64,000 nucleotides of DNA, taken from NCBI GenBank assembly GCA_014871385.1, contig CM026426.1, positions 88,472,886 through 88,536,885 of the forward strand, in the 5' to 3' direction. Numbering within the stretch: position 1 is the stretch's first letter; every line of letters begins with the position of its first letter. The position numbers and the translations under genes are program-made. This document shows, piece after piece, positions 1 to 64,000 of this stretch. The notes under the pieces are model-generated. The model ran no database searches. It saw only the letters and a list, made by a program, of their open reading frames with translations, and was not told the DNA's origin. This DNA is from Ceratodon purpureus (Eukaryota > Streptophyta > Bryopsida > Pseudoditrichales > Ditrichaceae).

Positions 1-40
1 TACCGGAACCCAAAAAGAAATACATTGCCAGATATCCAAG

Positions 41-1207
41 TTACAACTTACAAGCCAAATTCGTATACTCACAACCCACAAGCTGAATCCGACTCCTCAA
101 CAATCCATTATCCCAAATGTACGGATTCCGCATCACATCAACATTGACTGCCTCAAAGTCAAACGCAATCCACCCGTCTGATCCGTACATTCTCAACTCG
201 AAACCCCAGATCCGTACTAATGAGTAACTCCAACATTTGAATGCCTCACTTCCTGCGTACCTCCTCTTGACCTTCGGGGTCTTGCTCACTATCGTCCACC
301 CTCTCGAGCTCGTCGCTCGCGTCCCCGGGCAACATCAGCTGCTCGTCCCCTTCTCCCAGGTCGACCGTGCCCATCTCCGGACCCTGCTCTGCGGCCTCTC
401 CTCCGTCCTGCATCACTAGCCCTCCTCTCTCCTGCTCCTGCCTCGCAGCCATAGCCTCGCCGCCTTCTCCTGCGCCCAAGATCTCACTCCTCGCCCTCCT
501 CGCAATGGCAAGCAGATGGTCGATTTCGCCTCCCACTTCTGCAAGTGAACCCCTACTCGATTCTCCTACTTCCCTTATCCTCAGGTTACTCTACGTGAAT
601 TTTTAAAAAAGACACAGTCGTGAGTTGTTAGGCACTTACGTGGTTTAAAGCAGATCCCTCGGTAATTTTCCCAATATAATTAAGATTTTTCTATTACTAA
701 TGCTTCTACTGAATTAATTTAAACAACTCGATTCAGATGAGACGGTGTAGAATTGCTTACCTTTTCTGAGTCAAAATATAGATCTGATTGAGAGCCCGGA
801 TCCCCCGTCGAAAATTCATTGAAACTAATAGAAGGTTGCGGTGACTCTACTCTTTGACTACAATTGAAGACTAATTCTTTCGTCATGGCCTCCCGTGCAA
901 CTCCTCTTAAAATTACCTCCTCTTCCTGCTCGTGATTAGCGACTTCGGTGTTCTCTAAAAAAACTTCATGCTCCTCCACTATAGAGTCTAGTATGAGTTT
1001 ACGAATGCTACAGAACTTCAAAGCAACAGGCAGACCTGATCCTCTCCTTTTCACAGGAGCACTCAAATGATCACTTTTAAATACTACCTTCTTTCGTGAC
1101 TCTCTCCTCTTCCTGGCTCTTCTATCCGTAAAATCTGTACGACCTGGTTTTCTTCTACGTTTCGGAGTAACATAAGTGGAGGGAGATGGCCCTCCACTCT
1201 GCTTCAT
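41..1207 (-). CDS. Unknown spliced gene, basic then acidic protein (partial)
   Basis: I do not recognise this protein. The first exon runs from the ATG at 1207 to a good donor (AAAAG|GTAAGC) at 761; it is rich in Arg/Lys runs (RRRK, RRARKRRE), which look like nuclear localisation signals. A second exon, 538 to 261, follows an acceptor TTGCAG and ends at GAG|GTACGC; it is acidic and Glu/Gly-rich. A third possible exon lies about 220-75 after CATTAG and reads as ordinary globular protein (FELRMYGSDGW...). The gene may run off the left edge. It is divergent from the MULE transposase starting at 1850, so it could be a second passenger of that element or an independent host gene. Coding is supported only by consecutive splice signals and lack of stops. 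Confidence 0.4.
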
Positions 1208-1849
1208 GTGTCTAACCAAAGGGAGGACTCTCTCACATAAAGGCTCTCTGCAGAACTTCGTCCCAGCTTAAATACCTGTGACGTACAACTATTTCGATAC
1301 AACCCTAAGTTGATATAGCATCTTCACAACTGACACCTTTTCTACCATCTTTATTTAAAGAGTACCAATATCAATCTACTTTCAAGTAAAGTTAAAATTA
1401 TTAACCTTTAAATATAAAGAAAAAATCCAAGCACACTACATATTAAAAGATTTGAATCAAGCACTTTAATGTATGCCTTTTTTAATATTCATTGTTTTAA
1501 ATGTGGAATTTAAAAGACGGCTCATTCTAATCTTATAATATATCATGACAAATAGAATCTGCTCAACGATTCAAATTATTAAAGTATAGTTATGAAAATC
1601 TTACCTGCTATACTAAGACAGGCACAAACTGGCGTTCAGATTAGTTAGCGCCGTCTCTCATAAATCATACATTCGTTACGTGACAGAATGAATCATTCTC
1701 TCGTCCTCCACATGGACAATCAAACCTGAATAAAATGATCACCACCGATCCTTCATTCCTCTCACTTTAATCTTGCGATACCACTTGGATAGTACTCTTA
1801 CTCTTACCCTCTTTGCGCTAGTACTACCGAGTTGCCTGCGATCATCGGG
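1208..1849. other. AT-rich spacer, no gene seen
   Basis: The stretch between the divergent unknown gene and the MULE transposase is AT-rich with no supported coding frame. It could hold promoters for both. I could not find a terminal inverted repeat here. Confidence 0.5.
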
Positions 1850-4800
1850 ATGGTCTGTCTGTACGCCCAAGGCATGGGCATCCCCCTTAGGTTTCGCGTA
1901 GATGACGATGGTCTAGGTACAGTTTCCTCTCTTTGCCTGAGTCTCAGATTCCATTTCCGTGAGGATTCCATTAGTATAGAGGAGGAGATCTTTGATGACG
2001 TTATTGCCGAGGTTACCCACACCCTCGGGCAACCTTCAGTGAGAGATGAGAACAACATGTTGCAGTGGAGACTCCTTCCTGGATCCTACAGAGTCTATGG
2101 TCTTACTGATTCTCTGATGGCTGCATCCACTGAGATCCTCACCCCCCGTCGCTCTTCTACATGCACAATTCAGACTCCCTTACCTCGTGATGTCAAGGTC
2201 AAAGTCGAGCCTCGTACTGAAACTTCAGACGTAGACAAACCTCCCCCTCCGACAGTCATTTCTCTCTCGTCTGATGACGAAGTCAGTCCCGTCAAGTTGG
2301 TGCCTAAGGTCGACGCTGCTCCTCCTCCTTCCAATGTGTCTCCTCCATTGTCCCAGGTCACAGTTAGCATTGCTCCGCTCCTTAAAGAGATTGCTAAGAC
2401 GCGTGGGTCCAAAAACATTTTGAAGAAGATAGACTATTCCACTATTAGACACAAGAGAGTAGAGTACTTGCCTGCAAAGTTTGATGGTCCGGTTCTTTTT
2501 GAGTTGCCACCAGCTGCTGCAGGATCTTCTAAGCTCGCTGCCAAGTCAATGCAGGGAATGGACAAACGATACAACGGTCACTTGTGGACCAAGACCATCA
2601 CAACAAACATCAAAAACGACTTCGGACTCTCTTTTCGAAGTTCCACCTGCGTCGGAGGGCTGCGTTGCAGGAACGAGGAGTGTGACTTCCTCAAGCGTGT
2701 TCCTAAGATCTTCGAGGTTAACGAGACTGAGTTCGAAGGCTGTACCTTGCATGCTTCTCCCCTGGATCAGCCTCCTCCATCTGACTCCACGCTAGTGTGC
2801 AAGGTATGTAAAGAACCTCCATCATGTGTAGCTACATGCGAGGCTAAGATTTATTACGTTGTGGGCAAACTGAATCAGACTAGAGCTTGTATTCACATAG
2901 GAACACATGATCATCCAGTGAAAGTAGGAGACTACAGAGACTCTAAAGCAGAGATTAGTAGCTTAATAGAAGAGCAGGTAGAGATGAACAACAAAGCAAC
3001 GAAGAGCGCCGTTGTCTTGGAGGCGAGCAAACTCCTCATCGGGAGCTACCTGCTACAGCCCGAGGATGCACCACCGAGGAAGCTGACGATGGAGGAGCTG
3101 GTTCCTGTTCTGGATCGATGCAAAGACATGGCATCGTCCAACATCCGCAACAAAGTCGCCACCTTCAAAAAATTCAAAAGGTACGGAATCATGGACGGTA
3201 TCACCAAGCTCCGTGGTAACAGTCTCTGGGCGTATGTCCAGGAGAATAGGTTTCCTGGTCAGGGAGCTATGCGTGACAAAGTCTTCGTCTTCAAGATGTC
3301 GGAGGTCGGGCCGGGAAGTGGTGTCGACTTGGTCAGCTGTATGCAAGCTGGTGGCGACTTGGAGAACGCATGGATCATGTTCGACCATGTAAAACGCGTC
3401 AAAGATTGGTTGACGATGGCCTGCCATGTGTACGACGCCAGCTACTGCCGCGTGATGACAATCGCCAGTTGCGACATGCGGTCCGAGGACACAGAGGCCC
3501 AGCTCGTCTTTTAGAAAAATCTGAATCTGGTCATGGAGAACAATGGCGTTGCAGCGCCGAACTTCAAGGAGTTCATGGCGGATAACGCACAGGCGAATTG
3601 GAATGCAGTGCGAATCCTATACGGCAATGGCAATAAAGAGGACCCAATGGAGGACCGGGAGAGGTCGTGCTTGTTCCACATGACACTGAACATGGTCGCA
3701 TATACGCAGAAGCACTTCCCCAAAGAACTCTGGGAACAACACAAGAAGATGTGTACTCAGTACAAGAATGCGACTTACATGGCCGAGGCGGAAACTCTGT
3801 ACCACGCGTTGCGAGCATGGTGGGCATCCACAGGGGTCGTTGGCGAGAGCGGGCTCATCAAACTCGATCAGTGGCTGTCATTCTGGCACCACCGCTTCCG
3901 CCAGTGGGGGGGATTCATGACCGAGGTATGATCTCTGCACTCTGTTTTGATGTGTTTAATACTGGTTTCCTAGCCCTTACCTACAAAACCCTAATCAGTG
4001 AATCTAACGGCACCTACTGTCAAAATTGCCGAAATTCACGGAAGAAGAACTCACAGAGATGCCGACCTGTAACCTCGCCGAAACAGTTCACAACAAGTGG
4101 CTCCAAGCTTCAGGAAACAACGGGAACGACCTGTACGTTGCTACCGTGGACGATTTCGTTTGGGCTTTTCTACAGGTTGTCAACTACTACCAGTTCCTCA
4201 AAGGTGACGTCGGCGGAACAGGACCATCGAAGAAGGAACTCTGGGTCCGGATGGCTGAACGCAACGCGAAGAAATGGGGAAATCCTACACTGCTCAAAAA
4301 GCCCATGCTCGATATGCCAGGCGCGGATGAGTTCTGCACTCGTCAGCCTATCATGCCTGGAGCGGAAGTCTTCGGTTCACAGAAGCGAAAAGTCGACGTC
4401 CCCATCGGAGCTGACGAGGAGTCTCATCGCTCGGACAAGACAAACTTCTCTCGCCCAAGAGGCCCAAGACGTGCCGTCAGGGCTCGCCCTATGCAGATGC
4501 CCGTCATTGTGGAAGACGACTCCGAACACGACACCGAGGTACAATGTACCCAACCTCCTGCCCAGGAAGTTGATTCCCCTTTACCTTCACCTGTGAATAA
4601 GGGCGGCATTCGCCATGTCAACGCGGTTGAAGAAACCAAGGTGGACGTGAAGGAGTGGCACATTTCCAGACTTCACAAACTTTCTGCAAAGTGCTGCTGG
4701 GCCCAAAGAGCTGAAACGAAGAAGAAGTGCACTGAGAGAATCGTCAGGGGGCCCCATTGCACAGCTGCACCGACCTACACTGGGCTCTGGACTAACTATC

Positions 4801-5525
4801 GCAGGAACCTAGTCGAGAAGACTGAGTTCTTCTTCTGCTCCGACGATATTGAACGCTGCGTGAAAGGCTCTAAGCGCAAGTGGGTAGCGCACTACTCAAA
4901 GGACCAAGAATTCTCCTCCATTCCAGAGGTCTGGCCAGTGAAACTAGGTACTAACCTAAAACTCACTGAGATTCTGGCCCTCGAAGCAGCAGGCTTTCAA
5001 CTTCCGCCGAAGAAGCCGGTCTCTCCAAGACGCCTCTTCTCCTCTGCCCCGCCCCCTGCAAATCTCAGCTCGGTGCCAGTCCCTGCAGACGCTGACCGCT
5101 ACCCAGGCAAGAGAGACGGCAAGATGGTGAAGCGCGCTGCCACTCGACCCAATCCGGCGCAGCGACTCTCCATGGGCTCCTCCGAGTCACTAAAAGCGCG
5201 CCTCCGTTCCGTCACCATGATACCTGAGCCGGGCCACGGTTGCATCATTGGGCTGGATTCAGGCGTTGCTCCACACATCACACGGTACCAGATTACCGTC
5301 AGTTCTTACCCTGGTTGCACTTGTCCTGCATTCCAGAAGACGATGACTACGTTCCGAGGCAGGACTCAATTCACGTATTGTAAGCACCTTTACTACATAC
5401 TCTTGAAGGTCTGCACCCGTGATCCCGAAGCCGAGCTTTTCATCCATGCGCCTACCTTCAGCTTCAACGAGGTCAAGCTACTCCTAGAGAGTGGAATCTT
5501 GCGTCACCCCTTGGCGAAGAAGTAG
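1850..5525 (+). CDS. MULE (MuDR-like) transposase, one nonsense codon
   Basis: Transposase of the Mutator superfamily. The first in-frame ATG is at 1850. In order: a Ser/Pro-rich N-terminal region; a WRKY-GCM1-like zinc finger at about nt 2645-2915 (C..CRNEECDF...CKVCKEPPSC...ACIHIGTHDHPV); the catalytic region with probable acidic residues in IASCDM (nt ~3465) and FMADNAQANW (nt ~3573); a long linker; and a SWIM zinc finger near the C-terminus at nt ~5305-5385 (CTCPAF...YCKHLYY). The frame is broken by TAG at 3512-3514, where a codon for the next residue is expected, then resumes as KNLNLVMENNG in the same frame. A donor GAG|GTATGA at 3925 suggests an intron before coding resumes by 4026, but I could not fit an acceptor in phase. 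Domain order and motifs make the family clear; the copy is probably inactive. Confidence 0.88.
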
Positions 5526-5778
5526 GTAGCCCTCCTACTTTAGAACTGCCATTTCCACAATGGCCATTGATCACGTAGTGAATGATTTTAGTAATATACC
5601 ATGTACTAAGTCAGCTATTTAGAAGCTGTATTGACTTTTCATTATATTAAAGGCTTTGTCGTTCGCATTGATTGCACTCTATTTCAATACATTCTATCTT
5701 GAACAAGTGCACTATATACCTCGTATCCCCTGACATGTACCATTTATTACGGCAAACATATACTTGTTATTAGATGTC

Positions 5779-8700
5779 CTAATCTTCGAACCTAACACGT
5801 TTAGGGTTGCCCACTACACTATCAGCAGGACTGCCAGCCTCTGACTGTACTACAGGACAAACTACATTTGCATTCACTTTCGTTCCCACACTTGGCAAGT
5901 GTCCTTGGTATGAACGTTTGAGCAAAGGCCCACCTCCCCGCCTCCGATTCACTGATTCCCTGGAATAGGTTCCCCTTGGGATCTTTCGAACCTTGGAGTA
6001 CGCATGAGGTTGCAAAGGCACATCTGCGTCCTTCTCTAGCACTCTGATATCATCCGAATTTTCTGAACGTGGAGGGTCAGCTCTTACATCCGGTTCCACG
6101 TCAACATCCGTCAAAGGACGCCCTAGGCTATTGGCCATCACGTCTTCTTCGTCCTCCACCTCAACATATGGTTGAAATGGACAAACATCGTCAGCAAGTG
6201 ATACAACAATATCTCTAACGTCTTCTATAATTGCTGTCCCGCACTACGGAAAAGAGCTTCAGAAAACACCAACAGAAAAGAGGAAGAGACATTCCATAAT
6301 CCTATCTTAAATATCGGTGAAGATGTTGCTTGGCGCCCTTGAAAATCAGCTTTTCATTCATTTGAAAGTTCTCGTCGTCCTAAAATGAATGGAAAAGGAT
6401 GAGGGTTGAGCAGAAGTCATTTAGCATTTAAAATTTTAAAAAAAAAAAATAAAAAAAAAAATGAAATTATAAAAGCAAAAAAAAAAAAAAATGAAATTAG
6501 AAAAATAAAAGTAAACAAAAGGAAAAATAAATATTAAGGTTGAAAAAAAAATATGAAGGCGATTGAAAAAATAAAAGAGAAAATCAAATGAAAGAGAATT
6601 AAAGGAAAGGACTCTTTTGACCCCTTTAACAAGATAGATAGAATAATGGAAGTTAATATAAAAAATAAAAGAAATAAAAAAGTTGTAAGGCATGTAGACT
6701 ATGGTGGATGAATTCTAGCAATGTTAAGAAAATGTTACGAAATTAAATGTTACTTGATCCCTGTTCAGAGGTTCAATACCAATACATTTTAAGTAGTAAT
6801 TTGCATATAAATTTAAGGAGATAAGGGGAATTACTGTACGCCTGAACTAGTTAGAAGGAGCTGGAGCATAGTAATTGGTGTACGTTAAAAAATTAATCAC
6901 CAAGAAAAGAGAATATCAACTACAAATTCAATGAAAATACTGTAATTAGTCCACGGTTATAGGGTCAATTAAATTACTAAAATTAGTATATTTCCAAAAA
7001 TACACTAAAAATATTTGAATCTTCTAATTTTATAATTTATTTTTAGTAAAAAAAGTGCTATTTTTAGGTTCTGTCCCCCATTCTGTGCTCTCCGCTCTCC
7101 AAATCTGCGCTCACCGCTCTCCGCTCTGCGCTCTCCGCTCACGTACAAGCTACGTCCTTAGACCTACTAGGTGTAGCCTCGACGTCAGGATCAACACTAG
7201 AATTAAAAGCGGAACCCAAAGCCAAAGGTTTCAGCTGACATCTCATTTGCGCATCTTTAGATCCCTCCACGGTGGTTGAGCACTCAGGACGGACTAGAAT
7301 TTCATTTGCACATGTCTTGCAGATTCCATCGTGCCCACAAGGCTGGTTCAAGAACAACAGTTTTTGGTCAAAGGACCACAAATTATTAGTATTTAAACTT
7401 CCATGTAAACAACAAAATAATACCACAACTAACAATATTGTAAGCATTGTAAAGTCCATGATGTTACCTCTAGAGCAAACATGACAGGGTCAGCTTGGTG
7501 GCAAATGGAGCATGCAATCTTGTCTTCAGAATCTTGGGAATTGATTGCTGAAACAAGCGAACTGTTCTTCTGTCGAGCGTCCCCCTAATCTCCATCAGTA
7601 TTAGGTTGTTGTAGAGTTGGCGAAGTTGATTGTATATCGCCAGCGTGTCCTATTGGGTAGTCGGAATCCGCTGATTGGACATCTATACAAATCAGTGCAA
7701 AGCAATCCCACATCAACCACTGTCAGTGAAAGGAATACGTATTTCCATGATTTAATTAATTCCTGGAATAGGAATCTAATATAAATCACTATAAATCAAG
7801 TAAATAAGTTCCTACTACAAGTACTTATCCTTTTCGACTAGGAGATTTGACTCCTGGAAAGAAAGAGTCGTAGGAATCCTAAACCATACAGGACATACGA
7901 ACCAAAACTCTCGCAGGAAGACAAGGAAATAAAAAACATAGTAGTATTAATCTCCTGTTCCAAAAAATACTTCCAAGCACACAGGAAAAATAGCAGATAC
8001 GGAAATTATGCTCCTGTGAATACTGTAGTACCCAAGGAGACACTGCTTCTGTAAAAGGAACTGATCCCGAAGGTACTCATTTACAAAGGAAAGTCTGTGA
8101 AACATGAAATAGGAAAGGAAGAAATGGGAACAAGAGCATGGAATGATGCATTCGCCAGTACTACAGTTTCCAGGAAAGGAAGGACAAGATCATGACCTAG
8201 TACTAGTGAAAGTAATCTAGTAAGGAAAGAAAGGAACATCTAAAGTATCTAACAAATTTCAGAGTAGGTTCAGGGGGTTACCGATACTACTGGACAGGAT
8301 ACCTGTTATTATCCTTGGAAATACATCGTGATGCAAGTACTTGAAAAGAATTCAAGGAACATGGCATAAGAATCACTAGGAATTCCATTCCTTACTGTAC
8401 ATATAGTAAGTGTCCGTTCTAAACGTCCCATGCCTCGGTACAGTCAAAGAACTAACAGTAATGAATGATAGCGGAATAAAAAAAAAAAATCTTTAGGAAA
8501 ATTTTTTGATGCAAAGAAGAGGCCCTTGGTTGCAGTAGAGGAGTCTTACCAGACATTGCAGCAACGTTTGGGCTTCCAACTGCTGCATCGGTAGAAGAAG
8601 GTGGAGCCCTCTCTGGTTCCGTAAAGCCAAACGATAGTCGCCACTGCGAATCAAATTCCTCGTTGCAAAACTTAGCTATACAGGTTCTAGACTTCGAACA

Positions 8701-10111
8701 AAGTGAACTAATGCAGAAAGGATGGTAGCAGTGTCCACAGGAGGCAACAACGATGTCATTGCAGTGAAAATGTTCCCCACAAGCAGGACAGTTTTCCACG
8801 TACACTATGTTGGTTTTCTCATGATCTTTGAGCCTCTCTATTGGTGTCGGCCTGAAACTATCCAAAATACCTGCCTTGAGTCTAATAAGATACTCGGATA
8901 CAGAGACAAGAAACTTCTTCGTACAAAGCTGGATCTCAAGTAAAGAATCATATCGGTTTTGGAAAACTTGCATTCCCTCGTTACACCTCTCATAGTCTGC
9001 TACAGTAGCTTCTAATTTCAAACGTGTCTGTCTACTGTTCCTTTCCTCACAGAGAAGTTGTTGCTGCAAATCTGCGACTCTAGTTTGCAAATCCTCCTCA
9101 CTTTCCTCTAAACCAGAAGTAGATGATAGGTCTAAACCTTCACTCCCTAAGCAATTTGTCCACTAGTCGACGTACTTAGAAGACTCCTCTAATGCCAACT
9201 TGACTCGCTGAACCTCCGCCAATGCCTCGTCTGACAGACTCTGCCTATCATCCCGCATTAATTTAGCACGCCTAAGCTCTAACTCCTTATCGTCCCTCTC
9301 TTGTTCTAAAACCTTCAACCTGTCTTTCCTTGACAAGTAGTAATTTTGTTTGTCTACTAACAAGTGGTGTACCCTTGTAATAGTCTTCTCTACTGCATCA
9401 GTGATGGCAGTTTGCTCTGAAGCAGTGAGTAAACCGCTAGGAGAAACTCTGATACAACGTCTGCTAGAAGACGCAGACTCCATCCTCCCCTTCAAACCTA
9501 GAGGACGACCAACACAGGATGGCAATGGAACCGATGGACAGGGAGAAACACGAGTAGGCGGAGGTTCTCTAAAGCCCGAATGGCTTCCTATACCAACGTC
9601 AGTAGTCACGGCAGAGTTGGGCTCGGAATTTACAGGAAGTGTTCCTAATCCATTTCCTGGGACTCCTACACTGGGGACTTGGGAGACCACAGTAAAATCC
9701 GGACCAACTCTACCGTTCACTCTCTTCTGGGGAACACCGAGTTGTTGGGACCTGGCCTTTCTTGTTAATATCAAATTCCGTCGCTTGGAACTTGCAGCAA
9801 CGGCATAGGCTGCCCAGTTAACTTTGATTTTCTTTGACTCAGCAACGACACCCCTTGCGAATTCTAGAGAGATGGTGTCATTCATAGAACGAATGTCCTT
9901 TCGAAACACTCGGCGGTAAAGGTCACCAATCCACCGCTGGGACTCGGTAGTCACACAAGGAGGTAAGATCTTCCACCCATTCTTATCGAACCGTGTGCCA
10001 AGAAACTGTGTGATTTCTTCTATAGTTACAACAGTATCCAATGTCTTCACGATAAGTCCATTCCCACGGGGACCCTGCCGTTTAGTGAAGTACTCTAGGT
10101 CGTAAACAACC
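5779..10111 (-). CDS. Coiled-coil protein with RING-H2-like and RING fingers
   Basis: Probable E3-ubiquitin-ligase-like protein beside the MULE transposase. Exon 10111-8550 follows acceptor TTTGTAG; it holds an N-terminal block (EFARGVV...KVNWAAYA), a Pro/Gly-rich linker, a coiled coil, and a RING-H2-like finger at nt ~8765-8650 (CPACGEHF...SCGHCYHPFC...TCIAKFC) followed by W-R-L-S-F-G-F. An in-frame TAG at 9163-9165 splits this exon; coding continues in frame on both sides. Exon 7547-7468 and exon 7342-7147 join in phase to give a second RING (CSICHQADPV..., then PCGHDGICKTC). The last exon, 6233-5779, fits phase 1 and ends NPKRVRFED-stop. Exons above 10111 are not resolved. Its N-terminal block and first finger match the gene at 54203-56009. 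Function in ubiquitylation is inferred from the fingers only. Confidence 0.62.
6425..6690. repeat. A-rich, purine-rich tract
   Basis: The plus strand is almost entirely A with scattered G and T, including runs of about 10-15 A. It lies inside an intron or next to the last exon of the RING gene. Any reading frame through it (Phe/Ile/Tyr-rich on minus) is low complexity and not a gene. Confidence 0.8.
7074..7142. repeat. GCTCTCCGCTC minisatellite
   Basis: Five to six diverged copies of an 11-14 bp unit, GCTCTCCGCTC(T/A)(C/G), lie in tandem. The array sits immediately 3' of the RING exon ending at 7147, inside the last intron of that gene, and the surrounding sequence is AT-rich, so the array stands out by base composition. 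Confidence 0.8.
7600..8450. repeat. Intron dense in GGAA/TTCC motifs
   Basis: Between the RING exon at 7547 and the large exon ending at 8550, the intron carries more than 20 GGAA or TTCC words, often as CAGGAAA or AGGAATCCT, where about six would be expected by chance. No coding frame is supported. Short dense motifs like this resemble the transposase-binding subterminal repeats of some plant DNA transposons, but binding is inference. Confidence 0.55.
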
Positions 10112-12300
10112 TACAAAAAGGCACATTAAGCCAAGCAGTTAGCAAGAAGTATGTAATGAAAACAAATCTGTGAACATAGTAACGAAGCTGACTAAGTCAA
10201 ATATATAAACATATCAGAGAAAATGCATGATTGTTACACGTCATTTTCAGAAACACATCGACAACAGAGAATATTTAAATTATACCCAGATTCCTTCCTT
10301 CGAGATGACATTAATTTCAGTGACTCAGAATTCTAAAGACTACTGTGAGCCTTTCTAAGTGACCAGGAGTTGTAGAGAAAGGCTACTCCCTAAAACAAGT
10401 TGGCAACGCACTATACAGACCATGAAAAACACAAATTTGAATCAGTACCCAGTACTTGGCACCAAATAAAAATTCCACTTTCTCCTTCACTTGTTGTTAT
10501 TCATACAACGTGCATTGTTAAATCATTACTAAATCACTACAAAGGCTATCCAATGCAGGTATACAAGATTACGAGGGACGACAATAGTGCTAAATTCATC
10601 TACATTCTGGGACAACCTAAACCGAAAAAGAAAACAACGACAACTTCTGATACAACCCAATGCTAAATCACTATGTACTACAAGGGGATCTTTAAAATGC
10701 GGAATTGAGTCATTCCAGGCTCTCAAAAAGGAGTTCACATTTATGAAATTGACGTGTAACATGTATCCACACTGAATTCTGGATGTAACCATTTTCCTTT
10801 GATTCTTAACCTATCAGTAGTATGAAAGAAAATGGGAGGTCTAAGCAAACAAAAAAATTCAAGAACCCACTGGGTCGAAAAGGGTGAAAGCAGCAGGCAG
10901 CGACAAGAAGACAAAGAAAAGACCCATTGCTTCCGCTAGGTTTTGTGATTCGAGTTATGAACTTAGAACCCAACAAAATATCCTAAGGAAAATTCTCAAG
11001 TCAGGTACTGAAAAGCACAAACAACAGAAGCAAAAGATTACCGAATCCATTGCACATGAAACAACGCACAAAGCTTGGATATGCAACTTTGTGAATTGAA
11101 AAGATAGTGAAACATTACCTCTTTGCTGGGGCTCTAATATCGAAGGTGCTTAGAGTCGTTGCTACAAACATTGAGAGCCGTAACAAAAAGCCAGAGAATT
11201 GTGATAGAGAAGGAAAGAGCCGATGCGACACCTACGGCAAAGGGGAGCAAGCCAAACAATGAAGCACAGCTTGAAACCCTAGACATGCCTGAACCGTTTC
11301 CCAAGGATAAAGTTGAGACTTCCTGGTTTCCTAGGTCCTGGACCAATAGAAAAATTGCATTTTATTGTTACGTTTTTATCACCAGTACCCCCAATTTCCT
11401 TGGTTCCTTGGTTCCTAGTGGGCCACCTCAAGGATGCTTGCCCCCACTGTCATTGGACTCGGAGGGAAAGGCACATTCCACACTCGCCCAATACCCCCAA
11501 GGTACGTTTGTGTTAATCTGGAAAGAGTTTCAAAAAACATTCTTCTCATGATTCCTGTAGAGGAAGCCAAACAGGAGACGCTTAAGGACGCGATCAAGTC
11601 AAGTGTGCTGTGGTTTGAGGGACTCACGTACTTGGAGCAATGACACACGTGTGTTCTATTCATTCTGTCCAAAGAGGAGTAGTATCAACTTTGGTGTGTT
11701 CAGCATAAACTTAGAATAGGAAGGATTTTTATCAATACAGAAGTTACGATTATACAAAGTATCATGCTTAGACCTATGGAGATGAATATTTCCGTGTAAG
11801 CATTGGACAATCGTCAATGCTATTCTCCAATAATATGATCAGATCAGCCGTTTGTTTCGGAAATGTTTCACCCTACAAACCGACTCAGTGTGATGACACG
11901 TGGTTGGATACATTTTTTTTTAATAACGAGATGATATTAAGGAGATTTAAATCTGAAAAAAAAACAGAGCGCATCTTGACAGCACGCGTCAGTTCCCTAT
12001 TTGAAACAGGTTGTCACGAAGAATGCGGAAAAAAATGACACGGGTTTCGGAGACACTGACATATGTCTTTGTCGGAACCATTGCTGGCAAAGTTGGCAAA
12101 AAAAAGGTAATCGGAAATCAGCAGGTGGTATGCTTTTATTTTCGCAGAAAGACATTCTCAGAGTTCTAAATTGACATACATTTTGATGCGAACCCTTTAA
12201 TTCTTCGTACCAGTTGAAGTCCCATTGGGTTACGAAGATCGTTCAATGTTCTACCCACGAGGAGGGGCGAACACTCAGTCCACCCGGGTATCCAATATTC
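10112..12300. other. No recognised gene; weak coding-like fragments
   Basis: This may hold 5' exons and promoter of the minus-strand RING gene. Two plus-strand open stretches look mildly protein-like, 10884-11099 (Lys-rich) and 11434-11643 (ending in VEEAKQETLKDAI...), but neither matches a family I know, and neither has convincing splice sites. The rest is AT-rich spacer. Confidence 0.35.
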
Positions 12301-12319
12301 AACTGCAGTGAATTGGTCC

Positions 12320-12430
12320 GAAATGACTCAGTTACAGGAATGACCCGTCCATAATGACCCTACTGCCTTAAGTCATTTTTTGAGCCCACTATCCAGAATG
12401 ACTCTGTTCTAGGTCATTTTTCTCGTCATA
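12320..12430. repeat. GTCAT/ATGAC motif cluster before piggyBac
   Basis: Six to seven copies of (A)ATGAC or its complement GTCATT occur in about 110 bp (GAATGACTC, GAATGACCC, TAATGACCC, AAGTCATTT, GAATGACTC, GGTCATTT), in both orientations. The cluster lies just upstream of the piggyBac coding remnant, where subterminal transposase-binding repeats would be expected. A TTAA-flanked end was not identified with confidence. Confidence 0.5.
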
Positions 12431-12477
12431 AAAGACAGGATTCCTACTAGTGTAGTGACAGGGAGTGGTTCCCCAAG

Positions 12478-14186
12478 TTTAAGGACACACTAGAGTCTTC
12501 TAAAGGCGAATTGGACGTGGACTGCGAGGATGGTCACGACGACGAGGACTTCGACACCCGGGGCTTGGAGGATTGGTGCATGCATCCTGAGGCTTTCAAG
12601 CTAGTGCCAATGGGGATGGCAGAGTTGGCAAGGCATTACCGGCGAGCATTGTCGAGTTCAGCAAGCGTAGACTACTTAGGATCTCGGAATAACTTCACTA
12701 GGCCTGAGCTTGGACTGAAGAGCAAGACGGCCAAGGGAGTGCCACAGTCATGGCGAGTATTCAACCAATATTGGAGTGACATCACGGTAGATTGCATTGC
12801 CAGGGAGACAAACAGGTATGCAAGGACGACAGTAAGGGGTACATGGGATAGTTCAGAGAGGATGAAGGATGGGCGTGCTTAGAAAGACGTGGACGGCTGT
12901 CAGATTCGGGCGTGGCTAGGGATATGCATCCTTATGGGGTGCAAGAGGTTACCAAGCGTGAAGCACTACTCGATGGTAGGTGAACCATTCATCTACTGGC
13001 AATTGATTAGCCATGTGATGAGTCTAAGGAGATTGCAGCAGATTTTGGGGTGTCTGCACCTTGTCGACAACGAGGAGCTGGTTTGGGATACGAAGTCTCC
13101 CCACTTCCATAAGATTGCGAAAACGCTCTGGCTGGTGGATAAATTTGTGGAGGTTTCAGAGTCCATCTACAACCTGGAGAGGGAGATCACGGTCGATGAG
13201 TGCGCATCCCGTACGAGGGGAAGTATTGTTTTATCAGGCAATTCATGCCTCATAAGCCAATACAGTTTGGCATCAAATGTTGGCTCCAAGCTAGCTCAAA
13301 AAGACGCTTAGTTTGGAGGATAGAGGTGTATTTTGGGGAGGGTACAGGGCTCGGTGAGCATGGTTTGAGATATCACGTAGTTTAACGCATGGTAGAAGGC
13401 CTAGAGGGAAGAGGTCATTGTCTCGTTGTGGACAATCTATTTGCTAGCGTTAACCTATTTCATGATTTCATGACGAAGGGGATCTTGGCGACAAGGACTG
13501 TCAGAAAGAATTCGAAGAACCTTCCACGTGGTTTGTATCGAAAACCGGATTCAAAAGAGGAGCAAGGGTTGATGCTCATCCAAACTCATGTCCACCGCCA
13601 GATGGGCGTACTATCTTGGAAAGATGCGAAATTGGTCACAACTCTGAGTACTGCAGCTTCCCCTTGGACACCGGACGTCTCTGTTCTGCGACATGAGAAA
13701 GGTTGAAGGGAGCAGCTGATCGTGCCTTCGTCGCCCATGCACACACAATATGTCGAATACATGTGTGGGGTCAACGTGACCGACGAGCTGAGGGCGAGCT
13801 ACTCCTGTCAGCTACGCTGCCACAAGTGGTGGCTTATATTTTTTCGCTTCATTGTTGACGAGAGCCAGGTCAATGCCTATGTGACCTGGATAAGTGAAAT
13901 GGAGGAAGTCGGACTCCGTGCCAAGCCGCACTTGGCGTTTAAAATTGCAGTTGGTAGACACCTCGTGGAACTCGCCATCCAAGCGAGGGAGAAAGTCCAA
14001 GGACCTCCTCTGCGCAGATACCGCCGCCTTCCTCCTACGCATGCCCACTTCACGTCGCACTTGCGGCGGCATTGTGTTGTTTGCGGGTACTTGCAACATT
14101 GGCACTACCTCGCATGCGGACCTAAGTGGATGTACAGGGAGACCTGCTACCTTGCCCACCACAAGTCAGTGAACAGGGCTCTTTGA
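12478..14186 (+). pseudogene. piggyBac transposase, decayed
   Basis: Remnant of a piggyBac (PGBD-type) transposase spread over several frames. Readable parts in order: an acidic N-terminus (12511-12882) ending in TAG; the DDE_Tnp_1_7-type core starting IRAWLGICILMGCKRLPS (12900-13300) with the first catalytic Asp in TVDEC (~13192); a frame change into a block with FIRQFMPHKPIQFGIK (13200-13385); GRGHCLVVDNLF with the second Asp (~13428); GVNVTDE (~13770) at the third site; and the terminal Cys/His cluster CVVCGYLQHWHYLACG (~14068-14120). Families normally have GVDxxDQ at the third site, so the catalytic Asp appears replaced by Asn. At least four frame breaks or stops are present. The order of motifs makes the identification strong. 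Confidence 0.85.
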
Positions 14187-15657
14187 GTGTAGCCCACGAA
14201 CTCCGTTTCTGTCGCAGGGCGCTGTCGGGCTATCATGGACCAGGGAGCGCGCAAGGTGGGACATCGTGGGCGAGACAAGGGATAGACCGAACCCCCTTGA
14301 GAGTCTGGAAGTACATGGTCGAAGCCGTCGTTTGAGGTCCACTGATTCTGCAGTTTTGGGACACTTTTGAGACTACTCAATGACTCTACCAAGCACAGGC
14401 CCTACCCCCGTGGAGAGGCGTGATGGCTTGCATTTTGATTGTAAATGTTTGTAGACCTACTCACCGAGGATGGTGACATCTCCCCTTTTTAAATCTCTGT
14501 TTTGATGTTTTGTTGCTTCCGGAGATGACTATCCTGTTCTTGTCAGGGGCCTCCGCTTTCCTTTATTGCGGGATGGTTTTGGTGCATCGGCAAGGAGTAC
14601 ATAAATTGTTTAGACTATATCCTTGAGTCTCAATGACTGCATGTACACCTCGACATTTAGCACAATTTTGTCTGAGCTGTGCAGAACTAAAGGAGTGGTT
14701 GCCCGGCCGGTATGGCTCTCTTGGCATGGTCTTCCGTACAATTGTTGTTATGGGATCGAGCGCACCGTTGACGGTATTCATCATCAGCCCATGTCCACTT
14801 TCAATTATCCTTGTGACCCTAAAACCGTAGCAATTCCATTTGTTATACTTTTGCAGTAGCCCCTGCCTGCGCTCTGTTTACACTCTTCTCTTTTTCCTAC
14901 GTGTCGACGTAGATTCTCTTCTTCTGCCCTTCCCATCCCTACCGGTATGTTAGCGCTGCATCTGACTAAACATGAGCTATTTCGGCCCTTTCTGTGTGCA
15001 GGTACATCAGTGCTGATGTCTGGTTGTGGAGGTCCCCTTCGCACATCTATTTGCCGACATCAACCCACATCATGAGGTATGTTTGTCTTTGACCCACTGT
15101 CCATTCACCGACACGGAGATGGGGCTCTACCGCCACGGATGTATCACCGGCTACGTTACCACTCATTTCGAATCCAATGTAGCCTATCAAGTACAGACGA
15201 TAGATCCGCACTCATTAGCTTGCGAGTCATTTTTTGTACACCCGGTGTGTAATTAGCCAGATCTTCCCTCGGCCACTTTTTATTCTAATGATTGCCGTTT
15301 TTTTAAGTGCCGCCCATAGAGGACAATTTCCAATCACCCTTGACAGGATGTTCTACGCACCCTAAATTAGATTCACTCTTGGTGGGCTCTAATCTGTGGC
15401 TGCTGGAGGTGATCAATGCCGCCCCTCGAGCATTCAATGGCCACTTCCTCTAATTAATGCCTTCTTCCCATACAGTCTGGTACATACTTCATCCCCTGAA
15501 CCCTACACCCTTCTTCTACTTCTCCTTGCTCTTTCATCGTTGATCAAGCACACTTCGCCCCCTTGCATTCCCTAACTCTGGGTCGGTCTTTGTTGCCCCT
15601 TGCAAATACCGTATTCCACGTCTTCAGCTCCTCCTCTCTTCTGCCACTTCGTCGTCA
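14187..15657. other. No gene recognised
   Basis: Sequence after the piggyBac remnant has no convincing coding frame. The first few hundred bases may be its 3' flank. Short open frames here lack motifs and splice context. Confidence 0.45.
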
Positions 15658-16625
15658 TGGCTGACCACTTCGAGCAGTAGATCGTTCAAGAGCTGGAGGA
15701 TGTGCGCGCCAAGTATTTCACCATGAATGTGAACACCAAGGCTCACTACAACCGGTTGGTGAGTTCCTTTGCCCCGGAATTATTTCACTTGTCTCATAAC
15801 TTCGCTCCAGACTTCTGCGTGTGCATGATCCGATCCGCCAGCGTGCTCCGTAACCTTCGTGGCTATGGCCGCAAGAGATCCCTAAGAACTGTACCCGCCG
15901 CTGTAGATTCCCTTCTTCGCGGGACTGCACCCTCGTCACGTCCATGTCTAGTGTGGACCATGGAGTAGTACAATTCCGCAGACACGAGGTCACTGACTAG
16001 CGCCTTTCCGCCTTTACAGTAAGCGATGGCTTCCAGAAACTCATCCTCAACAACAACGTCGCGTACAGGACTCTGCTTGTGCTGGAGACTGTAGAAAAAG
16101 CGCTACTTGGTGGTCACCATCCACCGCCGCTAGGACAAGACTGCCAACCCGCCAACGCCCCCACCGTCCCATCAGACTGAACTGCGACCCCACTTCAAGA
16201 AGACCCTGCGAGCGTGCCATGTTTGGCCCTTCAAGTCTACGAGACTGGTGAGCCCCTTCCTTCCTCTCGCAAATGTCCTTTGTTTCTGACCTTTGTTGCA
16301 CAATGCTCGGTGTGGTCTAGGACGCTAGTAGATATGTGTTTTCCAAACTCTGCGTCTCAGATCGTTTCTAGTGTGCTTCGCAGGACATCTCACAGCATTT
16401 TGGCGCAGCCTTGGAGAGGATCATTTTGTTGTGCACTGGAACACCTTACAGGGGCCGCACCCGACTCTGCTGGTGAAATCCGCGACATACAACTCCCAGA
16501 AGCAGACATTTAAACACTTCACGAAGGGGTGGATTGACTTTGTGGCGGTGAACCAACTAAAGTTGGGCAATATCCTTGTGTTCACAAAAGTGGGCGTTGC
16601 GGAGTTTGAGGTTATTCACGTTTGA
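15658..16625 (+). pseudogene. B3 DNA-binding domain gene remnant
   Basis: A decayed plant B3-type gene. The likely start, ATGGCTGACCAC at 15658, reads MADHFEQ, then TAG, then IVQELEDVRAKYF in frame. A middle segment at about 16030-16140 reads GFQKLILNNNVAYRTLLVLE. The 3' segment at 16420-16625 fits the end of a B3 domain: W-N-T-L-Q, then F-K-H-F-T-K-G-W-I-D-F, N-Q-L-K-L-G-N-I-L-V-F and E-F-E-V-I-H-V before the stop, where families have F..GW..F...N.L..GD.(L/C)VF and F.V.I. The segments lie in different frames, so this is a pseudogene or contains introns I did not resolve. It may belong to the REM/ARF-type B3 group, but the subfamily cannot be told. Confidence 0.5.
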
Positions 16626-19600
16626 AGACTATTTCTCTATGAAATCCACTTCATGTGAGCAGAATTCTACTTTGGTGGCTGCTGCTCCTATGGCCTCGGT
16701 GAACAACAAGGCGGTCAGTGCGTGGAGAAGTGTCTTTGGCTTGGATACTCTGTACATAGGGCCTGTGTTTTATTGGTATATAAAACCTATGTTTTTTCAG
16801 TACTCTTTACGTGCAGGGGAACTCGGATTTAGTAGGTGACACAGATAGGTTTGTAAGCAGGACTTCAATAGTTTAGACTTGTGATGCACATCTGCAACTT
16901 TGAAGCACTACTTTCAATTAGTCGTTTTGTTTGTAAATGTTTATTCGGACCTTGTTGCGGGGAGCATCTCTTGATATGGCAAGTAAATCGTCCTTCATTC
17001 CAGAACTCTGTCCAGGACACTTTGTTTTCGTGGACAGGTTGCGTAGTCTTGATGTGTGTAGGGTCCCGTAGTCACGTCTTGGCTCAGGGGCGATTGCGTG
17101 CCCCTGTCATGGGACACGGAACTACCTGGACTCCCTCTCGTTGCCGGCAGTTCTCAGCCAAGGCGGGGACGCTATGACGTCAGAGGAAGAGCTGCGATGG
17201 GCAGCGCTAGTTATCCTAACACCGGGAAACCCCCATGGCTGCATCACATTTGGACGCGACCAGTACGCGGTGGAGGTACTAGCTAGGGTTGTGCGACTCA
17301 GCCAATATGCTTGCCGTGCACGTATTGCAGAATCCCTACGACCTGCACCCCCCTTGCAGTCCTGAATTTCTGTACGATTCTTTGTTTCTATTTTTGCAAA
17401 TCTGATTTCTGGTTTCCCTCACCAAACTTGCTGTCTCCTTATAGGAAAAAAAAACGGCTTAAAAATGACTCTGCATCGATCCTTTACACCCTCTGAACGA
17501 CCCAAGTACGCTGAAAACAGTGCCTATGTTGTTCTGTATCCGAAACACGAAGATGCAAAAGGCGTTAATGAACTTGCAGCATTGTGAACCTATATTTTGA
17601 CTTGAGTTAATTCTTTCCTGCATACTAGCCACAGTCAACCCAAATTCCTCAAACAAGAAGATATGATGTTCAGTTCTGGTAAACTCACCATTCTCAGCCA
17701 TAGAATGTAGAACATCTCAAAGTACTTGCTCTACCTGCAAGGATATGAAAATCAAGATTTAAATTCTAGCCACTCCGTGATCCCGAAGGATTGTTCAACA
17801 ATGAATAAATTTCAACCAATAAAGGAGTATAGGTTCCACTTAAAGCTCTAGTACCAACAGTCTTAAAATACTCAATTTCAGTGGCAAGGTGGAGATTTAC
17901 TCTCTTTCTGGCTCTAGGGATTGAAGAGGCATTGAAGGGACACTCTCATTTTTACTCTAAATGTTACATTAGCAAAAATATTTCATTTATCCAAATTCAC
18001 TACCAGGATTTCAAAATTTCATCTGTTGTTGATGAGGTAGGGTGACAAAGCAAAGTAGTGAGGTTGCACGGTAGCAAGGTTCGAGGCTCTTGCAATATGA
18101 GACAATTCATTCCACTCTTTGAATCATCCATCCCTCTGACTTCTTGTTCCCTCTAAGTTCCCAGTTCTCCTGTCAACCAGATGTAGTACGGATCTAATAA
18201 CGGATCCCACTACCTAAAATACCTAAGGCATAACGGCTTAAGTAAGTGGCCATTATTATCCAACGACCCCTTTTGGCAGCTCTATGTACGAACCCCAATG
18301 TATATAAAGGAGGCAATTTGATAGCCTCGTTTTCTTTTGGCTTATCACTATTTGTAATTTTACCTTGCTCTGTACACGTTATTAACACCTTGTTCTTTTT
18401 CTCTTGTTTTCAACTTAGGTTGTGTGTCAATTACAGTTTTACTTTTTGACCCACCCACCTCCCCCACCTTCCTCCTCTTCACCTTCCTAGGCAACTTTCC
18501 ACTAGTCATAGTAAATGAGTTATTAGTTGAAAAGAGGGACAGCCAATCACTTAATAGCGACCAGTTGTTTGTGTTAGCTTAGTTTACACAGAGATTAACA
18601 AGATAGATCGTATAGTCATGGCAACATAGGCCCGCAATTGGCTAGCCGCCGCCGACTAGAGTAGTTTCTAGATGGATAGCCGCCGACGACTAAGGTAGGT
18701 CCACGTCGCCTAATAGCCGACAAGAAACCCTAGCTAATTGTTGTCCTTTGGCTTTCCCCCGTTGAGTGAGAGAACTACCGCGGCTAGTTCCAGTAGTTGG
18801 TAGAGCACCTTCTCCGCTCTCGGCTGAGCTCTCCTTTGAATGCAAGTGCTACTATTTTCTCAGCCACGGGCATACTGTAGAGGTTAGACAAAACCAAAGA
18901 CTACACTGTTATGAGGAGGCGGGGTGCCGCTACAATAAGGAGGGGTAGCAATGTGGGGTGTTTTGTGTCTATGGAGAGACCAATTGATGTCGAGGAGCTG
19001 CAGCCATAGGTTAGGGCGGTGCAGTGTGCCCGTTGTGAGACCACAACCATTCCAGCTTTTGTGCACATTGCACGTCTTATGCATCCAGGTTTGGAGTGCT
19101 TCTCGAGTGTTGCTCATACCCTTGAAATGATCCAGATTATGGAGGCTTCCAGCATCGCGTTTCCCCTGACCCCCGTAGGGTTGAAGAGCTAAGGCAGTGT
19201 TCACTTAAGCCACACACGGGAAGGCTCAAGGCACAAGATTTCAATTGCAAGGTGGATTCAAGTCATTGAAAAAGCAAACAATATCTCTAAGGGTGCTGCA
19301 AGTGGTAACTGTGGTGAGGATACCACATGCGAACTGAATAGCAGCCCGCAGTCACCGTTTGGATCCGTGAGAGCATCTGTCAACAGTAGGTGGAGTGGTG
19401 TGGGACCTACGATCAGTGCAAAGGACCGCACGGTGCATGATTGTTAGCCTGCACATTAGGATTTTTTTGTATTTAGAATGTCCAGGGAAGTATTACCATG
19501 CGTTGACATTGTCAAGCTCGTTTTCAATAGAGTAGCATTTACCTAGTTAAACTCCTAAGAAAACAGTGAACGCCCGAGTAGTCTAGACATTACTGATACT

Positions 19601-19840
19601 TGTTGTTAGTAGTTGTTATTGACACTTTAATAGTAGTTGTTAGCCTAATGAATACCATATAGCAAGTAACATCTAAAGGATGGTCAACATGGAACTTTAT
19701 TGTTGTACGGGGATAGGAATATAATCATATGGAGAAACAAATCTCTCTTATCTCCTCTACTTCGCAAGCTCTTATTCATTAAAAATAGGCAAGGTTAGGC
19801 AAAAGGTATGAATTCTTAAAAATTAGATTTAACTCTGTCA
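16626..19840. other. No gene recognised
   Basis: Long AT-rich stretch without a supported coding frame. Between 18630 and 18720 the words GCCGCCG(A)CGACTA and TAGCCGAC recur three to four times, a small diverged direct repeat. No RNA gene was recognised. Confidence 0.4.
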
Positions 19841-19847
19841 TAAAAAG

Positions 19848-20530
19848 CATTGGCGGGCAGCCGATTAGTCCTCAAGAGACAATACAAGATTACTCCACAA
19901 TAATTATTTAAAAATGTGAATTGAATACCATATTCGTTAAATTGAGACTTTTCATAGTCTCAATTTAATGCTTGACTATAGATTCTTCATTGATTTCCTG
20001 ATTGATTCTATATTTATGAGAAACTTTTTTTACTATATGGGGGAAGATTATCCTCGAGTCGAGAATAATCTATAATTAGAAAGTAAAAAAAAAGTTTAAA
20101 TTGTCTCAAAACAATTGCTGAAATTGTAGGCAAAAGGTCTCAAAGTTATGAAATTGTCTCAAAATGACGAATATGGTCATATTGTAAAAATCACAACCTG
20201 GACAATGTTTATCCCCTTCATGAACACACTGCTCGTAAGGTAATCAAAATGGTCTGGAAGTTCATTCTGTTTTGTCTGAAGTGTTGGCGGGCAGCTGACA
20301 ATTTGTCATGGAAGAAAAGGTGAATAAGACAACATAAGCACGAAGAAGAAGAAGCATAATTGAAGATTAATATGGGTCCATACAAATTATTGTTTCGTCA
20401 TGTACAAATCTTATTTTAAAAAATTACAACGTTTACAATGATTATATATAAAATAAATAGAGATAAATATCACTTCCAAGATATTCTACTGCAAAGGTCA
20501 CAAACTTTGGCGGGAGTCGACTAGTCTTCA
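19848..20530. repeat. Three copies of TTGGCGGG(C)AGNCGA repeat
   Basis: The word TTGGCGGGCAGCCGATTAG at 19850 recurs as TTGGCGGGCAGCTGACAA at 20284 and TTGGCGGGAGTCGACTAG at 20506. The copies are in the same orientation and spaced about 434 and 222 bp. The sequence between is AT-rich with repeated TCTCAAAA words. They may mark the end of the neighbouring DUF7869-type element, but this is not shown. Confidence 0.5.
19937..19968. repeat. Perfect 13-bp inverted repeat, 6-nt loop
   Basis: TTAAATTGAGACT at 19937-19949 is followed after six bases by its exact reverse complement at 19956-19968. It can form a strong hairpin on either strand. It lies in AT-rich sequence with no gene on either side, so a terminator role is not indicated. 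Confidence 0.85.
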
Positions 20531-20649
20531 TCCAAATCATCCTAGTTAATTGCCATGCCATTAGATTTGAAGTTTGCGATAGCAGCAATTGCAACTTCTT
20601 CAAGTATCAGATGAGTCTTCGAAGGACCCACATGTGTAGTTTCTTGGTC

Positions 20650-23525
20650 CTATGAGTGTAGACAACGGATTTTCATTCTATCCACTCCACAAGAGTCAAC
20701 TCTTTCTCCCACTATCTTGTCCCGCACTCCCTAGCAACTACTTTCTTACCTTTCTTTTGCCTATTGATTGGAGTCCACCATCCAACTTTGAACTTTCCAT
20801 AAGTAGGTCCAGGTTTTGTTATAAGAGGCGCTGCGGCCCTAACCATCCAAATGGGTAGGTGGCATTTATTACTCAGATGACGAAAAATCCAGTTGCCACG
20901 TAACATGGCACGATAAGGGTTCAACATACACTTTGGCCTCTTATTCTTAGGACCGCAAAAGTGATTAGGCTCCACTTCATCTTTGTCCCTGGGACAAGCA
21001 TTTGGATTTCCTATATAGTTGTTGCCTGCATCGAACGCGTTGGCGTGATCCCGAATGTAGTCTAAGATTGGTTAAAATCCTTCCTACAAAATGGCGGGAT
21101 CTTCAAATAGTAGCTCATTGATTTCCTCTAAAATGCTCTCCAAGTACTATACGAGGATAGCATGTCCAATGCATATTTCTTATCTCGAGCCATGCCACTT
21201 CTCCAATACTCAATGTATTCAGATATTCTATTTGAATGAAATTCCTCTTTTTGGAACTCTATTCTACTTGTGCAACTTCTTTATCCACGTTCGTCTTGCA
21301 GTCATCAACTTCAACACTGACCTATAAGTGCTTATAGGGAACAAGTTTTGGAGTACCAACGAGCAAACGTGGTCGGCCCCTTGCGTTTGCCCTCCACATT
21401 TTCACTTGTTTACCAGTTGGAAGCCATGATGCATCACTCACACTCTTCTTATACCTCATCACGGGCCACCCTGCGTTATCTCCCTCCTCTTCCACATAGA
21501 ACTTAAATGATGCAATATACCATGTTCCCCTATCGCATTGTTTCCGTTGTCATGGAAATCGTCTTGTAACTTTTGAAGTCAGCCACTTCATGTACAACCT
21601 CCGAAATAAAGGCAACTGCCTTATGAGAATCCTTGAATCCCTTCAAAAGGTTGGCAAGACAATATGTGCTCTTCCGTTTAATGAGCTTCGAAAGGTAACT
21701 CAAGTGCGCATCAATGTCTTCATGCGTGTGTACCACAATCAAGTAATCAATTGTAACTTCCTTGAATATTCGTCTCTCCATCATTAGCGAGCAGAATGCC
21801 AACAGAAAATAGTTCTTGTTGTCCTTCGCTGAATTATCAAGCTTGAGATACAACTTCTTCGGCAACGCAACGGTAGAGGGGGATGGAGTGGCTAATCTCT
21901 AGAGGGTGGAATTGAGGAAATACAATGTGACTTTCCATGCATTAGTCCATTAAAACATTTGTTATGGGGCGGAGCCTGAAAAAGTGCTTTCGCCTCCCAG
22001 CACATAGTCTCTCCAAGGCACAAAACACCCAGTAGAACGAGGATATGTTGAGTTTGAATCTCCTGGCCATAGGGCAATTGCATAGTGTGCGTAGGCACCG
22101 TCTCCGTGTCCGTGAGTCAACATCCTTGTACATGATATAAGAATTTGACCAAGACTTGTTGTTGCCTTTGTGATACACAACATCTGTGGGTTCACTATTT
22201 TGAAGGTGTCTATCTTGTTGTATATGATGTAGAAGAACTCCGTTGGATTCTGTATATAGATTGCGTTGACCACCGATAACAAATGTTGCCGCAAGCTCGT
22301 TGATAATTCAAGTGCCTATTCCTATCATCTTTCAAGCTTTGCTATTCGTTTGAAGCTCTAGGATACTTTGCAATGAGTTCAACAAGGAAGCTACATCCAA
22401 TGCACTTGGAGAAATTACCTCTTCCAACCTTCACCTTGACATTTCAGAAGTACTCCTTTCTCATTTAACTAGAGGAAGATTGCAAAATAGGCTTCGTGTT
22501 GCGCTACTCATTCACCTAGATGAAACATAGTCAAAACACTCAGTTAGCAAGGTTATGAATGCGTTGGCCGTTTGTCGACAATAGTATTGAGTAAACTTAT
22601 TACGGTTTCATGACATCATAAAGTGATTTTCAGATGAACATACATTACAAAGAATGAAGAGTAGAAACTTACAACATTGGCCATTTTGTACTTTCAGCCC
22701 ATCCACTCTCTTCTTTTCAATTATCGGGAACTTCTTACGGATTTGGTCCACGTTCTCGTTCACAATTGTGGACGCACGCGCTTGTATCATGTGAATTTGA
22801 GGACGACGTATTCTAGCATTACGGTGACTTCGATTGACGCGACTATTTTTCGTCGAAGCTTTATAGCAATAGTTTGCGGATTTTGAAACACCATGAATAA
22901 TATACCATGCTACCTTCCTAACATCAACGTTGGCAAGAGTATCAAAAAGCTTCCGCTTACCAGGTACTGTGTACAATTTCTCTTGCACAGCAAAGGACAC
23001 CTTGCGCATGGCCTCAAAGGTAGTGGCATAAAATCTACGACGAATATGCACCATATCTTCCCACCTTAATGTCTAAGAACACCTCCTTAAACTAACTAGG
23101 CGGCATACGTTAGGCACAACCAGGGAACGAAGCTCTCTAGTGGAAACGTCTTTTTTGCGCACTTTCCTCCGAAGGAAGCAATAGGGATTCTTTGGAATAC
23201 CATCTAGACCATCGTCTTCATCGCCGTTCTGTAAATTCGCGAAGGACATAGTAATAATATCACAGAGAAGGTGACCCTCTTTAAGTCGAGTGTGAGTCAA
23301 CCGCCATCTAAAAGTAGTCATCTGGAGTAGATCGTCTTCAGAGACAAACAAAACTCCAACTTTAGTATCCCCCAGGACTTTGTCATCACATGCCTTGTCC
23401 GATATACATATTTGAATCATCCTCCTACCGCGAATTGAGAGATCATCATTCTGAAGTCCGTAGTTTTGTTCTCTCCATAGATGGCGGTTGGAATAAGCAA
23501 TATTGGATATTGAAGGGGTACCCAA
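20650..23525 (-). pseudogene. DUF7869-type transposase-like gene, decayed
   Basis: Minus-strand remnant of a large transposase-like protein family found in non-seed plants and animals (DUF7869 region). From 5' to 3': 23525-23073, unrecognised; 23054-22608, with VAWYIIHGVSKSANYCYKAS, a block typical of the N-terminal half; 21865-21530, with LYLKLDNSAKDNKNYF and VVHTHEDIDAHLSYLSKL, the DUF7869 core holding conserved Asp/His residues; and 20975-20712, with KPGPTYGKFKVGWWTPI, probably the C-terminal part. Gaps and stops between these blocks show decay or unresolved introns. The catalytic role is inferred from the family; I do not know a named superfamily for it with certainty. Confidence 0.7.
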
Positions 23526-23960
23526 AGTTGCCGATTGTAGTCCCCACTATGTTCATCACTTTCTCACTTGTTTTCCTCCGATTTGGACTCTTCATCATCA
23601 CTCAAATGATTTCTTTCCTACCAAAAATCTTCAGCATAAGTCCTTTGATCTTGTTTGCCCGTATCAGAGTGGCATTCTCCAATTACCTGATTGAAAATTC
23701 TCCAATTACCCAGACTCCAAACAAGCACATCAATACAACCGAAAGACAAAAACTATCCCATGAAAGAGTAATACTCCTACCAGGAAGGAGAAAAAGAGAC
23801 CCGTGAGGATTATAAACCCGCACCTAATTCAATAACAACTTCTAGAGCTTAGTACAAGCCCAATAAGCAGAACTTAATCCAAATTTGCAAAGCAAACTCT
23901 TAGAACATCAATCTGGTGAAATGATGTATTTATTCAAACTTTCCAGAGTTAGCACAAATT

Positions 23961-24027
23961 GAGCCATATAGTCTCAACATAAAACAAATGCACTTTCATT
24001 CTTGTGAGCCATATAGTCTCAACATAA
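23961..24027. repeat. 22-bp direct repeat
   Basis: GAGCCATATAGTCTCAACAT plus AA occurs at 23961-23982 and again at 24006-24027, 45 bp apart, without mismatch. Confidence 0.85.
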
Positions 24028-25229
24028 CAACTACATGCAGTACGATATGCTACACAACTAGGTGACTAGTTTCACATAACTCTCAACGTTCCCAAGTAAG
24101 CCCAGCATCTAACATAACTACCTTGACAAATCCCCTAACCCCTACAAATCTAAATCTCTAATGCAGCAAAGCCCAACACTCGAAACGTTAAATACACAAG
24201 CCTGCCTCAACGTTCACTCAGAGTCACTCGGGACTCAGGTCCAATATGGAACATGCCATTTGGTCATTTCGAATCAAACTGGCCACACCCATGGAGCTTC
24301 CATCCAACAGCCACATCCTTGGAAATTAACTCAGACCTAAACATGGACTACAACATTACACAACATCCATTAACAAAGATCACCACACAACCAGAAGCCT
24401 GTCTTAAGACACCATATGTATAAAATGGGGACCTGAGATTCCTCTCGGGTCACCCTTCATCCGCATTGATCCACGTCAACACACTCTCTTCCATACCTAA
24501 AACATCGCCTCACCATGTCAATCAAACCCTCTGTCAATCGTGGATGCTTTCAATTACTAACGTGGCATCTTCCTATCTCTTTTGTGACACTCGTACACCT
24601 GCCTGGCTTACACCGGCACAGCTCACATCTCAATACCGGACCCTCTTCTTCCTGCTTTCCAATTCACTGTCCTCCTGCACAAACCCACGCCAGCCAACAA
24701 CTTAAACAACGTACCTCTCAATCCTTCACCCTCTTCCCTCCAAACAACCACCACTACTGCCTGCCACCTTCCACTCAACAAAACACTATCCAACCACGTA
24801 TGAACCATGTAATCTCAACCACACAAAACTGTTGCCATCAAACACACAAAGCACCACATCCATTCCAAACCACAACAAATATCACCAGCCTCTACATTAA
24901 TCAACTCCTTCGCGACTACGCTACCTTGCTCTCCAAAGAATCAAAATTGTCGAGTAACGGCATAGCACTGTCGTCTCCCCCTCCCCCGTCTGCCTCCATC
25001 CGAACACTATCTGCTGCCATCAACTCTGGTTGCACCTGCAAACCACACGAACCACCCATTCAGAATCCATCCCCGCCAAAAAAACTGCAATCTAATCCCC
25101 ATTTCAATACTCCACAAATTCCCTTCTCCAGCACACTCCCCATCCCACAAATACTACCCCTAACAACGTACTCCACATTGCCATCCCTGCACATCCGCCA
25201 CCGCCTCTAACTCATTTCGCTTCACTTAC
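24028..25229. other. C-rich, G-poor 3' flank of the PCFS4-like gene
   Basis: The plus strand is strongly depleted in G, so long frames stay open by chance. The last exon and 3' UTR of the minus-strand PCFS4-like gene should lie here, after the donor at 25230, but I could not place the acceptor. Confidence 0.45.
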
Positions 25230-28200
25230 CTCCTCGCTGTCCTCGCTCAGAGCTGCCGTCGCTGCCGATTCCGTCTGGCACTTTGCATGCACGATCGGCC
25301 CCAGAGCCGCACTATCCAGCCCCTCGTAAGAACCGCTCGCTGTAACATTCATATACACTGCACCCCTGTACATCCACTCATCCTTCTCGTCGCTGTAGAA
25401 GTCATCGAATGGTTCTCCACACAATGCGCACACGCTCTGATTATAGTCCGCCGGTACCGCCACATTCTCTCCCTCGTCCTCGTCCACCTTCGGCACCGCT
25501 GTCCCCACCTCTACAGCGAAAAAGCTCGGTGCCGACTCCGTCATCGACGCCCCTGTCCCACTCAGCCAGTTCTTCTCGCTCACGAACCACTTCCGAGACA
25601 CCTTCTTCTGTGGTTTCTGCCGCCGGTTCCGAGACACGTGCCAATCCATGTGCTTGCTGTGCGCCTCTTGCTCCAGAAACCGAAGCCCGCACGTCTTGCA
25701 CTGCCGCGGATAATCGCAGTACAGCGCATCTAACACCACCTCGTGCCTCTCCTTCAAGATCTCCGGTTTGAACTCCATCTCAATTGGATCGTCCTTCACC
25801 ACCACAAACTGCCTACTTCTGCCCCCGCCATCCGTCCCCGTATTCTCTGCCACAGGACCCACGGACGGCACCAGAGTCGTCGAGAACGATAACGTCTGAA
25901 CACTCGCCGCCTGAAGCGCGCCTGGGTTGAAGGAAGTCGAACTCGCATTCACAGCATTCGTACCTTCTCCCACATTCATGCCCACCGCTTGAATGCTCGT
26001 CGTAGCTGTCGCACCGGACACTGATATCAATCCTTGCGCCATCAGTGACTTGAACAGAGTGTCGTACTGGGTGATCACCGGTGCCCCAGAAACAGAATTC
26101 CCTGTCAAAACGGATGCTGGGGGCGGACCGGGAGGAAGAGGCGGCGGATTCACTCGAGCCTGCTGCTGACTTAGGTGACCCATTGGACCCATCACCATCT
26201 GTCCCTGCGCTGTCGCGTACTGCCCTCCCTGTTGTATCACCGGCTTATACACTCCCGTCTGCAAAAATGTTGGGGAGGGCCCATTCTGCAGCGGTGGTAC
26301 GCCCAAACCAGACTGCAACATCTGACCAGCCGTCACACTCTGGGACTGGCTCTGTTGTTGCTGTTGAATCTTATTCTGGGAACCTGGCAACTGCTGGACC
26401 AACTTCAACAGCTCAGAAATAACCGCAGGGCTCAGAGGTAGCACATCAGATTGCCCATTCGACACACCAGACACCGCTCCTGTAGGCTGCTGGAACTGAG
26501 TTTGTTGACCTTGCAATGGTGGCATTGCGCCTTGCGACTGTTGCAAGAATGCGTTGAGCGCATCTCCTGAACTTGGCTGTCCCGTCTGTTGAGACATTGG
26601 GGCAATTGGAACGGTCGCAGTACTTGCGTGCTGAATCAGCGAGAATATAGGCAACTGGGATACCAAGGCTGAAGGCACTTGGGGTATAGAGATCGAAGGT
26701 ACGACCTCACGCGACGAATGCGTCTGCTCATCTTGAATTTGCTGCTGTACCAATGGAAAGGTCACGTTACCCAGCGTCATCTGTGTATCGGTCATCGGCT
26801 GGAAGAATGTGGCAGGTGTCACGGGAGAGGAAATGGTATAAGCCGGAAATAGCCCTGAGCTTGTGGGATGACTTTGATGGACTCCATACTGAGAGCTTCC
26901 TGCACCCACGGACGAAATTGGAGGCGTCGTCGGCTGTGTTAACACATTCGTCGAAGCAAGTGACATACTGAATTTTGGAAAATTCACCTGTAAAGCAGAA
27001 GTATAGGTTATGAAAGGCCAATCTCCTATAACAACTCGAACAAGAACTTACTCGAACTATTCGTTTGGGTAATTTAATCCAATGTGTTCGTCTGGACTTC
27101 AAGCTAATCGTACAAAATGGGCGTGAGATGCTTGGAACAACATGACACTCCTTCGTAATAACGTCATCCACAAGTACCTGCAGTGCAGGGAACCTCGACT
27201 CTGTAGAATGCATGACCTCCATGTCCGGGTATAGCGTCACACGAGAACTGTAGCCTGGTTGGGAATCAGCGAGTCGACAGCGCTCCTCAGACACCTGCGA
27301 ACGAATCATATTCAACGACTTAGATATGTTGTCAAAAGAGATGTGCCATTAGCTGGTCAAGCTTCAAAGTGAATCCTGCTCAAAAGGAGAGCATTCATCT
27401 CACGCTACTTACGGATCGAACAAAAGGGAAAAGCATTCTATAAGACAAATAGGCACTCAACGTGCCCACACGCAGATTCTCGACAGAAAACCAATAATGC
27501 ACAACATTTTGAGAGACAGCACCGAAAGAAGGATCCCTACTCTGCGAAGAGCTGCCCGCATTCCTGCAGGTCCCAAGAACTGTTCCGACTCAGTAACGCT
27601 CCCACCTCTCCGCCACTCCTCCAACCCTCCCGCTAGCTCCATCCCAGGCCTCCCAGAACTGCCTCCTCTTCCCATGTCTCTGTCCCGGTCATACCATTCC
27701 TCCACCTTACCATCCCCAAGCCTCTCCTCCGGACCCCACCCTTTCGGTCTTAGGTCCTCCCTCACATGTTCCTCATCATCCTCGTTCTTCCTCTCTCCCA
27801 CCCCGCCTCCTTCGTCCCGCGCCAACCCCAACCCTCGACCACCTCCTCCTAACCCCGCACTATCAGCCCTTACAGCACGGTTGTCCAGCCCCGAACCCCG
27901 GACAACACCTCCTATTCCACAACTATCTGAACCTAAGCCCCGACCCTCCGGCCCCATGCAACGGCTGTCCATCGTCCCACATCTCTCTCCAATCTCCCGC
28001 CCAGGGATTCGACTCTCCACCCTGAGGTCCCATGCTTCTCCGCCTTCCGATCCTGCCCCTATCCTCTGTGCCCCAATTCGGTCCGGCCCCTCCACAATTC
28101 GAGGGTCCATTCTCCGCCCCCGCACCTCGCCCCTTCCTCTGAAGTCGGGATCCACCAACTGCGACACGGAAAAGGCACCCCCTCTTCCTGGCCCAGAAGA

Positions 28201-31039
28201 CCGACTGTATCCGTGTCCATCCACACCCAAAGGTCTTGCTCCAGTCGACGGCCTTGCATCGTAGGCATTTCGACGAGGGTACCGTTGTGTTCGATGGTCG
28301 GGAATTTTGTTGCCTTTTCCTGCGTCACCATCACGAGGCCATGCGCCGTTCTCTCCTAGGTCAAGTCTATCCATCTCCTTTGAATTTCCTATGTCAGGTC
28401 GTACAACCCCCGGCCTCTCAAACTCATTATCTAAGTAATCCGCAGGAGGGCTTTTGTTGTAACCTGGTTCACCAAAACGGTCGCGATTGAAAAGTCCAAT
28501 CTGCCCCACAATCCACGAACAGTTTTGTTAAAGAAGGCAATCGAGGTCATGAATATCAAGTTCTGCAAGGCCACAATAAAGAACTTAAACACTCCCATGC
28601 GGTACTCACCGGATCCGGACAAAAATTGCATAAGCTTTTGTATCTTAACAAACATACTTAGGCTCGAGCAATTCAATAAAAACATGAACAGTGAAAAGGT
28701 ACCGTCGATCTCTGTGTTTCCAGCCATCCTTTTGCATTCTCCCGCACTGCGCCTCTATCATGCCGTGATAGCCCATCAACGTTGCTCTCCGCAGGATCAA
28801 TTCCATCAGCCTATCCAAAGCACATTGCCGGACATATCAAGACATGATAGAAGCAAAATTCAAGGACACAGCAGATACCAGACGGAGAAAACACGAGCCT
28901 ATCACAACGTCGCAGATGCGTGAAGACAACAAAGACTGCATGCAGAGCATGTATACTATATAGAAAGTATGAACTGCGGACCCTGCTTGTTCTTGATTGC
29001 TGTAGATGTTGACGTTGTTCCAAGTACTTTGGATTCACGTGTATACCATGTCCAGAACGTACAGAAGGTTCCACGCCTCTCGACGCCAGATTGCCCGCGG
29101 CAGGTCCACCGGGCTTGGGATTTAACTGCAGCACTGTCTCAATTGTTCTCAAGGGAACTGACGGAAAGATACCCCGCCAAGTCCAAAATAGGTGTTGCAT
29201 TGATGTATAGAGGCTGGGATCTACATGTCTGTATGCTTTACAGAATACCTACACAGAGGACAGGATCCGAGTTACAGCCAAGGAGGTGCAGTCTCACCAA
29301 AGCTTACAACACAGCACGCTATCCTGCGACACGAGAAGGTCTACTGAGACCATAAGTAACCCTCACACCCCTTGTATTTCCACTACTTCACCTGATATCT
29401 CAGCTTCTCTAAATCGATCAACGAACAGACAATCTAAATCTTAAAGGAGCCCTCCTACGATAAAATATTAAAAATAAGTATCATAAAGACTGTAAAAGTT
29501 AGGAAGTGCACAAGGAAACATAGGTGTGTGAATTATCTCTCTGTTAGCATAAACGAACTCAGTGCTCGAATACCGCCTTGTATTCAAAAAGCGAATGGTA
29601 CCTCAGGAAGCCGTGCAGCAAAATATTTCACATACTCGCCTCCTATATTTTTCACGATACTGTCCAGGAGGTACAAAGACGGAAGCTTCTGCTCCTTTGG
29701 AACCTAAAAGTCATGCGCCACCAAAACCATTACAATACAAGTGGGAGAGTTTTCCTTGATCACAGGCACAAAAGCACAGCCCTAAATCTCTCAACAGAAA
29801 TCGCGAAAGTAACGTAGAAATAATTAGGGCTTCCAGCTAAACAACAAAGAACTCACAGAATCCGAACAAAGGACACGACAGAAACGTGGTTTCGAGCTTA
29901 AAACAAAGTGCCTAAGGCGACTGAATTCGTCAACTTTAAACAGAGAAACCAATAATGACATAAAGTCAATGATCAACTGGGTAAAAAAAAATTTAAACCA
30001 ATTAGTGTTACCTGGAACATACAAAAGATACACTCTCACGAATAGCAATACACAAAAGACACCAAAATTCATTGTCTTTCCACCTCAACCAGGAGGATCA
30101 CCAAATCTCGATGAATCAATTTGCAGATAGACCCACCAACCATGAATATACCAGCTGTGACTAGCACCTAGATAATGAAAAACGAAAATAGACCGAGACG
30201 ATAATGCGGTAAAATCCATGTACTAATTTCGTGCCTGAGTCATCTCGAACCAACCTTCTCCAATCGACAAATCTGCTCTCCTTACGAGATGAGCTCAACG
30301 TCACACTAGCAAACCAACTACAATGAACAGTTTCGAAACAGAAAGTACATAATGATAGCTCTCATAATCTGATCATTAGACCAGAACCATGCAAATCACA
30401 CCTCTCATTCCCAGTTCCACCTCCTAATTCTAATCCACCAAGTAAAGTATCCTTCTGAAAGTCACCCTCATGACTTCTCCACATGAATCAACCTAGACCG
30501 AACTACGAATCCGGTGCATGCCAGTTCGCAGCACAATCAAACCATCAGTTCACGCAAAACTATGAACCCAGTCCAAACCTAGATTTTCCTCGATGTCCGC
30601 ATGCTTTCAATTCCATGAATTGGCAATTAAGGAAAGAAATCATTCAGTGCTCCAAATTTCCCGAAGAACCCTTAAAAACACCACGATGCATATACGCTGC
30701 TGATTGAACCTCCACGTCCAGAACGAGGACAACGACACTCAGCCTCTCAATTAGTAGAGGAAATCTCCATTAAAAACCCCGGCCATCTCAAGGAACCAAA
30801 CGCACCATCACAATGTGGTCGCAGACAGTCTTCGTGATACCGTACGCAGCGTGCGCATTCTCCCCAGCAATAATAGTCAAATTCGTAATAATCGGCTTCG
30901 AGTTGAACGTCAACTCCACCAACGCGTCCTTGTAGTGCGACACGAGTTCCAGCAGCTCCTCCGCCGCGGCCTCATCCTCCTCTCGTTTTCCGCCCACTCC
31001 CCTGATCGCCTGAGTACTATCCACTTCCCTGTCAGCCAT
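25230..31039 (-). CDS. PCFS4: PCF11/PCFS4-like pre-mRNA cleavage factor
   Basis: Homologue of plant PCFS4 / yeast Pcf11, a cleavage factor II-type protein that binds the RNA polymerase II CTD and acts in 3'-end processing and termination. Six exons join in phase 0: 31039-30806 ([11 protein letters not shown]; start of the CTD-interacting domain, [20 protein letters not shown]), 29703-29602 ([17 protein letters not shown]), 29248 to about 28982 (VFCKAYR...[13 protein letters not shown]...[12 protein letters not shown]), 28500-27541 (Arg/Gly-rich), 27294-27178, and 26987-25230. The last is Gln/Pro-rich, then holds CKTCGLRF...HSKHMDWHV and a second site [12 protein letters not shown]...IVHAKC. 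A donor GAG|GTAAGT at 25230 shows a further short exon or UTR intron. About 1,146 codons are open with no stop, longer than Arabidopsis PCFS4. The donor of exon 3 (GTCCGC) is weak. Looks functional. Confidence 0.9.
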
Positions 31040-32530
31040 TGCGACCCCCCCTACACTTCTCCACTCGCCGTCCTCCCCTACCGACTCCTTGCTCGGGAAA
31101 CAATGCCCTAATCTCCTCACCTCCCTTTCGCGCTCCGCAGCAGACACGCGACCCATCCTCATGCGCCCAACTCCAACACCTTCACCATCGTCGCAACCCC
31201 CTCCCAATTCCCACACCCTCCCACCCGCTTATCCCATGCGAAACCCATCACGCTCCCCACCTCAACAACACCACCGCAAAAGGAGCATTGCACCCTCAAT
31301 TCCCCACTAATTTCTCTCCTTGCCCTCCAACCTCGCCAAAAGCAACATCCATCTGCCCCGCCCACTCACTCACTTCCCCCCCACCCAAATCAACGCCCTG
31401 CGGCCTCCGAACCCCAAAGCCGTGCACTGAATTCCACTTTAATGCATTCACCCGCGACCACTTCTTCTCCCCAGAATGACAGTCCCGTGTCCAAAATTCT
31501 GTAAGGTAGAGTGGGGTATTTCCATGAGGAATCAATAACCGTGCCCTACAATTACTCTAGAAAGTAACATATTGTCACCTAAATTCCATCATTAAGTTTT
31601 GACTTTTTGGTTTTTTTAGGAGAATCTTGCACATTTATAATGTCTTCATTGGGTTTCTACTAATGGCGGAATAGGAATACTCTACTCACTGTTATAGTGG
31701 TCTACAAAAAATATTTGAAATATTATATTTTAAAAGAAGACCCAAATTACAAAGCACCATTCTTTTCTCAACAGAATCTACCTTCGAAAACATGCCTAAA
31801 TGCTTAATGTCACTGAAATACCTCTCTCTACCTTACAAGCAATCGTTGATGATGATGATGAAGTGTTGAATGCTTTGGCAACTGCTATAGGATGATTCCG
31901 GCGGCTAGGAATTGTTTGGTTTGATGAGCAAGAAGCCCTCTCGCACTCCAAACAAAGAAGGATTGCATTTGTACGAAACAACATGGAGAACACTAAATCT
32001 CATGTAGAGAAGGATAAGACAGGAGACATTTGCCTCCTTAATTGTAAACCTCATCCTTATCTTGATGACAATTGCTAAACATGTCCCCTCACACGGCAGA
32101 TACGCGAGCCTGGGCCCACATTGCGAAACCCTTCTTTCACATAGAAAATCATTTCGATGCTCAATTCCTCTCATAAACCGCGCCCGTGCTTCTAATGCCA
32201 TGTCGGACCCCGTCTCGGCCCAAAGCCTCCACGTCCCCCATCTCGATGTTGTCTCGTCTTAGAATCCATGAAGACGAGGCACCTTATCTGAGGCATGCTG
32301 CGAGACGACGCCATGCCATCATAGACCATGGCCATGCACGGAATAGGTTTTCTTATTTTATCAGGGCTTCTGTCTTATAGGCCGTAATTGCAAGACTAAG
32401 TCTCGTATCATTTTCTGTCGCTGTAAGGCCCACCGACGGGAGGTTGCCATCACTAATGTTTGTTCTATAGCTTTGGATTTTAAATTCTAAGGTTTTTTTG
32501 CAGTCTCGCTTCATCGTAGCGAGAGACACC
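31040..32530. other. 5' flank of PCFS4-like gene, then spacer
   Basis: 31040-31480 is very C-rich on plus, as expected for the 5' UTR/promoter of the minus-strand gene. Beyond that the sequence becomes AT-rich. From about 32240 the words GTCTCGTC(T/C)TAGAATCC recur at 32249 and 32624, possibly repeats belonging to the decayed MULE downstream. No gene is supported. Confidence 0.4.
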
Positions 32531-32699
32531 GGTGAGGGGATGCAGCAGAAACATTTTAGTTTCGTCCTTGTATACTGGATGTTCTTGCAATGCATCGTCA
32601 AAGCCCACACGTGTACTCGCCCGTCTCGTCCTAGAATCCGTGAGCGCAAGACTTTGTCTCGAATGGAGACTTTCCCGACCATTACACTATATCGCACTC

Positions 32700-34510
32700 T
32701 CATTGTCTGCAAGACAAGGTGTTTGTTGTAATGTTTACTCGGCGCGGGCATGGATCTACGGTGGGCGGAATAGAGTGAAACGTAATGCTTTGATAGATGC
32801 GGTAGGGATGGAGACATTGCAGGACGACTTAGCGAGACGGATTCTGCTGGACGATCTCACGCGAGATGATGGACCTACTTCGTCTTCCGATCATGTCTCT
32901 GTGAACGTAGATGACTACTCCTAGATAGGACTATAGGAGCACCTCTATATTCAGAGGAATAGTTCCATTCTGCAGAGATACCGAGACGCAGTACAGTTCC
33001 CTCTTTGCAGTCCCTTCACGTTCAAAGATGTTAAGTCGGACATTCGGGTAGTGAACTCATCACCTCAAATTGCTGAGACAAGTGGTAGATATCGTAGACA
33101 CAACATCCTGAAGATCGGAACTAGAAATGTCCGCTCCAAGGATGAAGGTTTAGTGAAAAGATATCACGTTGCATTATTCATGTGGGATAGAGTGGTGGAC
33201 TTTGTGGAAGGCGATGGATGACACCGCTCCAAAGTGAACACTAATTTCTTAAACCGACCAAAGGAGAAACCGCCTAGCATAGAGCCGATACACAACACCG
33301 GTCTCCTTGCTTTCTAGTGAGTATAGTTCCAAAACGACACCAATATGTCAATTTATTGAGATTCTTCTGCGTTCTATCACGGTTTGTGTATGTTTGAAGT
33401 CCATATCTCGGCAGTCCATGTTTACAAGACAACGTTGATGTTTTTTCTTTCTGAGATAGTTGATGCTTTATCTAATATTGTATATTCTTCACAAGCATAA
33501 ATGCCAGTATGGTCCAAAGGACAAGATCTTGACAATTACACCTAATATGGAGAGGAAGAAACTGAAGTACGATGTTAAAGGCAAACTTATTCCTAACGGG
33601 CGTAGGAAGGCCCAATCAAGAACTGGAGCTGCTGCAAAAGGAAGGAGCATGATGAGGGGGTGCGTCTGCAAGTTCCAGTTAAAGCAGTTGTATTACATTC
33701 GAGACATAGCCGAGGTAGTGTACTATAATCCAAGACACGAAAATGCCACACCGCTCGTTGTCCATGGCAAGGTCCTACTCGGCGAGCGTGGCATGTTTGA
33801 GTATCAATTGCCTCTAAGCTGTGGAATTGGGTTTTGTCCAGTCTCTAGTCTGAAATTTCTCGCAATAGAATTCTCTTCAGTCAGCAAGCATAGGTGATGT
33901 GTCACGTTGCCAAGAGAGTTCCTCTGGAATGATATCACTTTCATAGGGAGTGGGACGTATGGAACATGGCTAAAGAATTGAGAAAAACCCAGTACCAAAG
34001 GTTTGACAACGACGCTGAATTCGTGAAAATGTAGGTGGATGCTAACCCCGACGACGTTTTTTTTCTATTGTCTCTTTAACAAAGATCCCATCTTAAAAAC
34101 GCTTACGACTATAAACTTGCTTTTTGTCATTGGAATCCAGAACAATTTTTTGTCCAAAATGATGCTGCACCACGGTCTCAAAAGTATTGTCTTGATGGAT
34201 GCAACTTTTGGAACAAATCAATGGCAAGTGAGAACTTACCATTTCACCTTGTCTTGTTTTATAGTCATCTTGTTTCCAAGACATTGACATCTATCTTGCT
34301 CTCGCTGTATTCCCTGAACACTTTGATGGTATTCGACAGATGGCGGAACGTAGTACCTGTTACTTTCATAATCGCGCAGTCTGCCAAAGAGAAAGACATT
34401 ACTCTGTGGCTCACCGCAATCAAGCAAAAGGTGGTGTACAAGATGTCATAGTGACTACCAAATGCATTCATTGTCGACAATGCGTTGGCTAAGACAAACA
34501 CCATAAAGTA
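32700..34510 (+). pseudogene. Second MULE-type transposase, badly decayed
   Basis: Pieces of a second Mutator-like transposase in several frames. An N-terminal-like stretch at 33150-33320 reads LVKRYHVALFMWDRVVDFVEG; 33540-33890 is Lys-rich, then reads MRGCVCKFQLKQLYY, resembling the zinc-binding N-terminal part; 34039-34220 reads FFFYCLFNKDPIL and VLMDATFGTNQWQV, the first catalytic block (D in MDATFGTN); 34455-34508 reads LPNAFIVDNALAKTN, the second Asp block. It is a different subfamily from the MULE at 1850-5525. Many stops and frame changes; certainly inactive. It abuts the left end of the Gypsy element. Confidence 0.7.
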
Positions 34511-34926
34511 TGTTCTCCCAACAAACCCCTATCATGCAATATTTCTGATACACCACACTGTCTCGTGAATGTTGAATCCAATTTTCTTGTTTCCGAGACA
34601 ATTTGTCTTGTGATATGTCTTCTTGCTTATTATCTTGAGATGATTCTTTCCGCTTTCTGTCTCTTGCAATTGACTTCCGTCTATTGCCCCCTGATTTCAC
34701 TGCACAGGTTTTAATAGCCTCGGATATCTCTTTTTTTATATAACAGGCATGTGAGGCGGGCCTGGCAAAGAAGGCATGTGCAAAAATTAAAGGTATTATC
34801 ACTAGTGCGTGGGCTCTAAGGGAATTGAAAGTGCTAATGTATATTGAGGATAGTACGCCTGTGATCAGCATAGAAAGGACACTTTAGTTAGGACACCAAA
34901 GCAGTAAACATCGGTGACGACTAGGA

Positions 34927-35224
34927 GACCACGCTGCCCACTTCGTCCTATCAAGGAGAGAGGGTGTCCTAGTGTATGGGCGTCAATGGCCGAAGCTACA
35001 AGGCGGTATAGTAAACAGCAGATTAGGGAAACCTGGAGAAGGCAGGGAGTCTAGGGACGTCCAAGGAAAGCATTCAATTCAGGTGAGGGCGGGTTGTGTA
35101 AACATCAACAGCAACAACTATTCCAAGTATAGGGCGAAACATAGTAGAGAGGAACCCTACTAGTATAGATAAACATACTAGTAGGGTTCTCTCCTATGAC
35201 CACTCTGCCCACTTCATCCTACCG
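34927..35224. repeat. Direct repeat of GACCAC(G/T)CTGCCCACTTC
   Basis: A block of about 26 bp at 34927-34952 recurs with four mismatches at 35198-35224. Both copies lie in the presumed 5' LTR region of the Gypsy element and are followed by CTAGT(G/A)TATG-like words. They may be an internal LTR duplication. Confidence 0.6.
35147..35193. repeat. 19-20 bp inverted repeat, 8-nt loop
   Basis: GAGAGGAACCCTACTAGTAT at 35147-35166 and its near-exact reverse complement at 35175-35193 (one-base length difference) flank AGATAAAC. The outer bases CATAG/CTATG extend the pairing. It lies in the presumed 5' LTR of the Gypsy element. Confidence 0.85.
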
Positions 35225-35337
35225 AGACTCCTTAGTCTTCCCTTTCACTAGTATATGACTCTACCTCCTTTGACGTCCTAGACTTCATCTGTCACTTGGG
35301 GGTTTTTACTCACTCCATTCAAAATCCCAACTAACAT

Positions 35338-35357
35338 TTTGGCAACCATGTTGGGGA
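35338..35357 (+). other. Probable primer-binding site of Gypsy element
   Basis: TGGCAACCATGTTGGGGA directly follows the presumed end of the 5' LTR. Its form resembles the TGGCGCC..TTGCCGGGGA site common in plant Gypsy elements. The priming tRNA was not determined. Confidence 0.5.
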
Positions 35358-35405
35358 TGGATTTGTGAAAGGCGATGTGCCTGCAAGTTCCAAATCTAAG
35401 ACACC

Positions 35406-36602
35406 ATGCCTCCACAAAAAGTGGCTATCGAAACAGCACAAAACAATGAAACCGAGGACACCATAATTGTCCAAGATGACCCTGATGCCACTGAAGAATT
35501 TTTGCAATGGATGAAACAGCAAATGACGAATCTCGCTGCTCGCACCAAAGCCACCAATGCCAAACTAAAAATCCTAAGCGTACAATACCAAAATCTACAA
35601 GGCAGTCAAAACTAGGAACCTATGGACGGCTCTCCACTAGACCTTGCTGGCCAAGCTTCACAAACACCAGCCGAAACACTAAGGTCTGCCAAAATTCCAC
35701 GGCAAAATCCCATTGCCGTAACGTCACACAGTACATGCATCCATGATAGCCACGCCAAGTTGCCTAAGATTCCCTACCCACTTTTCGATGAGAAAGGAGA
35801 CCTAGACTGGCACCTACGAAGATTCAAAATGATAGCTAGAACCAACGGTGTCAACAATCCCTTTGACTTACAAAATACTTTTGGCACTACACTACAAGGC
35901 AACCACATAAATTGGTACATCGACTTTGAAACTGATCACCCCTTAGCTACTCGGGAAGCAATGAGGAATAATATTTTACACAAATTCAGAAAGCTAAAAA
36001 CAAGTTCTGAAATTTTACGAGCCCTAGGAACCGTTGTACAAGAGAGAGGTGAACCGGTAGACAAGTTTTATGATAGGTTTAGACAGCTTCCAGACAACCA
36101 GAAACCTGAGGAAGATTACCTCTGTGAATGGTTCAAAAAAGGATTACTTCCTAGGATTCAACAAGGCATTGTCATCACGGGAGTAAAAACCTTGCAAGAT
36201 ATCTTAGACGCTGCCAACGACATTAGCAGGGAACTAGAGGCCTTCAAAAAACGCAGGCACTGCTATTACCACTCCCTACATATTGTATTGAAATCCGTGA
36301 ACCCCAAGCACCATGTCCCAATTGTGGGAAGCTCCATGGAGGACGCTGATGGTTCGCCAATAGTGCTTCACGTCCACAAGATCAGCGCCGACCTCGCCCC
36401 ATCGCGGCCGCCGTGCAAACCCAAGAAATTGGAGTTGATACGTTCCAACCAAACAGGAACGATGCCTCTTGGGAATGTGGATCCCTTGATCATCAACAAG
36501 GGCAGTGCCCACTATTACGCTAGAGGTGGCCCAACACCAACTTTGTGCCTGCTGCAGCCGAGATACGAAGGACGTCCACGCTGCCTACACAAGGAGGGGT
36601 AA
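35406..36602 (+). pseudogene. Gypsy gag region (fossil)
   Basis: Capsid-type Retrotrans_gag homology, with LDWHLRRFKMIARTNG near 35808 and FYDRFRQLPDN near 36066, followed by a basic tail. Part of the broken Gypsy element. Confidence 0.8.
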
Positions 36603-36919
36603 CCATCACGGAAGTCCCATGAACCGAAGCTAAGATAGCCACCATCTATGCAGCCGTTGTATCCACGCGATCCAAGACTACCACACCTCTTGTCCCAGAA
36701 GAACATGTCATTGAGCCTCGGAAACCCTTTCCACCCAACTATTGGGAATGACTACACCGGATTTGTCAAAACTTACAGGACGGCCTAGAAGCACCAACGA
36801 CACTACCAAAATTCCAGGACATCATAGATAACACTAACATCACGATAACACTATCCAAACTTCTGGAACTCAGTCCCGAATTTCAAAAATATTTACAACA
36901 GGCTCCTTTGCCAAGCTTG

Positions 36920-37260
36920 CCCTCAGATCTTGCCACGATTGAAGTCAACGCTATGATATTAGATTCAGACACCGCAATCATATACATGCAGCTAGGACAG
37001 TTTGAACTCCCTAAGGTACTGGTTGACGGTGGCTCCTAGGTCAATGTCATGAGCAACAAACTACGTGAAACTTTGGGACTTCCACGACCCAAAGCCGCAC
37101 ACTTTATCTTGCGTATGGCAATGACGCTCAAATAACACCCCTAAGGATACTATTGTTAGTGGCTATTACAACCCATGGAGTAACCACGCCGACAACATTC
37201 GTCATCATCAACATGCCCAAACGTAGCAACTTTCCAGTAATCCTTGGCCGACCATGGTTA
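36920..37260 (+). pseudogene. Gypsy aspartic protease region (fossil)
   Basis: The flap and active-site region of a retropepsin is recognisable around VLVDGGS at about 37018, with an ILGRPW-like block near 37240. Broken along with the rest of the element. Confidence 0.65.
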
Positions 37261-37534
37261 TGAGACATGCATGCCATCCATGACTGATCCCGCAATCAAA
37301 TCCGCATACAACGACGAGGACCAACTTTGGTCATACCAGTACACGGTTGTGTTACTCGTGCCAAGGCTAACCAAATTAAAGACCACTCTCGCATATGTTG
37401 GTTCCAAGGATTGTCACAACAACAAGAAGCCCTGTTGTTCCAAGCGGACCCATACCTGGTACCACTTGCTAAGATTCACCTAGCCAGTCTAGTATTTGAA
37501 CTAGAGAAGATGGACATTCCACCACATATTACCA

Positions 37535-38920
37535 ATGAAATACAGGAACAAATACAAGTCCAAGCGTGCCTACCAAAGAGGCATTAAAAACCGGGTTGTC
37601 AAAGGCTGGTCTCATAGTGCCGATGATAAGGTAGAGTTAGTTAACTTAGGCTTTGAGGTTCATCCAAAGTTTGTCAAAATAAATGGTGAAGCGTCTAAGG
37701 AGATCAAACGAGCAACCATCGATCTTTTCCACGAATATCAAGATATATTTGCTTGGGACCACGAGGAGCTCAAGGAAATTCCCAGCAGCTTGGCTGAGCA
37801 TACCAACGACTTAATTCGTGAGGCCCACCTAGTACAACAACAAGGCTACCAGATGAATCAGAACTATGCAACCAAGGTCAAATTAGAATTAGACAAATTA
37901 CTGCTAGCCAAGTTTATCTCACCGGTGGATTCGGCGCCATGGCTATTACCAATGGTCATCATCCCCAAAAATAATGGTATCCTCCGCATATGTGTGGATT
38001 TCAGGAAGCTTAATGCAGCAACCAAAAAAGACCACTAACCGTTGCCATACATGGAAGAAATAATTGACGTAGCTGCCGGCCACGAAATGTACTTGTTTAT
38101 AGATTGCTTTTTAGGATACTACCAACTTGCCATGGCCGACCAGGAAATAAATAAGACTGCATTCTCAACAAAATGGGGTTCTTTTCAATTTGAGAGGATG
38201 CCGTTTGCAGGGTTGTCATAACAGACGGATATGGGCAAAATTTCCAGACACGTCGGACGGACGGACGGACCAATCGGTCTGGGGTGAAAATCAGACATAA
38301 TCTGTGAAAATTCCTAATTTTTTTCTCAAAAATACTCGAATATGCTCGAATACGCTCGAATATGCTCGAATATGCTCGAATATGCTTGAATATTCTCTTA
38401 TGGACCGGACATGACCTCTAACGGACGAACGAGCGGACCGGACGGTCTTTCCGACAGGGAGGTCCTATGAACAACCATGGTTTTTTGGGGCTAAGAATGC
38501 ACCGATGACCTTCTAACGGGTCATGGAAGTTATATTTCAACCTTATTTAAAACGATTTTTCCGTATTTACTTAGATGATGGTAGTGTGAATGGTTCCATG
38601 GCCGACCATGTCACCCATTTACGACATATCTTCGATGCCTGTCGAGCTAATGGGGTCAGCCTCAACGCCGACAAATGTATGTTTCTCTTCTTTGCAGGGA
38701 TTATATTAGGCTACATTGTATGCAAGTATGGTAAACTACCAGATCCGGAAAAGATCAAAGACATCCTCGACATGACACCACCCGTCGACCAGAAGGGTGT
38801 CCAACGCCTCTTAGGATTGGCCCAGTTTAATCGAATAAACATAGAGAAACTCGCTCATATCACGGCTCCCATTACAGCCTTGAACCATGCTAAATATAAA
38901 TACTTCCAAGATTGATACCC
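37535..38920 (+). pseudogene. Gypsy reverse transcriptase region (fossil)
   Basis: RT homology from a connection block (HEELKEIP at ~37760) through PMVIIPKNNGILRICVDFRK (~37950), the fingers and palm (YLDD-type block at ~38560, F-F-R-I-Y-L-D-D), to the thumb (VQRLLGLAQFNR). A 272-bp MITE at 38208-38479 splits it. Confidence 0.85.
38208..38479. mobile_element. hAT-like MITE inside Gypsy RT region
   Basis: A 272-bp non-coding insertion. Its ends, CAGGGTTGTCATAAC at 38208 and the complement of ...ATGAACAACCATG at 38479, are imperfect inverted repeats. It is flanked by 8-bp sequences GCCGTTTG (38200-38207) and GTTTTTTG (38480-38487), six of eight matching, as expected for a decayed hAT target duplication. 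Inside are six copies of an 11-bp TATGCTCGAA(T) unit at 38333-38394 and repeated CGGAC words. No protein is encoded. Confidence 0.7.
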
Positions 38921-38969
38921 GGCTGCTCAAGAAGTTTTGAATAAAATTAAAACGGCATAATCCAACGCT

Positions 38970-39251
38970 TTGATTTTAATTGCACTCAACTGGTCCAAAC
39001 CATTTCACGTACACACAAACGCATCTAATGTGGCTGTGGGCGTCATGTTAGCTCAAAATATCGATGGAAAACACAACCAACCAATTGCTTATGCTAGCCG
39101 CTTATTGAACCCCGCCGTGAGAAATTATTCCACGACAGCACATGAAGCTTTGGCAATGGTCTATGTCGTCGAAAAACTCAAATACTACTTCCTTGGAAAT
39201 AAATTCAGGTTCATCGTCAATCACCATAGTCTTTCCTACTTGGGAAACTAA
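38970..39251 (+). pseudogene. Gypsy RNase H region (fossil)
   Basis: RNase H-like segment with PFHVHTNASNVAVGVML, PIAYASRLLN and NYSTTAHEALAMVYVVEK, the usual order in Gypsy polyproteins. Broken like its neighbours. Confidence 0.8.
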
Positions 39252-39539
39252 CCTTTAGTTAGTGGCACGGTCGCCACATGAATCATGATCTTGTTAGAGT
39301 ATGATGATTTGAAGTTGTTAAAGTCTCAGGGAAGGGCCACATCGTTGTTGATTATTTGTCACGCGACACCAATGCGACATTCCAAGGCATCAATGATTCT
39401 TTCAATAATCCTTACATTCAAACTGCCATCGTGGACATCAAAACCTCCTCAAACTGGAGAACACCGTTTATTCATTACTTAACCACTAGTTGCATTCCTA
39501 GTAAACTCATAGGTACACGCATAATCAGCTTCATTTGAA

Positions 39540-39893
39540 GTAGCTTGCCATATGCTGTCGCCCAAGGTCAACTGTATCGCCAGAGAATCGACAGGGAGAC
39601 CAAGGTCTATGTTCCCACGCACCAGCAGCCAGAGATCATCTCCCTCCTCCATGATGGTCCTGCAGAGGGACAACAAGAAGCTGAAAACAATTAAGAAAAT
39701 CCTCACCGCCAAATATTGGTGGCCCACGCTGCACCAAGACGTCCACGCCTATATCAAACAATGCCATGCTTTCCAAGTCTAGACAACAAATTTTCAACAT
39801 CAAGGAAGAGTGCCCCCAAAGTCCATACTGTCACTAGGGCCATTTCTTTGGTGGAGTTTATATTTTGTAGGTCCAATCTGACCTGCAACAAAA
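39540..39893 (+). pseudogene. Gypsy integrase zinc-binding region (fossil)
   Basis: The H2C2 zinc-binding segment of integrase, ending AYIKQCHAFQV near 39782, followed by the start of the core. The CACTA element interrupts integrase just downstream. Confidence 0.7.
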
Positions 39894-39896
39894 CAA

Positions 39897-41744
39897 CACT
39901 ATAAGAAACCCATGTTTTAGGAGATGTTCACCAAAACAAGTTTGTGTTTGTGTCATGTCTCTGTGTTAGTCATTCACGTCTTAGAGAACGTGAGTACGTT
40001 AACACGTTTTTTGAGATAAACTCGGCTTATCGTCACCAGACCCAGGCATGCTACCCTGAAAACGCGAAGACGTTTAGAAAAACAGTGGCGTCTACGGGGA
40101 CATGGCGGAGGACATTCCTGGAAACGCAAAATTGCCATGTCGGCAACGGCTTCATTTTCACAGATAGTAAAAAGGTTGCAAAGTTACTGGGCTGCGAGGT
40201 AACTTCCTGCCTACAGTGAAAAAAACCACAAGAAGGGCAGGGTCAGCAAAGGGAGCAAAAAAAGGCCAAGAGGGATCGAAGAACGTTTTTTTATTTTTTC
40301 TTTGTAAATGAATTTTATATTATCAAATTTCTTCTCCATCTCTTATTTGAAGACGTTCGCATGTCTCGGAAGATGTTGACACAGACATCTGTCGAGACAT
40401 GGTGACGTTGATTCATCCGTTTATTGTTCATTGGTGGCAACATTCATCCTTAGATTAGGGCTTTGAGCCTTGGTAGGGTTAGGGTGAGCCGCCACTTCGG
40501 CAGCTTCTAATCTTGTATATGAGAGCTTGTTTTCAAGCTTTTTGTGTTTTCTAATTACTCCATGGAGTGTCTCCCATTCTTTTCCCTATCAGTCCTTTGT
40601 TTCTTGTCCAAGTAGAGTGAGATTTGACATAGTTGTCAACATCTTGTAGGCTTTTCAATGGTAGTAAGCACGTCCAATTCCGAGTTATAGGCAGTGAGAT
40701 ATGGCCTCTTGACGTTGGGGTTGTCAAAGGAGTGCGGCTAGAGGAAGGGTCTCAGATTTTTAGCAATTTATCGTAGGATTTTGATCCAATACTTCTGAGA
40801 TTTTAAGGGTAGATGCACACTCAACTTAGCTTTCCAAAAAGCTATGGCACGTCTCAATCTAAGCTAGTATAGAGAAATGACAACCTAAAAACTGAAAGGT
40901 ACTTCAAAAAAATCCGAGGGGTTTTTTTTCCTAACTTCATTCTTGTTCTCCATCCTCTTCTTGTCTCCTATCCTCCCTTGTTCCTTTCTTCATGTGATCT
41001 TCTTTTCTTTACTTCCTTTTGATCAAATTCCACCTTCATGGGTGGAGAAACACCTTTGTGGCTCTAAAGACACCTTCATGTCTGCAAAAAAACACTTGCA
41101 GGTCTACAATAAACACCCTCATCTCTGCAAAACACCTTCATGTTTGCAAAAACACATTCATCTCTACAAAAACACCCTTCCACACATCCTATATAAGTTG
41201 ACATGGCCATGTCAACCATGGCAAAGTCTACAGCTTGAGGATGTCCACTATAACATATGTCGGACACAGTTCATGTCCGCACATACATCGGCGTAGACAT
41301 CACGCTGTCACCACATAGACGTCTCGTAAACCACGATGATGTCCCCGGTGACGTCTTTAGTAACGCATTTCAAACTAGAAAATCTCCGAAAACTATGCTT
41401 ACGTGGCAGACCACGCTGGATTTTTGCGGATGACACGTCAAAATTTCGCGCCGCCACGCCAGTAAATGGCGGGTCCACGTCGTGCGCCACATCACCATAG
41501 GAGCGGTGACATCCTCCACCCATGTAACACTGCCCGGAAATTTCCTTTGCTAACTTTACCGGCCTCCGAAATCACCCGGAGACGCGCATGCTACGGAGAT
41601 GTTTGTATGTTTTTTTGGATGTCCTCATTTCTTTTTCCCGCATCTTAGATGAACTCCCATGTCTGCAAAACATCCTTTTGAGTGTCCACTTGTTTTTTTC
41701 AACATGATTCCGGATGTCTTCAAAAACTTGGGATTCTTATAGTG
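39897..41744. mobile_element. Non-autonomous CACTA (En/Spm) element
   Basis: An 1848-bp insertion in the Gypsy integrase region. The left end reads CACTATAAGAAACCCATG; the right end, reverse complemented, reads CACTATAAGAATCCCAAG, 16 of 18 identical. The 3-bp CAA at 39894-39896 is repeated at 41745-41747 as the target duplication. CACTA termini and 3-bp duplications are diagnostic for the CMC/EnSpm superfamily. There is no transposase; internal sequence holds GATGTC/GACATC words, a minisatellite and A/T-rich spacer. The well-kept ends and target site show that it inserted after the Gypsy element and more recently than that element's decay alone would suggest. Confidence 0.93.
41065..41190. 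repeat. ~21-bp minisatellite in CACTA element
   Basis: About six diverged units of the form CACCTTCATGTCTGCAAAAA lie in tandem, with units ending at poly-A of 3-7 bases. A further single unit, CATGTCTGCAAAACATCC, is near 41659. This looks like the subterminal repeat array of a CACTA element. Confidence 0.75.
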
Positions 41745-42545
41745 CAAGGTTTTAAATACTTACTGGTGGCCATGGACCACACCACTAAATGGGTGGAGGC
41801 TAAGCCCTTAAGGACAAATACAGCCCTGGTTACCGCCACGTTTATTTACGAAAATATAATAACAATTTTTGGATGCCCCTTGGAAATCATTTCGGACCAG
41901 GGCACCCATTTGGTAAATGTTGTCATAGAAGAACTCTTAGACCACCATGTCATCAAACGTTGTACCATTACTGTCTATTATCCTCAGAGAAACGACCAGG
42001 CCAAATCCACCAACAGGACACTTATTAACATGCTCCGACGTTTTGTCCATGCCAACAAAGTCGACTGGGATACCTGCCTTTTGGCAGCCCCATGGGCATA
42101 TCCAGTGGCCACGAAAACAGCAACCCAAGTCAGTCCTTTTGAATTGGTATGTGGCACATAGCCACTGCTTCCCACGGAATAAATGGCACCAACGTTTTAG
42201 TCCCTTTAGCCTCGAGATTTTACGCCACATCGCGTGCTGGCTGCTAGAATCCACAACATCCACCCCTCAAAGAGCTCCGTGTCCAAGCCTTTCAGAATAT
42301 ATTGCACGAGCAGCAATTGAGCGCAAAACATTTTGAGGCGTCCCAGCCCCCACGCATCTTTCAAAAAGGCAATTTAGTTTTGTGGTGTCCTCGCAACCCG
42401 AAATTAAGAAAGTCAAAAGTCGACTCCATTTTGCATGGCCCTTACAGAGTACAACTTGTTCTTCCAAACAACACAGTCCTCCTAGTTAACAATTTTATGT
42501 ATGACAGCCAAGCTACGATCTTCAACGCTACCAAGCTAAAATAGT
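41745..42545 (+). pseudogene. Gypsy integrase core and C-terminal region (fossil)
   Basis: Resumes after the CACTA insertion with LLVAMDHTTKWVEAKPL and IISDQGTHL, the catalytic core, then a C-terminal chromatin-type tail (FQKGNLVLWCPRN...GPYRVQLV at 42355-42480). Broken. Confidence 0.8.
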
Positions 42546-45500
42546 ACCATATTACTAATCCCAACCTATCTCCCCCATTCAGCCTAGGCGAAATCTACAC
42601 AACCTTGGCGACTGAGGCAAATCAGAATCATGACTTGGACGTCCAAGATGTTGATTATCACAACCATGATGACTAGCCCCAGCCATCACCTTGCAGTCTC
42701 CTTGAAATCAGCATCAATTTGATCCAGGTCATGTCCATGCGCCATGAGCACCAAGGGTAGCCTAGGGACACGACTGCACCGGCTCCTATCACATTCCGCA
42801 AGGATAGGCTGTCACCGCCACCATCCTTGCAATGGCTCCCATCTTATCATTGTTGACCCTCGCCGCCACCAACATACTCTCCAAGTCGCATCAGTCCTCC
42901 AATCTAGCCGCCACCTTCTCTTCTCTTCTCTGAGTCTTCTTTGGTGACTCTCCTCTCCTTGTTTTTCTCTTCCTTGTCTTCTCCTTCGCTACGCCCTCCA
43001 CAAACATTGTGTCTTCCTCTCCCCTTCCGCCCAGGACGCTCTATCTGCTTGGACACCATGGCCACCACCAGTGCCAGGAAGAAGGAACCGCCCTTTTACG
43101 TTTCCACATGATCTTAGAGTGGAAGTGCAGGGCCGATACCATCTCAACCACCAGCATCGGCCTAGTTAGGTATTGGACGTTGATGAAGGGCAGGACGAGT
43201 CTCAGCCAGTGCCATCAATTTGTCAACAGCATGCTGGAGCATAGTGAGGATAAGCCTCACCCCTCAGGCGTCGTCAATGGTGTTTTGGTCCAATACTCCT
43301 CCCGTTACCTCCATGCCTATTTTGGCTAGGATGGCATAGGAATTACAAAATGGGAAAACAACTAGGTTTTCCCTCAGCTCAACGTTCCAGCATTGGTGCA
43401 CAACATGCCCTCGATGGAGGACGGCCACTATGACGTCTTCGCTCTGGGGAAGGTCCTCCTCGAGCCCTGGTTCTCCCGAATCCAAGGTATTTTAAGCCTA
43501 GTCTATTTTAAAAACAATTGCAATAGTGTTACAGATGAGCAGCTTACCTTGTTGTTTATGGCTAACCAAGGCAAGAAGATCAACTAGGGTTTCTTGGTAG
43601 ATGAGAACTTTCGGGTTCAGCTCCGTGCTCATCGTAGAAACCCTACATACTCGAGCCCTATCAATGCCAAGACTCCTTCTATGGCGGGGTGTCTTAAAGG
43701 CAGCGGAACTCAGCAATCTCGAGGCATTAGAGGCAGACGCTTCACAGGTACAGGAGTATTTGTATCTGGAGACCTTGTATGCTTCAACATCACCGTCTCG
43801 GAGAATGCGCTATCTTCGACACTATAATTTTACCTTTGTTTTCAACTAAAACAGGATTGTGGTGCTAATTGCCAACCTCCTATACTTTCGAGACAAGACA
43901 ACGTTGACTACGACTCGCCCACTTACATATGCATTTGCCTCACCCCTTAGATTTCCGCTAGACCTAGTAGGATGTTGGATCAGTCATCATTTGGTGAAAT
44001 ATAGGCGGTTGTATGATTGGGTCAGAGTTATATGTATGGTTGCATTTTGAAGGTGTCTCAAAAATGCAAATATCTAAGTTCGTCATAACAGCCGTCTTGT
44101 CTTTTATGTCTTATATAGGTAGCAAACGTGGAACAACAATGTATATGCTCAGTACTTGCGGATTGACTGGATCAGCAAACATTGTACCCTACAACAAGAT
44201 ACATAACAAAGCCAAGTTGTATTTATACGTCACATAGTCTCTGTGGAATATTTTGTACAAGAAGAATCGTTCTTAGCTTTGAAAAACTATACAAACTCAC
44301 TGTCATCAGGGTCTGAAGTCAATCTATGGAGCTTCACCCTTTCACTTCCAAGTCACTACCTTAGCCCTCTCCTACTCTCATCCGGGTGAGGCTCGTAAAA
44401 AAATAAGACAGTTTTGAGGGTCCAATAAGGGTCTAAAAAAATCATTATGACCTATGAACAACCTCACAAATGCTTATCTTCTTCTAGCCAAAGACTCCAT
44501 TTGGAAGCCCAAGAATGTACCTCTATACCTCAGAATTCTCCACACTAGTTTTAATTGAATCCCTCAACCGCCTTGCTATCAAAGTGGGGTGACTCTACAA
44601 GGGCCGTCTCGATGTCCCTGTTGCCAACTAAGGCATGGTCGCCAACATCTTCCATCTCGTCTTCCTGGACTTGGTGGCACTCCCCGGCCTCTTCTTCTCG
44701 TCCTCGTTCGCCTCAACATCTGGTACGGGTGTATGACAAATGGGTGTAAGTATGCTAGACCCTAGTACTTTTTGAGTCACAGTACAGTATATGGCAGAGT
44801 ACCTTAGCTTTATACTTTGATAGAGCATAATGCCTCAATGTTTTTGCAGGTTTTGATCTGAGAAAGGAATAGGTAAGATGTCGAAGGTCTTATTATCACT
44901 GTTGAAAGGGTTGTAAAACTTAATTGATCATGTTAATTTTGTACTTATGACGGGTTCACTTCATATGTCCCAAGTACAAAAAAAAAGGAAAAGTACAGAA
45001 ATATTTGTTTGGGATTGCATGGATTTAGCTGATTATCTCGCAGGAAATAGGCAATGGAATGGCCGTTTCAAAACCGTTAGAAGATTTGAAGCGGGATTAC
45101 ATATTTGGTGTGAATTTGCATAATTAGTATTGTACAGTTGGCGGGGGGAAAGTGTATGTAAAATTAAGATTTCTGTGGATCCAAGCGCGGATTTTGGGTG
45201 CCCAATGGTTGTTCTACGATGGCTAATCAAAGAATACGTGAAAAAACAATTTTCCCGCCATCTCATTTTATACATGCGATTGCGTTCAATCTATACATAA
45301 GGTACATAGAGTACATAATGTATAGAACTCCGGTAGATCTTGATTGTTCGTGTTGAGCATCGCTCATCTCCACCATCAATTTCTTGCCCCTAGATCCTAC
45401 ATTCCAGGACGCCAAGCGCCGTCAGAGGTTGCCTTGTGTTCTCCCTGCCACTTTCACACCTCTTCCAGCGTCGAGACCTAGTCAAGTGTGCGTCTTTCTT

Positions 45501-45870
45501 CTGCTTTGCCTTTCTTCTACATTGCTTTCGCATGCACAGCTGTGGGTGCGCACCAGTGCCGTAATCACTCAACATACCCTTGTCTTAGCACCTTCATCTT
45601 CTACTAGGTTCTAGGTTCATTCAATTGTAGTGGTTTTGTTTAGAGAGAATGAGAGAGCTCAAGGGGTGGTATTTGTATGAGACTATTAGAAGCGGAGGAG
45701 GATCCAACACGTATTTTACAGGTTTGGAAAAACCTACCACACATTTGGCATTAGCATTTGTATATTTAATCATGACGTTTTGATTTGTAGATACTTATAC
45801 TGTTGTTCAACTTGTTCAGGTGGGAAGTCAATGTAACGGTGAAGTCGAAGAACTTTGAGAGGAATCAAAA
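42546..45870. other. No gene recognised
   Basis: May contain the right end of the Gypsy element, which I could not find. A frame starting ATGGCCACCACC at 43059 begins like a real protein but is interrupted soon after. Words ACAAGACAACGTTGA at 43894 repeat a 15-bp string at 33430 near the decayed MULE, so part of this stretch may be a related repeat. Confidence 0.35.
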
Positions 45871-45879
45871 TCCGAGGAG

Positions 45880-46179
45880 ATGGACGAACTGTTCGACCCT
45901 GGTGATAGACAGAAGGCCATACTGAGAACAGCATCTCTTGAAGAAGACGACGTGGAACTATGGTGGGACAAGCGGGAGTTGGAGGAGCATTTTCAATTCC
46001 TTGCAGACGTTTTCGGATTCGAGAAGCCCTTCGAGAATCATGTAACCTTGGTGAATGCCAGCGTCTTAACCACTCTGCTCCTCATCCGCATTAGCTTGGA
46101 ACATGAACGGGAGCTTGCGCAAGATGTAGACATCTGGAACCGTGTTTTTGCAATGTTGTTCCATTTTTATATGAGTTAA
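45880..46179 (+). CDS. Small acidic hypothetical ORF
   Basis: A 99-codon frame beginning ATGGACGAACTG, Glu/Asp-rich in its first half and Leu-rich after. No known motif. It could be an exon of a passing gene or a chance frame. The sequence just before it, TTCAGGTGGGAAG, is a possible acceptor. Confidence 0.25.
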   Translation: MDELFDPGDRQKAILRTASLEEDDVELWWDKRELEEHFQFLADVFGFEKPFENHVTLVNASVLTTLLLIRISLEHERELAQDVDIWNRVFAMLFHFYMS

Positions 46180-46689
46180 GGGTTATGTTGATTTCTTGTT
46201 CTCTCCCGTAGTGATTACATGCTAAATGTGTCTCAAATCTCCCCTTGTAAATGAGGTTTTGATTAGTTTTAGGATATTTTTGTGGTACCTGACGCAACTA
46301 CACAGAAGCTGTCAAGGGTCCATTTTCAATTTTAACAGGTGTATACTCTGATAGGTTGAAGGATCACGCATTTTTCTAAGTCACTGCAACTACACTGCTT
46401 ATTGTTTTGCAGATGCACATTGTTACATTCCTCTACATCATATTGGCCGTTTAGAAATTCACATACTGTAAAAAAGATTTAAAGGCACCCTTTCGGATTA
46501 TCCATGTTAGCTGGCGAGAAATCCACAAGATTCATTTATAAAGCGCAGAGCTTAAAACTAATAAATATCGTCCACAGGATCAATATTTATCCGCAACATC
46601 AACGTCCACTGGTCAATTCGAAGGAAATGACAACCAATTAAAATATTTACACTCGAGGCTCTTATCAAGCAACACGATAGGCAGTTAAT

Positions 46690-46785
46690 TTAGTATGTGC
46701 AGTGTGTACACGGTGTGAGTACATGCAGTTGTACATGCAAAGAGTACACTAAGTTTCCACGTACAGTGAGTACATTCTCTGGTAA
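46690..46785. repeat. GTAC-rich island 1
   Basis: Six GTAC tetramers in about 90 bp, mostly as (A/T)GTACA(T/C), upstream of the transposase at 47025. Part of a pattern repeated at 48480-48940, 50420-50780 and 53440-54160. Confidence 0.6.
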
Positions 46786-47024
46786 CGGATAATCAAGATC
46801 CTATTTTCTAGGGGCGCCGAGTCTAAGATGCCGCCGCCACTAGCAACCCCTTGGCCTCCACGTTGGCGCCGCCCTGGATTCCCTCTTCTTCTTAGCCTAG
46901 TCGTTGTGCTCTGCTGTATTCTGTGTCTACTCGGTGTCGCTTGGAATTCAACTACAGTTTGTGCATGGCTCTTGTTTTGTTTCCTTGCTAGAATATGCGA
47001 TTTACAGAACTGTTCGCTGTACAA

Positions 47025-50000
47025 TGTCTAAGTCCAGGCAGCAGTCCCTCTTTGTCCAAAAACTGATTACTTCGCACTTCCCTGCAAAAGGGTTCCCTCC
47101 GGGATTGCTCTCCGCTAGTACCGAGATAGACTCCCTCCTATACACAGTGGATAGCGAGACTAGTGACTCTTGTTACAATTCTGAAACCCCGGTCTCTAAA
47201 CAAGGGAACCCTAACTATTATCTAGGCAAATGCAACACCGTATCTGAAGAGTCCCCGAGGCGTGCACTATTTGCAACCGCAGGTAGTGTAGATTCCTATA
47301 GTAGCTACTAGTACCTGCCTTCTCTATCTGACGTACAATTTTCCATAGGTTCCCCCACTAGTAGCAGCGAGTCCATTGCATTTAGGTGGTGACAGGCAAC
47401 TACAGTTTGGTAAGTTCTTTTACATTTTCATGTGGATGCATTCAAATTGTTTCATTTTCATCGCCTCATTGATTGTACTTCGCTCATTGCTATAATCTGC
47501 ACTCTCTATGTACTAATCATTTTTATGTGTTACCAGGTTCAGGGTGTCAGTTATGGGGAATAATGCAAAGAGGCAACGAGTGCGAGGGGGTGTTAGTCGG
47601 CCTGGTCCTGCAGCCAGGGCTGCTCCAGACAGGATGGAGGAAGAGCAGAGAGCTGTGTCTGGAGAGACGGCTAGAGCACGCAAGGCTCTACAAAGAGGAC
47701 GTGAGGGAGAGAGAGAGGAGGAAACACGAGAACTTGCTTCAGACCCTTTACATGATGACACACATGATCAGATGTCAGTGAGGGAGTTGAATCGGATCTC
47801 TTTGCGACTAGTGAAGTATATTGTTGGAGAGTTGAGGAGTTGTCCCGGTCCTTCTAGTAGAAGAGATGTTGTCGAGAGGGTCATGAGGCACAATGCTTTT
47901 TGGCCTCTATTACCGCTATATTATCCTAGGCCTCAAGAGGCAAAGGTCACCTACAGTTTCATAGAGAACCTTAAGAATGAACTGCAGTTGTGAAGGTGGC
48001 AAACTCAAATGAGCGATTAGCAAGAAAGAGTGTTTTATTAGATGCGGCAGTAAGCTTGGGAGTCGATGGAGTGTCAGCATTGTCAGGTGTATTGGATACT
48101 TCTACGTCTAGCATCAATATAGCCATGAATAGAAGACTATATGGGTTGAGTCCTGAAGAGATAGTGCCTCGGCTTCGCCTCAATCGACAGAAGAGAGGAG
48201 GCTTGTCAGATTACGTCAGACTCCAGATTGAGATATGGTGGAACGGGCAAACCAAGGTTTCGCCAAACAAAAAGGACGTTGTTAAACACAGGGTAGGACG
48301 AAATCTGTGGGTGGAGCCTCATCCTACGCACTACCTTTGCGAGACACAGGTAAGACCTTCCACTGAACATACATGTTGTACATTCATTGTTTACCTCTTC
48401 TGCATTTTCAACCATAGTAAACAAGGTCGTCAGTACCATCCCAATATATAGAGCAATTTGTACTTGATTTCCTACCAACCTACGGTCGAATGTATTACCG
48501 TGGGCAATAAGTACTGCTACTATACAGAGTGGTATCACTTGGTTTAGGAGTTGTGTATATCAGATACTTTGCTTTTTGTTGTTTGGTACTGATTTGGGAC
48601 TCCTTACTTGTACTTATGTAGTTGACAATGTACGTAAGTGATATTTGTGTTAAGTCCTCTATACTGGAGATGTACAACTAAGATTAAATGTATGAACGCC
48701 AAGATACTTTTTGTATATTTTGTATTCACCAAGTGTAGGAGTCGTCTATACTCCATACATTTGGTTATTGTGTTCGAAATACCGTTGTATTTCTTATACT
48801 GGATGTAAACACAAACACAAAGATAGTGTACTTAATATAATCCTTTGTATAACTTGTACTTGATTTCAAAACATATTGTACCTAGGTTTATTACTTTTAA
48901 TACAACAAGTATAACACTTTTGGAAAATGTATTCGTGGTTGACAGACAACATTCTTTTTGCGCTTTATGGAGGCTCATCCAGAGTGCAACGTGCGACAGA
49001 GAGCCTTTGAGAGGTTGAAACCATGGTGGGTTCGGAAATTGAAGGAACGAAATACCTGCTGTTGTATATACCACGTAGAGATGGACTTCATGAAGGTTGG
49101 ATTGAGCCATCTCAGAGATCAACTAAGGGGGTTGCATTCAAGGATCATGTGCAACTGCCGATGTCAAGTATGTAAGGGTGAGGCTGAAGGGGCTTGCCAT
49201 GCACAAGAGGCAATTTATAAGCGCATTACAATGATGTGGTAATCTTGTGTGTGCCCGAAAGGAGAACTGGATGTGTGGCACAAGCTTGATTGTCTCATGG
49301 GAGAGTGTTCAGATTGTGGCTTCCATTTATTTCCCCTTTGCCCTTTCGAGTTGTCTAGTACTGACTCCTTTCTTGTGAAGTGGAAGTGTTTCGAATACTA
49401 TGAGGTTGGCGTTGATAAGAGGACTGGAAAGCCCAAGAAGCGGCTCAGAGAGGCTTTCAGGGATACTCCTGTGAAAGAATTTTTGTCATACATGGAGAAA
49501 ACATTGTCGACGTTCATCACCCACAACTTTCGAGCAAGGTGGCAGGATGAGCAAAGTCAATTAATGATGAAGAACGTCTCGGAGGGAGTAATTGTTTCTC
49601 ATATCGATTTTGCAGAAAATTATAGCTTTGCTATTCAGAATGAAGTGCAAAGTTTGTACTATTTTAGCACGTCCGTAACCATCCTTGTCCACATTACAAT
49701 GTTGAAAGAAGGGGATACCGTAATGAAGCAGACGCACTTTTACATATCTGATGACAAAGATCACGACTCTGCTACAGTCCAACATTGCTTGCTTTTGCAT
49801 TGGGATTGGCTAGAGGACTCAGGATTTATTCCTGAGGAACACTGGGTGTATAGTGATGGTTGTAGCGCTCAGTTTAAATGTGCAACAGCTATGTACTTTG
49901 TGGCTAGATATCCCATGCTCACCAAGGGATGCAAGATGCGGTGGAACTATTTCGAGACTGCTCATGGGAAGGGAGAGTGGGACGGAGCCAGGGCGGTCGT

Positions 50001-50421
50001 GAAGAGGGCGTTGAGTGCTGAGCAAATCCAGAATCCTCTGAGGCCATTGGCGAATGCTGCACAAGTTGTCGACTTTCTACAAGAGAAGTACACTGAGCGG
50101 GTTCAGAGTTCCTACAGGCGGACAAAGATCAGCACGGCTCCACCCCTCTCCCGTGTATTTTGGCACATTTGAAAGAAGGAGGTCGTCCATAGTGACAGGA
50201 GCATCCGCTGCAACACTTTGCCAGGATCTAAATCTCTCTATTCCATCATGGGCTTCTCTGAATCTGACCCTACTCTTCTTAGGACACGTGCTTTATCTTG
50301 TTTCTGTATATCATGCGTTGATGGCGATTGGGCTAATTGCTTGAACTCGTCTCATGTGCAGGGCTGGAATGTTGCTAGGCTAGTTCCGGAGAGCGCTTCT
50401 TTAATACTTTATGTATTTTAA
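47025..50421 (+). pseudogene. DDE-type transposase, FAENY/HGKGEWDG family
   Basis: Transposase-like gene of a family widespread in animals and non-seed plants; I cannot name its superfamily. A possible first exon is 47025-47311 (MSKSRQQSLF). The main exon begins after ACCAG at about 47537 and ends at CAG|GTAAGA, 48349; the next starts at 48946 after GACAG, in phase 0. Motifs: LDAAVSLGVDGVSALS, then SPNKKDVVKHRVGR, then a Cys/His-rich block (NTCCCIYHVEM, CNCRCQVC), the catalytic part with HIDFAENYSF, VYSDGCSAQFK and FETAHGKGEWDG, and a C-terminal Cys-rich tail (LSCFCISCVDGDW). Interruptions: a one-base frameshift near 47990, TAA at 49240-49242, and TGA near 50170 with coding continuing to 50421. 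Convergent with the SET/RING gene on minus, about 350 bp away. Confidence 0.82.
48350..48945 (+). other. Intron of transposase, GTAC-rich island 2
   Basis: The 596-base intron has donor CAG|GTAAGACC and acceptor TTGACAG, and joins coding in phase 0. Its second half has about seven GTAC words and many ATACT words in 460 bases. Confidence 0.6.
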
Positions 50422-50780
50422 TGTAAATTGGAATGTATAATATGTACTTTGTAGTATTTGAATGGCTCCTTCTGATATTATAAGTACTCTTTGAATACTA
50501 TTTGTATTAATTTTTTAATTCACTGTGAGCATTTATTCTTTAAGTGGATTTGTATTTCAGAACTTCAGTCCTTTGTTAGACAAAAACGCAACTTCGATAG
50601 ATCTTTGCAGTCAATTACTGTAAGTACTTCAATGAAGCACTTAGTGTTTACAATTAATTAGTCGCAAGATTAATGTCACTTAGTATTTAGAAAAACTCTT
50701 TTACTCTGATCTACGAGATACGACAAAGGTACTACGCGAGTCCCTACATTAGGTACTCCCACACTTGCATGCAAAGGAAG
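50422..50780. repeat. GTAC-rich island 3, between convergent genes
   Basis: Space between the 3' ends of the transposase and the SET gene. Five GTAC words in about 360 bases, as AGTACT(T/C) or GGTACT. Confidence 0.5.
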
Positions 50781-53325
50781 GCAAATCAGAGTCTTTGTAG
50801 CTAAAGTCGCAGCCATAGTCCCAAGTTAACTCTTCATGAATCTATATGTCTCGATTTGTGAAGAATGCAACATGGTAAATGCTCTTGTCCCATTCGTCAA
50901 TCTGCACTGGAACTTCGATCAAGTTGGCATCTTCACACCTAAAGAAACACACAATTTCATTAGACATTATTAAACAAGTTCGAACAATTACAGTAATGCA
51001 TATCAGCCGGCTGGATTACAAACTTATGGTTTACAAATCTTGCCACGTTACCAAAGATTTGGGAATCCAAGCTGAGCGCAGAGTTGTCATCAAGTTTGGC
51101 TTCAGTGGCCCAATCAGCATCTAATTGCATTGCAAAAGATGGTCCAGGTGGGGCTACAAGATTTCTAAGAATCATCTCAGAATTTGTGAGAATCTCCCCA
51201 GCCAACTCAAAGAGAAACACACCTTTAGGAATGGGTCTACTCGCCCTCATCCTCCATCCAGTCTGGCCCGTATGGAAAATCTCTACTGGATACTTCATCC
51301 CCTGTTGAACAACACGATTACCACATTCATTGTGGCAGCCACACCTAACACTACATTCTCTAATGAACCTGCGTGATCGACGATTACCGCACAAGGCACT
51401 AAGCCTCCTCTCCACATAAATCACTGAGCCACCATGTGAATAGAGTTTTTTTTTCCTCTTACAACCAAGGGAGTTGTTGCCACCGTGGTGAAGGCACCGA
51501 TCCTTGAGAATGCCACCCTCCTTATAGGCTATCTCTCCACCTGACTCCTTTCCACATTCACAAGGCTGCAAAGATTTTAAACAATCCCGAGTCCCACAAT
51601 TACAACACTTCCCAAGCTTCAGAGAGAAAAGGCTCAAATTCAGAGAGGCCTTCCTATGAACCCTGCTGTTGGACATGTACCGGAATGGCGACATATATGC
51701 ATAGAGATTAGAGACTGGAATAAGAAGAGCCTCCATCCCCCTTGACAAATCTCCAAGATCAAACCAAGGCATAGCCTGGTACGGGTCCCTGTCCCAAAAA
51801 AAAGCCAAAAAACAGTCAAGGGGCAAGAAATTTACAATTACATAATAACGACAAGTTTTCCACCATAACTCTGAACAGACAGTACATACATACACCCGCA
51901 TGCACGACAAAGCTCAAAGCCGCACCAGAAATACAGAATTGAACAATAATAGAAAAGGGAGTGAATACCCCCGGCTCCTTTTTCAGCAGCCTCGTTGCAA
52001 GATAGGAGATACATCACAGTGGCTACATTCCGTAGCCACATACAGAATCTACTTTTTTACAGACTTCTTCCTCTTCTTTACCTGTGAAACCGCCTGTAGC
52101 TTCTCTTGCAACCTTGTCATAACTCTACCTAGTCCAGCCGGAGACTTTACCAGGGCTTGAGGACAATCACTGTCATCCTTAGAATCTTCCCCAACCTCTA
52201 CAACACCCTGCTGAAAACCCTGCCTCGCTGCCAAATCCGTGAGCTCTAAGAGAGTGGTGGTCTTTGCACTGTATAGATTCTTCATTGAAGTGGGAAACTC
52301 TTCTTCCTCCTTCTCTGGTTCCATCTTCTTCTTCCTCTTCTTTGATCCACTTGTGTTGCTCTTCTTCTGCATTACCCTCTCAGCATGCCCCACCTGTACA
52401 TCTTCCTCATCCTGTAGCTTGTCTTCCTCTTTCGTACGCGATTTCTGTTCTCCGACCTTGTCAACCTCCGGGCCTACCTCCTCCATGTTTGGCACATCTC
52501 TAATCTTCTTCTTCTCACCCTTAATCTTTTTCTTTGCAGGTGACTTCTCCGATGTCTTCGACACTGTCTTCTCTGGTGTTCTGAAGATCTCCTCCTCCAG
52601 TGCTTCTAGTATTAGCTCTCCGGCCCCAACAGTTCTTGTCACTTCAGTCTTCCTTGTATTGCGCCTCTCCAAACACTTGGAACCAGGAACCTCCACTGAT
52701 GCTGTCGTCTTCGACCGGTCCTCCTCTACAGCAATCGTCACCGTTGTTGGAGCTACAGTCTCTTCGATCGGAGCCACAACATGCTCATTTCCAGCAATCT
52801 TCACCCTCAGCGGCTCCTGTGGGCTTATAAACAGTGGGTCATAGGACTTTAGAGTAGGCATACTCCGACCATCCTCTTCTTCCTCGTCTTCCTCCTCTGA
52901 ATCTTCACGCTCCTTGGAATCCACAGATTTCTCACCTTTAGAGTCCTCTTCCTCCTCACCTGAGTCAGTAGTTCCAGAAGAGGACGGCAGCTTCAAATTT
53001 TGCGTTTCCCGTTCGTCATCGATGGATGACTCATCTTCACTGAGCAGATCAGGCTCAGTCCCTTTACCTCGCACCGCACCCTTCACCAAACATTCAAAGA
53101 CGACCTCATCCACCTATTGCAGCTTGTTTCTCTTAGTTTTCTTATTGTTAACCCTTCCCTTGCGGGTCACGTCCTTCACGGTGCGTTGCAAAGGGTTTAG
53201 CAACGCAGCAGGGGAGAGTCCAGGGCCACCCGCAAGATAGCTTGTTGCTTGGCTCGCGTCACCCTCAGTAAAATGGCCTGGTGAATACCTTGAAGTAGGG
53301 GGAGCGATTTTCTGATACGATAGGC
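50730..53325 (-). pseudogene. SUVR4-like SET-domain protein with acidic N-terminus
   Basis: Histone-lysine methyltransferase of the plant SUVR1/2/4 group by sequence. Exon 53113-52082 (acceptor AATAG, donor CAG|GTAAAG) codes a Glu/Ser/Lys-rich acidic region with basic patches. Exon 51788-51024 holds pre-SET cysteines (CNCGTRDC, CECG, FIRECSVRCGCHNECGNRVVQ) and SET (GWRMRASRPIPKGVFLFELAGEI, LDADW, SQIFGNVARFVNH). The next exon starts at 50938 and joins in phase to give NHKCEDANLIEVPVQI, then FFTNRDI. There TAG at 50844-50842 stops the frame before the ELTWDYG block that carries the catalytic Tyr; a second stop (near 50753) splits the post-SET CKCGST.CRD. An upstream exon at 53325 fits the phase of the RING-like exon ending 54203, so both may form one gene. 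The frame at the 51788 acceptor is off by one, another sign of decay or mis-set boundary. Confidence 0.75.
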
Positions 53326-53415
53326 CTGAAGTCTCACAGAAAATATCATTGTTAATTAATAATTCGAACCACATCTTAAAACAGACAGTACTTCTATGAC
53401 ATGACAACGTACAAC

Positions 53416-53435
53416 GGGGGGTGGGGGGGGGGGGG
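53416..53435. repeat. G tract, quadruplex-capable
   Basis: Six G, T, then thirteen G on the plus strand, in the long intron upstream of the SET-gene exons. On the transcribed (minus-sense) RNA this reads as C. Confidence 0.85.
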
Positions 53436-53439
53436 TGCA

Positions 53440-54165
53440 GACAATAGTACTAATAATACTAACAAGTCATACTGCATGCACCCAGGAACAATACCATAAG
53501 TACATATGCAAAAATAAGTCTTACCTCATAGTATACAATGCGTACAAAAGTAGAGTGTTTGTAACCCGAGTATAAGATGCACGTGGAGTACATGAAGAAA
53601 AGTACCTAAGCATTAGTCAACTTATATAACAAGTACTCTATTGTCCTCGTATGTACTTCCAATACATGAACCAGATATATCAATTACTCTAAAATACTCT
53701 TACACACTTCCAATACATTCAGCATAGTTAGTTCTAAGTACACTTAATGTACAAAACGACTTCTAATATCACATTGTATACTACGACTTCTGATGAGGTA
53801 GGGAGTCAATGTACAGTGAAATACATAACCTTTAACCTAGTCAGTATGTGGAGAACTATAACTGTACTAGAAGTATATTGCATTGAAATTACAGTGTCCA
53901 TTCAGCTCACACATTAGTACTCTAGACACTGTGAATACGTAACAGTGGCAGTGGACAACACAAATCACGTTGACGAATGTGCTTCTTAGTACTCTAGAGT
54001 AGCACGTACTTTACATGTAGTGCCAAACACCGTTTACAAACTATACAATCTACAAAAATGTATAGTTAGCACACCCTTAAACTACAAAACGAAGACCTAA
54101 CGTACTTACGGTATACTCTGATTCACTCATAAGAGGCTAAACCATATTTCTAGGTACTAACGAAT
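53440..54165. repeat. GTAC-rich island 4, intron
   Basis: I count about 16 GTAC words in roughly 730 bases, against about three expected; typical forms are AGTACTCTA and (A/T)GTACTTCC. It forms the intron between the RING-like exon ending 54203 and the exon starting 53325. No coding frame. Confidence 0.65.
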
Positions 54166-54202
54166 TAGCAGGAACATATAGATTCCAGACTTGAAAACTT
54201 AC

Positions 54203-56009
54203 CCGCATTTGGACAAGTTGCTTTTGCTCTCTCCATCCTCAGTTGCAAGGTTTTCCTTTGCTCCTCAGCACATCCAAGCATCTCGGCCCTCTGAAGCATC
54301 TCAGCACTAGGCTCTCCCCACCCAAAACTCTTATGCCAATCCGGATGTGATAAAATATCGCACCCCTTAGCAGTACATGTACCTCCATGCACAAAAACAA
54401 CCGATGCACAATAGGGATGATACAAGTGCATACAAGATGATACAATAATGTCACTGTTAGGAAACGGAAACTGACACAGAGAACAAGAAGAAATCTCCAG
54501 AAATCCGGATGGATCTAAACTCTGTGCATCCTTCTCCTCCGAGTAAGCCATGGGCCGTGGCCAAAATGACCCCAAGATCTTTCCATTCTGCAGCTCGAAC
54601 AACTCCGCCTTCAACGCCTTATACTGTAAACGATGCGCCTCAATTCCATGTGCCATGTTGGCCACAGCTGACTCTGCCGATTCCAAATCTGCCCTTAAAA
54701 CAAGAAGCCGAGTCTGCTCATCCGATAATTGCTCCATTATGAGCTCCATCTTGATTTTCTCCCGATCAACGTCACGTCCTTCATTGAGCATGGCATCGAT
54801 CTTCAACCCCTTCTCCACATTCTGGTGTTGGTAGCTCTCCAAGACACATTCCGACTGCTCCCCCTTTACCTTACACCTATCCCGCCTCTGAAGTGCCTCC
54901 TTCTCTCGCACTCTGCCCGCCTCCATCTCCACAGTCAGTATTGTTACCAACTCCTATACCTCCCTACCCCTCTCCTTCACTGATTCTGCGCATAAATTCA
55001 AGTGCATACAATGCAACAAACAAATACTTAGGTTAGAAAAATTGATAGATCAACAATATTTCTACAATGTCGACAGATCCATTTATCACACAATTATTTG
55101 AGCAGACTATTAGAAGCAGGAAAGGACGTATCAGCTCAAACGTAGAAGGGAAGGATTCAGCTTACCTTGAGTCCAACATCCTCCTCTCCGTGCATACTCT
55201 ATACCACCTTCGACATCGACCCCCGACCCCATGCCAGATTCGTAAAGACCTCCGCTTTCACCCAGCCTCGACTTCGTCCTCCCTTCCTCTCCAGTCCTAA
55301 CCCCTGAACTCCATGGTGGACTTTCCCCACGAATCCCTGGTTCCACCTTTATTTTCGCCCACTCTCTACCACGAACCTCTAGAGGTTTATCTCCCTCAAT
55401 GGTCTTCCTCAACGCCATCAACTTTTGGACAGATTGCTCGTACCGGTTCACCTGCCTCTTGTTAGTGTCAGCCCCAAAGGCACACCAATCCACCTTCCCT
55501 TTCCCCTCATCAAACTCAATCGCAACGCCCTCAGCGAAATGGATCTTCAGGTATGGAGGGATCTCACATGGTGGATGTTGGTAGAGAATCGGGTGAAGAT
55601 ATTGAATCCTCTTCACCACCCCCGCCTCTTTGCACCCTGCCCACGCGTAGCCTTGGCGTCCACCAACGCCATATGGCTCTCCAAACAACTCCTTCAGTAG
55701 AGCAGGAGACACCCTTCCTTTCCGGAAACGATGTGGGTTGTCTCCATCGCTCGCAAGGGTCGGGTACTCCCTCTTGAAATCCTCCCGTGTCAATGCTCGC
55801 GGTGGCGGCCGCAACCTCCCAATCTCCAAGTCCACCTGGTTGGTACGCTCTATCTTCAGTTTTATGGTCTTCTTCACCCCGGAACGACTTCGATTCACGC
55901 TCAGGTCCTCAAAGATATCATTGTCCTCCCCTGGCCCCCCTTGTGCACTCTGTCGCGACTTCCTCCCACTATGAGTGCTACCCGAACGCCGTCCAGCAGA
56001 CCCCTCCAT
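54203..56009 (-). CDS. Coiled-coil RING-H2-like protein, paralogue of left gene
   Basis: Second member of the accessory family. ATG at 56009 (MEGSAGRRSG). Exon 56009-55166 ends at CTCAAG|GTAAGC; exon 54953-54203 follows GGTATAG and ends at GCGG|GTAAGT. Exon 1 has a basic/Ser N-terminus and the conserved block HFAEGVA...KVDWCAFGADTNKR, matching EFARGVV...KVNWAAYAVAASSKR of the left gene. Exon 2 has a coiled coil (heptad-like Glu/Leu/Lys) and the finger CSLCQFPFPNSDIIVSSC, then MHLYHPYC, TCTAKGC and W-H-K-S-F-G-W-G-E-P. The spacing and residues match the left gene's finger. It is open without stops. The phase-1 donor at 54203 fits an exon at 53325 leading towards the SET domain. Substrate and cellular place are unknown; a ubiquitin-ligase-like role is inferred from the RING-H2 pattern. 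Confidence 0.68.
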
Positions 56010-56172
56010 CGTCTTCAATCACTCGTTGCACTCTGCCCTCAATCTCTCCCTCCTCTGAAGCCACCAATGTACCGCACCTGGACTAATCAACCCCTCTCAC
56101 CACCAACCAGTACCGGAGAACACGCTCCTCTCTCAGAATCCCTCCCCATCGCTACCACCCATTCGCCCCAAG

Positions 56173-56186
56173 ACCCTAAACCCTAA
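56173..56186. promoter_or_regulatory. Telo-box-like motif upstream of RING-like gene
   Basis: ACCCTAAACCCTAA lies about 165 bp upstream of the ATG at 56009 of the minus-strand gene. Telo-boxes are common in plant promoters of growth-linked genes. A two-unit motif can also arise by chance. Confidence 0.5.
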
Positions 56187-56349
56187 CTATCTGTAGAAAT
56201 TCCCCAAGCATCGACACACCCAAAACGTAGCTCATGCTCGTTCCCACGCCGTCACGCCAAGACTCCTCACCCAGTTCACCCTCACCGCAGCAACGACTCT
56301 CTATCAACTGGGTGTGACACCCTACACTCCCGAACAATGAGGAAGAAGA

Positions 56350-56550
56350 CGACCACCGGTGATCACCTGTTGGTGATGGTGAGGAAATGGTGATCACCGG
56401 TCATCACCAAACAGACCCGATGAGCAACCGGTTACCACCGGTTATGAGAACTGCCACCGGCAGTCACCAGTGCCTCACGGTCGCGAACCTTCGGTCACCG
56501 ATTACCACACGTTGATTTCTAGAACCTTATCCTCTGATTACCGGTCCAGT
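56350..56550. repeat. ACCGGT / GGTGATCACC palindrome cluster
   Basis: Within 200 bp the palindromes ACCGGT and GGTGATCACC, and parts of them, recur many times: CCACCGGTGATCACC at 56353, TGGTGATCACCGGTCATCACC at 56389, then AACCGGTTACCACCGGTTAT, GCCACCGGCAG, GGTCACCG and TTACCGGTCC. It stands upstream of the minus-strand gene starting at 56009, and may be a cluster of dimeric factor- or transposase-binding sites. Confidence 0.7.
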
Positions 56551-56644
56551 GAGTGGCAAATACGTAATTACATAAACCCCAAACTGTCAATATCTCCATC
56601 ATGTTCCGAAACCTTTAAATTGTCTTGTACCCAAGCTAACTAAG

Positions 56645-56755
56645 TTATTATAAATGGTGAATGGCGTTTTAAAGTGTGAATGATGAATGGTAAATGCTGA
56701 ATGGTATTATTAATGGTGAATGGTGAATAATAATATAAAGTGTGAATGGTGTTAA
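56645..56755. repeat. GAATGGTGAATGG minisatellite
   Basis: Irregular tandem copies of (A)ATGGTGAATGG(T) across about 100 bp, with AAAGTGTGAATG(G/A)TG occurring twice. Confidence 0.75.
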
Positions 56756-57164
56756 AATTATCTATAAGAATGCTATACAATCTTAAATTCCTTCTGGACT
56801 CATGTTAATATATTTCTATTATATTTCCATGTCTAAATCGCAATAATATAATATAATAGCATTAAAATTTCTAAAAAAAATTTTAAAGATTACATGAAAA
56901 ACATTCTCCCGATAAATTCGATACTATATTTGATTCACTATTACCCACTTAGAATACGTTTCAAATGATTTTATTTATGCGTGGTATTAAAAAAAATACA
57001 ATCTATAAATACTAATACTTATGTTATAGAATAATGATAATACTAAATATATACTTGCACCAAATATATTAAGATTTTTTATTCATCATGACCCACTTAG
57101 AATATACCTCCTCATAATAGTTTCGTAGGTTTTTAAATAGAAAAAGAACATAAGAGTATTCAAA

Positions 57165-57310
57165 AAAATTAAAAATAAGATGATAGAGTGGAAGAGTGGT
57201 GGAAAGTATTAAAATACAACGTTATAATGGGAGAGTAAAAAAAAAAGGAAGGAGGAGATTGAATGATGGAATAATGAAATAATAAAAATAAGAAGATCGT
57301 GTGGAAGAAA

Positions 57311-57361
<51 letters not shown>

Positions 57362-57600
57362 TGGGAGAATAATGGAGATAAAAAGAAGGGGAAAAGGGGG
57401 GGGGAAGGAAGGAGGAAGATTGAATGGAAGAATAATGACATAATAAAAAAATAAGAAGTTAGAGTGGAAGAGAAATAGAACAAATTTGAAAAAGAAGATA
57501 GGATGGGAGAGTAATGTCGAAAAAAAAGTATGGGCAGATTGAATGGAAGAATAATGAAACAATAAAAATGTATAAAGATAGATGAAGACAATTAATTCGA
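57165..57600. repeat. Purine-rich tandem repeat with A48 run
   Basis: Three diverged copies of a 120-160 bp unit, each containing AGATTGAATG(G/A)..AATAATGA(A/C)A(T/C)AATAAAAA, start near 57259, 57416 and 57535; a partial one precedes. The plus strand is almost pure purine and T, with an uninterrupted run of 48 A at 57312-57359. The Phe-rich frames on minus are low complexity. Confidence 0.8.
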
Positions 57601-57947
57601 TTAAATGAAGTTATACTAATTAAAACTTGGAACCATTTAAAATATATCTATATTATATATTCACACGTAATTACAAATAATGAATTAGAAGTGTATGTGA
57701 CTGGAATCAATATATATTTAGATCTACATTACTTATAGCAAACTTTATGAATGTTCTTTTAACCTTCTATGACTAGTAATGATCGTCAACACACGGTGAT
57801 TTTAAATGAATCACTTTGGAAATTGTGGTAATAATATCCATACAACGGTGAACAATGCCGGATATTGATTTTATTACATTTTGGAGCCCACTAGAACATA
57901 CTATTGTTTGAATTACATGCGTATTCACATAAAATTAAAATGAAGTA

Positions 57948-57997
57948 ATTTTATAAATACCCTTACTTTCTAATTTTATAAATACCCTTACTTTCTA
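57948..57997. repeat. Exact 25-bp tandem duplication
   Basis: Two identical adjacent copies of a 25-bp unit beginning ATTTTATAAATACCC. An exact duplication suggests it is recent. Confidence 0.9.
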
Positions 57998-59140
57998 ATT
58001 TTAATATCATATTCAATGGCATTTGGGTCGAATAGAATAAACAACTATCATTTGATTTACATGCATTACGATGAAACAAATCAATTTGAATAGCATTAAC
58101 ACATTCAATGTATATACAAGTATTACTGAATACTTCATTGGGTTAACAAATATTCCATACATTCCCCAAAACTCGTTTGACATGATTTCTCATCCATGCA
58201 ACATCCACATTAATATTATGCATTTTTCCCAAACCATAGCATATTGTCTTTTAAATATTTTAGATAGACAGATTTGGATGAGACTTAAAGCATTTCAAAT
58301 AAAAGTTCATTGGATTACATTCAGGCTTTGGATACCAATTAGGAAAATAAATCGCATAAGATTCGATGCTCCCATTCTTGGCCCTGTTCGAATACGTGTC
58401 ACGGCGTCAATGGCTGCCATGGTCTCGAAGTTAGGTAGCCTCACGAAAGGGGCGTGATACTCGGGTAGATCACTATTTAGTGTTTTTGTGCACCACGTGC
58501 GGCTGGGGGTTATTTGTTTGGGGGCTATTTACCTCCTAGGCATGAATTAAATGTCCCCTATAATTACTTTATTCTCAAACATGGCCTATTTTCTCACACC
58601 CTATCATTACTTATATTTCTGAAGTCACTGCAATTAATTGCTGTCTATTTTCCTTATAAGTAATAAACTTTAATTTTTTAGTACAGTTTGTGATCAAATT
58701 TAATGTTCTCTAGGACTGTGGAGGAATGCATGAGAAAGTTTTACATACACCAAAAACAGGGACTGATCTTAGAACAAGGAGTTGAACACATGTATCCATC
58801 CTCTAAACCTAGGAACTGAACTATAATTCATTGAAATGCAAACGGAGATTCTACTAATTGAAACTGAACACCCGTAGACCATTCTCCAGCAAAACTCAAA
58901 TATCATAAACTAAAACAGAAACGCAACCCATAGCATACAGAATTGAAGACACAAAAACACCAAACACATGCACCGCGATAGTAACAAGCACCCAGTTCAA
59001 CAGAACTAATTCAAGATGCAAGAATCACGCATGATCATTAAATGTGCCTGTAGTGCTGCATAAGGGATTCAGAAAAAAAAAGAAAAAAAGATGAGGGGGT
59101 GTCTCCGAGGACCCCGTGAGTGTGTTCAGGAACACAAAAA
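57998..59140. other. No gene recognised
   Basis: AT-rich. The open plus-strand frame 58071-58457 has Ile/Asn-rich, AT-driven composition and no motif; I do not regard it as a gene. Confidence 0.45.
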
Positions 59141-59325
59141 TCTACCTAGACGTTTCACAGGTTCGCGATGGAATCCAGGTGAAGACTAATCTGTACAAGT
59201 GTCCCGAACTGGACAGTCTATAAAATGGGAAAAAAAACGAGGGTCCTATGAGAATCAGGAGAAACCGTAGGGAACAATTGCAGCATGAAGGATTGCAACA
59301 AATGCACATGCTAAAAAAACCAGAA

Positions 59326-59907
59326 CTAAACACGCAGGAGTGGAGTTACCCATACTCCCACATTGGTCATCGCCAAATCACCCGTGCAGACAGAGTAATC
59401 CGTCGGCTTGCCGGATTGCAGGTGCGAGCACAGACACTGAAGATCGGAGAGGTTCAGGTCGGTGAGAGGGCTCGTCCGCAGATGCTCCGGGATGTGCCGA
59501 TGGAGAACCCACGACTTCGACAAGATCGCCAAGTACTTGTCGAATGTCCTCACAATCAGCACCCCTCGATGCGCAGAACGATGTGGAGGACGAGCTCTGA
59601 CCTCCGCTTGGGCGAGGCGAAATGCCGCGTACTCCGCGGTTGCAACAACGAAGTCTGCAGCCGTCCTGTTGAGGAGCAGCAAGCGTGGGAGAAGCATCAG
59701 TGTCGCTGCGCTTTCTTCGTCGGGATAATCCACGCACGCCCACGGCTGCAATCGGGGGAGGGAGCAACGCTCAAGCACCCATTCTCCGATCGTTGTCACG
59801 TCCATGTGGCTCGGTCGCAAGTCCTGCAGCTTCCGCGCTTTCGAGTTGCGCAACTGGGTGTTGGTGCAGGTTGCGGCGATCACCTCCTCCTTCGCTGTCT
59901 CCGCCAT
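59326..59907 (-). CDS. Hypothetical protein exon
   Basis: A 193-codon frame from ATG at 59907 (MAETAKEEVIAATC), GC-richer than its surroundings and with balanced composition (Ala/Leu/Arg-rich), unlike the AT-rich flanks. I do not recognise a domain. A possible donor (TATGG|GTAACT) near 59350 suggests it continues downstream. A telo-box cluster lies about 290 bp upstream on the same strand. A host gene is likely, but without family support it stays hypothetical. Confidence 0.45.
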   Translation of the reverse strand: MAETAKEEVIAATCTNTQLRNSKARKLQDLRPSHMDVTTIGEWVLERCSLPRLQPWACVDYPDEESAATLMLLPRLLLLNRTAADFVVATAEYAAFRLAQAEVRARPPHRSAHRGVLIVRTFDKYLAILSKSWVLHRHIPEHLRTSPLTDLNLSDLQCLCSHLQSGKPTDYSVCTGDLAMTNVGVWVTPLLRV

Positions 59908-60193
59908 GGTGAGCGTCTCCTCTGGAGATGTCTGCCGATCACAAAGCTCAGCAGCGAAGCGAAGATCAGGTTCAACATAATTGATGGTGCAAACAAAGAC
60001 GTAATGGGGAGATCAGGAGGAATTAAAAACACAAGGAGGAGGGCTACGCGAATCAACAAATCCGCACCTTGGCTTCGCGTTGTGCAGGGCTGGCGAGAGA
60101 CTGGAGAGATGATGGTGGAGAATTTCGCACGGAGCAACGTCGCTTCTCCAGCACGCACTCATAACATGCAATGCTGCAGCCGCCAGACTCATG

Positions 60194-60270
60194 AGGTTTA
60201 GGGGTTTAGGGGGGGTCCTAAATAAAACAGGGGAGGTTTAGGGATAATAGCGCATAGTGAGGGTTTAAGG
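60194..60270. promoter_or_regulatory. Telo-box cluster (AAACCCCTAAACC)
   Basis: The plus strand reads GGTTTAGGGGTTTAGGG at 60196, then GGTTTAGGG near 60227 and GGGTTTAAGGG near 60262; on the minus strand these are AAACCC(C)TAAACC, plant telo-box-like motifs, upstream of the ATG at 59907. A short degenerate interstitial telomeric repeat is the alternative. Confidence 0.55.
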
Positions 60271-60439
60271 GGACCTAATTAAAAATTAAAATGGTTTAAT
60301 GCATTAGTAAAAAATGCATGGAAATGATAAAAGAATATAAAGAATTAAATAAACAATAAAATTGACTTGCGGGGCTTGTAAAAAAATATCCAAAATGGGG
60401 AGAAAAAGGAAAAAAAAAAGAAAAAAATAAAAAAATAAA

Positions 60440-60619
60440 AAAATGATACGAGGATGTACTTAACAGATGCGATGGCCTCGACGACGACCAGAGTCAAGGG
60501 TACATTCTGGTACCAAATATGCTCACGAGGGTTCATAGTTGCTTAAAAAACGAGAGAAAAAAAAATTAAAAAGGCCCAGCACAGCATCACTGAATTCCAA
60601 GATTTGATAAAGAATAAAA

Positions 60620-60665
<46 letters not shown>

Positions 60666-60762
60666 AGAATGCAGGCAGTACGAGAAAGTACTTACCATGC
60701 ATGAGATGAGACATAGGATGATGGGAATGAACGGTACACTCAAATCCCCCGTACGCCATTGC
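60440..60762 (-). other. Possible small exons with A-rich introns
   Basis: On minus, an acceptor CTTCAG at about 60761 leads into MAYGGFECTVHSHHPMSHLMHG and a strong donor GCATG|GTAAGT near 60695. After an intron containing a run of 36 A on plus (60629-60664), MNPREHIWYQNVPLTLVVVE at about 60536-60475 reads like a second exon. No family recognised. They could belong to a host gene with the exon at 59326-59907 or to the 3' part of the transposase unit. Confidence 0.3.
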
Positions 60763-60957
60763 AGTCTGAAGAATGAGAAGGAAACTTGCAAAAGTGAATT
60801 ATAAGACTCTACAGTGGCAATGCCGACTTCCAGTAGAAGCAGTTAACATAAAAAACTATGTTATGGGAACCTATACTACAGTTATGGGTTAGTGCTCTTA
60901 CCAGCAGTGGCACTGTCGAAGACGACCACCAAGCATTCTGCACGTCATTTAGAGCTA

Positions 60958-63900
60958 GGCACCCCGGTCCGTCACAAACTTGGACAGCACGTCCGAATCG
61001 TTTCTGTCTAGTGTGTATACCTCGTTAGTAGAATTGTAAGTCATGGTTACAGTAGATATAACACAATCTAGGTCAATCCACTGGCTATCTGTATGATCAT
61101 ATTTAAATTTATCATGGCCTGGATGTTTTCTATAGTATTGTAACATTACTTCAATGTGAGGGTTGTTAGGATTTCTTCTCCCTGATTCCTCTGTTTGGGC
61201 AAGGAGGTCAACTGCTTGACGTAGTACCCCAAATTGATGCCCATTGCGACGCCGCAAAGCTTGCACCCTGCCCACCCACCAGGACCCCTCATCTACTCCA
61301 CTCAAAATGTTAGTAGCATTACCTGCTTTGTTAGCAGTACTTGAGCGCCCCTTTTTCTTTTGGCTGCAGATCTTACAGTAGAAGACAGTTTTGTTGTACT
61401 TCGTTGGACAAAATGCACTCCACAATCTGAACCTATGCATAACAGACTCGATCCAGATGAAGACCCCGACTGTAGGCAATTATCGTGATTATTGAACTGG
61501 ATGCTATGTTTAATTTGTGCCAACCTATCTTTTGAAAGAAACACATTACCATTCAACTGTGATACTAGAGTCGACTTGTAAATGGAATGGCTACCTACCT
61601 CTACAGTTGGCACTATCTTCCCAGATGCCGAAATAGATGCTACCTGGTTCTCTGCTCGGTTGAGGAGGTCCGTAATCACATCACGGGTCTCTTCTTCAAT
61701 GATTGCAGCATGTTGTAATCCATCGTCGACCAGCTCCTCTGCAGCAGATTCTGTGCTGACCCCCGTGTCTGTGGCTGCGTCCAGCTTTCCCGACTCCTCA
61801 GCATGGAGACGGTCCCGTAGCACCTCCGAGTCCCCATCCTCTCAAGAAACCGGCCTCACAGTGGCCTTGTATGCAAAGCTTCTGGGATCGGCCCTCTCAA
61901 TCACCCATGGCTTCTCGTACCAGACTTTTTTTTTTGCCACGCATTGTGGACTGGGGGCCATGTTTAGAGGCTTGAATAGTGCTTGTGCCTCCTTTAATCC
62001 GTCCTTGAGGGCACTGATCACCTCGGCATTTGAGGAGATGTTACTCTGGTCTCCCAGATTGCACCGTTCTTCTCCTGGTTGAAGCTTATGGAGCGCCTCC
62101 CAGACATTCTTCATTTTATTGTGCTGCTTCTTGAACTCGATCCCGTTATTTCCATATTCCACGGCCGAGATATGGTTCAAAGTGTTGGCGGTGTTCACTA
62201 GCTCGTGAAAGTCATATGCCCGTTCATGCCCGTTCATGCCTCCGATCTTCGAGAAGAACACCTCACATGAGTCACTGCGCGTCAGATGGAGTGGCACAGC
62301 TAACTCTGGGTACCGGTCCCTGAAATGGCAAATTAAAAGGACCACAAAATGACACGATAACTGGACATCCAAGAAGCACTGCAGACTCACAAAATTTTTA
62401 GCTTCCACTAGTTTCACCGAATTCCCTAACACTCCGTGATCGCCATTTTGCAGCCACAGTCTCCATATTCTGAAAAAAAATGAAACCTTATCGCACAACA
62501 CAATCCTGGAACGAAGATCTAATCTAGATGAACAAAATATGTCAATATAATTTGCGCAAATCTCAAGGTAATACTCTGTCCCGAGAGTTCTTTCTTTGTG
62601 AGGATTCTCTACGTCACGCATACGTGCCAAGCAGCTTCTAACCCGTGCCTGGCATAATCGCTGTGCGGCTCCCCAGTTTTGCCGGTCCTTCCTATCGACG
62701 TCCTCTGTCTTCAACCCGTGTTCATCAACCAAAAACTGCTGGAACACCAGCTCGATGTGACTATGTAGACACAAGTCCCCGCCCAACTGAAGTACCCTTG
62801 CTGCTGACAGCAAAGGGTTGATCAGCTTCTTCCCATTATGGAGGTAGTCTTGGTCGTGCAAGCCCTTAGCGTCCCCCCGATCATCTAAGGAGGCGGTAAA
62901 CATCCACCCTTCCCACCCCACGTCAAGACGGTTCCCTTCGACACTCTTAAAATCTGCAAGCATCAACTGCCTCTTTCGGGAATCGCCATCGGATTCATGG
63001 CCAATTATTGGACCTACAGCGCCAAGGCAGTCTTTTTGCCACAGCCTATCAATCACGGCCCACTGATTTCTAACCCATCCCGACTTAAAGCAATTGCATG
63101 TGCAGCAAGCGACTAAGACAAGACGAGGCAGTCTAGGGTGCAGCGGATTCACAACCACCACTCTTGCGAAACTCCCCTTAGTGTTAGCAGTGAAGGAGTC
63201 CACCATTTTTCGCTAGCCCTCTTCACCTGATCCGACCACCGGTCTAAAACCTGAGACGCAAACATGGTTAGCTGATGGCCCATAGAATCCCGCTAGAGTA
63301 TCCCATGTCGGTTCCCAAGCTACTCTCCCTTTGACTTTAGTTTCGTCCTCTGCTAAAATGACCGGAACTGGACCACTAATGTTGTGCGCTGCTTTTGTAG
63401 CTCGGTAAATGTCTGCAGCTGCTGCGAAGATTTCGGCATGCTCTCCAGGTATGAATTGCACCCCCTTACGTAAATCTCTCTTTACTTGACTGTAGCTAGG
63501 TCCAACAAAATTCAAGGAGAAAATATCTATCATCCTACGCCCTCCATAGACCTTCATGACTTCGCCTAAACACTTCGTACTTTCACTGTACCGGTTCCCT
63601 CTAGCATCCCTGTTGAGATTCTGAGCAACATCACTAAGGAATTCGCACAATGCCGACTTACCTCCGAATGCACCTGATCTATGTGCGTTGATTATGCTAG
63701 TGCAGAACTTAGTGACAGTGTGCTCTGATGAGGCCTCTCTCGCTAGTTCACGCAGAGTTGGACGTCTTACCTTGAGCTGTACAATTCTGGCACGTGCAGC
63801 CATCAGCAAGAATTTGTCAGTTTTTAGTTTTCTACTTAACTCTCGACTATGCCTCGCAAGTTCAGAAATCTGTAAGTAACCAATCCTTCTACCTCCTCCA

Positions 63901-63989
63901 GTGCTCCGAGTTCCTCTCTTATCACAATTTTTGTCTTCACGTAGGACTCTTTTTTTGAAATCATTTTCTAATGGTATTGCAGAACACAT
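60958..63989 (-). pseudogene. DDE-type transposase, superfamily unplaced
   Basis: Large transposase-like protein, open at the right window edge. It runs in one frame from 63989 to 61450 with two interruptions: TAG near 63213 (GSGEEG, stop, RKMVDSF) and TGA near 61842 (TVRPVS, stop, EDGDSEV). A frameshift follows near 61460. Blocks: VILAEDETKVKGRVAWEP and FYGPSANHVCVSGF, with probable catalytic acids; CCTCNCF; LHNGKKLINPLLSAARVLQLG; KDRQNWGAAQRLCQARV; FFFRIWRLWLQ; LTRSDSCEVFFSKIGG. The C-terminus has CKICSQKKKGRS and a tail EGSWWVGRVQALRRR...FKYDHTDSQWIDLDCVI, perhaps a small chromatin-binding-like fold. Similar proteins occur as repeats in animals and non-seed plants; a distant P/THAP9-like relation is only a guess. 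Confidence 0.7.
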
Positions 63990-64000
63990 AGAGCAAGCAA

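What the first reader, a model, noticed from the sequence alone, without database searches (positions are those of the whole stretch)
5779..56009. Same RING accessory family beside two unrelated transposases
The minus-strand genes at 5779-10111 and 54203-56009 share an N-terminal block (EFARGVV..KVNWAAYA versus HFAEGVA..KVDWCAFG), a coiled coil, and a finger with matching spacing: C-x2-C, D-I-(V/I)-V-x-S-C-x-H-x-Y-H-P-x-C, T-C-x-A-K-x-C, W-x2-S-F-G-x-x-E-P. Each lies tail-to-tail with a transposase of a different superfamily. That points to a transposon accessory protein, possibly a ubiquitin ligase that counters host silencing or controls transposase level, exchanged between element types. 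I know of no description of it. The paralogy is seen in the sequence; the role is inference.
Basis: partly seen in the sequence, partly recalled or inferred. Interest (0 to 1): 0.88.

Follow-up and report, generated by a model that had tools for sequence, protein, structure and literature searches.

The report
Two related RING-like genes near transposases
Two related, damaged zinc-finger genes lie in a transposon-rich stretch of a eukaryotic genome, one of them end-to-end with a likely transposase; they are probably transposon helper genes of a kind already glimpsed in other elements, but the evidence here cannot prove it.

Summary
The paralogy is real. The C-terminal fingers of the two minus-strand genes align beyond generic RING residues (blastp E 3e-16; 0 of 2000 shuffles with Cys and His masked). 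The N-terminal block is only suggestive (33 of 1000 shuffles reach its score). Both read as multi-exon genes with GT-AG introns and fitting phases; each has two internal TAG codons.
"Each tail-to-tail with a transposase" holds for gene 1 only (253 bp from a transposase-like gene with a SWIM-like motif). Gene 2 ends at 52049, and an H3K9-type SET gene lies between it and the second transposase-like gene. No enclosing terminal repeats or target duplications were found. In this window 76% of random placements fall within 10 kb of a transposase, so proximity alone is weak. No eukaryote genome collection was available; the genome-wide test was not run.
Precedents: a MULE with a RING ORF, MULEs with SET or antisense ORFs, TET/JBP genes shared among transposon superfamilies. 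Best reading: a transposon accessory family, about 0.6. Ligase and anti-silencing roles are inference.

The parts
5779..10110 (-). RING gene 1; exons 10110-8550, 7682-7468, 7342-7154, 6243-5779; 810 codons including the stop, start exon not found; internal TAG at 9163-9165 and 7585-7587
   Evidence: GT-AG introns, phases fit
8614..8790 (-). shared finger of gene 1 (C-x2-C, C-x-H-x2-H-x2-C, C-x4-C, then W-x2-SFG-x2-EP)
   Evidence: Pfam zf-RING_2 E 0.066, below cut-off
7154..7512 (-). second finger of gene 1, C3HC4-like, split by an intron 7467-7343
   Evidence: (zf-C3HC4_3, E 4.8e-6, just under cut-off)
9814..9861 (-). N-terminal block of gene 1 (FARGVV...KVNW)
   Evidence: weak similarity to gene 2
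52049..56009 (-). RING gene 2; exons 56009-55166, 54985-54203, 53325-52049; 968 codons including the stop; internal TAG at 54954-54956 and 53114-53116
54309..54485 (-). shared finger of gene 2
   Evidence: (zf-RING_2 E 0.00032, below cut-off)
55485..55538 (-). N-terminal block of gene 2 (FAEGVA...KVDW)
1793..5525 (+). transposase-like gene T1 (one intron between about 3928 and 4008, by eye); SWIM-like C-x-C...C-x-H near the C-terminus; internal TAG 3512-3514; ends 253 bp from gene 1
   Evidence: (SWIM E 0.12, sub-threshold); the label Mutator-like is recalled/inferred
47517..50172 (+). transposase-like gene T2; no Pfam hit and no significant PDB match; D...D spacing read by eye; internal TAA 49240-49242
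50749..51913 (-). H3K9-type Pre-SET/SET gene lying between T2 and RING gene 2; internal TAG 50842-50844
   Evidence: Pre-SET 5e-10, SET 2.1e-6; best chain 6z2a, H3K9-specific methyltransferase, E 2.2e-17; Clr4 1mvh 6.6e-17

Best explanation
The two genes belong to one divergent family of RING-like accessory proteins that travel with DNA transposons. In the clearest case (gene 1) the accessory gene sits tail-to-tail with the transposase gene, as in two-gene elements such as MuDR (convergence of mudrA and mudrB is recalled). The likely protein is nuclear: an N-terminal block, a coiled coil for self-association, one or two zinc fingers and a basic C-terminus. Inferred mechanism: the finger(s) bring ubiquitin-type (or similar) modification to host silencing factors or to the transposase, tuning element activity. 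Shown: homology, gene anatomy, the second finger of gene 1, the arrangement of gene 1, and nonsense codons in both RING genes as in the neighbouring transposase-like genes. Inferred: that the genes lie inside elements, ligase activity, target, nuclear location.
For: Finger homology. Gene 1 ends 253 bp from T1 and is convergent with it; 4% of random placements in the window are that close. Both RING genes carry nonsense codons (2 and 2), like T1 (1), T2 (1), T3 (2), the SET gene (1) and the piggyBac copy (2), while the 611-codon exon of a host-type PCFS4/Pcf11-like gene has none; this fits mobile genes decaying after insertion. A C3HC4-like second finger in gene 1. Precedents: a RING ORF in a Ghost MULE, antisense extra ORFs and SET in MULEs; one accessory family shared by many superfamilies.
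Against: No TIR or TSD enclosing T1+gene 1 or T2+gene 2 was found, within the limits. Gene 2 is not adjacent to a transposase. Only two family members were seen, and 76% of random placements lie within 10 kb of a transposase here. The other two DNA-transposase loci (piggyBac and T3) have no family member of their own in the window (T3 runs to the window edge). The shared finger departs from the RING consensus (last pair C-x4-C) and scores below Pfam cut-offs. Decayed host paralogues would carry nonsense codons too.
Confidence: 0.58

Rival explanations
1. A lineage-expanded host RING-like gene family, some copies now pseudogenes, that happens to lie in transposon-rich DNA.
For: Host-style multi-exon structure. 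76% of random placements in this window are within 10 kb of a transposase and 26% within 1.9 kb, the distance of gene 2. No element ends found. Gene 2's nearest neighbour is a chromatin-type SET gene.
Against: The 253 bp convergent fit of gene 1 with T1; nonsense codons in both copies; only 28% identity (45 of 163) between two copies about 44 kb apart.
Confidence: 0.27
2. Only gene 1 is a transposon accessory gene (of a MuDR-like element). Gene 2 is a paralogue that arrived otherwise, for example captured together with the SET gene, so there was no exchange between superfamilies.
For: Gene 1 abuts T1. Gene 2 abuts a SET gene, not T2. MULEs tend to acquire host gene fragments (start of the abstract of PMC6446971, listing) and one group carries SET.
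Against: Gene 2 keeps three exons with fitting phases over 4 kb, more than a small captured fragment (inference).
Confidence: 0.11
3. The internal TAG codons are read as an amino acid in this organism, so the genes are intact.
For: 8 of 11 internal stops tallied by hand in likely coding frames are TAG, among them all 4 in the RING genes; the two RING frames have no frameshift.
Against: Codon usage predicts 46-48% TAG among new nonsense codons; P(8 or more of 11) is 0.07-0.09 (the codon table includes one misframed segment; P for 5 of 5 TAG in the RING genes and T1 is 0.02, a subset picked after the fact). T1 and both RING genes also seem to end at TAG; T3 and piggyBac hold internal TGA, T2 an internal TAA. 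A codon-usage scan did not single out TAG (TGA 4, TAG 3 at its loosest threshold, same misframed segment in training).
Confidence: 0.04

Closest known systems
MuDR of maize (mudrA/mudrB) and VANDAL/Hiun (vanA/B/C), Mutator-like elements with extra ORFs
   Same: A transposase gene with a separate accessory gene; for MuDR convergent (recalled). Some MULE groups carry antisense extra ORFs such as PMD (PMC6446971 Table 1).
   Different: mudrB is reported only from Zea, its product of unknown function (PMC3276141 passages) or apparently needed for integration (PMC6446971 passage); VANC is anti-silencing. None is described as RING in what I saw. No TIR/TSD found here.
Ghost MULE (black cherry aphid)
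   Same: A 420 bp ORF with a RING finger beside a truncated MULE transposase; TIRs and TSDs not identified (PMC6446971 section 5).
   Different: Animal element, much smaller ORF; no sequence comparison made here. The paper's Table 1 lists SWIM, not RING, for the group.
Transposon-borne TET/JBP dioxygenases of fungi
   Different: Different enzyme and hosts; shown there across many transposon lineages, here two loci without ends.
RING of RAG1 / Chapaev transposases; VTD deubiquitinases of Helitrons
   Same: Transposon-related proteins that touch the ubiquitin system (PMC4411706 passages; PMC9741609 passages).
   Different: Those domains are in the transposase or in the Helitron ORF itself; here the finger is on a separate convergent gene.
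Phytophthora MULE group with SET
   Same: SET reported for 14 members of one MULE group (PMC6446971 Table 1), as with the SET gene beside gene 2.
   Different: Whether the SET gene here belongs to an element is unknown.

Membership tests
RING-type E3 ubiquitin ligase | eight zinc ligands ending in C-x2-C, scoring as RING | tested here: not met
   Shared finger ends in C-x4-C in both genes; zf-RING_2 21.3 bits (gene 2) and 13.9 (gene 1) against a cut-off of 27.3. So RING-like, not filed as canonical RING.
RING-type E3 ubiquitin ligase | second, canonical C3HC4 finger (gene 1) | tested here: inconclusive
   zf-C3HC4_3 26.7 bits, cut-off 27, E 4.8e-6; profile positions 3-39 of 49 matched, so the last ligand pair is not covered.
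RING-type E3 ubiquitin ligase | E2 binding and ubiquitin transfer | not testable with these tools
   needs biochemistry; the structure model of the finger was poor (mean pLDDT 41.1)
Mutator-like element (MULE) | MULE DDE transposase with SWIM | tested here: inconclusive
   No MULE profile hit; SWIM 12.4 bits against 19.6; SWIM-like motif CTC...CKH near the C-terminus
Mutator-like element (MULE) | TIRs with 8-11 bp target duplications around T1 + gene 1 | tested here: not met
   No candidate beyond the range of shuffles (best 10 of 20 matched, shuffle maxima up to 14) and no blastn match below E 0.6; TIR-less MULEs are described in PMC6446971, so this lowers membership only
Two-gene element of MuDR type | second gene convergent with and next to the transposase gene | tested here: met
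   Gene 1 and T1, 253 bp apart, opposite strands, tail to tail. Not met for gene 2 and T2.
Accessory family shared between transposon superfamilies | same accessory family inside bounded elements of different superfamilies | tested here: inconclusive
   Two loci, no ends, superfamilies not assigned; no genome held for the window and no relative in the collections scanned

The most novel reading that the evidence does not exclude
A two-finger RING accessory family is passed between unrelated DNA transposons of one eukaryotic lineage, in one case together with an H3K9 methyltransferase gene, as a kit with which elements act on host chromatin or on ubiquitin control of silencing.
Probability: 0.17. 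Interest if true: 0.75.

Novelty: new variant of a known kind. Interest (0 to 1): 0.42.

Why it matters
If confirmed, it would add a ubiquitin-type route to the known ways in which DNA transposons of eukaryotes act on their hosts (VANC, TET/JBP, deubiquitinating domains of Helitrons; Ulp-like proteases are recalled), and would show again that such helper genes move between unrelated elements. As it stands it is a good lead with close precedents.

Tried and rejected
Variant nuclear code (TAG or TAA as glutamine) was considered because most internal stops are TAG; not supported. The tally of 11 (8 TAG, 1 TAA, 2 TGA) was made by hand: gene 1 two, gene 2 two, T1 one, T2 one, T3 two, SET one, piggyBac two (12880, 13704). 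Left out: a TAG at 23073 between two frames of about 150 codons of unknown nature, the SET row (misframed by me, 13 stops; its codons stayed in the usage table) and the piggyBac stops at 12448, 13309, 13321, 13366 and 14184 outside the parts hit by Pfam.

TIR/TSD searches: one search lists only the 25 longest of 163 and of 275 inverted pairs; (blastn, minus strand, at most 12 rows per region pair) gave no match better than E 0.6 for T1+gene 1 and 1.6 for T2+gene 2, and its best among the region pairs, E 0.012 (47625-47645 with 51266-51246), pairs T2 sequence with SET coding sequence; one search tested exact 8-11 bp duplications with 20 nt ungapped ends in bounded regions, against 100 shuffles of the left side. 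The blastn part returned nothing under a scoring scheme that I believe is unsupported, and was repeated. The 68 nt intron tried over the TAG at 9163 does not keep the frame; other introns there were not enumerated.

Relatives: scans of viral contigs with the finger protein, the finger alignment, T1 and T2, of genome contigs with the finger alignment and tblastn of gene 2's finger ORF against phages gave none. Structure predictions of the finger and of T2 were too poor to use (mean pLDDT 41.1 and 36.8), so no fold search was made. PDB searches gave only weak matches (best E 0.3 and 0.096), among them generic RING and coiled-coil chains, for the finger and none below E 0.12 for T2. In one search, 7,099 of 20,000 random placements that overlapped one of the four DNA-transposase loci were left out and 12,901 counted; strand was not considered.

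Papers: PMC6446971 sections 5 and 6 read whole, plus passages ([quoted passage not shown] PMC3276141, PMC9741609, PMC4411706, PMC13359780 passages only; PMC12730594 abstract and outline only; others as search listings, which show 20 of 491, 12 of 77, 15 of 49, 15 of 382, 1 of 1, 1 of 1 and 12 of 71 papers, open-access only.
Full report
WHAT IS THERE. The two minus-strand genes read as multi-exon genes. Gene 1: exons 10110-8550, 7682-7468, 7342-7154, 6243-5779. Gene 2: exons 56009-55166, 54985-54203, 53325-52049. The junctions are GT-AG, phases fit and both coding lengths are multiples of three. Each holds two internal TAG codons and no frameshift. The start exon of gene 1 was not found; the first exon seen begins right after an acceptor-like TAG. 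Exon joins are my reading; there are no transcripts.

PARALOGY. The stretch from the coiled coil through the finger aligns at 28% identity (45 of 163) with E 3e-16, and E 8e-14 when searched against the whole window. With all Cys and His masked, 0 of 2000 shuffles reach the score, so the match is more than RING ligands. Coiled coil and linker alone are not significant (105 of 2000). The N-terminal block scores above most shuffles but not all: 33 of 1000 reach it for the whole ORFs, 1 of 2000 for a stretch picked by eye. Since it lies in the same order as the finger I accept it as probable.

THE FINGERS. The shared finger is C-x2-C ... C-x-H-x2-H-x2-C ... C-x4-C, followed by W-x2-SFG-x2-EP. The last pair is C-x4-C, not the C-x2-C of RING (consensus recalled), and Pfam RING models stay below cut-off. 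Gene 1 has a second finger split by an intron; joined, it reaches 26.7 bits against a cut-off of 27 for zf-C3HC4_3, over profile positions 3-39 of 49. A six-frame scan of the window for a C-x-H...[CH]-x2-[CH] core gave three hits, all in these two genes. Gene 2 shows no second finger by that scan.

SURROUNDINGS. T1 (1793-5525, +) has a SWIM-like motif near its C-terminus (sub-threshold in Pfam; motif) and ends 253 bp from gene 1. T2 (47517-50172, +) has no Pfam hit at E up to 10 for its main part and no significant PDB match; I call it transposase-like from the D spacing and general look, which is recall. T1 and T2 are not alike (best blastp E 0.29). Between T2 and gene 2 lies an H3K9-type Pre-SET/SET gene. 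Other elements: a piggyBac copy (12.4-14.2 kb, DDE_Tnp_1_7 E 7e-19 and 7e-14 for two parts), a third transposase-like gene T3 at 61.3-64 kb (by eye; no Pfam hit above cut-off) and retrotransposon-like frames at 35-43 kb (by eye). A PCFS4/Pcf11-like host gene lies at 25.2-27.0 kb (zf_PCFS4 E 3.8e-29). No TIR or TSD enclosing the pairs was found, within the limits. A null in the same window: of 12,901 random placements that avoid the four DNA-transposase loci, 76% fall within 10 kb of one, 26% within 1.9 kb (gene 2's distance) and 4% within 254 bp (gene 1's distance). So only gene 1's position carries weight.

DECAY. Internal stops occur in T1 (1), T2 (1), T3 (2), the SET gene (1), the piggyBac copy (2) and the RING genes (4): 8 TAG, 1 TAA, 2 TGA, tallied by hand. 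The excess of TAG is weak (P 0.07-0.09). The 611-codon exon of the PCFS4-like gene has none. The RING genes thus look like decaying mobile genes, though decaying host paralogues would look the same.

WHAT COULD NOT BE TESTED. No genome is held for the window, and none of the collections that I could scan is of eukaryote genomes. Scans of viral contigs, genome contigs and phages found no relative.

COMPARISON. Extra ORFs in Mutator-like elements are known: mudrB, vanB/vanC, MutB, PMD often antisense, SET in a Phytophthora group, and a RING ORF in an aphid Ghost element (PMC6446971). One accessory family in many transposon lineages is known for TET/JBP in fungi (PMC12730594 abstract). RING or ubiquitin-related domains in transposon proteins are known from RAG1/Chapaev (PMC4411706 passages; it stated in 2015 that RING was in no other known transposable elements) and Helitron VTDs (PMC9741609 passages). 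The finding would be a new variant of a known kind.

MECHANISM. Most likely a nuclear accessory protein whose finger(s) bring ubiquitin-type modification to a silencing factor or to the transposase. Homology, anatomy and the position of gene 1 are shown; everything about activity, location in the cell and target is inference.

VERDICT. Observation partly confirmed, interpretation partly supported, interest moderate.

Noticed in passing
window 50749-51913 (-): An H3K9-type Pre-SET/SET gene (best solved match an H3K9-specific methyltransferase chain, E 2.2e-17) with one internal TAG sits between a transposase-like gene and RING gene 2; SET is reported in one MULE group.
   Followed up: partly
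window 3512, 7585, 9163, 12880, 50842, 53114, 54954, 63213: Internal stops in likely coding frames are mostly TAG (8 of 11 by hand tally); the excess over codon-usage expectation is weak (P about 0.08). Standard code with decayed copies is the simpler reading.
   Followed up: partly
window 12358-14186 (+): A decayed piggyBac copy (DDE_Tnp_1_7 E 7e-19 and 7e-14 for two parts); its C-terminal part weakly hits the PCFS4 zinc finger model (E 0.0044, below cut-off), the same model that the host gene at 25 kb hits strongly.
   Followed up: no
window 61302-63998 (-): A third transposase-like gene (by eye; no Pfam hit above cut-off) with internal TAG and TGA, running to the window edge.
   Followed up: no
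window 25212-27047 (-): A PCFS4/Pcf11-like host gene (zf_PCFS4 E 3.8e-29), a 611-codon exon without internal stops.
   Followed up: partly
window 10232-10253 and 10740-10761: A 22 nt inverted pair, 91% complementary, 486 nt apart, just upstream of the known part of RING gene 1: possibly a small MITE.
   Followed up: no
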